Source of the DNA: Lutibacter sp. B1
GTDB taxonomy: Bacteria > Bacteroidota > Bacteroidia > Flavobacteriales > Flavobacteriaceae
Assembly (NCBI RefSeq): GCF_012524075.1
Contig: NZ_JAAZUI010000023.1
Coordinates: forward strand, 1 to 44,823
Reading direction: 5' to 3'
DNA length: 44,823 bases
Made by a program: the position numbers and the translations under genes. The stretch's first letter is position 1; every line of letters begins with the position of its first letter. The notes beneath the pieces were generated by a model that was not told the DNA's origin, searched no databases, and saw only the letters and a program-made list of their open reading frames with translations. Below are positions 1 to 44,823 of the stretch, piece by piece.

Positions 1-2
1 TG

Positions 3-86
3 CTAAGAACAGTCTATGGTGTCATCCAAAGTCGTAAACCATATGATATGAACCATATTTGTATTGACCCAAGAAAAATGAGTTGA
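3..86 (+). pseudogene. C-terminal tail of an ORF entering from the left, possibly a transposase
   Basis: An open frame runs in from the window edge and ends at TGA 84-86, giving 27 codons with the core LRTVYGVIQSRKPYD. A pattern of a hydrophobic helix, then KPYD or EPYD, close to the C-terminus is seen in some transposases, for example the IS110 group. That resemblance is from memory and weak. The rest of the gene lies outside the window, so I cannot say whether it is intact. It lies just outside the repeat that bounds the metal cluster. Confidence 0.3.
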
Positions 87-160
87 AAAAATAACGATTT
101 TATTTGGTTTTTAATAGAGTATATAAATAAGCGAGGGAAGAGGCGTTGGTTTTATGCCGT

Positions 161-352
161 AGTCTTTTGATGGAAGTATTTTACGAGTTTAAATTGCAGT
201 AATATTGTATGATAATAAACTTCCCTTACGAAGACGTAAGGCTGTGATTCAACAGAATTTATTATTTAAATAGAAAATCCATAAGGTTTAAAGTCAAATT
301 GAAACAATTATTATCAGTATAAATGTTCTTTTAGATGTTGTGAAATCATTGG
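161..352 (+). repeat. Left copy of a diverged direct repeat bracketing the metal cluster
   Basis: The first 73 bases (161-233) align without gaps to 42761-42833. I count 59 identical positions by hand. A looser match continues on both sides to the shared TGTTGT near 335-342 and 42947-42952. Translated on the plus strand, both copies begin SLLMEVFYEF and later share NFP, with in-frame stops in each. They therefore look like decayed copies of one coding or mobile sequence that I cannot name. The left copy overlaps the arsR remnant. Confidence 0.6.
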
Positions 353-512
353 TTGAACCAAGCCGGTTTCGTTGTCTAAATTTTCACAATCACAAGAGTC
401 AATTTAAAATAAATGTTATAAAATTGAAACTCTCACTGGATTCCAAAACCTTTACAAAAATAGAAATTTCATCTTGCTGTTCTGTAAACATTTCTGTTTT
501 GCTATCAACCAA
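314..512 (-). pseudogene. ArsR/SmtB-family metalloregulator remnant
   Basis: Reading leftward from the cadA stop, one frame gives KTEMFTEQQDEISIFVKVLE and then stops. After a one-base shift near 405-408 the next frame gives IDSCDCENLD and then GLVQPMISQHLKEHLY before a stop at 314-316. This matches the N-terminal half of ArsR-type repressors, including the CxC of the metal site region and the recognition helix usually written QPTISQHLKEL. The dimerisation half is missing and the original start is not visible. ArsR-type repressors (SmtB, CadC) commonly control Zn/Cd ATPases, so this is probably the lost regulator of the neighbouring pump. Confidence 0.7.
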
Positions 513-2459
513 TCACTTCCACTTCATTTTTTGAATACGCACCGCATTTAAAATTGCCAATAATGCAACGCCTACATCAGCAATAACAGCTTCCCACATT
601 GTTGCCATTCCCCAAGCACCAAGAATTAAAACGAGTATTTTTACACTTAATGCCAACCAAATATTTTGCCATATAATTTTGTTGGTTGCATTTCCAATTT
701 TTATAGCAGTTACAATTTTTGACGGTTGATCGGTTTGTATTACAACGTCGGCAGTTTCAATGGCTGCATCACTCCCTAATCCACCCATTGCCATACCCAC
801 GTCAGCTATTGTAATTACTGGAGCATCATTAATTCCATCGCCTATAAAAGCTATTGTTCTTCCCATAGCTTTCAATTTTTCTACTTCTGAAATTTTATCT
901 TCAGGAAGTAAATCACCTATTGCTTTATCAATCCCTAATTTATTTGCAATAGTGTCAACAACTGCTTGTTTATCGCCCGAAAGCATAACTATTTCAATTA
1001 TTATTGGGATTTTATGTAAATTAGTAATTGCCTTTAGAGCATCCTCTTTTAAGGTGTCAGAAATAGTAATATAACCTACATATTGCTGGTTTATTGCAAC
1101 AACAACAATTGTTTTATCATTTGAATTTATGGCTTCATCAAAAGGAATATTAAATTTTTTCAACAATTTAGAATTACCAGCAAGTATTTCAAAATCACCT
1201 ATCTTTCCTTTCATTCCATAACCTGAAATTTCTTCAATAGTTGTTGCCTTCAATTTTGAGTTATCAATTTTTACATAATTGACAATTGCTTGTGCAATAG
1301 GATGTGAAGAATTGGATTCTAAGACAGCTACTAGTTCTAAAAATAAATTCTTATCAATGTTTGAGGTCACAACTTCTTGTACTTCAAACACACCTTTTGT
1401 TAAAGTGCCTGTTTTATCCATAACCACAGTATCTACTTTGGTTATTAAATCCAAATAATTAGAACCTTTAAATAAAATTCCATTGTGTGATGCTGCACCG
1501 ATTCCACCAAAATAGCCAAGTGGAATAGAAATTACCAACGCACAAGGACACGATATTACCAAAAAGATTAAGGCACGCTGTAACCAAACTTGAAATATAT
1601 AATTATCGGCAAGAATAAAATAGGGAACAATTACTAATGCAATTGCTAACCAAAAAACAATAGGTGTATAAATTTTAGCTAAACGACTAATTAAGAGTTG
1701 GGTCTTTGCTTTTTTACCAACTGCCTCTTGCACCAATTTAAGAATTTTGGAGAGTTTGGTGTCTTCGTATTTACTGGTAACTTTTATTTCTATTACTTTG
1801 GTAAGATTTACCATTCCTGCCAGCACTTGCTCACCTTTAGAACTGTTTTTAGGAACGGATTCTCCTGTTAATGCAGCTGTATTTAAAACGGCATCGTTTG
1901 AAATTAATTCACCATCTAAAGCTATTTTTTCGCCTGCTTTAACCCTTATTATTTGACCAATATTAACATCTTTAGGATGTTTTATGAAGGTTAATTCATT
2001 CTCAATAATTGTTACTTCTTCAACCTGAACTTTTAATAAGGCTTCAATAGAACGTTTTGCTCTATTAACAGCACCGTCTTGAAATAGTTCTCCTACTACA
2101 TAAAATAGCATAACGGCAACACCTTCTTCATAAGAGCCTATTAAAAATGCACCAATTGTTGCAACCGACATTAAAACAAACTCATTGTAAATTGTCCCTT
2201 TAACTATTAATTTTGCTGCTTTTAAAAGAACAGGACCGCCAATAAGCATATAAATTACACTAAACCAAATTAAAGGAATAGGGGCTTTAAAAAAAGGAAC
2301 TTCAAAAAAATAAAAACCAATACCCAACAATAGAAAAAGTAAACTAATTATTGGAATTATGTAGGCTTTGTTTATGGCTAAAGTTTTATTTGATGCAACA
2401 GTTTCCTTTGTGTAATCTACTGCACAAGCACCATCTTCGCATTCATTGTTTTTATTCAT
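513..2459 (-). CDS. cadA: Zn2+/Cd2+/Pb2+-exporting P1B-type ATPase (CadA/ZntA-like)
   Basis: This inner membrane pump hydrolyses ATP to export divalent soft metals into the periplasm. The 648-residue protein has the actuator motif TGES (198-201), the transmembrane metal site CPC (304-306), the phosphorylation motif DKTGTLT (Asp348), the HP motif (386-387) and GDGINDAP (540-547). A Lys in LSVK and the Asp of ADVG (628) in the last membrane segments fit the P1B-2 (Zn/Cd/Pb) class rather than the Cu class. There is no N-terminal HMA domain; only a short CEDGAC sequence at 7-12 could bind metal. Its promoter carries the TGCA-N7-TGCA operator. An ArsR remnant follows it and a fragment of a second copy lies upstream. 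The symbol is by family; zntA would fit equally well. Confidence 0.93.
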   Translation of the reverse strand: MNKNNECEDGACAVDYTKETVASNKTLAINKAYIIPIISLLFLLLGIGFYFFEVPFFKAPIPLIWFSVIYMLIGGPVLLKAAKLIVKGTIYNEFVLMSVATIGAFLIGSYEEGVAVMLFYVVGELFQDGAVNRAKRSIEALLKVQVEEVTIIENELTFIKHPKDVNIGQIIRVKAGEKIALDGELISNDAVLNTAALTGESVPKNSSKGEQVLAGMVNLTKVIEIKVTSKYEDTKLSKILKLVQEAVGKKAKTQLLISRLAKIYTPIVFWLAIALVIVPYFILADNYIFQVWLQRALIFLVISCPCALVISIPLGYFGGIGAASHNGILFKGSNYLDLITKVDTVVMDKTGTLTKGVFEVQEVVTSNIDKNLFLELVAVLESNSSHPIAQAIVNYVKIDNSKLKATTIEEISGYGMKGKIGDFEILAGNSKLLKKFNIPFDEAINSNDKTIVVVAINQQYVGYITISDTLKEDALKAITNLHKIPIIIEIVMLSGDKQAVVDTIANKLGIDKAIGDLLPEDKISEVEKLKAMGRTIAFIGDGINDAPVITIADVGMAMGGLGSDAAIETADVVIQTDQPSKIVTAIKIGNATNKIIWQNIWLALSVKILVLILGAWGMATMWEAVIADVGVALLAILNAVRIQKMKWK

Positions 2460-2475
2460 AATTTAATATTTAATT

Positions 2476-2511
2476 CAAAATTAAGTAAATAGTGTATGCA
2501 ATGGAAGTGCA
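2476..2511 (-). promoter_or_regulatory. cadA promoter with TGCA-N7-TGCA operator
   Basis: On the minus strand the inverted repeat TGCACTTCCATTGCA (2511-2497) is followed 13 bases later by TAATTTTG (2483-2476). The latter matches the Bacteroidota -7 consensus TAnnTTTG. The cadA start codon lies 16 bases further on. The same operator and spacing occur at three other promoters in this window. The binding protein is inferred, not shown. Confidence 0.65.
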
Positions 2512-2598
2512 TTTATTAGGTTGATTATTATTATCAACTTGTAAGTTGTTATTAAAAAACTTTTGCTGAAATAAATTATAAAGAAGGCTTCATACGAA

Positions 2599-2784
2599 AT
2601 AAGCCAAAACTTCTTTTAACTTGTTACGAATATGAAAATTGAATTCAGTTAACTCATATTAATTTAGTGAAACTAGTTTGATTTTCTCATGTTCCAATGG
2701 AAATCTAACAGCTGTTAAAATTTCTTTAAACGAATCTAAATTAAAAGAAATTGGGTCGTATTCTATGTATAGATGCTCCTGCTC
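2599..2784 (-). repeat. Third, partial copy of the block B end (HMA-like gene 3' part)
   Basis: From ATAAGCCAAAAC onward this stretch is nearly identical to 22338-22520. It covers the 3' flank and the last ~35 codons of the HMA-like gene. The match to block B ends at about 2782, where tolC-like sequence takes over. It is therefore one half of a recombination junction. Confidence 0.75.
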
Positions 2785-2922
2785 AGAAATTTTTATTGAC
2801 ATATTGTCTTCCGAGACTTTAGACAAAACCTGTGTTTTTGTAATAGGCACCAATTCTTGGGACGTTGCATGATACACACTTAACAAAAACAAAATGACAT
2901 ATATGTTTCTTATTTTTCGCAT
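2659..2922 (-). pseudogene. Chimeric ORF: TolC N-terminus joined to HMA-like protein C-terminus
   Basis: The 87-codon frame begins with a signal peptide and mature start nearly identical to the TolC gene at 8868-10178 (both contain QELVPITKT). After codon ~47 it switches to the C-terminal half of the small HMA-like proteins (both contain HLYIEYDP). The upstream DNA, including the TAnnTTTG box at 2942-2949, also matches the tolC leader. The join lies where both parents carry acidic codons (SEEE and LEEE), suggesting recombination at short homology. The frame is open and has a promoter, so a short secreted protein could be made, but it is best read as a deletion scar. Confidence 0.75.
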
Positions 2923-2987
2923 TGATTCTTAATTTATACTGCAAAACTACATTAGTTAAAAACGTAAGCCGGTAGCAAGGGTTACTT

Positions 2988-3109
2988 AATAAAAAGGCAT
3001 TGAGTATTGCCAGAAAGGCCACTCCAACATCTGCAAAAACAGCTTCTCACATTTCTGTTCATAACTAGCTCCCAAGAACGAATGTTAATATTTTTACATT
3101 AAACGCCAT
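2988..3109 (-). pseudogene. C-terminal fragment of a second CadA-like ATPase
   Basis: The minus-strand frame reads NVKILTFVLG, then several stops, then EAVFADVGVAFLAILNAF. This aligns with the last membrane segments of the CadA protein above (SVKILVLILG and EAVIADVGVALLAILNA). Stops replace both Trp positions of that region. Nothing else of this second pump remains. It shows that the cluster once held two cadA copies and that one was deleted. Confidence 0.8.
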
Positions 3110-3131
3110 TGTAATATTTTATGTTATCAGA

Positions 3132-3830
3132 TTATGTATGCCTCATTATTCTTATTGCATTCGCCAAATAATGCTTATTTCCTTTATAGTAACAATAGCT
3201 TCCGATTTTTGTGTTTATATAGCTTAATTCCTCAACATTTTTAAATCCTGCATTTATCATATAATTTGGAATAAGCCCTTCAACATTATCTTTAGTTGTC
3301 TTAAACCCATCTAGAAGTTGGACAATGTAAAACCGAATTCTCATAAGTTTTGATTTGGCTTCCCCCCAATCCCCTATGATCAGTTCACCATTTGGCTTGA
3401 GCACTCTAAAAATTTCATTTAAACAAGAATTCTTAGTTTGCTTATCAAGTTGGTGAAAAACCAAGGAACTTACAATCTTGTCGAATGTATTATCCTTATA
3501 AGGAAAAACGGTTCCATCGTATAGGTCAAGTCTTATTTCAATCTCTTTTTTTTCCAAACTTCTTTTCTGCAATGTATTTTACTTTTGGATCAATCTCTAA
3601 ACCGAAATAATTTATCTTCTCATTTCTATTATTTGCTAAAATTAAATTTTCACCTGTTCCAAAACCAAATTCTAGTATCTGTTCATTATCTTGTGGATTC
3701 AAGTAATCCTTTATTTAAACTTTCAAATCCATTCATTTCAAGGATAATGATAACCATGAATTGTATTTGACTGCCAAAGCTCAAAACATTTCAGACATTC
3801 TAAATCAAATTCTTTCAATGCTAGGTAAGA
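3132..3830 (-). pseudogene. Broken class I SAM-dependent methyltransferase
   Basis: An open stretch of 146 codons (3132-3572) carries the C-terminal two thirds of a UbiE-like methyltransferase: FDKIVSSLVFHQL (motif II region) and then RVLKPNGELIIGDWG. The SAM-binding N-terminal part continues upstream in other frames: LEFGFGTGENLILANN and YFGLEIDPKVKYIAEKKFGK near 3560-3690. Stops and frameshifts occur between 3690 and 3810, so the gene is not functional as one protein. Methyltransferases of this kind are common passengers of metal and metalloid clusters, but the substrate is unknown. It is the last member of the RND operon. Confidence 0.75.
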
Positions 3831-3842
3831 AATAATAAATTC

Positions 3843-4028
3843 TTAATCTTTTAAACCTAATTTACTCAAAATGGTTTCCAACAAACACCATTTAGTAAAT
3901 GCAGATTGGATTAAGTTCACACCTATAAAAACAGTAAACCACAACCAATTTTGATGCACATATACTGCCAATACTACACTTAATAACACAAATGTGCCAA
4001 CAATAATTCTAAAATATTTATTTAACAT
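3843..4028 (-). CDS. DUF2892 (YgaP-like) small membrane protein
   Basis: This 61-residue protein has two hydrophobic segments (about 8-25 and 27-45) and ends with a conserved-looking TKWCLLETILSKLGLK. That matches the DUF2892 family, the membrane part of YgaP-type proteins, which is often encoded alone or beside rhodanese and metal-efflux genes. The single Cys48 lies in the conserved C-terminal motif. It follows the P-II-like gene by 18 bases and is probably co-transcribed with the RND pump. The molecular role is unknown. Confidence 0.75.
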   Translation of the reverse strand: MLNKYFRIIVGTFVLLSVVLAVYVHQNWLWFTVFIGVNLIQSAFTKWCLLETILSKLGLKD

Positions 4029-4046
4029 TATAATTACTTTTTTAGT

Positions 4047-4352
4047 TTATATAAATTTTTTAATTGGAACAACCACGGCTTTTATTGGGTTGTTTGTTTC
4101 TAAACTTTCATTCAATACTTCTATCAAATCAAATAGTTTTTGGATTTTTTCTTCATCGGTAAATGAGAAGAACAAACTCGATTCCGCTCCTGTTTTTTCA
4201 CTCGGAAACCAACTTCTGGTCATCATGAGTGAGGCAATATTTTTATAGCCATCAATTTCAGAACCACTAAAGTTTTCTATTTGCGCTTTTTTGAATAGTT
4301 TCAAAACATCGCTCTGAAACTGATCTACCGAGGTAACTATTAATAATTTCAT
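4047..4352 (-). CDS. P-II/CutA-like small protein linked to the RND pump
   Basis: The 101-residue soluble protein starts MKLLIVTSVDQFQSDVLKLF and ends KAVVVPI, with alternating strands and helices. It resembles the ferredoxin-like P-II/CutA fold by pattern only. Proteins of this type are found directly downstream of RND permease genes in Bacteroidota. There is no signal peptide, so it should be cytoplasmic. It contains SWFPSEKTG in a loop region. Possible roles are binding of metal or a small ligand to signal to the pump, but this is inference. It is not clearly homologous to the other P-II-like protein at 13912-14250. Confidence 0.6.
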   Translation of the reverse strand: MKLLIVTSVDQFQSDVLKLFKKAQIENFSGSEIDGYKNIASLMMTRSWFPSEKTGAESSLFFSFTDEEKIQKLFDLIEVLNESLETNNPIKAVVVPIKKFI

Positions 4353-4418
4353 TTTTCACATGTAATTTTATCCATTCGAGCGGCGTCTAGAACTAATTAC
4401 TGTTCTATCAAGGTTAAA

Positions 4419-4438
4419 GGTCTCGACTGTGCTCGACC
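4419..4438. repeat. REP-like imperfect palindrome
   Basis: The spacer after the RND permease gene contains GGTCTCGACTGTGCTCGACC, an imperfect inverted repeat around CTGTG. Similar GC-rich CTCGA palindromes are common intergenic repeats in marine Flavobacteriia. It stands out from the AT-rich surroundings. It may act as a transcript end or stabiliser. Confidence 0.4.
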
Positions 4439-4445
4439 AGACAGA

Positions 4446-7400
4446 TTATTTATAATTCTTCTTCTCTATCATATAATAAACCAAAGGCACAACCAATAAT
4501 GTTAATACAGTTGAGACAATTGTTCCTCCCATTAACGAGATTGCTAACCCTTGAAAAATAGGATCGAACAGAATAACGAAAGCTCCAATCACCACTGTTC
4601 CTGCTGTTAATAAAATTGGTGTTGTACGCACTGCTCCAGCTTCAATTGCTGCTTGTTTTAATGGCACACCTTCTGCTGTTCTTAAATTGATAAAGTCAAT
4701 CAGTAATACTGAATTTCTCACCATAATTCCTGCTAAAGCAATCATTCCAATAAAAGAGGTTGCAGTAAAAAATGCTCCCATTATCCAGTGACCTAGAATA
4801 ATTCCGATTAAGGATAGTGGTATGGCAACCATCATTACAATTGGTGCTTTAAAGTTTTGAAACCATCCAACAATCAAGATATAAATCAAGATAATGGCTC
4901 CTAAAAAGGCAATACCTAAATCTCTAAATACTTCTAAAGTAATTTGCCATTCTCCATCCCATTTTACGGTGTAATTATCTTCAAAATCTGGCTGACCTAA
5001 ATACAATTCGTTAAGCTCGTAGCCTTTTGGTAACGGAATTTCTTTTAGTTTTTCTTCCATTCCAAGAATAGCATAGGCAGGACTTTCTAACTCTCCAGCC
5101 ATATCTGCCAAGACGTAAACCACACGCTTTTGGTTTTTACGATAAATACTTTTTGCTGCTATTGTTTCCGTAATTTCTACCAAATCAGCAATAGGAACCA
5201 TGTTTCCTTGTTTTGATTTCACCTTCAGTTGTGAAATATCACTGATTGTAGATTTCTCTTTTTCATCTAAAGTCAATACTAAACCAACTTGGTTTACTGC
5301 ATCTTCATCATATAAAGTCGTGATGGCTCTGTTAGACAAAGCCATATTCATAGTGTAGGCTATTTGTTGTGGTGCTACACCATACAACATTGCTTTTTCC
5401 TTCTTAATATCAAATTGATATTCCGTTTGGTCTGCTTCAACCATCCAATCGATATCCACCACATCATCTGTGTTTTTCAATATTGTTTTAATGCTATTTG
5501 CAATCTTAATCTGTTCGTTATAATCTGGTCCATATACTTCTGCAACAATTGTTGATAAAACTGGAGGTCCTGGTGGCACTTCCACTAATTTCACATTTGC
5601 ATTATATTTTGAAGCAATCTTTTGAATCTCTGGTCGCAATAACTTAGCAATACCATGACTCTGAATATCACGTTCTCCTTTATCAATTAAATTTACCTGA
5701 ATATCTGCCATATTAGATCCACCACGTAAATCGTAATGACGTACCAATCCATTAAAAGTAATTGGTGCAGAAGTACCAACGTAGTTTTGATAATTCACCA
5801 CTTCTGGTCTAGTCGATAAATACTGAGCAATTTCTTTTGTTACAACTCCAGTACGTTCTAAGGTAGTACCTTCAGGCATGTCAATGATTATCTGAAATTC
5901 ATTCTTATTATCAAAAGGCAGCATTTTTACAGCGACAGATTTGGTAAAAAACAACACCATTGTTGCCATTAATACCATAAAAGTTAACCCTAAAAACAAC
6001 CAACGCTTCGCTTTGCTTTCTAATAAAGGACGTTCAAACTTGTTATAAATCTTATAGATAAATGTTTCTTCAATAGGTTTTTCTGGTTTTTCTTCTTCAC
6101 CTTTTTTCTCTTTTTCTCTTAAGAAAATATATCCCAAATAAGGTGTAATAGTTAAGGCAACAAATAAGGATAAAATCATTGCAATAGATGCTCCTATTGG
6201 CATTGGTGCCATATATGGGCCCATTAATCCAGATACAAATGCCATTGGTAACACAGAAGCTATTACTGTAAATGTTGCCAAAATTGTTGGATTTCCTACT
6301 TCGTTAATCGCATATAAAGCTGCTTGTTTAAAAGGCAAGCGTTTCATTTTAAAATGCCGATGCATGTTTTCGGCAATAATGATAGAGTCATCCACCACGA
6401 TTCCTGTTACAAAAACCAATGCAAAAAGGGTGATTCTGTTTAAGGTATAATCGAGCATGTAGTAACTCAACAACGTCAATGCAAACGTAATTGGCACAGA
6501 TAAAAACACAACCAATCCACCTCTCCAACCCATTGCTAGCATTACTACAAGTGTTACAGCAAAGATAGAACCAATAAGGTGCCACAGTAATTCTGATACT
6601 TTTTGCGATGCTGTTTCACCATAATTTCTAGTGATTTCTACATGCACATCATCAGGAATTAAAGTGCTACGTAAATGGGCCACTTTATCTATAATGATTT
6701 CCGAAAGTTTCATCGCATCTGCACCTTTTCGTTTCGCAACAGAAATAGTTACTGCAGGATATTCCGATTTATAATCTGCCGATTTTACACTTCCTTTTCC
6801 GTAACCTAAACTCACATAATTTAGTGGTACTTCTGGTCCATCAATAATTTTAGCAACTTGCTTTAAATATATTGGCTGATTTTGCTGCACACCAACCACT
6901 AAGTTCTCCACATCTGTAACCGATTCTAAAAACTTTCCAGTATTGACAAGGAATTCAGTGTCATTCTTATCAAAACTTCCTGAACTTAATTGACTGTTAT
7001 TCGCCTTTATCATTTCAGAAATCGACAAGAAATCTAATCCACTAGCAGCCAATTTATCTTTATCTAAAACCACTCGCAATTGGCGATTTCTACCTCCAAT
7101 TTTGTCTGTAATCGCAACATCGTTAACCTTTTTTATTTCGGCTTCCAACTCTTGTGCCATTTGGCTTAATTGGTAATCGTCGTAATTCTCGCTCCACAAG
7201 GTTAAACCCAACATTGGGACATCATCAATTGCACGCGTTTTCACCAATGGGAACGTCACGCCTGCTGGCATTTCGTCCATGTGCTTGTTAATTTCGTTGT
7301 ATAATTTCACTAAACTTCGCTCAATGTCTTCATCTACATAAAATTGCACGATGACCATTCCTTGCTCTTTCATAGACGTAGAATACACATATTCCACACC

Positions 7401-7640
7401 TTTAATATTCGAAATTAATTGCTCTAAAGGCTTAGTCACGCGCGATTCCACTTCAGTAGGACTTGCTCCAGGATAACCTACAAAAATATCTGCCATAGGC
7501 ACATCAATTTGTGGTTCTTCTTCACGCGGAATTAAAAACGAACTGTACACACCAACTACCATAAACACAATCATTAACAATACTGTTAGCTTAGACTGCA
7601 TAAAGACTTTGGCAATTTTTCCTGCGATACCTTCTTTCAT
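4446..7640 (-). CDS. RND efflux permease, AcrB-like (1064 aa)
   Basis: This is the inner membrane proton-driven permease of a tripartite efflux system. It has a first membrane helix at about 15-35, a large periplasmic porter loop, helices 2-6 from about 335, a second large loop and a final helix bundle to residue 1064. Helix 4 carries GIVVDDSIIIAEN, with the paired Asp residues that relay protons in AcrB. Helix 10 has GIMVRNSVLLIDF. The DD motif fits the hydrophobe/amphiphile branch better than the metal-specific HME branch, so its substrate may be organic or a metal complex. It sits 142 bases behind the adaptor gene in an operon with the TolC-like channel. Confidence 0.9.
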   Translation of the reverse strand: MKEGIAGKIAKVFMQSKLTVLLMIVFMVVGVYSSFLIPREEEPQIDVPMADIFVGYPGASPTEVESRVTKPLEQLISNIKGVEYVYSTSMKEQGMVIVQFYVDEDIERSLVKLYNEINKHMDEMPAGVTFPLVKTRAIDDVPMLGLTLWSENYDDYQLSQMAQELEAEIKKVNDVAITDKIGGRNRQLRVVLDKDKLAASGLDFLSISEMIKANNSQLSSGSFDKNDTEFLVNTGKFLESVTDVENLVVGVQQNQPIYLKQVAKIIDGPEVPLNYVSLGYGKGSVKSADYKSEYPAVTISVAKRKGADAMKLSEIIIDKVAHLRSTLIPDDVHVEITRNYGETASQKVSELLWHLIGSIFAVTLVVMLAMGWRGGLVVFLSVPITFALTLLSYYMLDYTLNRITLFALVFVTGIVVDDSIIIAENMHRHFKMKRLPFKQAALYAINEVGNPTILATFTVIASVLPMAFVSGLMGPYMAPMPIGASIAMILSLFVALTITPYLGYIFLREKEKKGEEEKPEKPIEETFIYKIYNKFERPLLESKAKRWLFLGLTFMVLMATMVLFFTKSVAVKMLPFDNKNEFQIIIDMPEGTTLERTGVVTKEIAQYLSTRPEVVNYQNYVGTSAPITFNGLVRHYDLRGGSNMADIQVNLIDKGERDIQSHGIAKLLRPEIQKIASKYNANVKLVEVPPGPPVLSTIVAEVYGPDYNEQIKIANSIKTILKNTDDVVDIDWMVEADQTEYQFDIKKEKAMLYGVAPQQIAYTMNMALSNRAITTLYDEDAVNQVGLVLTLDEKEKSTISDISQLKVKSKQGNMVPIADLVEITETIAAKSIYRKNQKRVVYVLADMAGELESPAYAILGMEEKLKEIPLPKGYELNELYLGQPDFEDNYTVKWDGEWQITLEVFRDLGIAFLGAIILIYILIVGWFQNFKAPIVMMVAIPLSLIGIILGHWIMGAFFTATSFIGMIALAGIMVRNSVLLIDFINLRTAEGVPLKQAAIEAGAVRTTPILLTAGTVVIGAFVILFDPIFQGLAISLMGGTIVSTVLTLLVVPLVYYMIEKKNYK

Positions 7641-7658
7641 AATTATTACTTTTTTTCA

Positions 7659-7675
7659 TTCCCACGAAAGTGGAA
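7659..7675. repeat. Short hairpin repeat between adaptor and permease genes
   Basis: TTCCCAC-GAAA-GTGGAA forms a small stem with a tetraloop 20 bases upstream of the permease start. Related TTCCCAC...GTGGGAA palindromes are scattered in many flavobacterial genomes. It may be a REP-type element or affect translation of the permease. Confidence 0.4.
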
Positions 7676-7718
7676 ATCTTTAAATTTTGGGCGTTTAAAC
7701 AGGCTATACATTACAATC

Positions 7719-7748
7719 TTTTTTTGCCATATATGGCAGCAAAAAAAG
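7719..7748. repeat. Inverted repeat in the adaptor-permease spacer
   Basis: A T7 run, TTTTTTTGC, is followed by CATATATGGCA and then GCAAAAAAA. The arms can pair, and the inner CCATATATGG is itself palindromic. It begins 35 bases after the adaptor stop. It could attenuate transcription into the permease gene and so tune the adaptor:permease ratio, but no activity can be shown from sequence. Confidence 0.4.
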
Positions 7749-7782
7749 GATTTTCACTTCTATCCTTAACGCGACTTATAAG

Positions 7783-8859
7783 TTATTGAATTGTAATTTT
7801 CACTCCATTAAACAATTTACCTTCAGCAGAAACTATGTATGCTTCGTCTGCATTTAAACCAGATAGTACTTCTACTTGATCTCCAAAAGTTCTACCCAAA
7901 CGCAACCAACGTAATATGGCTGTATTGCTTTGACTTACTGTATATATACCAGATAATTGGCCGTTAATTATAATAGCATCTGTTGGAATTAAAACCATTG
8001 ATGTGTTTGCTTTTCTTTCCACAGGAAATTGTACTGTAGTAAACATTCCAGATAATATATTTGTATCTGTTTTCTCTAAATCTATTTTTACTAAATATTG
8101 CCCACCAGTATTCTTTGCAGATGTACTTATTTCTGTAACTTTTCCTTTTATGGTTTTATTAATAGACTTTACTAATACATCAACCGAAGAACCATTTTTA
8201 ATTTCAGAAATTTCTGTTTCTGGAACCATTGCCATCACTTCAAAATTCTCAGGCGTTTCCATACTTATTAATGGTACTCCAGGATTAGCCATACTTCCAG
8301 CCTCTACATTCTTTCTAGTAACTATTCCGCTAAAAGGTGCAGTAATATTGCTGTAAGCAAACTGTGCGTTTATTTCATTTTTCATTTGGTTTGCAGCTTC
8401 TACTCTAGCTTTTGCCATGTCATAATTAGCTGTCATGTCATCCATTTCTTTTTGAGATGCGCTATTATCTGCAAATAAATTTTGAAAACGATTGTAATCT
8501 TTTTGTGCATTTCTTAAAGCAGCACTTGCTTCTGTAATTCCTGCATTTACTTGTGCTCTTTTTGCTTGTAAATCGCTATTATTGATTGAAACTAATATTT
8601 GTCCTTTATTTACTTTATCTCCAACATTTACATGCACTTTATTAACGAAACCCATCATTCTGGTACTTAAATCTGCACTATGAGATGCTTGAATTTTTCC
8701 ACTAACAGATAAAAATGGACTGTTGCTATTTGCTACCACTTGACTTGTTTTTACAGAAATTGCTGGCGAATTATCTACAACAGGTTTTTTGTCTTTGCTA
8801 CCACAACTTGCTACTAATAGCACTACAGAAAGTGTTAGGATTGTATATATTTTTTTCAT
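7783..8859 (-). CDS. RND periplasmic adaptor (membrane fusion protein), lipoprotein
   Basis: The 358-residue adaptor connects the RND permease to the TolC channel. It starts with a lipoprotein signal (VASC, Cys19), then a half-lipoyl motif (VNVGDKVNKGQILVSIN), a helical hairpin (about 95-165), the second lipoyl half with TAPFSGIVTRKNVEAG, and beta-barrel and membrane-proximal domains ending at GVKITIQ. Length and order are typical of HlyD/AcrA-type adaptors. It follows the tolC stop by 8 bases. No metal-binding extensions are present, unlike CusB in this window. Confidence 0.9.
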   Translation of the reverse strand: MKKIYTILTLSVVLLVASCGSKDKKPVVDNSPAISVKTSQVVANSNSPFLSVSGKIQASHSADLSTRMMGFVNKVHVNVGDKVNKGQILVSINNSDLQAKRAQVNAGITEASAALRNAQKDYNRFQNLFADNSASQKEMDDMTANYDMAKARVEAANQMKNEINAQFAYSNITAPFSGIVTRKNVEAGSMANPGVPLISMETPENFEVMAMVPETEISEIKNGSSVDVLVKSINKTIKGKVTEISTSAKNTGGQYLVKIDLEKTDTNILSGMFTTVQFPVERKANTSMVLIPTDAIIINGQLSGIYTVSQSNTAILRWLRLGRTFGDQVEVLSGLNADEAYIVSAEGKLFNGVKITIQ

Positions 8860-8867
8860 CTTAAAAA

Positions 8868-10178
8868 TTATTCTTTAGTTAAAAATTGTAAATAAGCTTG
8901 TGCGTAATTGTATTCAAAAATAGTTTGGTAATATTCTAATTGCTTTTGTGCATATTGTGTTTCAGCAATTAACAAATCGGATGTTTTTTCTAAACCTTCT
9001 TTAAATCTATTGGTTCTTATTCTTAAAGATTCTTCTGATTGTTGTAGTGCTAAAGAGGTTAGTTTTAGTTTATTTTCAGCATCTAAAAAAGCACGTTTTG
9101 CTTTATTCAATTCTAAATTACTTTGGGACACATATTGCTTGTATTCTAGCTTAGATTTTTCAAATTCCGCCTTACTTTTCTGTTCTTTTCCAAATCGCTT
9201 TGAACCTTGAAAAATATCCCAACTTAATTGCGCTCCAATCAAATACCCATTGGCATCACCTTGAAAAATTTGGTCATCATACAATTCGTAACTCCCAAAT
9301 GCATTTAAACGTGGTAGAAAAGCCATTTTATCTGCTTTATTCATAGCCTCATATGCATTAGAAGCTAATTGCATTGCTTTGATGTCTGAACGATTTTCTG
9401 AAATCGTTTTATCTTCAACTGTAAATGTTGCAACAGTTAATTCATCTGATGGTGTATAAACTACATAGTTTTCATCATTCATTAAAAATGATAAGTAATT
9501 AGATGCGTTTTGCACATTACTTTTTGCTGTTTGTAATTGGTTTTGCACTTCGGTGACTCTTACTTCAACATTCAACACATCTGCACGTTGTAAATAACCT
9601 TGTTTAAAGCTATTATCTGCTAACTTTTTATTGTCGTTTGCGGCTTTTAAAGCTTTTTCTAAAACAGCAACCGCTTTATATGCTAATTGTAATTGCATGT
9701 ATGCTTTCTCAACCTCAAAAACTAAATAATCTTGTGTGCGTTCTGTTTTTAAAGACATCGCTTCCATTTTAGACTTGGCAGCTTTACGTTGGTAAATACC
9801 ATCTAAATTGATTAATGGTTGCTGAATTTCGAACTTTGTTGCGTAGTTTTCTATCTGTGAAGGATCATTTAGTAAAGCAGGATTAAAATCGTTTTGCGTT
9901 AATATTTCCTGATTCAACTTAGAACCAAAAGCCATTAACGGATTGGTGGTTGCAATGCCTGTATAACTTGCTGTAATATTTGGTAAAAACACAGCATTGG
10001 TCTGCCTGTAATCTGCTCTGGCTTGATTAAATTCTTCTTCCGAAATTTTTATTGATATGTTATCTTCCGAGACTTTAGACAAAACCTCTGTTTTTGTAAT
10101 AGGCACCAACTCTTGGGACGCTGCATGATGCACATTAAACAAAAACAAAATGACACATATGTTACTTATTTTTCTCAT
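8868..10178 (-). CDS. TolC-family outer membrane efflux channel
   Basis: The 436-residue protein has a signal peptide ending near HHAASQ and then two repeats of long helices with the beta strands of a TolC-type trimer. Typical features are QPLINLDGIYQRKAAKS and the later helix EESLRIRTNRFKEGLEKTSDL. It provides the outer membrane exit for the adaptor and permease encoded just downstream. The first ~47 codons and the leader are duplicated in the chimera at 2659-2950. The upstream region holds three 12-bp tandem repeats and a TAnnTTTG box. Confidence 0.9.
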   Translation of the reverse strand: MRKISNICVILFLFNVHHAASQELVPITKTEVLSKVSEDNISIKISEEEFNQARADYRQTNAVFLPNITASYTGIATTNPLMAFGSKLNQEILTQNDFNPALLNDPSQIENYATKFEIQQPLINLDGIYQRKAAKSKMEAMSLKTERTQDYLVFEVEKAYMQLQLAYKAVAVLEKALKAANDNKKLADNSFKQGYLQRADVLNVEVRVTEVQNQLQTAKSNVQNASNYLSFLMNDENYVVYTPSDELTVATFTVEDKTISENRSDIKAMQLASNAYEAMNKADKMAFLPRLNAFGSYELYDDQIFQGDANGYLIGAQLSWDIFQGSKRFGKEQKSKAEFEKSKLEYKQYVSQSNLELNKAKRAFLDAENKLKLTSLALQQSEESLRIRTNRFKEGLEKTSDLLIAETQYAQKQLEYYQTIFEYNYAQAYLQFLTKE

Positions 10179-10197
10179 TGATTCTTAATTTATACTG

Positions 10198-10205
10198 CAA
10201 AACTA
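10198..10205 (-). promoter_or_regulatory. Candidate -7 box of the tolC operon
   Basis: TAGTTTTG on the minus strand matches TAnnTTTG and lies 19 bases before the tolC start codon. The identical box is kept in the duplicated leader at 2942-2949. No clear -33 TTG is visible at the usual distance. Confidence 0.45.
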
Positions 10206-10211
10206 CTTTAC

Positions 10212-10247
10212 TTTTGTGTTCATTTTTGTGTTCATTTTTGTGTTCAT
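10212..10247 (+). repeat. Three tandem 12-bp repeats upstream of tolC
   Basis: The unit TTTTGTGTTCAT is repeated three times exactly, directly upstream of the tolC -7 box. On the transcribed strand each unit reads ATGAACACAAAA. It may be a set of regulator sites or simple slippage. The duplicated leader near 2950 lacks the repeats. Confidence 0.75.
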
Positions 10248-10273
10248 TTTTCTAATATTTTTTTGTTAATGAA

Positions 10274-10522
10274 TTAATTTTCAAGGTTATTGCTTTTATG
10301 TGTTTCTATATACGTTTGTAATAATGCTTTTAAACTATCTAGATAATCGGAAAAAGTGTTAACGGTTAGCTCGGGGTGATCAATCGCAGGAATGGTGGCA
10401 GGATTTTCATCCAGATACCTGTACAATTCCGGATATTCTTGTTCTAACTTCAACGTCAAATCGTTGATTTCCTTAGTAAGCTGTTGTAGTTTTTTCATCA
10501 TTCTGATTTCAAAATTCCTCAA
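10274..10522 (-). CDS. Conserved hypothetical coiled-coil protein
   Basis: The 82-residue acidic, soluble protein has a helical start (KKLQQLTKEINDLTLKLEQE) followed by YPELYRYLDENPATIP and a second helix. Small proteins with this pattern accompany efflux genes in Bacteroidota, but I do not know a function. Translation may start at the internal MMKK (10501 or 10498) rather than 10522, because similar proteins tend to begin MKKL. It sits between block A and tolC and has no signal peptide. Confidence 0.6.
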   Translation of the reverse strand: MRNFEIRMMKKLQQLTKEINDLTLKLEQEYPELYRYLDENPATIPAIDHPELTVNTFSDYLDSLKALLQTYIETHKSNNLEN

Positions 10523-10611
10523 TCACCCTCTTTCAGTTTTTCTTTGTCTTGTACTTCTCATAATCAATGTCATTCCTTTTAATTTACCATGATTATGAAA
10601 ATTGAATTTGA

Positions 10612-10872
10612 TTAACTCATCAAATTCGATGAAGCTAATTTAATATTTTCATCTTTCAATGGAAATCCAACAGCTGTTAAAATTTCTTTAAACGAATCCA
10701 AATTAAAAGAAATTGGGTCGTATTCTATGTATAGATGCTCCTCCTCAAGACATAGACTAATAATTCCAGCTATGTTCAAAAAAGGTTTAAATTTTAAGCG
10801 AAAGTTACTTTGTTCTTCTGTTGTAAGCGTTCTGTTTGTTTTCAATACTTCAAGCTTAAATGAATTTTTCAT
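10612..10872 (-). CDS. HMA-fold-like small protein without CxxC (block A copy)
   Basis: The 86-residue protein has the strand-helix-strand-strand-helix-strand pattern of heavy-metal-associated domains, including EEHLYIEYDP followed by SFKEILTAVGFPL, which resembles the usual VEYDP...ElieaIe.aGY ending. The loop that normally holds CxxC instead reads KTNRTLTTEEQ, so metal binding by that site is lost. One Cys remains, in SLCLEEE. It has no signal peptide. It is a paralogue of 22398-22649 and a partial copy is in the scar at 2659. Function unknown; it may pair with true HMA domains. Confidence 0.7.
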   Translation of the reverse strand: MKNSFKLEVLKTNRTLTTEEQSNFRLKFKPFLNIAGIISLCLEEEHLYIEYDPISFNLDSFKEILTAVGFPLKDENIKLASSNLMS

Positions 10873-10954
10873 GATTTTAATTTTTAATGTTTATTAATAC
10901 GTTATACGAGATACTGGTCATCATTTACGCATCTCAAGTAATTACCCCATCGTT

Positions 10955-11332
10955 TTAATCTTTGTCATCTTCATCATCTTCCATTTTACATTGGCACGTT
11001 CCATCTTCTTTTTTACACTCACATTCACACTTCATCCCTTTTTCTTTTTTCATTGTGGCCATTTTTTCCTTCATCTTTTTTGACATTGTTGTGTCCTTTT
11101 CCATCATCTTCATCATTTTTTCCATCATCATTTTTGACATCATAGAATCTTTCTTTACCATTTTTTCCATCATTTCCATTCTCATTTCGGGATTGTTGCT
11201 AATGGCCGTCATAACCTGTTCCTTCTTTTTAGGGTCTTTCAAAATCTTGTCTGTGTTTTGTGCATTGCTTTGAAAACTTATCATCGAAGCTACCAAAATC
11301 ATTAAAATACCTGCATTTTTAATTTGTTTCAT
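10955..11332 (-). CDS. Secreted Met/Lys-rich metal-binding-like protein
   Basis: The 125-residue protein has a signal peptide ending near SFQSNAQ. A central region is dominated by Met and Lys (MMEKMMKMMEKD and related runs). A C-terminal Cys-rich patch (KCECECKKEDGTCQC) is followed by an acidic tail. Met-rich periplasmic proteins often bind Cu+ or Ag+, while the Cys patch could bind Cu, Cd or Zn. It is the only member of block A missing from block B, where a 39-codon unrelated short frame lies instead. Likely a periplasmic metal buffer; this is inference from composition. Confidence 0.7.
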   Translation of the reverse strand: MKQIKNAGILMILVASMISFQSNAQNTDKILKDPKKKEQVMTAISNNPEMRMEMMEKMVKKDSMMSKMMMEKMMKMMEKDTTMSKKMKEKMATMKKEKGMKCECECKKEDGTCQCKMEDDEDDKD

Positions 11333-11397
11333 AATATTTGTATTTAATTAATATTTAATTGTTATTGGATTTCATTCTATCAAACACTTGTAACAAA

Positions 11398-11646
11398 CTA
11401 AGTGCAATACATAAACTCCATAAATTTATTTGGTTTACCTTCTAAACAAAGTTTAGCCTGTTTAATTTCACTATCTAGTAACTCTATAAATTTATCATTA
11501 TCACATAAGCCTATTTGAAAACCATTCACGTTTGCCATAATTAGAGGGTTTTTTTCCTTAATTATTTGTTCCCTAAACGCCATACATTCATTTATGTGAT
11601 ATGTTGCGTCGCATTTTAACTGTTTACTAATGTTTGATTTTTTCAT
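11398..11646 (-). CDS. Conserved small Cys-containing protein (block A copy)
   Basis: The 82-residue soluble protein has four Cys (KCDATYH, INEC, GLCDND, LCLEGK) plus one near the C-terminus. I do not recognise the family. The paralogue at 22841-23089 keeps these Cys residues, and the substitutions between copies are conservative, so it is under selection as a protein. No signal peptide. In both blocks it lies between the membrane protein and the HMA-like protein. A role in cytoplasmic metal handling is possible. Confidence 0.65.
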   Translation of the reverse strand: MKKSNISKQLKCDATYHINECMAFREQIIKEKNPLIMANVNGFQIGLCDNDKFIELLDSEIKQAKLCLEGKPNKFMEFMYCT

Positions 11647-11745
11647 ATTATATAAATTTTCATTAATTTTTTTTAAGCATAAAAATCAGAATGTCATTCT
11701 GGTTGTCTCCTGTAAATATTTGTAACATTTAATCAAAATTATTTT

Positions 11746-11970
11746 TCAATTTTTGTTTTTTCTAAACCAAACCAGATAAATAAGTAGTAGAGAAATCAAT
11801 CCAGGAACAATTATTAAAACCGAGTTGAGCGTTTTTGTTATAGTTATTCCGAACCAAACCAGAGGAAACGATTCCGAATACTTTAAAACAGTTTGACCAA
11901 TGGTTACAGAAGCTAAAATACCTGCTATGAACATTATAATTACTTTTAAATTTTCCATGGTCTTAGACAT
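11746..11970 (-). CDS. Small two-helix membrane protein (block A copy)
   Basis: I place the start at MSKTMENLK (11970), because the paralogue at 23172-23405 begins there. That gives 74 residues with hydrophobic segments at about 8-28 and 47-68 and a charged RKNKN tail. The gene follows the DUF302 stop by 7 bases. In block B the two genes overlap as TAATG, so they are translationally coupled. The family is unknown to me. The product may anchor or assist the DUF302 protein. Confidence 0.65.
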   Translation of the reverse strand: MSKTMENLKVIIMFIAGILASVTIGQTVLKYSESFPLVWFGITITKTLNSVLIIVPGLISLLLIYLVWFRKNKN

Positions 11971-11977
11971 TAAATCA

Positions 11978-12364
11978 TTAAATATTGTCAATAACACTTT
12001 TCAGCTTATCTCTCACTTCTGCGGCGACTTTTCTCAATGTTTCATTCTCTACTGCACTCATAGAAGCAGCGGGGTCAACCGCAGAAACTTCTATTATTCC
12101 TTTTTCTCTTTCTTGAACGATAACATTACAAGGCAACATTGCGCCAATTTTATCTTCAGCTTGCAGTGCTTTATATGCAAACGGAGGATTGCAAGCACCC
12201 AAGATTCTGTAATTATAGAAATCCACATCGAGCTTTTTCTTCAACGTAGCTTTAATGTCTATTTCAGTTAATATACCAAAACCTTCTTTTTTTAGCTCTT
12301 CAGTGACTTTTTCAACTATCTGATCAAAATTTCCAGAAATGATTTTATTGAAATAATAGTTCAT
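11978..12364 (-). CDS. DUF302 domain protein (block A copy)
   Basis: The 128-residue protein matches the DUF302 family. It has an N-terminal strand and helix, then FYNYRILGACNPPFAYKAL and IGAMLPCNVIVQE, where the two Cys residues and the conserved Asn-Pro sit. It then has EVSAVDP and a C-terminal helix. DUF302 proteins are small, often found with thiol or metal stress genes, and have no established reaction. The block B copy differs at about 14 positions by my count. It is the first gene of the block. Confidence 0.85.
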   Translation of the reverse strand: MNYYFNKIISGNFDQIVEKVTEELKKEGFGILTEIDIKATLKKKLDVDFYNYRILGACNPPFAYKALQAEDKIGAMLPCNVIVQEREKGIIEVSAVDPAASMSAVENETLRKVAAEVRDKLKSVIDNI

Positions 12365-12430
12365 AATTATTTTTTATTTGGTATTAATAGATTCACTTTA
12401 TAAATTTCCTCTTTGATTCCGACTGAACCC

Positions 12431-12655
12431 TTACTCCGCTTCTAGCATTCTTTTTCTTTCTTCAAACTCTTCTGTAGAGATATCTCCTGAAGCGTATTTA
12501 CGTCTTAAAATTTCCAAAGAAGAATCTTTTCCTTTCTTATTAATCAAATATGGTTTTAACACCAAAAAGATTACTATTAATATGACAACCCAAAAGAGCC
12601 ACCAGAATCCGTGCATTCCAAAATAATGCCAATCGTTGTTACATTCGTACCACAT
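12431..12655 (-). CDS. SHOCT-domain small membrane protein
   Basis: The 74-residue protein has one Trp-rich membrane segment (about 17-36), a basic stretch, and a C-terminal SHOCT motif: SSLEILRRKYASGDISTEEF followed by EERKRMLE. SHOCT domains are short oligomerisation or interaction tails found on many small membrane proteins. The N-terminus YECNNDWHYFGMHGF has a Cys and two His that could bind metal. It lies between the cytochrome gene and block A in the same direction and is probably in the same transcript. Confidence 0.85.
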   Translation of the reverse strand: MWYECNNDWHYFGMHGFWWLFWVVILIVIFLVLKPYLINKKGKDSSLEILRRKYASGDISTEEFEERKRMLEAE

Positions 12656-12728
12656 GATTTTTAAATTTTAGTATTAATTATTTTATGTTTTAAAGCAAAT
12701 AACTTCTACACTGTATATTCAATATTAT

Positions 12729-13427
12729 TTATCTCATCCCCATACCACAACCACAGCCTCTTCGCATTCTGTAGTTAGAGTTTTGAGCACTACTTTTCAG
12801 AGTACTTAAATAGGCATAGATATCTTCTTTATTTTTATTTTCCATAGCCTCAAATGAAGGCATATAACAAGGACCCATATTTAATATTTGTTTAAATTGG
12901 GAAATATTAACCCAATTATTAACTCCATTAAGTAGAGGAGGCTTCATTCCCCATTGCATTTGTTTTGGTGAATTTGAATTTTCTACATCTGGTTCGTGGC
13001 ATTGTGCACAATTTGCCACAAAAAGATTTTTACCTTGTTCTATAGAAGAAACTTCAGTTACAATAGCTGACTCAGTTGATTCACCGTATAAAAAACCTAC
13101 AATGGCTTTTCTTTCTGAATCAGATAAATGAGAGAAATTAGGCATTATATTCCTTCCTGTTTTAAGCAGTTCACTTATATGATCTTTACTCAACTTTTGA
13201 TTGATATCTACTAAAGAAGGAAAAGTCGGTAAGTTTCCTTGCCGTTCAGAGCCGTGACAAACAGCACAGTTATTTTGAAATAGTTCACTACCTGTTATCT
13301 TTAGCTCTTTTTTAATAGGCTGATAATTGTTTGTAGCAATTTTAGAATTATTGCTTTGAAAACCATACGCTAACATAATTAATATGGTTAATAATAAACC
13401 GAAACCTATATTCATTTTTGTTTTCAT
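12729..13427 (-). CDS. Dihaem c-type cytochrome with Cys/Gly-rich tail
   Basis: The 232-residue exported protein has an N-terminal membrane or signal segment and two haem-binding motifs, CAVCH (54-58) and CAQCH (140-144). Each lies in a cytochrome c domain with likely axial Met (IMPNF and YMPSF). The C-terminus ends RRGCGCGMGMR, unusual for a cytochrome and possibly a metal-binding tag. It is expected in the periplasm or on the membrane, passing electrons. Its promoter carries the TGCA-N7-TGCA operator, tying it to the metal response. The partner enzyme is not identified. Confidence 0.85.
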   Translation of the reverse strand: MKTKMNIGFGLLLTILIMLAYGFQSNNSKIATNNYQPIKKELKITGSELFQNNCAVCHGSERQGNLPTFPSLVDINQKLSKDHISELLKTGRNIMPNFSHLSDSERKAIVGFLYGESTESAIVTEVSSIEQGKNLFVANCAQCHEPDVENSNSPKQMQWGMKPPLLNGVNNWVNISQFKQILNMGPCYMPSFEAMENKNKEDIYAYLSTLKSSAQNSNYRMRRGCGCGMGMR

Positions 13428-13456
13428 ATTGTACTTATTTACGAATTAATATTCAA

Positions 13457-13492
13457 TAAAAGTACTTCTATTTATAGTGCAACGGAAGTGCA
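13457..13492 (-). promoter_or_regulatory. Cytochrome c promoter with TGCA-N7-TGCA operator
   Basis: On the minus strand TGCACTTCCGTTGCA (13492-13478) is followed 13 bases later by TACTTTTA (13464-13457), a near match to TAnnTTTG. The operator begins one base after the stop codon of the Fur-family gene, so it separates that gene from the cytochrome gene and gives the latter its own promoter. Confidence 0.65.
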
Positions 13493-13493
13493 T

Positions 13494-13907
13494 TTATGTG
13501 TTGCATTTATCACAAATACCTGTAACCGTTAAACTAACATTATCTGCCTCATAACCATCAGGTAACTTTATATAAGGAATTTTATTTTTGGGAAAACAAA
13601 TAGTTTCATTACAAATTTTACAGTGAAAATGTACATGCAAATCCGTTTCTATTTCACAATGGCAATTTTCTTCACACAACGCATATTTTGTAATTCCGGT
13701 GCCATCAACAATTTTATGTGCAATTTCGTTTTTTACAAAGGTTTTTAAAGTACGGTATATTGTAGTTCTGTCTGATTTTATAAAATGATCTTCTAAGTCC
13801 GTTAAACTAACTGCTGCATTTTTATTTCTGAGAAGTTGTAAAACCAACAAGCGCATAGCAGTTGGTTTTACATTCTTATTCTCCAATATTTTTTCCAAAT
13901 CTTGCAT
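13494..13907 (-). CDS. Fur-family metal-dependent transcriptional regulator
   Basis: The 137-residue protein has the Fur winged helix (about 8-75, recognition helix SDRTTIYRTLKTF at 45-57). The dimerisation domain contains HVHFHCKIC (91-99). The CxxC pairs at 96/99 and 132/135 would bind structural zinc. The regulatory site residues His91, His93 and His95 are present. Fur-family members sense Fe, Zn, Ni, Mn or peroxide; which applies here cannot be told. It follows the P-II-like gene by 4 bases at the end of the czc transcript. The operators in this window may be its targets, because one lies directly downstream of it. Confidence 0.88.
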   Translation of the reverse strand: MQDLEKILENKNVKPTAMRLLVLQLLRNKNAAVSLTDLEDHFIKSDRTTIYRTLKTFVKNEIAHKIVDGTGITKYALCEENCHCEIETDLHVHFHCKICNETICFPKNKIPYIKLPDGYEADNVSLTVTGICDKCNT

Positions 13908-13911
13908 AGTG

Positions 13912-14250
13912 CTAAATATTAAATCTTTTTATGGATTTGCCTGTTTTAATTCTGTACGCATCATTAATGTCTGATACATAAATAATCCCATCTGCAGGAT
14001 ACGGTGTAGCGGCATTTTTACAAATGAGCTGGCAAGCTTGTTCGGCTTCTTCATTTTGGCAAACCAATTCAAGTTTAATCATTTTACTGTCCGCAAAGTG
14101 AAATTTTAACGAAGGCAATGAGTCCTCACGTTTATAAGTTCCTGTTCCTTCACACTCGGATAATGTTACACTTTCAAAGCCCTTTTCTTTAAGGGCTGCT
14201 ACTACTTTCTCTAATTTAATTGGTTTTATAAATGCTTTAATTTCTTTCAT
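13912..14250 (-). CDS. P-II-family-like regulator in the czc operon
   Basis: I choose the start at MKEIKAFIKPIKLEKVVAAL (14250), which matches how P-II proteins begin; an upstream ATG at 14301 would add 17 unrelated residues. The 112-residue protein keeps the ferredoxin-like P-II fold, with the T-loop region replaced by CEGTGTYKREDSLPSLKFHF, and ends with IIYVSDINDAYRIKTGKS, like the P-II C-loop. P-II-like proteins beside CzcA-type pumps are known in many bacteria and are thought to sense metal or a ligand. The Cys and His residues here could bind metal. Confidence 0.8.
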   Translation of the reverse strand: MKEIKAFIKPIKLEKVVAALKEKGFESVTLSECEGTGTYKREDSLPSLKFHFADSKMIKLELVCQNEEAEQACQLICKNAATPYPADGIIYVSDINDAYRIKTGKSIKRFNI

Positions 14251-14365
14251 CTGGTTATATTTAGTTTTTTTTAATGTCAAATGTAATAAGCAAATAGTCA
14301 TTTCGGTTGGTATTGAAATACTGATTACGCTTATTTCATCTTTTCAAATTTTATATTGACTTAAT

Positions 14366-15571
14366 TTAATCATCATCACCAAACTCACCTTTTTGCATTT
14401 CAGAGTTTAGGTAATATGCTCCTTTAATTACAATAATAGTTGTTGGTGAAATTTCTTCAATAAATAAAACTTCAGAGAATCCTAAATCTGAAATACCTCT
14501 GTTTACTTGAATCTTTTCAAATTCAATGTTCTCGTCAGTCTTCTCCTTTTGAACAAACACATAATCCAATCCTTTTTCACTTATAAAGGCTTCATCGGAT
14601 AATGCATTTACTATCTTATTTGAAGTAACTATTCTTGCATCTACGAACATTCCAGCTAAAAACTCGTGACGTTTCTCAATTATATCCGCGTGAACTTTTA
14701 CAGATCGGGTGTTCATATCAAGTACTTTACCTACATTAAAAATTTCTGCTTCATAGATTTTATCGGGTGTTGTTGTTAGCGAAAACGTGATTTTTTGACC
14801 CACTTTGGCTTTGTCAATATCTTTTTCAAAAACTTTCAACCCTAAATGTAAGTGATCATTGTCTACAATTTCAAACATTTCTTGTTCTGGAGAAACAAAT
14901 TTACCAATATTTATTGCTATACTTTGAACATAACCATTAATTGGAGCAATTACAGGTATAGAAGAAATAATTTGATTATTCTCCAATTCTGAAACATTTA
15001 TTCCTATTAATTGTAAAGTAGATTTGGAGGCGTTTAGTGCTGATTTTCCTTCATTATATGCCGCTTCTACTTCTTGAAAAGATTTGGAGGATACAATACC
15101 CTCTTTTAAAAGTGCCTCCTTACGTTTATAATCTTTTTCTAAATAGGAAATATTACTTTTGTCTATAAGATACTCGCGCTGCATTGTTATAAATTTAGGG
15201 TTGTTCAATTGGGCAATTACCTGACCTTTTTTCACATAATCACCCTCAATAACACCAACACTTTGAACACGACCACCAACGATAGCACTAACACTTGCCA
15301 TATTTTGTGGAGGTACTTCTAATTGCCCATTCACTTTAAATGAAGTGCCTAAATCAACTTGTTTAACAACTCCCAATTCTATTTTCATTACCTCTAATTG
15401 TTCGAGTTGCAATGTAAGGGTAGAAGCTTCTTCTTCGTGTTCACCACTTTCTTCTTCATTATTGCCCTCATTATTTTCATTATGTTCATTATTACGAGTA
15501 GTCTTATCTTGACAACTTCCAAAAACAATAAGAAGTAGTAAAATGGCGCTTATTTTTAATGTATTTTTCAT
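14366..15571 (-). CDS. czcB: CzcB-like RND periplasmic adaptor, lipoprotein
   Basis: The 401-residue adaptor starts with a lipoprotein signal (VFGSC, Cys20), followed by a His/Glu/Asn-rich stretch (about 25-50) that may bind zinc. It then has the lipoyl halves (GRVQSVGVIEGDYVKKGQVI and APINGYVQSIAINIGKFV), a helical hairpin between them, and a beta-barrel domain with FLAGMFVDARI. The tail is acidic. It links the CzcA permease to its outer membrane channel. The start codon lies 3 bases after the czcA-C stop, so translation is probably coupled. Confidence 0.88.
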   Translation of the reverse strand: MKNTLKISAILLLLIVFGSCQDKTTRNNEHNENNEGNNEEESGEHEEEASTLTLQLEQLEVMKIELGVVKQVDLGTSFKVNGQLEVPPQNMASVSAIVGGRVQSVGVIEGDYVKKGQVIAQLNNPKFITMQREYLIDKSNISYLEKDYKRKEALLKEGIVSSKSFQEVEAAYNEGKSALNASKSTLQLIGINVSELENNQIISSIPVIAPINGYVQSIAINIGKFVSPEQEMFEIVDNDHLHLGLKVFEKDIDKAKVGQKITFSLTTTPDKIYEAEIFNVGKVLDMNTRSVKVHADIIEKRHEFLAGMFVDARIVTSNKIVNALSDEAFISEKGLDYVFVQKEKTDENIEFEKIQVNRGISDLGFSEVLFIEEISPTTIIVIKGAYYLNSEMQKGEFGDDD

Positions 15572-15574
15572 TTG

Positions 15575-18500
15575 TTAATTATATTTTCCTGTTAAATAAT
15601 TGATTTCATTCACGGTTTGATTGTAAAGATTTAGCCTATCCAAATAATCCCTTTTAATTTGTACTGCTTGCTCTAAAGTTGTGATATATTCTACATAACC
15701 AACTTCGCCTTCTTTATAGGCTGTATTGGCTGAAGAAAAAAGTTTATCGGCCAATTGCAAGCCTTTGGTTTCATAATATAATAATGATGCCTTATGTTTT
15801 TCATATTCTTGGATATTAGCCTGTAATACCGAGTTAATATCTAATTTAGTTTGTTCAAAATTCATTTGGGCTATTTCAGTATTTTTCTTGGCGGCTTGTG
15901 TTTTTCCTTTTTGAGACCAAAAGAACAAAGGGACTTTTACACCTACCTGAAACCCGGTAAAGTTTTCTACACCTTCTATTTGCTGATTGAAATAACCGGC
16001 AGATAAATCGGGTAAAAACTGTGCCTTTTCTAATTTATATTCTCTTTCTGAAACAGCAACAAATTGTTCCTGAACTTTTAAAATTGGACTATTGTCACCT
16101 GATTCTTCCGAAATAAAAGAGGTTTTTTGCAAGGCACTATCTGAAATTGTTAAAGTATCTGTTATATTAAGGATTAATTGCAATTGCCTTCTTAAATTAT
16201 CTACATCTAAACTTGCTTCAGATTTTAAGAGGTTTATTTCTTCCCGTTTCCCTTCAGCAGACATTTTCTCTATTAAATTTGTTTCACCAGATTCAAATCT
16301 TTTTTCGGCAATAATGGCAAAACTTTGAAACTCTTTTTCTAAATTTGAAATTAAAATAAATTTACTTTTAGCAAACCACAACTCCATATAAGCCGCTCTC
16401 ACATTCCGTTCCAACCTATTTTTTTCGAGAGCCAAAGAAACTTCGCTTAATGCAATCCGTTCTTTCTGTAATTTTGATTGTGTGCCATAAACAGTTGGAA
16501 ATTTAAAATCTTGATTCACGCTGATTTCATAATCGGTTTGCAACCCATTTAGTTGCCCTTTTGTATATGAAATTGCTGTTTTATCTAAATCGAAAGCCGA
16601 TTTTTTTAAACTTTCTTGCTTTTCAATTTCCAGATTGGCCGCTTTTATGGTTGGATTATTTTCAAACGCAATGGCAACAGCTTCCTCTATTGTTAAATGT
16701 TGAGGCTGTTCTTGGGCAATTGCTGAATTTATTCCTATGAAAGAAAAGAAAACCAATAGGATTATCGATAAAATTGAAGTATTTATTGCACCTGTTTTTT
16801 TATCCATTCTTTTTTGTAAACGCTTTTCAACAAAATAATATAACACAGGAACCACCAATAATGTTAATAGGGTTGATGAAATTAAACCACCAATAACAAC
16901 AGTGGCTAAAGGTCGTTGAACTTCAGCACCTGCTGAGCCAGAAATTGCCATTGGCATAAAGCCCATGATAGCTGCAATTGCTGTTAATAATATTGGGCGC
17001 AAACGTTCTTCGGTTCCTAATAAAATACGATCTTTTAAATTTGTCATTCCTTCTAATTTTAAGCTGTTAAACCTACTTACCAGCACTAAACCATTTAATA
17101 CAGCTACACCAAACAACACCACAAAACCAACACCTGCCGAGATGCTAAATGGCATACCACGTAAAAACAGGCTAAAAATTCCGCCAATAGCCGCCAATGG
17201 CACCGCCATATAAATCATTGTTGCTTGTTTTACAGAGTTTAAGGCGAAGTATAGCAATATAAAAATCAGAAAAAGGGCTATAGGCACTACAATGGTTAAG
17301 CGTTCTTTTGCCCTTTTTAAATTTTCAAAAGAACCTCCATATTCAATAAAATAACCTTCAGGTAGATCTAATTCAGCATCTAATCTTTTCTGTACTTCTT
17401 CTACCATAGATTCCACATCTCTACCTCTTACATTAACACCTACAGAAACTCTTCGATAGGTATTATCACGAGAAATTTGCATAGGACCAGGTTTGTAACT
17501 AATTTTAGCTAATTCTTTTAGTGGGATTTGAGAACTTTCATTCGGTAAATCCACAAATAAGTTTTTTAAATCATCAATACTTTGCCTGTTCTTATCTGCA
17601 AAACGAACTACCAAATCGAATCGTTTTTCACCTTCGAAAATAATTCCAGCATCGGCACCTGCAAAAGCAGTGCTTACATATTGGTTTAATTTATCTATGG
17701 TTAATCCGTATTTAGCCAGTTTCGCTCTTTGGTAATTTACTGTAATTTGTGGTAATCCGTCTGTAGCTTCAGCACGAACACCTGCAGCACCATCAACCGT
17801 TTGGATAATTTTAGCCATTTCTTCCGCTTTAATTGCAAGTACATCCAAATCGTTACCATATAATTTAATAGCAACATCTTCACGAACACCTGTAAGCAAT
17901 TCATTAAATCGTAATTCAACTGGTTGTGTAAACAGAAAATTGGCACCTACAATAGCTTTCAACTTAACTTCCATTTTTTCAATTAATTCAGCTTTAGTTT
18001 CTGCTGAGGTCCATTTACTCTTATCTTTTTCAAGAATGATAAACGTATCCACAATATCCATAGGCATAGGATCCGTTGGTATTTCTGAAACACCGATTCT
18101 ACCAACCATTGTTTTAACTTCATCAGGGAAATTAGCATTGATGATATTTTCCGCTTCTTCTGACACTTTTATGGATTCTGACAGCGAACTACCGGGTTTC
18201 ATAAAAATTTGCATTGCAATATCCCCTTCATCTAATTTTGGAATAAATTCTCCTCCCATTCTTGCAAACACAAAAGCCGCAATTACAAATAAAAACACAG
18301 CCATAGCAAGTACCATTTTTCTGAACTTTAAAGCACCTTGAATTAAAGGTTTATATACTTTAAAAATGCTTGTCATCATTTTACCACTAATTTTGGTTAA
18401 CCAATCTTCAAGTTTGGAGAACCAATTTCGTTTTTTCTGTGAGGTTGGCTTTAAAAATAATGACGCCATTACAGGTACATAGGTTAAGCATAATAATAAA

Positions 18501-19965
18501 GCGCCTAAAACAGCAAATCCAAAGGTGTATGCCATAGGGGTAAACATTTTACCCTCTACACCAGTTAAGAATAAAATAGGTGTAAAAACGATAAGGATAA
18601 TTAGTTGGCCAAAAAAAGCCGAGTTCATCATCATACTACTCGATTTATAAGTAAGTTCGTCCATTTCTTGAGACGTAAAATCGGCTTTATTCTTTTTGAT
18701 TCGTTGCTCTATATGATGCACAGTTCCTTCAACTATAATAACAGCCCCATCCACTATAATTCCAAAATCAATAGCACCTAAAGACATTAAATTTGCCCAA
18801 ACCCCTGTTGCTTTCATCAAAATAAAAGCGAACAATAAGGATAAAGGAATAATAGATGCCGTTAGTAAACCTCCTCGTAAACTTCCCAACAATAAAACCA
18901 ATACAAATACAACAATCAATGCCCCTTCAATTAAGTTTTTTGAAACGGTGCTTGTAGTACGTGCAATTAAATCACTTCTATCTAAAAAGGGTTTTATTTC
19001 AAGACCTTCTGGTAGTGATTTTTGAATATTTTCAATACGTTTTTGAACATTTTTAATCACTTCATTCGGATTCTCTCCTTTTAGCATTAGTACTTGACCA
19101 CCAACAGCTTCCTGGCCGTCTTCAGTGAAAGCGCCATAACGAACTGCAGACCCAAAACGAACGGCATCAGCCACATCTTTTATTAAAATGGGTGTGTTTT
19201 CATTGTTTTCTATAACAATATTTTCAATGTCTTCTAAAGTTCTTGCTAAGCCTTCTCCACGAATAAAGTTGGCCTGATGATTTTTTTCGATGTAAGCACC
19301 ACCTGTATTGGAGTTGTTAGCCTCAAGAGCTTCAAAAACCTCACTAATACTAATTCCCATACTGTTCAGTCGATTGGGATTTAATGCTATTTCGTATTGT
19401 TTAACATTACCTCCAAAAGAATTGATTTCAACTACTCCTGGTACTAATGCCATTTGCCGCTTAACAATCCAATCTTGAATAGTTCGTAAATCTGAAGGCG
19501 AATATTTATGTTCAAACCCTCCTTTGGCACCAATGAGTATTGGTAAATTTCTCCCAAACCAGTAGCGATTGGCGCCATAAATGGCTTTCCAAAACCTGCC
19601 GGTATATCTTCTTGTATTTCAGCTAATTTTTCTTGAACCAATTGGCGGGGTAAATAAGTTCCCATTTCATCTTTAAATACAATGGTTACTACTGAAAGGC
19701 CAAAACGAGATACAGAACGCAACTCTGTAACACTTGGTAAATTAGCAACAGCCAACTCAATAGGATAGGTAACAAATTGTTCAATATCTTCTGTTCCCAA
19801 ATTGGGAGCAACAGTAATTACTTGTACTTGATTGTTGGTAATATCGGGTACAGAACCCAATTTTATGGTCATCATTGAATGTATTCCAGCACCAATAAGT
19901 ACCAAAATAAATAAGCCAACAATGAATTTATTGTTAATAGAAAAGCGAATGATTTTATCGATCAT
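15575..19965 (-). pseudogene. czcA: CzcA RND permease fused to a CzcC/TolC channel, with one frameshift
   Basis: The gene encodes a metal RND permease of the HME group, with VPDITNNQVQ near the N-terminus and DFGIIVDGAVIIVEG in helix 4. It runs straight on into a TolC-family channel of about 410 residues (from MDKKTG at 16807). An internal signal-like segment ending NSAIAQEQ marks the join. Near 19517-19522 a single base is missing in the run GGAGGG: the first frame (from 19965) ends at 19444, while the correct frame resumes as FEHKYSPSDLRTIQDWIVK. No other defect is seen, so this is either a recent mutation or a sequence error. Restored, it would be about 1463 residues. It probably exports Zn, Cd or Co. 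Confidence 0.85.
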
Positions 19966-20039
19966 TTTATGATATGTTTAAGTTATAAAAATGTGTAATC
20001 ACCAACAAAAATGCAGGTGCTTAAAAACGTATTTATAAA

Positions 20040-20354
20040 CTAAACTTGAGGGGGCTGATCTATTTTGTTAGAAAAATTATTTAAGAAGAATGTTTCTTGT
20101 ATGCCAATAACTGCTTTTGAAGCTATTGTAATATAAAGCTCTTTCTCAACAGGTGGCGTTGGTTTTGTGATACTAATAGAACAACATGCGCAAATACAAA
20201 AAGGAGAGCATAAATCCATCGTATTATCACCGTTATCATCATTATTTTGAGTAATTGAAGCTAATTGCTCAGACCCAAAAACAGCTTCATCATCACAATG
20301 TATTGCTGTTAAGGCTATAGAATAAATAGATAATATGATTACTAATACTTTCAT
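20040..20354 (-). CDS. DUF6660-like small exported Cys-rich protein
   Basis: The 104-residue protein has an N-terminal signal segment ending near AIHC, a dense Cys motif CSPFCICACC (49-58) and a C-terminus ending PPQV. This matches the DUF6660 family, which sits first in czc-type operons of Bacteroidota. The Cys cluster suggests periplasmic metal capture. It is the first gene of the czc transcript, 74 bases before czcA, and its promoter carries one of the four TGCA-N7-TGCA operators. Confidence 0.8.
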   Translation of the reverse strand: MKVLVIILSIYSIALTAIHCDDEAVFGSEQLASITQNNDDNGDNTMDLCSPFCICACCSISITKPTPPVEKELYITIASKAVIGIQETFFLNNFSNKIDQPPQV

Positions 20355-20362
20355 TAAGGAAG

Positions 20363-20398
20363 CAAATATAACAATTTAATAAATGCAATAGGGTTGCA
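20363..20398 (-). promoter_or_regulatory. czc operon promoter with TGCA-N7-TGCA operator
   Basis: On the minus strand TGCAACCCTATTGCA (20398-20384) is followed 13 bases later by TATATTTG (20370-20363), a perfect TAnnTTTG box. The first ATG of the operon lies 8 bases beyond. This is the most divergent of the four operator copies, but it keeps both TGCA arms and the same distance. Confidence 0.6.
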
Positions 20399-20437
20399 AA
20401 GTTTTTTTAGCAGCGTTTTAATTTTATTTAAAAAAGG

Positions 20438-20644
20438 TTAACAGCAACCTTTTTTTTCTTGAATAGATGGGCAAGCGACTGTTCCATAAGTACAATATAT
20501 ACAGCAATCTCCTTCATTTGGTTTTAGAACGCTTTTACAATTTTCACATTCGTAAAAGAATTGACAAGCATCTGTTGGCATTGTTTCCTCTTTTTTATGT
20601 CCACAGTTTGGACAAGTGATTTCTGATTTTAATATGATTTTCAT
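20438..20644 (-). CDS. GDCCVxC-domain Cys-rich protein
   Basis: The 68-residue soluble protein has 11 Cys: CPNC (11-14), C27, CENC (33-36), GDCCIYC (45-51), C58 and a terminal GCC. This matches the GDCCVxC family, which in some organisms has selenocysteine in the motif. Here all positions are read as ordinary Cys codons. It probably binds zinc or a soft metal in the cytoplasm. It is transcribed alone from its own operator-bearing promoter, and the czc promoter follows. Confidence 0.85.
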   Translation of the reverse strand: MKIILKSEITCPNCGHKKEETMPTDACQFFYECENCKSVLKPNEGDCCIYCTYGTVACPSIQEKKGCC

Positions 20645-20681
20645 AAATTTTGTTTTTTGACCTACTTAATTTATTGCTTTT

Positions 20682-20716
20682 TAAATATACAAATAAATTG
20701 ATGCAATGGTAGTGCA
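20682..20716 (-). promoter_or_regulatory. GDCC gene promoter with TGCA-N7-TGCA operator
   Basis: On the minus strand TGCACTACCATTGCA (20716-20702) is followed 12 bases later by TATATTTA (20689-20682), close to TAnnTTTG. The GDCC start codon lies 37 bases further on. Confidence 0.6.
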
Positions 20717-20751
20717 AAAAAACAACTCCTTATTAATTATTATAAAATAAG

Positions 20752-20782
20752 AAAGCCTTCAGAAATATTAAATGAAGGCTTT
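20752..20782 (-). terminator. Rho-independent terminator after the Met/His-rich lipoprotein gene
   Basis: AAAGCCTTCA and TGAAGGCTTT form a perfect 10-bp stem around an 11-base loop, followed on the minus strand by a T-rich stretch. It lies 31 bases past the stop at 20814 and separates this gene from the GDCC promoter. Confidence 0.75.
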
Positions 20783-20813
20783 AAAATATTTTTATGTTGT
20801 TATAATGATCAAT

Positions 20814-21329
20814 TTATTTTTTTTGTCCCTGAAAATGAAATTCTCCATTTTCCATTTTGAACGTATATTCAAAAGAGTGGTTTTGCATATTAAAACCTCC
20901 AAAATGTTCATCAGAGTCTTGATGTTCATTGTTTAAATGTTGCATCCACTCTGAACCCATATTTTGCATATTTCCATTCATATTTCCTTGACCCATCATA
21001 TGACCATACATGTTTTCAAAATCGGAACCAGTTAAACATGTGTTCATCATGTTGCCATCTTCAAAAAGATTTAACATAATTGTGGTATCAAAATCATCGT
21101 TAAAACAATGAACTTCAATTTGATCACCTACCATAGTTACTTCAGCTGTTGCAATATTATTGACTTTTGAACTACTTGATTTACCAGCTATATTGGTAGT
21201 TAATGTACCTTTATAAACGCCTACAACATCATTATAAGCTACATCATCATTTTTATCGCAAGCTGTAAACAACAATCCTATAGCTATTACTAAAACACTT
21301 GCTATTCCTATATTTTTATTTATTTTCAT
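20814..21329 (-). CDS. Met/His-rich lipoprotein, putative periplasmic metal binder
   Basis: The 171-residue protein has a lipobox LFTAC (Cys24), a small beta-rich middle part (GVYKGTLTTN, IEVHCFNDDFDTTIM) and then a Met/His/Asn-rich region (about 105-155) containing GHMMGQGN and QHLNNEHQDSDEHF. It ends with strands FEYTFKMENGEFHF. I know no named family, but the composition fits binding of Cu, Ag or Zn at the membrane. A decayed paralogue, split by block B, lies immediately upstream (22115-22336 and 23838-24159). Confidence 0.75.
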   Translation of the reverse strand: MKINKNIGIASVLVIAIGLLFTACDKNDDVAYNDVVGVYKGTLTTNIAGKSSSSKVNNIATAEVTMVGDQIEVHCFNDDFDTTIMLNLFEDGNMMNTCLTGSDFENMYGHMMGQGNMNGNMQNMGSEWMQHLNNEHQDSDEHFGGFNMQNHSFEYTFKMENGEFHFQGQKK

Positions 21330-21438
21330 TTTATTATTTTTTAATTATTTATACTGTATTTATTGCTTATTTGAAAGTAACTATAGCATTTATAAAAACG
21401 CCTATTTTGAGTTACTTAAAATGGTTTGAATTGTATGT

Positions 21439-21459
21439 TAGTGTTGAGTCCCAACACTA
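21439..21459 (-). terminator. Possible hairpin terminator after HYC_CC_PP gene
   Basis: TAGTGTTG and CAACACTA pair around a 5-base loop, 10 bases beyond the stop at 21470. There is no good T run after it on the minus strand, so it may be only a 3'-end stabiliser. Confidence 0.4.
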
Positions 21460-21469
21460 CTATTTTAAA

Positions 21470-21889
21470 TCAAATTAGAAAGCATTGTATAAAAATTAAT
21501 ACATCTTTAAAAATTAAGGGAGGCGAGTAGTTATGATATTCACCCCTATTGTTTGTAAGACCTACTAATTTTTCAAATAAATTAAAATAATTATTTGAAT
21601 TGAAAAAGGAAGTTTGAATGCTAAAATTTGAATCAAGATTTTTTTCAAATATAGAACCTTGCTTTAATTCCAAAACATTTGTGCAACAACTCGATTTAGA
21701 AAAGGATGCATTATGGTTTTCCAATTTACAAATTGGCATATCCATTTCACATTCTTTTGCATTACCAAAAACTGAAAAACTCTTAAGTTTACCCTGACAA
21801 TAATGTTGATCAATTAACACAAAAGAAGATGAAAACAACACTAAGGTTGTCATTAAAATTGCCGATATTTTGAGCGGTATATTTTTCAA
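21470..21889 (-). CDS. HYC_CC_PP family protein (copy 1)
   Basis: The protein has an N-terminal membrane or signal segment and the three family marks: HYC (QHYCQGK), CC (SSCCTN) and PP (NYSPPLI) near the C-terminus. I place the start at the TTG of 21887-21889. The upstream ATG at 21934 lies before a TAnnTTTG box (21913-21920), and the second copy at 41977-42390 begins at the matching position (KKISAFLMA against LKISAILMT). Members accompany copper and zinc efflux genes in Bacteroidota and are thought to be periplasmic metal-binding proteins; no mechanism is established. Confidence 0.75.
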   Translation of the reverse strand: MKNIPLKISAILMTTLVLFSSSFVLIDQHYCQGKLKSFSVFGNAKECEMDMPICKLENHNASFSKSSCCTNVLELKQGSIFEKNLDSNFSIQTSFFNSNNYFNLFEKLVGLTNNRGEYHNYSPPLIFKDVLIFIQCFLI

Positions 21890-21912
21890 TTTTATGTACT
21901 GATTTATACTAT

Positions 21913-21920
21913 CAAAAATA
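21913..21920 (-). promoter_or_regulatory. Candidate -7 box of the HYC_CC_PP gene
   Basis: TATTTTTG on the minus strand matches TAnnTTTG and lies 23 bases upstream of the proposed TTG start. It supports the shorter start. No operator of the TGCA type is present. Confidence 0.4.
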
Positions 21921-22067
21921 CGCAAATGTGGCAACTCTATATGCTACTTAAGTTACATAACTAGTTGTTTTTTTAAATCATTTCACGAAGTTATTTTGTG
22001 TTAAAATAAAAAAATATACTTATTAAAGTTCTAGTATTTAAATGTTTGCATTTTTTTATATAAACAT

Positions 22068-22107
22068 AAATACCTTCAGAGTTTTTATAATACTTCTGAA
22101 GGTATTT
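22068..22107 (-). terminator. Terminator after the split lipoprotein gene
   Basis: AAATACCTTCAGA and TCTGAAGGTATTT form a perfect 13-bp stem with a 14-base AT-rich loop. It lies 7 bases after the stop at 22115. It resembles the terminator of the intact paralogue at 20752-20782 (shared CCTTCA/TGAAGG core), as expected if the two genes arose by duplication. Confidence 0.7.
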
Positions 22108-22114
22108 AAAATTA

Positions 22115-22336
22115 TTAGAAACCAATTTCTTCAGTTATATATTCACTGATACCTTCAAAATGATATTCCATATCATCAATTAAAAATGTGTAATTAAAAC
22201 TATTGTCCAACATTTTAAAAAAGCCATAATGTATATCATTTTCAATATGCTCTAAATCTAAATGATGCATCCATTGCAAGTTCTTATTTTGCATATAGCC
22301 AACCATATTCTCCTTACTTAAACGATGTCCATACAT
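22115..22336 (-). pseudogene. C-terminal half of a lipoprotein gene interrupted by block B
   Basis: The 73-codon frame (MYGHRLSKENMVGYMQN, then WMHHLDLEHIENDIHYGF, then FNYTFLIDDMEYHFEG) matches residues ~106-170 of the intact lipoprotein at 20814-21329 (MYGHMMGQGN, WMQHLNNEHQ, FEYTFKMENGEFHF). It starts exactly where block B begins. The N-terminal half lies on the far side of block B at 23838-24159. It has no signal peptide, so it would not be exported even if made. Confidence 0.85.
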
Positions 22337-22397
22337 AATAAGCCAAAACTTCTTTTAACTTGTTACGAATATGAAAATTGAATTCGGTTAATTCATA

Positions 22398-22649
22398 TTA
22401 AATTAGTGAAGCTAGTTTGATTTTCTCATGTTCCAAGGGAAATCCAACAGCTGTTAAAATTTCTTTAAACGAATCTAAATTAAAAAATATTGGGTCGTAT
22501 TCTATGTATAGATGCTCTTCCTCAAGACATAGACTAATAACTCCTTCTATGTTCAAAAAAGGTTTAAATTTCAAACGAAATTTACTTTGTTCTTCTGTTG
22601 TGAGAATTTTGTTTGTTTTCAAAACTTCTAGTTTAAATGAATTTTTCAT
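22398..22649 (-). CDS. HMA-fold-like small protein without CxxC (block B copy)
   Basis: The 83-residue paralogue of 10612-10872 begins MKNSFKLEVLKTNKILTTEE and keeps EEHLYIEYDP and ILTAVGFPLEHE. As in block A the metal-binding CxxC of the HMA fold is absent, and only the Cys in SLCLEEE remains. Both copies keep an open frame and mostly conservative changes, so the loss of CxxC is a family property, not decay. It is the last gene of block B. Confidence 0.7.
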   Translation of the reverse strand: MKNSFKLEVLKTNKILTTEEQSKFRLKFKPFLNIEGVISLCLEEEHLYIEYDPIFFNLDSFKEILTAVGFPLEHEKIKLASLI

Positions 22650-22840
22650 GATTTTAAGTTTTAATGTTTATTAATTAATTATTAAATTGACTATTACTGT
22701 TTGGTATTTCTTTAAGTTCAGCTTCAAAAAAACATTATCAATAGGTGAATCTTTTAAACCAACCATCTTAATATTTAATACCGGTTTCATATTTTTATAA
22801 ATTATTATTGGATTTCATTCTATCAAACACTTGTAGTAAA

Positions 22841-23089
22841 CTAAGTGCAATCCATAAACTCCATAAATTTATTTGGTTTACCTTCTAAACAAAGTTTAGC
22901 CTGTTTAATTTCACTATTTAGTAACTCTATAAATTTATCATTATCACATAAGCCTATTTCAAAACCATTGACGTTTGCGATAATTATAGGATTCTTTTCC
23001 TTTATTATTCGTTCTCTAAACACTATACATTCATCTATATGGTATGTTGCATCGCATTTTAACTGTTTATTAATTCTTACTTTTCGCAT
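22841..23089 (-). CDS. Conserved small Cys-containing protein (block B copy)
   Basis: I place the start at MRKVRINKQLKC (23089) to match the block A copy, which begins MKKSNISKQLKC; an ATG at 23110 would add 7 residues. The Cys positions are the same as in block A, and the C-terminus is nearly identical (LCLEGKPNKFMEFM). No known domain. Downstream, 22650-22840 holds only a 39-codon frame (about 22671-22790, starting MKPVLNIKMVGLKDS) that I do not recognise and cannot support as a gene. Confidence 0.65.
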   Translation of the reverse strand: MRKVRINKQLKCDATYHIDECIVFRERIIKEKNPIIIANVNGFEIGLCDNDKFIELLNSEIKQAKLCLEGKPNKFMEFMDCT

Positions 23090-23171
23090 ATTTTCTAAAT
23101 TTTTTGGCATATAAATCAGAATGTTTTTCTAGTTGCTGCCTGTAAATATTTGTAACATTTCATCAAAATTA

Positions 23172-23405
23172 TTATTCAATTTTTACTTTTGATTTTCTAA
23201 ACCAAAACAAATAAATAATTATTAGAGAAATCAATCCAGGAACAATTATTAAAACCGAGTTGAGTGTTTTTGTTATAGTTATTCCAAACCAAACCAGAGG
23301 AAACGATTCCGAATACTTTAAAACAGTTTGACCAATGGTAACAGAAGCTAAAATACCTGCCATGAACATTATGATTACTTTTAATTTCTCCATGGTCTTA
23401 GACAT
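23172..23405 (-). CDS. Small two-helix membrane protein (block B copy)
   Basis: The 77-residue protein has hydrophobic segments at about 10-28 and 48-69 and a basic tail (FRKSKVKIE). The start codon overlaps the DUF302 stop as TAATG, which supports both starts and implies coupled translation. It is almost identical to the block A copy in the segment LKYSESFPLVWFGITITKTL. Function unknown. Confidence 0.7.
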   Translation of the reverse strand: MSKTMEKLKVIIMFMAGILASVTIGQTVLKYSESFPLVWFGITITKTLNSVLIIVPGLISLIIIYLFWFRKSKVKIE

Positions 23406-23791
23406 TAAATATTATCGATAACCCTTTTTAATTTATCTCTTACCTGAGAAGCTACTTCACTCAATGTTTCATTCTCTACTGCACTCATAGAAGAAGCAGG
23501 GTCGACAGCAGAAACTTCAATTTTACCCGCTTCTTTTTCCTGAACAATAACATTACAAGGAAGCATTGTGCCTATTTTATCTTCTGACAGAAGTGCTTTA
23601 TATGCAAACTGAGGGTTGCAAGCACCCAAGATTCTGTAATTATAGAAATCTACATCGAGCTTTTTCTTTAAGGTAGCTTTAATGTCTATTTCAGTTAATA
23701 TACCAAAACCTTCTTTTTTTAGCTCTTGAGTGACTTTTTCAACTATCTGATCAAAATTTCCAGAAATGATTTTATTGAAATAATAGTTCAT
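23405..23791 (-). CDS. DUF302 domain protein (block B copy)
   Basis: The 128-residue protein keeps all hallmarks of the block A copy: YNYRILGACNPQFAYKAL, MLPCNVIVQE and EVSAVDP. The changes are mostly on the C-terminal helix and around 60-75. The leader upstream of the start is the same as in block A up to CACTTTATAAATTTCC and then changes abruptly to lipoprotein pseudogene sequence. It is first in a four-gene unit. With its host gene broken, expression may depend on read-through from 24254-26087. Confidence 0.85.
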   Translation of the reverse strand: MNYYFNKIISGNFDQIVEKVTQELKKEGFGILTEIDIKATLKKKLDVDFYNYRILGACNPQFAYKALLSEDKIGTMLPCNVIVQEKEAGKIEVSAVDPASSMSAVENETLSEVASQVRDKLKRVIDNI

Positions 23792-23837
23792 AATTATTTT
23801 TTATTTGGTATTAATAGATTCACTTTATAAATTTCCC

Positions 23838-24159
23838 ATTGATTCCCATTTTTCAAATTCTTGACCAGACAAGGACGGCATCATATAATCACTATTCTCA
23901 TAAATATTTAATAAAACTGTAGTATTAAAATCATCATTATAAAAATAAACTTCAATTTTTTTACCAATGGAAGAAACTATCGCAGTAGCCTATTTTGAAT
24001 TAATTTGATTGCCTTGTAAATTTCCAAATTTTTTGTTAAGGTACCAGTATATGCGCCTATAATATGGGCATTTGTTATTTCATCATCCTTAGAGCAAGCA
24101 ACTTAAATTATACCAAATGAAATTATCATTAGGCATTTTGCTATTTGATTTTTTTTCAT
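23838..24159 (-). pseudogene. N-terminal half of the lipoprotein gene interrupted by block B
   Basis: From ATG at 24159 the frame reads MKKNQIAKCLMIISFG, a stop in the lipobox region, then VACSKDDEITNAHIIGAYTG, a frameshift, another stop, then IEVYFYNDDFNTTVLLNIYE and SGQEFEKWES. This follows residues 1-105 of the intact lipoprotein (TACDKNDDVAYNDVVGVYKG, IEVHCFNDDFDTTIMLNLFE). It ends where block B begins. With two stops and a frameshift besides the insertion, the gene is dead. Confidence 0.85.
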
Positions 24160-24253
24160 GATATTTTTTATTAATAATTAACTACCTAGTTTAAAAAGAA
24201 TGTTAAAGAACATTTTTTCAATAACACTTCTTTTCTTGCCAATGGAAGGTTTA

Positions 24254-24517
24254 TTAATTAGCTGATCTTAAAAAATCAAATATTTTTTTTGATTCATCAG
24301 CTGTTAAATTTGCTCTCACTCTCATATGCATTTCAATTGTTGACCAATCCGCATCATTAAAATCTGCTGGAGATGGTGTATTATGACATCTCATACAGGT
24401 TTCACTCCATAATTGAACGCCAGATTTACCTTGAACTATGGCAGCTCTTTCAGGCGAACAAGAGATAGTTGCAAATCCAATAAATCCTATAATCGATACT
24501 ATTTTAAATGTTTTCAT
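24254..24517 (-). CDS. Small monohaem cytochrome c lipoprotein
   Basis: The 87-residue protein has a lipobox ATISC (Cys20), one haem motif CMRCH (41-45), and a C-terminal helix TADESKKIFDFLRSAN typical of small cytochrome c folds. A likely axial Met is in EMHMRV. It would be tethered to a membrane in the periplasm and carry electrons. It follows the porin gene by 19 bases. Together with the other cytochrome (25695) it may form a short electron-transfer unit. Confidence 0.85.
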   Translation of the reverse strand: MKTFKIVSIIGFIGFATISCSPERAAIVQGKSGVQLWSETCMRCHNTPSPADFNDADWSTIEMHMRVRANLTADESKKIFDFLRSAN

Positions 24518-24536
24518 AATTTAAAGTTTTAATTTA

Positions 24537-25685
24537 TTATATACCAAATGCCCATTGTATGGTAAATAGTTTTTTATCTATTCCGCCACCACCGTGGCCA
24601 CCGGTACCATCTGTAATTTGATAATTTACCTTTAAGGCTGACCTCCAACTTAACCAATAATTAATTCCAAAAGCCGTTTGCTTAACATTTGATTCCCATT
24701 CAGCACCTTCGGGAGTATTTAATTCAGAGTAACGCCCAACTAATTCTATATTTTTCAAGAAATTACTGGCCGACATTGTAGGTTTGTAACTTAATTGTGC
24801 ATAAAAGGAATTACTTGTATTATTAAAAGTATATTCTTCAAAACCACCGCCATCTAAAGGTTCAAAATATTCCGCGTCATCAACTAAGGATTTATTATAT
24901 TGAGCTTTTATATCAATTATACCTGCTAAAGGATTTACTTTTTTAATAAAGGAGAAGTCATACGCAATTAATTTTGCCCCAATTTTTTCATAATCAGATT
25001 CTGTATTCCCAACTTTTGAATTTAAAAATGAAAAACCAATTTCTGTTGAAGAGTCCGTAAATGGTAAATACCCAATTCTACCACCCAAAGATTTATTTTT
25101 ATTATTATCTTCATAATTATCGAAATGTAAAATTCCTGCCTCATCTGGATCCATACTACCATCATTTAATTTTGGACCATTTGTAGAATAAACAGCATAG
25201 TTAAATTTAGAGCCACTTACTGTAAAAGTTCCTCTTAATTCTACTCCTACTCCAGAAGAAGGAACAATCCCATCGTGACCGAAACCTAAAGGAACTGATG
25301 ATAATTTATTAATCCACGAAGGATGCAAGCGCTCCATAAATGTACCAAAAGGCAGTAAAAATTTACCTGCTCTAATTGTCATATAATCGTTTAATATATA
25401 CATTACATCGGCATATTCAAGAGCTGTTTCTAATTCGCCATTTTCATAGGCAAATTCCATTTCTGTTTCAAACATAAACTTGTCAGAAAATTTAAATAAC
25501 ATTATTGGTGCAAAAGTTCCACTATTAAATGAAGACTCTTTTTCTCCTTCATCATTTAAAGATTGAAAACCTGCACTTCCATAACCTCTAATCATAAATT
25601 GAGTTTTGCTTGGTTTTAAGTCTTGTTGTGCAATTATATTGCCTACAAAAAACATTGCTAGGATTGGTAAAATAATTCGTTTCAT
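24537..25685 (-). CDS. Outer membrane porin (OprO/OprP-like)
   Basis: The 382-residue protein has a signal peptide (ending GNIIAQ) and repeated amphipathic strands ending in an aromatic-type C-terminus (LFTIQWAFGI), as in phosphate-selective porin O/P-like proteins. Marks are the start FMIRGYGSAGFQ, KFLLPFGTFMERLHPSW and the Gly/His-rich loop GGHGGGGIDKK near the end. It is probably a 16-strand barrel for anions or small solutes. It sits between two cytochrome c genes, an arrangement that suggests a metal- or metalloid-linked respiratory unit; the substrate is unknown. Confidence 0.8.
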   Translation of the reverse strand: MKRIILPILAMFFVGNIIAQQDLKPSKTQFMIRGYGSAGFQSLNDEGEKESSFNSGTFAPIMLFKFSDKFMFETEMEFAYENGELETALEYADVMYILNDYMTIRAGKFLLPFGTFMERLHPSWINKLSSVPLGFGHDGIVPSSGVGVELRGTFTVSGSKFNYAVYSTNGPKLNDGSMDPDEAGILHFDNYEDNNKNKSLGGRIGYLPFTDSSTEIGFSFLNSKVGNTESDYEKIGAKLIAYDFSFIKKVNPLAGIIDIKAQYNKSLVDDAEYFEPLDGGGFEEYTFNNTSNSFYAQLSYKPTMSASNFLKNIELVGRYSELNTPEGAEWESNVKQTAFGINYWLSWRSALKVNYQITDGTGGHGGGGIDKKLFTIQWAFGI

Positions 25686-25694
25686 AATTATATT

Positions 25695-26087
25695 TTATTT
25701 TTTAATGGTTTTTAAATAACTTACCAATTGCCAACGTTGTGTAATTGAAAGTGATTCTTTGTAAGAAGCCATTGGAGGTTTACCTTCCGTAAGCTTCCAA
25801 AAAACAGCTCCATCAGTTTGTTTGTGAAATTTATCTATTGTGAAATTTGCAGGTTTTGGATTTAAAGCGGCACTCGCTACACCATCTCCTTTACCCTTAT
25901 CACCATGACATACAGCACACAATTGCAGATAAAGTGTTTTTCCTTTTTTAATTGCCGTTTGATCGTTTTTTAAAGGATTTGAAATTACATCAGCATTTTT
26001 TGGTGCTACCCAAGTAGATTGAGCTTTTGTGTTTACAAATCCAACAAACAGTACCAATGCAACTACAATTTTGTTTTTTGTTTTCAT
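25695..26087 (-). CDS. Cytochrome c with signal peptide
   Basis: The 130-residue exported protein has a signal peptide ending near TKAQ and a single haem motif CAVCH (57-61) followed by GDKGKGDGVAS, the standard class I cytochrome c start. A likely axial Met is in GKPPMASY. It ends with a short helix SYLKTIKK. It is the first gene of a three-gene unit with the porin and the small cytochrome. A TAnnTTTG box lies upstream. Confidence 0.87.
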   Translation of the reverse strand: MKTKNKIVVALVLFVGFVNTKAQSTWVAPKNADVISNPLKNDQTAIKKGKTLYLQLCAVCHGDKGKGDGVASAALNPKPANFTIDKFHKQTDGAVFWKLTEGKPPMASYKESLSITQRWQLVSYLKTIKK

Positions 26088-26113
26088 ATTTTAATCTGGT
26101 TTATAATTACTGG

Positions 26114-26160
26114 CAAAGTTATATTTTGCATAAAATAAAATTATACCCAATTACCCCCAT
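26114..26160 (-). promoter_or_regulatory. Candidate promoter and GGGTA repeat before the cytochrome-porin operon
   Basis: TAACTTTG (26121-26114 on the minus strand) matches TAnnTTTG, 26 bases before the cytochrome start. Upstream lies GGGGGTAATTGGGTA, an imperfect direct repeat at about -35 to -50. That is a position where LuxR/NarL-type activators bind, and the PAS-LuxR gene is next to it. The link is inference; otherwise I see nothing in 26162-26291. Confidence 0.35.
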
Positions 26161-26291
26161 AAATTACAGTTTATGAAAAATACCATGTAATACGTAGTTT
26201 TACGGTTTTATTAAAATAACTGAAAGTAAATTATTTTAAAAATTGGATAAAGAAGCTGGATTTTATGTAAAAGAGGTAGATAAGGGAGTTA

Positions 26292-27685
26292 TTAAATCAA
26301 ATTATTTTGAATTGCATAGTGAACCAATCCGATAGTGCTTTTTACATGTAGTTTTACCATAATGTTTTTCCTATGAGTTTCAACAGTTCTTATGCTAATA
26401 AACAGTTTATCTGCAATTTCTTGATTACTATAATCTTTAACAATAAGTTTTAATATATCTATTTCTCTATTGGTTAAAGGTGTTTTTTCCTTAATTTTTA
26501 TCTTACCTTTATCCAAAAGGGCATCATCTTTTAGCACCTCTTTATCATCATCTCTTTCTCTTTGGTTATAAGCTAGATATAATATTCCTGTTTTATGATT
26601 GTTGCTATCATAAATAAATGATTTAGAAAAAGTTATTGGTATAGCCTCATTATCTTTAGTAAAATAAGTATTGAAAATATTTTGTGCAGATTCATCTTCT
26701 GTTGTTGTCGGTATGTTTTTTCTTTCACCTAAAAGAACCTTATTAATAGATTCTCCAATTAGTTCCTGTTCAGCATATTTTAATAATTCTAATGTAGATT
26801 TATTAACTATCAAAATATCTCCATCAAGATTTGTAATTATTAATGATTCATCAATTCTTTGAAGAATAATATTGAGGTAATCTTTTGATACCGTATTTTT
26901 AGACAAAACACGAATCATATTTTTAAATAAATTCGAAAAATTATCAATCTCATCGTGGTTAATAGGTAATTCTTTTAACTTTGATTTTGAATTTACTGAA
27001 GTGACTTTTTGAGCTATTAATGTTAAATTTTTTATTGGCCTTGTAATTTTTTTTACAAAATAGTATCCACCAACCAATAAAAGAATCATTATTATTACCA
27101 ATACTATAATAATTACACTTGTTGCTTTTGAATTTGTGATTTGACTATTGCTTATGTAAGCACTTACTAAAGAGGATGATGACGCTAATAAAATATCTAT
27201 TTTTTTTGTGCATCTATAACAATGCCATCCATTACTTCCATCATGATAGCTCCTTCATTATTTCCAATCGGTTCTTTTAGTTCGAATATGTTATTACTCA
27301 ATCTTTCAACCTCATGAAAAATATCTTCAATTTCTTCTAAAAAATGCTCGTTAAAATGATTGTCTTCAAAAGTGTTAGATTTCTCTAATTGCAACCTAGT
27401 AATAGCATTTAACTTATTGAAATTTAAAATTTCAACTTTATTGCCATGAATAAGATAATCATTTGCCGGCATTAAAAGTTCCGTGAAATTTAATTTTAAA
27501 TTCTGAAGATTGTTGTATTTATTAGTTTCCTTTAATACAATTTTAGAATTGTTTTTAAGTTTATTGGCACTTACAATTCCAACATAAGCAACAATAATAT
27601 TAAGTATAAGTAATGCTATTATCCCAATCAATAACTTTTGGAATATTGTTAAATTTATTTTTAAAGTTTTAAACAACTTTAGCAT
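26292..27685 (-). pseudogene. Membrane sensor HAMP-PAS-LuxR regulator with a frameshift in a T8 run
   Basis: Restored, this is one protein of about 464 residues. It has a membrane helix (about 16-36), a four-helix-type periplasmic sensor, a second membrane helix (VIIIVLVIIMI), a HAMP segment (KKITRPIKNLTLIAQKV), a PAS domain (QRIDESLIITNLDGDILIVN) and a C-terminal LuxR helix-turn-helix (PLTNREIDILKLIVKDYSNQ, then RTVETHRKN). One base is missing in the run at 27200-27207, so translation from 27685 stops at 27197 and the rest resumes in another frame. It could be a sequence error, a recent mutation or a slippage switch. A membrane receptor with its own DNA-binding domain would have to act at the membrane. 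Confidence 0.78.
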
Positions 27686-27740
27686 ATCTTATATTTTATA
27701 TGAATTACCTTTTGTAATTATTTTTTTATTTAAATCATTT

Positions 27741-28199
27741 TTAATGATGATGACCTTGATGCACTATTTGATCCCCAAAAATGGCTTCATAATTTTTATT
27801 GTTATTTTTTAGTTTCAACACTACTTGTTGAAAATTATTAAGGCCATTGATTCCTAATTTTACCCATAAAAAATTATCTTCAATATTTAATTTACTAACT
27901 TTTTGTGTTCCGTCTTTAAAAATTACAATTATTCTGCCAGTTAGCTGAGATAAGTCCAAGGTATTATCAACCAAATTGAATTTGATTTTTTTATTTCTAA
28001 TTAATTCTTTACCACATACAATACAATTACCATTCTCATATACTAATTTGTTGGGATGAAAGTCACAAGAATATGATTCCAGTACCATTGTTATTTTAAA
28101 GTCTTTTAAGTCAACAACATTGGTATTAATTATATGTTGTCCACTAATTTTTACCACCGTAAAAAGTAACAGAAATAAGGTTATATTTAATTTATTCAT
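27741..28199 (-). CDS. Exported protein with degenerate heavy-metal-binding (HMBD-like) motif
   Basis: The 152-residue protein has a signal peptide and then YSCDFHPNKLVYENGNCIVCG (44-63). That is a variant of the YxCPMHP...CPxCGM motif of heavy-metal-binding domains, with D-F replacing P-M. The rest is a small beta domain, ending in a His-rich tail (HQGHHH). It overlaps the PepSY gene by 4 bases (ATGA), so the two are coupled. It likely binds copper or zinc in the periplasm. Confidence 0.7.
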   Translation of the reverse strand: MNKLNITLFLLLFTVVKISGQHIINTNVVDLKDFKITMVLESYSCDFHPNKLVYENGNCIVCGKELIRNKKIKFNLVDNTLDLSQLTGRIIVIFKDGTQKVSKLNIEDNFLWVKLGINGLNNFQQVVLKLKNNNKNYEAIFGDQIVHQGHHH

Positions 28200-28888
28200 T
28201 TTTTGTTTTTTATTAATTTTCTAATAGTTTTAGAAGAAGTAAACCATAAAACGAAACCACTTAAAACGGTTAAAAGTCCTAATAAAGAAAACACTCTTAA
28301 AACAATGGTATTAAAATTATCTCTTCCTTGATAATCCATAGTATGTGTCATCCACAAAAAATCAAACCATCTCCAATTTCTATGACGAACTGTTTGAAAA
28401 CTTCCATCACTAATCGAAACATACGCTTTTATGTTTTCTTTGTGGTTGTATGAAATTACATAAGCAGGTAATAGTTTTTCTCTATATTCGTGGTGTTTAT
28501 CAGTTTGTGTTATTAACTTTATATCTTTAACAATTAGCTTTTTTAACATATGCTTTTTTGCAATGGATAATGCCTCATTCTCAGTAATACCATTTTTAAG
28601 ATGACCTGTTGTAGCATTATATAAGCTATTTTTATTTATCCAATAAAACGGTTGGTTATCAATTTCTTTTAATTCAATTGAATTTACACCTGATACTATA
28701 TTTAATTTTGAAGGGCTGATTAACTTGTTAAATGACTTTGGTTTGTAGTTAAGATTTCTAAAATTATCGCCGTGTATTTGGTCAATATCGGTCCAACTAA
28801 AATACAAACCACTTACTGTCCACATTATAAATTGTAACCCTATAAATATCCCTAAATATCTGTGAATTTTTCTAATCTTTTTTTTCAT
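28196..28888 (-). CDS. PepSY-domain membrane protein
   Basis: The 230-residue protein starts with a basic stretch and a membrane helix (KIHRYLGIFIGLQFIMWTVS). It has a periplasmic PepSY region (about 40-180, with NEALSIAKKHML and ISDGSFQTVRHRNWRWFDFL) and a C-terminal membrane helix (about 203-222). PepSY-TM proteins of this type occur with ferric or metal reductases and with cytochromes; the one here sits in a copper cluster. It abuts the haem-binding gene upstream without a gap. Function not known in detail. Confidence 0.82.
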   Translation of the reverse strand: MKKKIRKIHRYLGIFIGLQFIMWTVSGLYFSWTDIDQIHGDNFRNLNYKPKSFNKLISPSKLNIVSGVNSIELKEIDNQPFYWINKNSLYNATTGHLKNGITENEALSIAKKHMLKKLIVKDIKLITQTDKHHEYREKLLPAYVISYNHKENIKAYVSISDGSFQTVRHRNWRWFDFLWMTHTMDYQGRDNFNTIVLRVFSLLGLLTVLSGFVLWFTSSKTIRKLIKNKK

Positions 28889-29341
28889 TTATACACTATC
28901 TTTTAATTTTGTGAACCATTCAATAACTTCCTTTTTTTGTAACTCATTTAATTTAGTATTACGATGTATTAAGGTATAGGATTTTAAAGGCATTTTATCA
29001 TCTCTAATTTGATTGATTATTGATTTTAATTTACTTTTTTGTTTACGTTTCGAATAGTCACCAAAAGTGCTAAAGTTGAGTTCTTTCTTACCTTCGTTTA
29101 TGTGTTTTTCTAAAAACCAACTTGCTGGTTGAATTTTATTATACCAAGGATAATTGGTGTTATTGCTATGACAGTCGTAACATGAGTTTTTAAGAATATT
29201 TTGAATATTTTTAGGAACCACAATATAATTATTGAATTCTGTTTTTGAAATTACAGAACTTTGATTGTGATTTGTGGGTACCAATTGGATACCCACAAAT
29301 ACAATCAGGAAAAAAAACAACATTTTTTTAAGATGTTTCAC
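28889..29341 (-). CDS. Haem-binding (Haem_bd) domain protein
   Basis: I choose the GTG at 29341-29339, which overlaps the stop of the preceding gene as TAGTG; an ATG at 29371 would lie well inside that gene. The protein has an N-terminal membrane helix (MLFFFLIVFVGIQLV) and the haem motif CYDCH followed by SNNTNYPWYNKIQPASWFL. The latter is the signature of the Haem_bd family (PF14376). It is probably a periplasmic, membrane-anchored cytochrome-like protein. It forms a tight unit with DUF3347 and PepSY genes. Confidence 0.82.
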   Translation of the reverse strand: MKHLKKMLFFFLIVFVGIQLVPTNHNQSSVISKTEFNNYIVVPKNIQNILKNSCYDCHSNNTNYPWYNKIQPASWFLEKHINEGKKELNFSTFGDYSKRKQKSKLKSIINQIRDDKMPLKSYTLIHRNTKLNELQKKEVIEWFTKLKDSV

Positions 29342-29952
29342 TAATTTATTTTCTTTTGAATATTGCCACAAGTTGGCATATTACTACCTAAATATGGATT
29401 TTTGATTGTTTCGGTTTCACTTAACCACATTGCTCCTTTATTGTTATTGTACATAGGACAAAAATCTACATATAATGTTTTATCTGTGCCAATTAATTCT
29501 ATCAGGTCGTTAACGTCTTTACTTAATTCTTCAAAATGTTCCCGTTGGTGATCAATTGGACTTTTAATAATATGTTCCGCATGTTCTTTCGAGTTTTCCA
29601 TAATTTCCATATAGGTCATGTGTTGTTCATCAGACAATTTGGTCATATCAAAATTTGAAAAAGCAGTAAGTATTTTATTTCCTGCTTCAGCAGCTTTGTC
29701 TTTGCTATCTTCGGTTAATGCATTTTTTAACTGTAAATACGCATCTATTATTTCAGAACTACTGCTATTTTTTTCGGTTGTACTTTTTAGATCTCCTTGC
29801 ATTGACGAGTTATCCATTGAACTATGTTCGTCTTGCTGATGCATGTTAGTTTCTTCCATTGAGGCATCATGTGATTCGGTTTGTTTTTTGTCGTTTTTAC
29901 AAGCACTTAAAAATAATATTGAAAATGCTATTACGTAGATTGTTTTTTTCAT
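29341..29952 (-). CDS. DUF3347-domain lipoprotein
   Basis: The 203-residue lipoprotein (lipobox LSAC, Cys18) has a Met/His/Ser-rich linker (about 28-60) and a DUF3347 domain (about 65-200) ending VDFCPMYNNNKGAMWLSE and NPYLGSNMPTCGN. The same domain is fused to the C-terminus of CusB in this window (FCPMANNDKGAFWLS, NPYFGQAMLKCG). The conserved Cys, Met and His suggest that it holds copper for handover to the efflux adaptor. It begins the unit with the haem-binding and PepSY genes. Confidence 0.83.
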   Translation of the reverse strand: MKKTIYVIAFSILFLSACKNDKKQTESHDASMEETNMHQQDEHSSMDNSSMQGDLKSTTEKNSSSSEIIDAYLQLKNALTEDSKDKAAEAGNKILTAFSNFDMTKLSDEQHMTYMEIMENSKEHAEHIIKSPIDHQREHFEELSKDVNDLIELIGTDKTLYVDFCPMYNNNKGAMWLSETETIKNPYLGSNMPTCGNIQKKIN

Positions 29953-29992
29953 TTGTTTTGATTTTAAAATTAGTATTTAAATTATTTTTCTT

Positions 29993-30796
29993 TTAAATTT
30001 CTCTCTCCATATTTATAAAATGGATGGCTTCTTTTATACTAAGTGGTCTTGTTGAATTACCTGTTCTTAAATAAAAAGTAGTATTTGAACCTGTTATAAC
30101 ATAGGCAGGTTCTTTAGTTTTTTCGACATCGACAATACAAATAGAATTTTTTTCAATTTCCTGAAAAAACACAGTTATATAAGCACAGTATTCTTTCCCT
30201 ATAAATTTTGAAATGATTTGATATATTTTTTGCTCAAAACCATCTATATTTTTTAATTTTAGTGTATTATAATCATTTTCTAAACCTAATACTTGACCTT
30301 TGTCATTAATACCAATAATTAATTTACCACCTTTTGCATTCATAAAACCAACAATGGTTTTTGCAATTACCGTTTCAAGATCAACATTCACTTTTTTTAG
30401 CTGATAATCAAAACGAATAGATGATTTAAACTCTAGAAATTGGTTTTCTCCTTGATTTATTAAATTAATTAAATCTTTTTTTAGTAGACTTAAATGTTTG
30501 TTTAGTTTTTTAGTTTTAATACGATACATTCCAAATACAGCTCCAATAGCACCTCCCATTATTATGAATGCCAGTGACATATTTAACATTTTATATGAAA
30601 AAGAGTGGAGTGTTCTATGACTTAAAACTTCAAAAAATGATTTTGTTGTAATAGGTTCCTTGTTAAATTCGTACCAATATAAAACCATAGTTATAGGGTG
30701 AAAAATGAAATAAAAAACAACTACACCTAAAATGATATGAATTAGGATGGTTTTGTTTTTAGCTACTTTATTTCTATTTGCACTAACTGCTATCAT
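29993..30796 (-). CDS. Membrane-anchored AlbA_2 (Schlafen-like) domain protein
   Basis: The 267-residue protein has two membrane helices (about 17-38 and 70-92), a short coiled stretch, and a C-terminal AlbA_2 domain: GENQFLEFKSSIRFDY followed by KTIVGFMNAKGGKLIIGIND and a later YLRTGNSTRPLSIKEA. AlbA_2 domains bind nucleic acid or nucleotide and usually occur in soluble regulators. Anchoring one in the membrane next to copA is unusual. It follows DUF3347 in the opposite sense of operon order, i.e. it is transcribed between copA and DUF3347. Role unknown. Confidence 0.78.
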   Translation of the reverse strand: MIAVSANRNKVAKNKTILIHIILGVVVFYFIFHPITMVLYWYEFNKEPITTKSFFEVLSHRTLHSFSYKMLNMSLAFIIMGGAIGAVFGMYRIKTKKLNKHLSLLKKDLINLINQGENQFLEFKSSIRFDYQLKKVNVDLETVIAKTIVGFMNAKGGKLIIGINDKGQVLGLENDYNTLKLKNIDGFEQKIYQIISKFIGKEYCAYITVFFQEIEKNSICIVDVEKTKEPAYVITGSNTTFYLRTGNSTRPLSIKEAIHFINMEREI

Positions 30797-30823
30797 AACT
30801 TATTTCGGTAAACTTAAAATTGT

Positions 30824-33319
30824 TTAGAGTTTTGCGGTTCTTAACCTTAGTGAATTAACTATTACTGAAACAGAGCTAAAACTCATTGCCAATGCTGCAA
30901 TAATTGGCGAAAGTAAAATACCAAATACTGGGAATAATAATCCAGCAGCTACAGGTACACCAAGCACATTGTACGCAAAAGAAAAGAACAAGTTTTGTTT
31001 AATGTTTTTCATTACTTCTTGACTCAAATTTTTAGCTTTCACAATTCCTTTTAAGTCGCCTTTGATTAAAGTAATTTCAGAACTTTCAATAGCAACATCG
31101 GTACCTGTTCCCATAGCAATACCAACATTGGCTTGAGCTAGCGCAGGAGCGTCGTTAATTCCGTCACCTGCCATTGCTACAATTTTTCCTTCTGCTTGTA
31201 ATTTTTTAATAAACTCTAATTTATCTTCGGGTAAACAGCTTGCTTTGAAATTACTTAGGTGTAATTCATCTGCCACTGCTTTTGCTGTATTTGCATTATC
31301 CCCAGTTAGCATAATAACATCAAGACCTTTCTTCATTAGTTCATTTACTGCTTCTTTGCTGGTTGTTTTTATAGCATCAGAAATACTTACATAACCCAAT
31401 GCAATATTATTAACAGCAATGTATGAGACCGTTTTACCTAATTTTTGTTCAACTAATATTTCCTTTTTTAAAGTTGATGGTACTGTTGTATTTAGTTTTA
31501 TCATTAACTTTTCATTACCTACAGCAACTTTAGCTTCGTTAACAGTACCTATAATTCCCATTCCTGTTATTGCTTCAAAATTTGAAACTTTTGAAAATTT
31601 GAGTTCATTTTTTTTGGTATATTCAACTATAGCCTTTGCTAAAGGATGTTCGCTATATTGATTTAACGAGCCAATTTTACATACTAAATCAGTTGCTTCA
31701 CCTTCAATAGCAAATACTTTTTCAACTGATGGTTTTCCTTCAGTTAAAGTTCCTGTTTTATCGGTGATTAATACATTTACTTTATTCATTAATTCTAAAG
31801 CTTCAGCATTTTTAATTAAAATACCATTTTGAGCACCTTTACCAACTCCTACCATAACAGACATTGGTGTTGCTAAACCCAAGGCACAAGGACACGCAAT
31901 AATTAACACTGCTACTGCATTTACAAAAGCATAAACCAATGCAGGATCTGGTCCAAAATTAGCCCAAATAATAAAAGTAATTATTGATATAAGGACTACA
32001 ACAGGCACAAAGTATTTTGAGATGGTGTCGGCTAATTTTTGAATTGGCGCTCTTGATCTACTAGCATCACTTACCATTTGTATTATTTGAGCTAAGAGCG
32101 TTTCAGAGCCAACTTTAACAGCTTTCATTACAAATGATTTAGTACCATTAATTGTTCCTGAACTTACGGTATCGCCTTCTTTTTTATCGACTGGGATAGG
32201 TTCACCAGTTATCATAGATTCATCTATGCTGCTATTTCCTTCTGAAATAACACCATCAACGGGTATTTTTTCCCCAGGTTTCACACGTAATAGATCGTTT
32301 TTTCTAATTGTGTGAATAGCAACAACTTTATCTTCACCATCAACAACTAAAGTTGCCTCAGAAGGTGCTAGTTTCAGTAGTTCTTTAATGGCACCACTTG
32401 TTTGGCTATGCGCCTTTGCCTCCAACAATTGTCCAAGTAAAACTAAAGCAAGAATAACCGCTGTAGCTTCAAAATACATACTTACATCACCCGATGAGCC
32501 TTTAAATTCGTTTGGAAAAACCTCAGGAAATAATAAACCAACTATACTAAACAGAAATGCAGCACCCGTTCCAATACCAACTAAAGTAAACATATTTAAA
32601 TTCCAAGTGATTATTGATTTCCAGCAACGCACAAAAAACATCCAACAGGTATAAAATACAATAGGGATTGTTAATATAAATTGAACCCAATCCCAGTTAT
32701 ATTGTGATGTAATTTGTAACAATGGATTTTCAGGTAAATGTGCTAACATTGAAATTAAAAGTACTGGAATTGCTAAAAAAGCTGAAATTTTCATCTTTTT
32801 AGCTAAGGATCTATACGTTTTTAATTCTTCACTTTCATCCGGTTCCATTGGAACTAAATCCATTCCGCATTTAGGGCAGGAACCTGGTGAATCTTGAATT
32901 ACTTCAGGGTGCATTGGACAGGTATATTTAGTTGCTTGAATTAATTTTGGTTGCTCAACTAAGTCCATTCCACATTTAGGGCAGCTACCTTGTTTATCAT
33001 ACGTTTTGTCACCCTCACACTGCATTGGACAATAAAAAATTCCATTACCCTCTTTAGGTTGATTGAGATGATTGGGTTTCTGATTTTTCTGAGATGCATT
33101 GGTATCTCCAACATTTGAAATTGTATAGTGTAAACCTGCTTTTAACAATGTTTCTTGTAATTTTTCCAATGAAATATGTGATGTCATTTCAATAACAACT
33201 TCACCTTCTTTTAAATCAGCAGTTACTTTTGTTATTTCCTTTAAATTATTCAAAGCTGTTTCAACATTGATTTTGCAACCACTGCAAGTCATTCCGGAAA
33301 TATGGTATGTGTGCTTCAT
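30824..33319 (-). CDS. copA: Cu+-exporting P1B-type ATPase with HMA and two HMBD domains
   Basis: The 831-residue pump moves Cu+ out of the cytoplasm. Domains in order: HMA (1-66, GMTCSGC with Cys12/Cys15), HMBD 1 (YCPMQC, 96-118), HMBD 2 (YTCPMHP, 132-156), membrane helices, actuator (TGEP 371-374), CPC (476-478), phosphorylation Asp520 (DKTGTLT), [10 protein letters not shown], and final helices with [11 protein letters not shown] and [15 protein letters not shown]. The last two are the P1B-1 (Cu/Ag) signatures. HMBD 1 is degenerate (PMQCEG for PMHP). It is transcribed after the TRASH-like lipoprotein. Confidence 0.95.
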
Positions 33320-33386
33320 TTTTATATAATTTTATAGTAGTAGTTAAAAATGTCTTGAGTTGAAGAGGTAAAGAATCTATAAAAAT

Positions 33387-33465
33387 TTCTGAACAGAAAA
33401 AGGAATACCGCTATGAAACAAATTTTAAAAAGATAAAATAGTATTCCCCTTTCTTTTGTTCAGAA
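33387..33465 (-). repeat. Long imperfect inverted repeat upstream of copA
   Basis: TTCTGAACAGAAAAAGGAATAC without its last residues pairs with GTATTCCCC-TTTC-TTTTGTTCAGAA across a 32-base loop (arms 33387-33408 and 33441-33465). On the minus strand the second arm is followed by ATTTTTATAG, so it may end transcripts of the 33490 gene. The core AGAAAAAGGAAT recurs in the next inverted repeat upstream. Confidence 0.5.
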
Positions 33466-33489
33466 CTAAATAAAAACCAATGAGAGGGT

Positions 33490-33912
33490 TTAAGATTTTA
33501 TAAAATCTTTATAGGTTTGTAGAGATTCAAAATAAAGAACGTCGTTATTTCCAGTAGGACTCAAAACAATAAAAGCCATTGCTTTATCAACTTCATTTCC
33601 TGTGAAAGGGTCTTTAGCGTAACGAGTTTCTCTCATTGTTTTTAATTTCACTACACATCCTTCGCAACATCCATAATAGGTCTTATTTTCAAATTCAACT
33701 GGAATTTGATCTATCCCCATATATTTGTTATTTACATAACATACTTTTTTCGACTCAATTTTAGCAACCTCTGCAGCATTTGAAAGTGTTTCTTCAGAAA
33801 CCTCAATTTTATTTTCTCCTTTTGTTACTTCCTTTTGTTTTGTTTGATTATTGCAACTACTTATTATAAAGCCAATAAGAAATAAACCTATAATTAATAT
33901 TTTTGTTTTCAT
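33490..33912 (-). CDS. Lipoprotein with TRASH/YHS-like Cys motif
   Basis: The 140-residue lipoprotein (lipobox IISSC, Cys20) has Cys58 in CYVNNKYMG and then YYGCCEGCVVKL (80-90). That matches the pattern of TRASH or YHS metal-binding motifs (Cys, about 20 residues, CxxC). It then has YAKDPFTGNEVDKA and a C-terminal FESLQTYKDF. Such proteins probably take copper in the periplasm. It lies between the HMBD protein and copA, flanked on both sides by long inverted repeats. Confidence 0.7.
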   Translation of the reverse strand: MKTKILIIGLFLIGFIISSCNNQTKQKEVTKGENKIEVSEETLSNAAEVAKIESKKVCYVNNKYMGIDQIPVEFENKTYYGCCEGCVVKLKTMRETRYAKDPFTGNEVDKAMAFIVLSPTGNNDVLYFESLQTYKDFIKS

Positions 33913-33941
33913 AATTTTATGAATTTAAATTGTGCCTGGGC

Positions 33942-34013
33942 AAGAAAAAGGAATTATATATTTAAGAAAAAATCAATCAAATAAATCAATATATTTTTAC
34001 ACTCCTTTTTCTT
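33942..34013 (-). repeat. Inverted repeat between HMBD and TRASH-like genes
   Basis: AAGAAAAAGGA (33942-33952) and TCCTTTTTCTT (34003-34013) can form an 11-bp stem with a 50-base loop. The arms share their core with the repeat at 33387-33465. The element starts 17 bases past the stop of the HMBD gene, so it may be a terminator or processing site. Confidence 0.45.
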
Positions 34014-34029
34014 AGCGTCAGGACTTTTA

Positions 34030-34437
34030 CTAATGTTTGTGCTCTTTATGGTCTTTTTCTGTTTTCTTTATTTCTGTTTTCTTCTCAATAAGATCCATTT
34101 TACATTTAGGACATTTTCCTGGTTTTTCTGAATTTATTTCTGGATGCATTGAACAAGTATAAGAAGTTTTCATTTTAGAATGATCCATTTTCATTTCCAT
34201 TTTTTTAAGTTTCATTCCGCATTTAGGGCAATCACCTGGTTTTTCCATTTTAACATCTGCGTGCATTGGACAGGTATAAACATTTTTCACCATCATTTTA
34301 GAATGATCCATTTTAGAATGATCCATTTTCATTTTTGTTGAATCTTTTTTCATTTTAGAATGATCCATTTGAGCATTCATTGTTGATATTCCAAACAATC
34401 CAATTGCAAATACCATTATTAAAATTTTTGTTTTCAT
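34030..34437 (-). CDS. Exported protein with two HMBD domains and MDHSKM repeats
   Basis: The 135-residue protein has a signal peptide (ending near MNAQ), several MDHSKM repeats (about 24-48 and 83-90), and two heavy-metal-binding domains: YTCPMHA...CPKCGM (54-75) and YTCSMHP...CPKCKM (93-114). The tail is Lys/His-rich (KDHKEHKH). The density of Met, His and Cys points to a periplasmic copper or silver store. The leader holds two tandem TTTTTTGTTTA units (34437-34460) and a palindrome CTATAAAGGTCTATAG (about 34467-34483) that could be an operator. Confidence 0.85.
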   Translation of the reverse strand: MKTKILIMVFAIGLFGISTMNAQMDHSKMKKDSTKMKMDHSKMDHSKMMVKNVYTCPMHADVKMEKPGDCPKCGMKLKKMEMKMDHSKMKTSYTCSMHPEINSEKPGKCPKCKMDLIEKKTEIKKTEKDHKEHKH

Positions 34438-34512
34438 TTTTTGTTTATTTTTTGTTTATTTATATACTATAAAGGTCTATAGATTTCATAATTTAGTTGT
34501 GCATAATTATGT

Positions 34513-35088
34513 TTAAATTGTATCTAATTTCCCTCGAGAGCCTATATTTTTATATTGTGTAGGCGTGATTCCTGTAATTTTTTTAAATTGACGAGATAGA
34601 TGTTGAGGACTGCTATAATTTAATTCATATGAAATTTGGCTTATCGTTAGCTCATTGTAAAAAATTAATTCTTTCACTCTTTCTATTTTCTGTTGAATAA
34701 TGTAGTTTTCAATTGTTCGTTTTTCTAATTCAGAAAATATCCTACTTAACTGACCATATTCTATTTTTAAATTTGAAGATAGGAATGTTGAATAATTTTC
34801 ATTGAACAATTTGTGCCTTTTGTGAAAGATATTCTCAATAATTAATGTTTTAATTTGATTTACTATTTTTAAATCTGATTCTTCAACTATTTCAAAACCC
34901 TCTTTCTCTAAAATTGTCTTAAGCGTTTTTAATTCATTTGTTGAAAGGTTAATTTCGAAATGAATTTTGCCTAATTCAATTAGTTCAAACATTATATTAT
35001 TTTTAATCAACTCATCTTTAATCACTTTGATACAACGATCGCATACCATATTTTTTACGGTAACTATATTTTTTTGTTCCATTATCAT
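34513..35088 (-). CDS. AraC-family regulator with N-terminal HMA domain
   Basis: The 191-residue protein joins a heavy-metal-associated fold (1-72, MVCDRC with Cys16/Cys19, strand EINLSTNEL, helix ending EKEGFEIV) to an AraC-type DNA-binding domain. The latter has TIENYIIQQKIERVKELIFY, LTISQISYELNYSSPQHLSR and QFKKITGITPTQYK. It is therefore a one-protein copper (or silver) sensor with the metal site in the cytoplasm. It sits between cusB and the HMBD gene. Translation may start at 35088 or at the second Met (35082). The target sites are not identified. Confidence 0.88.
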   Translation of the reverse strand: MIMEQKNIVTVKNMVCDRCIKVIKDELIKNNIMFELIELGKIHFEINLSTNELKTLKTILEKEGFEIVEESDLKIVNQIKTLIIENIFHKRHKLFNENYSTFLSSNLKIEYGQLSRIFSELEKRTIENYIIQQKIERVKELIFYNELTISQISYELNYSSPQHLSRQFKKITGITPTQYKNIGSRGKLDTI

Positions 35089-35154
35089 GAGTTTTTTAAT
35101 TAAACTATTTTAAAACTACCCATCAAATAATTGAAAGGTAGTTTAAAATTCTCG

Positions 35155-36930
35155 TTATTTGATTGTAGCTTCTGTACTACCACATTTAAGCATTGCTTGT
35201 CCAAAATAAGGGTTCTTAATTTCTTCATCCAAGCTTAACCAAAAAGCTCCTTTATCATTATTAGCCATTGGACAAAATTGTTTAAGCACTTTTCTATTTA
35301 CTCCAAATGTTTCAATTGATTTAATTATATTATTAGATAACGACACAAAATATTCTCTTTGAATTTTAATTTCAGTTGTGCTTGAAATTTTGTTTGAAGA
35401 GGATTTAAGTACTTCTAGAATTGGCATCCATACATTATGAGATTTACTATCTTTTAAAAGCTTCATATCCATCTTTTCAAGATTATCAATAAAAGTTATT
35501 GCGGAGGTTTGTGTAAGTTTAGTATTATCATTAACCAAAGCATCTTTTATTGCTAAATAACTGGTAAATAAGTTGCTTAATTGATCTTGAAACTTGGAAT
35601 CAACTTTAATTCGATTAACAACTTCTGTTTCTCCATTTTGGTCATTTCCAGTATCTTGCATTCCTATATGATTTTCGTGACCAGTAACTACTATTCCTCC
35701 TTCTGGACTCATCATACTTTTTTTCCCTTGAAGTTGTGCAGCGGCATCTACAGTAAAAGTTCCGTTGGTAACAATTTCTTCATTTTCAGATAAACCATTT
35801 AAAATTTCATAATGTTCACCAATTTCGTTTCCTAAAGTAACTTCTCGTAACTCAAAAATTGGTTCATCACCTTGTTTTTTAACATAAACTACAGAGCGTT
35901 TTCCGGTCCATAAAACAGAAGATTTAGGCACAGATATTATAGTTTTTTTATTGCTTTTTACATTACTTGAAGCTAACACCCCTTTGACAAACATTCCAGG
36001 TTTTAATTCTCCATTTCGATTATTTAATTCTGCTCTAACCACAACTGTTCTAGTTGAAGTATTTAGAACTGGATCTATAAATGAAATTTTCGCTTTCAGC
36101 TCTTTGTTTGGGTTTGTGTTGGTTGTAATTGTAATGTCATCCCCTTTTTTTATGGTTGAAAGTTGCTTTTCATAAGCATCAAAATCTGCCCAAACTGTAG
36201 TTAAATTTGAAATCATAAGTAAGCTTTGACCTTCCTTAACATAATTACCTTCTTCAACCATTTTTTTAGTAACTATTCCACTAACATTTGCATACACTGG
36301 AAAGTTGGTAATAATTGCTTTAGATTCTTCAATTTTATTAATCTGACTTTCAGAAAGTTTCCATAATTTTAATTTATTTCTAACAGCTTTGTACAGTGTC
36401 AAATCCTTTGTTTTTGATTCTATGGCCGTTAGTAATTCTTTTTGTGCTGTAACCAATTCAGGGGAATAAATGAGTGCTAATTGTTGTCCTTGATTCACCT
36501 TTTCTCCTGTAGAATTCACAAATAGCTTTTCAATTCTACCACCAAAATGTGCAGTTTGTATAGCATTTGTTTTTTCATTTTCATTAATTTTTCCTGAAAG
36601 CGTTAAACTACCTGCTGAATTTGTGGTATTACTAATTATGGTAGACTCAATATTTGCTAATGCTAATGCATTTTGTGACATTTTAAATTCGTTTGCTTCT
36701 AATCCATCTGCTGAAGTTTCTGCAGGAATTAAATCCATTCCACAAATTGGGCAATCACCTGGTTCTGGCTGCATAATTTGTGGATGCATTGAGCACGTCC
36801 ATTGTTGATTTTCCGTTTGAGAAGATTCGTGATTGTGTTTTTCTTCAGAGTTTGAAGAATTTCCAAATAACAACCATCCTAAAATTAGACCAGCTGTTAA
36901 TATTCCTATGTAAATTATATATTTTTTCAT
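35155..36930 (-). CDS. cusB: CusB-like RND adaptor with HMBD and DUF3347 domains
   Basis: The 591-residue adaptor has an N-terminal membrane helix (about 4-22), a heavy-metal-binding domain (WTCSMHP...CPICGM, 44-65), the adaptor core (lipoyl GGRIEKLFVNSTGEKVNQGQ, hairpin, VYANVSGIVTKKMVEEG, barrel with LKPGMFVKGV, and membrane-proximal domain to about 410), and a C-terminal DUF3347 domain (about 445-590, QFCPMANNDKGAFWLS). It accepts Cu+/Ag+ in the periplasm and passes it to the CusA-CusC channel. It begins one base after the cusC stop. Confidence 0.93.
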   Translation of the reverse strand: MKKYIIYIGILTAGLILGWLLFGNSSNSEEKHNHESSQTENQQWTCSMHPQIMQPEPGDCPICGMDLIPAETSADGLEANEFKMSQNALALANIESTIISNTTNSAGSLTLSGKINENEKTNAIQTAHFGGRIEKLFVNSTGEKVNQGQQLALIYSPELVTAQKELLTAIESKTKDLTLYKAVRNKLKLWKLSESQINKIEESKAIITNFPVYANVSGIVTKKMVEEGNYVKEGQSLLMISNLTTVWADFDAYEKQLSTIKKGDDITITTNTNPNKELKAKISFIDPVLNTSTRTVVVRAELNNRNGELKPGMFVKGVLASSNVKSNKKTIISVPKSSVLWTGKRSVVYVKKQGDEPIFELREVTLGNEIGEHYEILNGLSENEEIVTNGTFTVDAAAQLQGKKSMMSPEGGIVVTGHENHIGMQDTGNDQNGETEVVNRIKVDSKFQDQLSNLFTSYLAIKDALVNDNTKLTQTSAITFIDNLEKMDMKLLKDSKSHNVWMPILEVLKSSSNKISSTTEIKIQREYFVSLSNNIIKSIETFGVNRKVLKQFCPMANNDKGAFWLSLDEEIKNPYFGQAMLKCGSTEATIK

Positions 36931-36931
36931 C

Positions 36932-38152
36932 TTAGTTATCTTTTGTTAAAAATTCTAATGTTGATTTTTGAATTTCATACTCTTTTTCTGAAATCACTTT
37001 TTTTAATTGAAATTTTAATTGTAATTGCTGAATTTCAAGTAATTGTTCAAAATCAATTTTTGAAGTTTCATAAGCAGCTAACAATACTTTTTTTGCACTT
37101 TCTGCCTCATTAATATTTTTTATTTGTGTTGCAATTGAAACTTTTGAATTAGAAAGTTTACTTTTTGCATTTTCAAAAACGGTTTGCAATTGATTGTAGG
37201 TATTTACTTTAGTTGTTTCAATTGCTTTTTGCTCTAATTGTAATTGCTTTTGTTTAGAACTGTATTTTTTTGAAAACAATGGAAAAGAAACAGTTACCAT
37301 TGGCATCACAATATCTTTTCCGTTATCAGCAAGGTTTTCAACAGCTCTATTTTCAATAAAACCATAGTCTAAACCAATACCAATGGTTGGTAAGCCTTCT
37401 TTTTTAGTTGCCAATTCCGATTTTTCTGAGGCATTTTTCAAATTTTCCAATTGTAACAATTTTGGATTATCTGAAATTTGTTCTTTATTAAAATCTTCTG
37501 AATATATAATATTTACATTTTCAACAACTAAAACAGTACTTTTTTCATCCCTGTTGAGCAATAAATTAAATGCAATTTTTTTAGCACTCAAATTTTCTTG
37601 AACCGTACTTAATTGATTTAAAAGTTCGTTTTTTTCCATTCTAATCTTAAGAACATCTACCATAGTTGAACGATTGTTTTCCAACTCATTCAATGCCAAA
37701 CTTTCAAAAGTTTTTAGAATTTCTATATTTTCAACAAGCAATTGCTCTTTTTGGTTGAGTTCAAACAATTCAAAATAGGTAGTTTTCACATCTAAAAACA
37801 ATTTCCTTTTTGCAAATTCATAATTGTTTAATTGTGCAGCAGCATTAAATTGTGCACTTTCCTGTTTTGCATTTAAAGTTCCAAACCAAGGTAACATTTG
37901 ACTTGCCGAAATTTTTGCTTTTTGAGCCCCAACTCTTGTTTCTACCTCTTGCGCAAAATAGCCAACTGAAATGGTTGTATTTGGTAGGCTTCCTACTTCA
38001 ACAACTTTTTCTAAAGCACTTTCGTATTTATATTGAATAGCTTTTAATTCAGGATTATTTTCTGAAGCTATTTGTAAGTAGTCGTTTAACGATTGAGCTT
38101 TTACCGTTAGGGTTAGTAGAAACGCAATCATAACTATTAAATTAATTTTCAT
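36932..38152 (-). CDS. cusC: CusC-like TolC-family outer membrane channel
   Basis: The 406-residue protein has a signal peptide (ending near VKAQS) and two TolC repeats: NDYLQIASENNPELKAIQYK at the start, SASQMLPWFGTLNAKQESA, and a second half with ESAKKVLLAAYETSKIDFEQ. It is the outer membrane exit of the copper RND system. Its start overlaps the cusA end by 11 bases, so the pair is translationally coupled. Confidence 0.88.
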   Translation of the reverse strand: MKINLIVMIAFLLTLTVKAQSLNDYLQIASENNPELKAIQYKYESALEKVVEVGSLPNTTISVGYFAQEVETRVGAQKAKISASQMLPWFGTLNAKQESAQFNAAAQLNNYEFAKRKLFLDVKTTYFELFELNQKEQLLVENIEILKTFESLALNELENNRSTMVDVLKIRMEKNELLNQLSTVQENLSAKKIAFNLLLNRDEKSTVLVVENVNIIYSEDFNKEQISDNPKLLQLENLKNASEKSELATKKEGLPTIGIGLDYGFIENRAVENLADNGKDIVMPMVTVSFPLFSKKYSSKQKQLQLEQKAIETTKVNTYNQLQTVFENAKSKLSNSKVSIATQIKNINEAESAKKVLLAAYETSKIDFEQLLEIQQLQLKFQLKKVISEKEYEIQKSTLEFLTKDN

Positions 38153-41100
38153 TTGTTATTTTTTTTAATGAAATTTCTTTTTTAAAACTGAATAATACAG
38201 GCACTACAAACAAAGTAATAAGCGCAATTAACATTCCTCCAAAACTTGGAATTGCCATTGGAATCATAATATCTGATCCTCTTCCTGTAGATGTTAATAC
38301 TGGTAACAATGCAAGCATTGTTGTTGCAGTTGTCATTAAACAAGGACGAATTCTTTTTTCACCAGCTTCAATTATAGAAGCTCTTATTTCTTGTTTCGTA
38401 GTTGGTTCATTTCTTTCAAAAGTTTGAGTTAAATAGGTTGCCATCACCACTCCATCATCGGTTGCAATTCCGAACAAGGCAATAAAACCAACCCAAACAG
38501 CTACACTTAAATTAATAGGGTGCATTTGAAAAAGTTGACGAAGGTTTACGCCAAAGACATCAAAGTTCAAAAACCAAGCTTCACCATATAACCAAATCAT
38601 CATAAAACCACCCGCAAAAGCTACGGCGATTCCTGTAAACACCATTAATGAAGTTGTTACAGAACGAAATTGGAAATACAAGATTAAAAAGATTATTGCC
38701 AAGGCTAAAGGAACAACAACCGATAAGGTTTTTTCTGCCCTTAACTGGTTTTCATAAGTTCCTGTAAACTGGTAATTAATCCCTTTTGGAATTACCAATT
38801 CTCCTCTGTCTATTTGCCCTTGAATGGCAGCTTGAGCTTTTTCTACTACGGTAACTTCAGCTTCACCATCCATCTTATCAAATAATACATAGCCCACTAA
38901 AAAAGTATCTTCACTTTTAATTACTTGTGGACCTTGCTCATATTTAATTGTGACTAATTCTGCTAATGGAATTGGATTTCCACCAGGTGTAGGTACATAA
39001 ATTTTCTTTAAATCTTCAGGACTAGTACGTTTTTCTCTCGGATAACGCACTCTAACTCCATAACGTTCTCTTCCTTCTACTGTTTGAGTTAATAATTTAC
39101 CACCAATTGCAACTTCCAAAATACTTTGTACTTTGTTAATAGACAAACCATAACGCGCTAATTTTTCTCGATCAATATCAAATAACAAATACGGTTTTCC
39201 TACGATTCTATCAGCAAAAACAGCTTCTTTTTTAACACCTGGAACTTGCTTTAAAACATTTTCCAACTCTAAACCAAAAGCTTCGATTTGTGCTAAATTT
39301 TGACCTTTTACTTTAATTCCCATAGGTGCCCGCATTCCTGTTTGAAGCATCACCAAACGAGTTTCTATTGGTTGTAATTTAGGAGCTGAAGTAACACCAG
39401 GTAATTTTGTAACCCGAACTATTTCATTCCAGATATCATCAGCAGATTTTATTTGTTTACGCCAGTTTCTATAATATTCACCATCTGAATCTTTAATTAA
39501 ATTAGTGGTTTCAATTTTGGTTCCAGAAGGAATGAAGTTTCCTGCTTTAGTTTCAAACAAATCATTTTCATTAACTTTAAACTTAATCCGTTTTCCATCT
39601 TCATCTAATTTATATTCTGGCTTGTAAATTATTACATTCTCATACATAGATAATGGTGCTGGATCTAAGGCACTTTCTATTCTACCCGATTTACCAACCA
39701 CTGTTTTAATTTCTGGAATGGTTGCCACAGCCATATCTAATTGTTGTAAAACACGTTTGTTTTCAGCAATTCCAGAATGTGGCATAGAAGTTGGCATTAA
39801 TAAAAATGAACCTTCATTTAATGCCGGCATAAATTCTTTTCCTGTATTTTTCCATACACTTACACCTAATATTATAATGATGGTTGGAACGCTTAAAAAC
39901 AAAATTTTGTTATTTAAAGCCCAGTTTAAAATTTTCACATAACTTCTTCTAAACAATGTGAAAACACCAAGCAATCCAAAACAAATTACGCCTACAAAAA
40001 CTAGATTTGTGAATATAGAATTGTCAACTCCTAAAGGTCTCCAATACACACTTAGTAATGCAACAATAGTTATGGCTGATATTGTAATATTTAAGTAGTT
40101 TGCTTTTTCTTCGGTAAGAATTTCTTTTATTTTTAAAATACTTGAAACGCCGAAAGCAATTAGTAAGAATGCTACATAATAACCTCCAACAACACCAACA
40201 ATACCGGCTATAATTAATCCGATACTACCAATATATTTTCCTTTTTTCAAAGAAGGTTTCCATCCAAATAACCAAGCTGCAAAAGGTGGAATTAAAAATA
40301 AAGCTACAATTAAAGCTGAAGTTAACGCCATTGTTTTTGTAAAAGCCAATGGTCGAAATAATTTACCTTCAGCACCTATCATAGTAAATACAGGAACAAA
40401 ACTTATAATAGTGGTCATTACTGCAGTAATAATCGCACCTGATACTTCAGCAGTTGCATTATATACAACTTTATTTATCGGTAAATTGTCTTTATCCTCA
40501 TCCATATGCCTTATAACATTTTCAGATAAGATGACCCCAACATCTACCATTGTTCCAATTGCAATCGCAATACCTGACAGCGCAACAATGTTAGCATCAA
40601 CGTTAAATAATTTCATTGAAATAAAAACCATTAAAACTGCAATGGGCAATAATCCAGAAATTAAAACGGAAGCCCTAAGGTTAAAAACCATTACAATAAT
40701 TACCAAAATTGTAATTAAAATTTCCAGCGTTAAAGCTTCATCTAAAGTGTTTAATGTTTCCTGAATTAGTTCGGTTCTATCGTAAAAAGGAACAATAGTA
40801 ACTTGTGATGTACGACCATCTTTTAACACTTTTGAAGGTAAACCTGTGCTTATATCAGCTATTTGTTTTTTTACATTGGTAATCACTTCCATTGGATTTG
40901 CACCATAACGTGCTACCACAACACCTCCAACAACTTCGGCACCTTCTTTGTCTAAAATCCCACGACGTTCTGCTGGACCCAACGTAACATTCGCTACATC
41001 TTTTATTAAAATGGAAGTAAAATCTTTGGAGGTTACCACTGCGTTTTCTATATCTTCAACAGTTTTTATATAACCTAAACCACGCACTAAATATTCTGCC

Positions 41101-41831
41101 TGATTAATTTCAATGGTTTTTGCTCCAATATCTTTATTGGTATTACGTGCAGCATTTACTACTTGTTCTAGTGAAATGTTGTATTCCTTCAAAATATCTG
41201 GATCTACATCTATTTGATATTCTTGCACGTAACCACCAATAGAAGCAACTTCAGAAACTCCCGAAGCCGAAGAAAGCGCATATTTCACATAATAATCTTG
41301 TATGCTTCGTAATTCGTGTAAATCCCAGCCACCAGTTACATTTCCTTGTTCATCTCTTCCTTCTAAAGTGTACCAGTAAATTTGTCCCAAACCAGTTGCG
41401 TCTGGACCTAATGCTGGTTGAACATCGTTTGGAAGTAATCCACTTGGAAGTGAATTTAATTTTTCTAAAATTCGACTTCGACTCCAGTAAAATTCAATAT
41501 CCTCTTCAAAAATGATATATATGCTGGAAAAACCAAACATAGAAGAACTTCTAATTGTTTTAACACCTGGAATTCCCAATAAGGAGGTTGTAAGTGGGTA
41601 GGTAATTTGATCTTCAATATCTTGTGGAGATCTTCCGCCCCATTTGGTGAAAACGATTTGTTGATTTTCTCCAATATCTGGAATGGCATCAACTGCCACT
41701 GGGTTTCTTGGAATACTTCCGGTATTCCAATCAAATGGAGCTGTTGAAACTCCCCATCCAATGAATAGCAATAATAATAATACAGCTACTAATTTATTTT
41801 CTATTAAAAATTTAATGCTTTTATTTAACAT
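38142..41831 (-). CDS. cusA: CusA-like heavy-metal RND permease (1229 aa)
   Basis: This proton-driven HME-RND permease exports Cu+/Ag+. The 1229 residues start with a membrane helix, then VDAIPDIGENQQIVFTKWGG (the HME start), the porter domain, helix 4 with GTMVDVGVILSEN, an inserted block of extra membrane segments (about 510-620, SIGLIIAGIVGVVGGYYVAF), and a second porter loop containing LQTGMRAPMGIKVKG with candidate Met ligands. It is longer than E. coli CusA (about 1047) because of the insert, which is common in Bacteroidota. It heads the cusACB group. Confidence 0.93.
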   Translation of the reverse strand: MLNKSIKFLIENKLVAVLLLLLFIGWGVSTAPFDWNTGSIPRNPVAVDAIPDIGENQQIVFTKWGGRSPQDIEDQITYPLTTSLLGIPGVKTIRSSSMFGFSSIYIIFEEDIEFYWSRSRILEKLNSLPSGLLPNDVQPALGPDATGLGQIYWYTLEGRDEQGNVTGGWDLHELRSIQDYYVKYALSSASGVSEVASIGGYVQEYQIDVDPDILKEYNISLEQVVNAARNTNKDIGAKTIEINQAEYLVRGLGYIKTVEDIENAVVTSKDFTSILIKDVANVTLGPAERRGILDKEGAEVVGGVVVARYGANPMEVITNVKKQIADISTGLPSKVLKDGRTSQVTIVPFYDRTELIQETLNTLDEALTLEILITILVIIVMVFNLRASVLISGLLPIAVLMVFISMKLFNVDANIVALSGIAIAIGTMVDVGVILSENVIRHMDEDKDNLPINKVVYNATAEVSGAIITAVMTTIISFVPVFTMIGAEGKLFRPLAFTKTMALTSALIVALFLIPPFAAWLFGWKPSLKKGKYIGSIGLIIAGIVGVVGGYYVAFLLIAFGVSSILKIKEILTEEKANYLNITISAITIVALLSVYWRPLGVDNSIFTNLVFVGVICFGLLGVFTLFRRSYVKILNWALNNKILFLSVPTIIIILGVSVWKNTGKEFMPALNEGSFLLMPTSMPHSGIAENKRVLQQLDMAVATIPEIKTVVGKSGRIESALDPAPLSMYENVIIYKPEYKLDEDGKRIKFKVNENDLFETKAGNFIPSGTKIETTNLIKDSDGEYYRNWRKQIKSADDIWNEIVRVTKLPGVTSAPKLQPIETRLVMLQTGMRAPMGIKVKGQNLAQIEAFGLELENVLKQVPGVKKEAVFADRIVGKPYLLFDIDREKLARYGLSINKVQSILEVAIGGKLLTQTVEGRERYGVRVRYPREKRTSPEDLKKIYVPTPGGNPIPLAELVTIKYEQGPQVIKSEDTFLVGYVLFDKMDGEAEVTVVEKAQAAIQGQIDRGELVIPKGINYQFTGTYENQLRAEKTLSVVVPLALAIIFLILYFQFRSVTTSLMVFTGIAVAFAGGFMMIWLYGEAWFLNFDVFGVNLRQLFQMHPINLSVAVWVGFIALFGIATDDGVVMATYLTQTFERNEPTTKQEIRASIIEAGEKRIRPCLMTTATTMLALLPVLTSTGRGSDIMIPMAIPSFGGMLIALITLFVVPVLFSFKKEISLKKITNEN

Positions 41832-41905
41832 TTTTATATGTATTGATATGTTTTAAATAACATTTTAGATTTCGTTAAAAAACTAAAACATACGTTAACT
41901 TGGTC

Positions 41906-41923
41906 TAAATCATTTCTGATTTA
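41906..41923 (-). promoter_or_regulatory. Perfect inverted repeat upstream of cusA
   Basis: TAAATCA-TTTC-TGATTTA lies 75 bases before the cusA start and 53 bases after the HYC_CC_PP stop. There is no T run after it, so it is more like an operator than a terminator. It could be a site for the HMA-AraC regulator, though AraC proteins usually bind direct repeats. Confidence 0.35.
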
Positions 41924-41976
41924 AACACAACTATGCCTTAACAAATAAAAATTTGCTAAAACTCAATACTATAAAA

Positions 41977-42390
41977 TCAAATTAAAAATACTTGATCAAG
42001 AACTTGGATGTCCGTGACAATAAGTGGAGGTGAATAATTTTTAAAAGGAACAATATTTTTGTCTAATCCTTCAAATAAATTAATATAAGAATAAATAAAA
42101 GAAGCAATAAATAATTGTTGCTCAAAGTCTAAATTAACAACTTGAATATTCAACCCATTTTGACCTTCAACAATCTTATTTATATCTTTACAACAATCTT
42201 CTTTTTCGAAATTACAATCTTCTGTAGATGACGGCATATCCATCTCCATTTCACAAGAATCCGCTTCAAAAAACATAGCTACATCTACTAAGTCACCACC
42301 ACAGTAGTGTTCACTTATAGTAAATGACATTGTGGAAAAAAGAACCACAAAAGCCATTAAAAAAGCTGATATTTTTTTAAATGATTGCAT
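41977..42390 (-). CDS. HYC_CC_PP family protein (copy 2)
   Basis: I place the start at MQSFKKISAFLMAF (42390); an ATG at 42405 would add five residues. The protein has a signal segment, HYC (SEHYCGG), CC (KEDCCKD) and PP (NYSPPLI). The Met/Asp/Cys stretch CEMEMDMPSSTEDC may bind copper. It is the first gene of the copper transcript, as its paralogue (21470) stands next to the zinc-side genes. A TAnnTTTG box lies at 42403-42410. In 42411-42760 I see no gene. Confidence 0.8.
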   Translation of the reverse strand: MQSFKKISAFLMAFVVLFSTMSFTISEHYCGGDLVDVAMFFEADSCEMEMDMPSSTEDCNFEKEDCCKDINKIVEGQNGLNIQVVNLDFEQQLFIASFIYSYINLFEGLDKNIVPFKNYSPPLIVTDIQVLDQVFLI

Positions 42391-42760
42391 AATAATTAAA
42401 TGCAAAGTTAATTATTTATTTCAAAAATATATTAAAATACTGTTAAAGTTGAAAATAAAATTTTACAACAACAGCTATATCTCAATGGTAATCAGCTTAT
42501 TATAAGTTGTTTTTCTTACTCTAAATTACATTCTTTTATCAATTGAGTTTTGATTAAAACTAATTAAGTTAAACATTGCTCTCATTCGAATGCGACTCTA
42601 CTTTCAGGCTTGAAATAAAAAATTCAACATTTTTTTTAAGACATATACTACATTTTTTAAATGCGGGGCTGAAATATTAATACACTTTCTGTTGAGTTTC
42701 TATCATTACTTTTTAGTTTTCTTAATTTGTCTTCAAATATAAAAGCAAGATTGATGTACC

Positions 42761-42952
42761 AGTCTTTTAATGGAAGTCTTTTATGAGTTTAACTTCTGTG
42801 GATATTGTATAATAATTAACTTTCCTTTCGAAGCAATCAAGGTTGCTATTTATCAAAAGGCATTATTCGAACTGAAAATTCATAGGGATTAAAGACAAAT
42901 AGAAGAGATTAGCATCAATAAAAATGTTGTCATCAAAATAGCAAGATGTTGT
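42761..42952 (+). repeat. Right copy of the direct repeat bracketing the metal cluster
   Basis: This is the partner of 161-352, in the same orientation and 42,600 bases away. Its first 73 bases match without gaps at 59 positions. In translation it reads SLLMEVFYEFNFCGYCIIIN and FELKIHRD before a stop, so it preserves more of the presumed coding frame than the left copy. Confidence 0.6.
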
Positions 42953-42967
42953 ACCTATGTTGTACCT
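42947..42967 (+). repeat. Two tandem TGTTGTACCT units
   Basis: TGTTGTACCT occurs at 42947-42956 and 42958-42967, with an 11-bp period, between the right repeat and the tRNA terminator. Short direct repeats beside a tRNA gene are often arm sites of tyrosine integrases, but no integrase is present. Confidence 0.5.
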
Positions 42968-42993
42968 GTCGTTTTTCTAAATCAATTTTAAAC

Positions 42994-43025
42994 AAAAAAA
43001 GCCGAAGATTTCTCTTCGACTTTTT
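42994..43025 (-). terminator. Terminator of tRNA-Leu
   Basis: On the minus strand GTCGAAGAGAAATCTTCGGC forms a hairpin followed by TTTTTTT, directly after the tRNA 3' end. T runs on both sides make it usable in either direction. Confidence 0.8.
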
Positions 43026-43026
43026 G

Positions 43027-43108
43027 TGCGGGCGGGGAGACTCGAACTCCCACACCTTGCGGCATCAGATCCTAAGTCTGACGTGTCTACCAATTCCACC
43101 ACGCCCGC
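43027..43108 (-). tRNA. tRNA-Leu (anticodon TAG)
   Basis: The minus strand starts GCGGGCGTGGTGGAATTGG and folds as a type II tRNA. It has acceptor GCGGGCG/CGCCCGC, anticodon stem TCAGA/TCTGA around CTTAGGA, a long variable arm (TGCCGCAAGGTGT), and T-arm GGGAG-TTCGAGT-CTCCC. The discriminator is A and CCA is not encoded. It reads CUN leucine codons. The gene marks the border between the metal cluster and the dipeptidase locus. Confidence 0.95.
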
Positions 43109-43142
43109 ATTTAAATATTTTAACAGTTTTTATTTCACTATG

Positions 43143-43181
43143 TCCTAAGTCTAGCGTGTCTACCAATTCCACCACGCCCGC
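43143..43181 (-). pseudogene. Partial tRNA-Leu copy (5' half)
   Basis: The minus strand repeats the first 39 bases of a tRNA-Leu, from GCGGGCGTGG to the anticodon loop TTAGGA, 34 bases upstream of the intact gene. Its anticodon stem is CTAGA rather than TCAGA, so it comes from a different tRNA-Leu version. No 3' half follows. It may be the leftover of an integration or of recombination between two tRNA genes. Confidence 0.85.
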
Positions 43182-43275
43182 TTAATTATTGTGGGTGCAA
43201 ATATACACAATACTTATAAATTGCAAAGTAGTTATTATATATTTTTTTATCAATTATAAACAAAATAAAAATACG

Positions 43276-43283
43276 TAATTTTG
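43276..43283 (+). promoter_or_regulatory. Candidate -7 box of the dipeptidase gene
   Basis: TAATTTTG matches TAnnTTTG, 25 bases before the ATG at 43309. No clear -33 TTG is seen at the usual distance. The rest of 43182-43308 is AT-rich spacer. Confidence 0.4.
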
Positions 43284-43308
43284 AAACAAACAAAAATAAT
43301 TATTCTTA

Positions 43309-44697
43309 ATGGAAAATATTAAATCATACGTCAATCAACATAAAGAGAGATTTATTAATGAGTTGATTGAATTACTTAAAATGCCTTCAATTAGTGCCGA
43401 TTCTGCTTACAGCCAAGATGTTTTAAATACTGCCGATGCAGTTAAGGAAGCTTTAGAAAAAGCCGGGTGCAATAAAGTTGAAATTTGCGATACACCAGGT
43501 TATCCAATAGTTTATGGTGAAAAAATTATTGATAGTACTTTACCTACTGTTTTAGTATATGGACATTATGATGTACAACCTGCCGACCCAATTGAATTAT
43601 GGGAATCACCTCCTTTTGATCCGGTAATTAAAAAAACCGAATTGCATCCTGACGGTGCAATTTATGCGCGTGGAAGTTGTGATGATAAAGGGCAAATGTA
43701 CATGCACGTAAAAGCGTTGGAATACATGACACAAACAGGAAATCTTCCTTGCAATGTAAAATTTATGATTGAAGGCGAAGAAGAAATTGGCTCATCAAGT
43801 TTGGCTTGGTTTGTAAAACGAAATCAGGAAAAATTAGCCAATGATGTAATTTTAATTTCTGATACGGGTATGATTTCAAACACTCAACCATCCATAACAA
43901 CAGGTTTACGTGGTTTAAGTTATGTAGAAGTTGAAGTTACAGGTCCAAACAGAGATTTACACTCAGGTTTATACGGAGGTGCTGTTGCCAATCCAATCAA
44001 TATTTTAACAAAAATGATTGCATCATTACATGATGAAAATAATCATATTACAATACCGGGTTTTTACGATAAAGTGGAAGATTTAACAGCTGAAGAAAGA
44101 GCCGAAATGGCAAAAGCGCCTTTCTCATTAGAAGCCTATAAAAAAGCATTAAATATTAATCAAGTATACGGAGAAACCGGTTATACAACTAACGAAAGAA
44201 ATTCTATTAGACCAACATTAGATGTGAACGGAATTTGGGGTGGTTATACAGGTGAAGGTGCAAAAACTGTAATTGCAAGTAAAGCCTATGCTAAAATTTC
44301 TATGCGTTTGGTACCAAACCAAGATTGGAATGAAATTACTGAGCTGTTTACCAAACATTTTTTAAGTATCGCTCCACCATCTGTTAAAGTGAAAGTTACA
44401 CCACATCATGGCGGACAAGGGTATGTAACGCCAATAGACAATGTTGGTTATAAAGCTGCAAGCAAAGCTTATGAAGATACTTTTGGCGTAACACCTATAC
44501 CTCAACGTTCAGGTGGAAGTATTCCTATTGTAGCGCTGTTTGAAAAAGAACTAAAAAGTAAAACCATTTTAATGGGATTTGGGTTGGACAGCGATGCTAT
44601 CCATTCTCCAAACGAACATTTTGGACTATTTAACTACTTAAAAGGAATTGAAACCATTCCGTTATTTTACAAATATTTTGTAGAAATGAATTCATAA
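43309..44697 (+). CDS. M20-family dipeptidase (zinc metallopeptidase)
   Basis: The 462-residue cytoplasmic enzyme hydrolyses dipeptides or related amides. It has the M20 metal motifs YGHYDVQPAD (His86, Asp88), RGSCDDKGQMY (bridging Asp), GEEEIGSSS (catalytic and metal Glu), a dimerisation lid (about 190-340), and the C-terminal HSPNEHF with the last metal His. Length and order are standard for the CNDP/PepV-like group. It is a housekeeping gene on the opposite strand to the metal cluster and marks the chromosomal side of the border. Confidence 0.93.
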   Translation: MENIKSYVNQHKERFINELIELLKMPSISADSAYSQDVLNTADAVKEALEKAGCNKVEICDTPGYPIVYGEKIIDSTLPTVLVYGHYDVQPADPIELWESPPFDPVIKKTELHPDGAIYARGSCDDKGQMYMHVKALEYMTQTGNLPCNVKFMIEGEEEIGSSSLAWFVKRNQEKLANDVILISDTGMISNTQPSITTGLRGLSYVEVEVTGPNRDLHSGLYGGAVANPINILTKMIASLHDENNHITIPGFYDKVEDLTAEERAEMAKAPFSLEAYKKALNINQVYGETGYTTNERNSIRPTLDVNGIWGGYTGEGAKTVIASKAYAKISMRLVPNQDWNEITELFTKHFLSIAPPSVKVKVTPHHGGQGYVTPIDNVGYKAASKAYEDTFGVTPIPQRSGGSIPIVALFEKELKSKTILMGFGLDSDAIHSPNEHFGLFNYLKGIETIPLFYKYFVEMNS

Positions 44698-44729
44698 AAA
44701 GCACTATCTCATAAACTGTGTAAATAAAA

Positions 44730-44761
44730 ATATCGGGGGTTGCAACCCCCGATATTTTTTT
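44730..44761 (+). terminator. Strong palindromic terminator after the dipeptidase gene
   Basis: ATATCGGGGG-TTGCAA-CCCCCGATAT followed by T7 is an excellent hairpin terminator, 32 bases past the stop. Because the sequence beyond may be an IS element, the hairpin may belong to the IS end, where such structures block outside transcription. Confidence 0.8.
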
Positions 44762-44787
44762 GTTTAATTTTAAACTTTTATACAGTC

Positions 44788-44823
44788 ATGAAGAAAGAAG
44801 ATTTATTAAGTAATGATTTTCTG
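44788..44823 (+). CDS. Start of a gene running off the window, possibly an IS256-type transposase
   Basis: The last 36 bases encode MKKEDLLSNDFL. From memory, IS256-family transposases of Bacteroidota start with similar M(K/R)KEDLL(S)..FLKQF sequences, but 12 residues cannot prove this. The TGTGTAAATAAA just before the terminator could be part of an IS terminal repeat. Confidence 0.4.
   Translation, partial: MKKEDLLSNDFL

Follow-up and report, generated by a model that had tools for sequence, protein, structure and literature searches.

Phased TGCA-N7-TGCA boxes at four metal-gene promoters of Lutibacter sp. B1 as probable operators of a Zur-like regulator

Control of metal efflux generally falls to MerR, ArsR or CopY proteins or to two-component regulators, and the usual role of the Fur/Zur family is to turn off the uptake of metals, not to operate pumps; canonical Zur, in this regard, is a zinc-bound repressor of uptake genes. 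In activators of the PhoB type the box stands in place of the -35 element. Exporters under the control of a Fur-family protein are described here and there, with Zur itself taking on this second role (PMC6103462). Zur of S. coelicolor activates zitB through a Zur box, acting upstream of -35 by oligomerising (PMC5472717). Further descriptions are of metal-poor Zur of C. glutamicum reading a 10-1-10 direct repeat at zrf/zra (PMC6103462), and Zur of P. aeruginosa acting at czcR indirectly, via a two-component regulator and with sites downstream of the transcription start (PMC9827704). In Riemerella anatipestifer, zinc homeostasis involves a ZntR annotated as MerR family (PMC11960050). Among the papers listed by searches of open-access PMC full texts, none reports that a Fur-family protein controls czc or zinc efflux in Bacteroidetes or Flavobacteria; the passages of PMC9976891 do not concern this.

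The window considered here, i.e. the whole 44,823-nt stretch of DNA that was analysed, contains the following genes:

513..2459, minus strand, cadA/zntA-type P-type ATPase (TIGR01512 and TIGR01525 over cut-off)
12729..13427, minus strand, cytochrome c with two domains (PF13442, two stretches)
13494..13907, minus strand, Fur1, Fur/Zur-family regulator and proposed reader of the boxes (PF01475, 31.3 bits, cut-off 23.1)
13912..14301, minus strand, P-II-like protein of the czc operon (PF00543)
14366..15571, minus strand, CzcB-type adaptor (TIGR01730 over cut-off)
15575..19453, minus strand, CzcA-CzcC fusion, the larger of two frames
19444..19965, minus strand, CzcA N-terminal frame (PF00873 and TIGR00914 match)
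20040..20354, minus strand, DUF6660 gene, first in the czc operon (PF20365 over cut-off)
20438..20644, minus strand, GDCCVxC-domain protein (NF041374 over cut-off)

The promoters of four of these carry a TGCA-N7-TGCA box and a -7 element:

2497..2511, minus strand, putative operator box TGCACTTCCATTGCA of cadA (pattern match)
2476..2483, minus strand, -7 element TAATTTTG of the cadA promoter, 13 bp from the box
13478..13492, minus strand, putative operator box TGCACTTCCGTTGCA of the cytochrome c promoter, immediately following Fur1 (pattern match)
13457..13464, minus strand, -7 element TACTTTTA of the cytochrome c promoter, 13 bp from the box
20384..20398, minus strand, putative operator box TGCAACCCTATTGCA of the DUF6660/czc promoter (pattern match)
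20363..20370, minus strand, -7 element TATATTTG of the DUF6660/czc promoter, 13 bp from the box
20702..20716, minus strand, putative operator box TGCACTACCATTGCA of the GDCC promoter (pattern match)
20682..20689, minus strand, -7 element TATATTTA of the GDCC promoter, 12 bp from the box

By exact pattern count the window holds these four boxes and no others, and tolerating one arm mismatch returns the same four. Reading the minus strand reproduces exactly the four sequences, and the distances of 13, 13, 13 and 12, that the sequence-only reading had put forward; equally, the Fur-family gene does end one base from a site (frame end 13494, box end 13492). The copper half, which was claimed to lack the site, indeed has zero boxes in both the exact and the one-mismatch scan, and because the box is absent there it may constitute a separate regulon. 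A further RND-type gene set (4446-10178) also has no box. The window boxes keep four-base arms and are of the 7-1-7 type, while box TGCAATACTATTGCA of a relative (locus L018) is a perfect 7-1-7 palindrome. Their targets are efflux and accessory genes, not the zinc uptake genes of a typical Zur regulon. Among the 39 window ORFs scanned, which are part of all its ORFs, Fur1 is the only regulator-type Pfam match before 26 kb, the others being LuxR-PAS (26292-27101) and AraC (34513-35088).

We consider it likely that the four sites are operators of the Fur/Zur family, with Fur1 as their probable reader, in a self-regulating metal-efflux regulon that the metal-loaded protein may activate. The box, its phase, the link to the Fur clade and the conserved residues are computed results; binding, the metal (Zn/Cd) and activation are what we infer from them. 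In molecular terms, the sites would be 15-bp (7-1-7) inverted repeats, and the regulon would comprise the czc RND pump, cadA, the cytochrome c and the GDCC protein. One of the sites would control the czc operon; Fur1, the likely regulator gene, comes last in this operon and so would regulate itself. In F. johnsoniae numbering the -7 element occupies -12 to -5, which would put the box at about -40/-39 to -26/-25, over the -33 region. Metal would load the regulator through a Zur-type site (D68, C78, H91 and H93), tuned by the added C82 and C84, and the loaded protein would bind the box, replace the -33 contact and switch efflux on.

Such a system would share with canonical Zur the Fur fold, the Cys4 pairs, the Zur-type D/C/H/H residues and a 7-1-7 type box, but differs from it in having efflux genes as targets, in the score of Fur1 below the NCBIfam Zur cut-off, in the added C82/C84 loop and in a box held at one or two fixed spacings. 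S. coelicolor offers the same control of an exporter by a Fur-family protein, although there the uptake Zur itself acts, whereas here the agent would be a separate paralog in the efflux operon with its box over -33. C. glutamicum likewise has Fur-family exporter control from a site over the upstream promoter element, that site being a direct and not an inverted repeat. The P. aeruginosa case also ties Zur to czc efflux, but indirectly, and that of R. anatipestifer concerns zinc homeostasis within the Flavobacteriales, with a MerR protein in place of a Fur. PhoB-type activators share the fixed spacing from box to downstream element; they are, however, response regulators of an unrelated protein family that use direct repeats.

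Judged from its sequence, the candidate regulator is a Zur-like paralog that carries an extra Cys loop (C82, C84). The PF01475 match places Fur1 in the Fur superfamily, whereas against the NCBIfam Zur equivalog it reaches 31.1 bits vs a cut-off of 167. Its AF2 model (mean pLDDT 83) has a winged-helix plus dimerisation fold, in which the Cys loop is unresolved (pLDDT under 50), and the PDB matches of the model are Fur, PerR and Zur (E down to 5e-8, TM about 0.5-0.7). Two CxxC pairs (C96, C99, C132 and C135), which we take to be a structural zinc site, are invariant in 16/16 and in 54/54 of the sequences compared. D68, C78, H91 and H93, presumably the Zur sensory metal site, are present in 54/54; C78, H91 and H93 align with FurB 2o03.

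The scan of related genomes that the sequence-only reading had proposed gave a clear association: a phased box occurs in 132 of the 166 genomes of the family in which a close Fur relative was matched (below 1e-30) vs 16 of the 231 without, both being found together in 132/397 searched, and at class level in 11/14 Fur-positive vs 10/183 other genomes, these genomes being kin such that Fisher values come out too small. Moreover, the box lies 6-13 bases behind the Fur match in nine genomes from seven other families. All 16 loci found via the Fur protein have a box 12-13 bp from the -7 element, perfect in 15 and one base off in the sole exception (L030). Box and Fur relative lie side by side in various settings (czc, zntA/cadA, CDF, TonB receptor), including loci devoid of czc (L137, L138, L146-L150, L155 and L156). 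Conversely, within 1.5 kb upstream of czcA it was found in 0/30 loci from Fur-negative genomes vs 22/25 Fur-linked loci, the former being the 30 of 45 listed matches obtained as loci from 60 of 106 high-completeness Fur-negative genomes. This co-occurrence, the unrelated contexts and the empty czcA loci support the Fur-family protein as best candidate, as had been suggested, and with it the notion of one DNA-binding protein at four promoters; a Fur1-type protein is, on comparative sequence grounds, very probably the reader of the box.

The 16 box-positive family genomes without a match below 1e-30 divide into six with no match and ten with weaker ones. Among the six, G043 and G289 have box strings that are apparently chance occurrences, and the contigs of G105 and G232, going by coordinates, seem to stop short of the operon's far end; G108 and G307 are the remaining two. 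Among the ten, a Fur relative adjoins the box in G026, G142, G138 and G363 (L150, L162, L159 and L157) and ends the operon behind it in G211 (L160); G364 has its box at a CDF gene with no adjacent Fur (L165), G295 has a fragment (L164), and G315, G326 and G377 make up the number. Some pattern matches are chance, for example L151 and L161, both inside ORFs.

Behind the Fur genes themselves the spacing is strikingly uniform. The 62 Fur loci compared (from 66, i.e. 16 + 30 + 20, identical Fur genes being dropped) have a box directly behind the gene in 42 cases and none there in 20. The best -7 element lies exactly 13 bp on in 38/42, with distinct spacers that are identical on average at just 41% of positions, and it is perfect in only 8 of those 38. 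One comparison set was selected by the box pattern itself, a further set comprises 20 places taken by choice, all in pattern-positive genomes, and the string sample (n=150) consists of those among the matches listed. The strict-pattern-negative sample covers 20 of 22 Fur genomes with a listed place (counted by eye; 34 such genomes overall), and four of its 20 loci (L106, L111, L112 and L114) have neither a box behind Fur nor a phased one at czc. Phase does not cleanly split efflux from uptake, L160 having 13 on one side and the solo Fur-like genes L157 and L159 showing 13 and 12, in loci that were selected by an N12-13 pattern.

With regard to mode of action, our confidence in a metal-bound activator stands just short of even, and we favour it over metal-relieved repression, in which the same protein, when metal-poor, would sit over -33 and block RNA polymerase until excess metal released it via the Cys loop. 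This reversed logic, which we regard as a serious though somewhat less probable contender, draws on several features: many czc promoters have a perfect -7 element, operon-end autoregulation is generally typical of efflux repressors, and in C. glutamicum a Zur whose sensory sites are unfilled acts over -35 to repress exporters (PMC6103462). The box also overlaps the promoter core, as expected of a repressor, which counts against activation. Repression of this kind would, however, need reversed allostery, yet the Zur-type site is retained; a blocker needs no single fixed spacing with unconserved spacers; and the -7 elements behind Fur are often sub-consensus. By analogy, the precedents for exporter activation by Zur would lend support to the metal-bound activator.

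A broader and more tentative proposal is that a Bacteroidia clade of Zur-derived regulators may have been converted from uptake repressor to dedicated efflux activator, keeping the zinc site and the box, gaining the Cys loop, and phase-locking the box so as to replace the -33 element of the phylum's unusual sigma factor. In the tree, the uptake, TonB-receptor and solo groups each form a single clade with strong support, on few columns and long branches; the efflux group, labelled by exclusion, is not one clade but takes three changes, with Fur3 inside and L141 outside. Many Flavobacteriaceae seem to have as their resident efflux switch a distinct Fur-family clade, recognisable by its Cys loop and by the fixed position of its box, which supplies both regulator and regulon where the open-access literature searched gives these genomes neither. 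It raises the question of whether a box of the same kind, through its phase against the -7 element, can turn a Zur-type protein into an activator that works with the Bacteroidota polymerase.

The same genome encodes two paralogs on contig C117, Fur2 and Fur3 (identities to Fur1 of 53% and 46%), which could share or take over its work. That the boxes are read by one of these, or by some other unlinked regulator of the host, with Fur1 minor or redundant, appears unlikely to us. The czc operon of Fur2 does carry a phased box of its own, and boxed czc or CDF genes with no adjacent Fur (L154, L158 and L165) mean that action in trans occurs. Against this, box and Fur relatives remain neighbours across unrelated contexts, and the 30 czcA loci of Fur-negative genomes are boxless.

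Far less probable again is a box intrinsic to czc promoters and read by an unrelated MerR, ArsR or response regulator, with Fur as fellow traveller: the window and many relatives have box and Fur in one czc operon, but a czc-only explanation is contradicted by the boxes that follow Fur genes devoid of czc and by the 0/30 result, and no MerR or ArsR Pfam match was found among the 39 ORFs scanned.

Chance repetition can practically be discounted, since, although the box by itself is no rarity (34 places in the genome; 1.12 per shuffled window on average, with at least four in 4/100 shuffles), phased boxes (TGCA-N7-TGCA, N12 or N13, then TAnnTTT[GA]) number 4 in the window vs a mean of 0.012 and a maximum of 1 in 1000 dinucleotide shuffles, and they are conserved in relatives. 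Counting bare boxes is in itself insufficient evidence, the unphased ones being near background (34 genome places vs 14 for the backwards control). In the whole-genome scan that had been suggested, only 5/34 boxes are phased: the four of the window and a fifth, C117:13461, before the second czc operon. Of the 29 unphased boxes, 25 fall inside ORFs at least 80 aa long and four do not.

The sequence-only reading had proposed that four promoters share a TGCA-N7-TGCA operator (the box) at a near-fixed distance from the -7 element, and this arrangement holds: exactly four boxes occur in the whole window, each upstream of a minus-strand gene, with a -7 element of the Bacteroidota type (TAnnTTTG or TAnnTTT[GA]) at 13 bp in three cases and 12 bp in the fourth. 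The bare box is itself unremarkable, with 1.12 expected per shuffled window; boxes with a -7 element at 12-13 bp (phased boxes) number four, against a mean of 0.012 and a maximum of one in 1000 shuffles of the window. Across the whole genome the bare box is found in 34 places (14 for the backwards control), of which five are phased, namely the window's four and one on contig C117. This fifth precedes a second czc operon, which contains a paralogous Fur-family gene (Fur2) and is followed by ATPase genes and a third (Fur3). The window's relevant genes encode the following products.

cadA
two-domain cytochrome c
13494..13907 (-), Fur1, the Fur/Zur-family protein proposed to read the boxes
13912-14301, P-II-like protein
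CzcB
15575-19453 (1292 aa) and 19444-19965 (173 aa), CzcA-C, in two overlapping frames
DUF6660 protein
GDCCVxC protein

The two czcA-C frames reflect either a real break or an assembly error; the frame is intact in a related locus (L016, 1463 aa). The P-II-like gene lies directly before Fur1, as in many relatives, and its product is possibly a metal-binding PII-like partner of the pump. A genome search returned four PF01475 proteins, of which that scoring 91 bits is taken for the ordinary Fur, the others being Fur3 (43.6), Fur1 (29.9) and Fur2 (28.7). The best NCBIfam model for Fur1 is Zur, at a score far below the model's cut-off. Part of the regulation may fall to Fur2 and Fur3.

When related genomes are scanned, as the earlier reading had suggested, the phased box is seen to track Fur relatives. 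The pattern TGCAN6TTGCA-N12/13-TAnnTTTG occurs in 148 of 397 Flavobacteriaceae genomes (the backwards control in 4, counted by eye from the table), with 132/166 where the Fur match falls below 1e-30 vs 16/231 among the rest. In a sample of 197 Bacteroidia genomes the figures are 11/14 vs 10/183, or 10/13 vs 10/183 with the window's own genome dropped. The corresponding Fisher values (~1e-53 and ~1e-9) are not literal, since the genomes are related, and some pattern matches are chance (L151, L161). In 16/16 genome loci collected by Fur protein alone a box lies 12-13 bp from a -7 element. Fifteen of these elements match TAnnTTTG perfectly, and that of L030, a 4-kb contig, deviates by one base. 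In one of the related loci (L017) the window's cadA box and spacer stand directly behind the Fur gene and ahead of cadA, while in L016, L022, L027 and the window cadA lies farther from Fur with the box retained.

Whether the box belongs to Fur or to czc can be judged where the two are separated. None of 30 czcA-C loci from Fur-negative genomes has a box, phased or unphased, within 1.5 kb upstream, these czcA being 46-55% identical to the query, such that some may be other paralogs; a phased box is present at 22/25 Fur-linked czcA-C loci (9/12 from strict-pattern-negative genomes, 13/13 from chosen positives). Without czc alongside, the order is Fur, box, zntA in L138 and box, Fur, zntA in L137, and Fur, box, TonB receptor in L146-L149 and L155. 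In L150 (by Pfam) and L156 (by inspection) a LacAB_rpiB-type gene and Fur are followed by a box overlapping the Fur end and a cation-efflux gene. Nine genomes of the Bacteroidia sample, from seven families other than the window's own, have a box that begins 6-13 bases past the end of the Fur match. A box follows the gene within 110 bp at 42 of 62 distinct Fur loci, whereas 20 have none directly behind it; four of 20 fetched strict-negative loci (L106, L111, L112 and L114, of which L114 is a 7.2-kb contig) lack both a box behind Fur and a phased box at czc. As a separate matter, the gene that immediately follows the Fur relative and its box in L146-L149 encodes a TonB-dependent receptor, a class normally associated with uptake, and in L146 this combination also adjoins a Cation_efflux gene.

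On F. johnsoniae numbering the box occupies -40/-39 to -26/-25, and the study behind that numbering describes a -7 motif far more evident than the -33 motif (PMC6847099). In the 42 loci with a box behind Fur, the best -7 element is 13 bp away in 38 cases, 12 bp away in two and 20 bp away in two, with 12 preferred where there was a tie. The 13-nt spacers, of which 34 are distinct, have on average 41% of positions in common, the nearest downstream ATG is 5 to 210 from the -7 element, and the 38 elements at 13 bp comprise 8 perfect, 27 one base off and three two off. Among the 150 family matches listed for spacers of 0-30, N12 accounts for 51 and any other value for 0 to 9.

Fur-family sensors usually bind DNA in their metal-loaded form. 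A loaded regulator that closed efflux genes would make no sense, which leaves two options, activation by the loaded protein or a reversed logic, and published precedents exist for each (Zur activating an exporter; metal-poor Zur repressing exporters). We favour, at close to an even chance, activation in which the metal-loaded regulator would replace the -33 contact, because the phase is fixed over unconserved spacers, the -7 elements are sub-consensus and a Zur-type site has been kept. Reversed logic, in which metal relieves repression of the efflux genes, is a strong competitor at somewhat below even odds: a box over -33 and autoregulation fit repression as well as activation.

Boxes also appear at apparent uptake loci. 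In L170-L173, with gene names by inspection, a MerC-like gene and an ABC-transporter operon whose last gene is another of the Fur family are transcribed divergently, and the promoters between them carry boxes like TGCAACTAGGTTGCA at spacings of 14 and 15-16; before COG0523-type GTPases, again by inspection, spacings are 16 and 17 (L173 and L174). The Zur-regulated genes named in a Zur review include COG0523 and folE2 (PMC6103462). Box type and protein type are therefore consistent with each other. Spacing as a clean rule dividing efflux from uptake is contradicted by a similar locus, L160 (13 on the operon side, 15 on the other), and by solo Fur-like genes, whose own promoters have 13 (L157), 12 (L159) and 1 (L177), L157-L160 having been selected with the N12-13 pattern. 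A clearer contrast than that in spacing is seen in the proteins: C78, C82 and C84 are all present in 54/54 efflux-group, 4/4 TonB-receptor-group and 0/5 uptake-group proteins, and C84 is mostly absent from four solo and seven other Fur-family proteins. Fur3 (L092, 11747-12181, on contig C117 of G000) lacks all three, yet is placed in the efflux group by the tree; its signal may differ.

On both sides of the Fur-czc segment lies a direct repeat of ~1.07 kb, 89% identical (11357-12420 and 22800-23846), the copies of which contain DUF302-type genes, and there are shorter repeats near 2.6, 10.6 and 22.4 kb; the segment may have moved as one unit. An AraC-type regulator at 34513-35088 adjoins copper-type efflux genes and is a candidate to control the island's other half.
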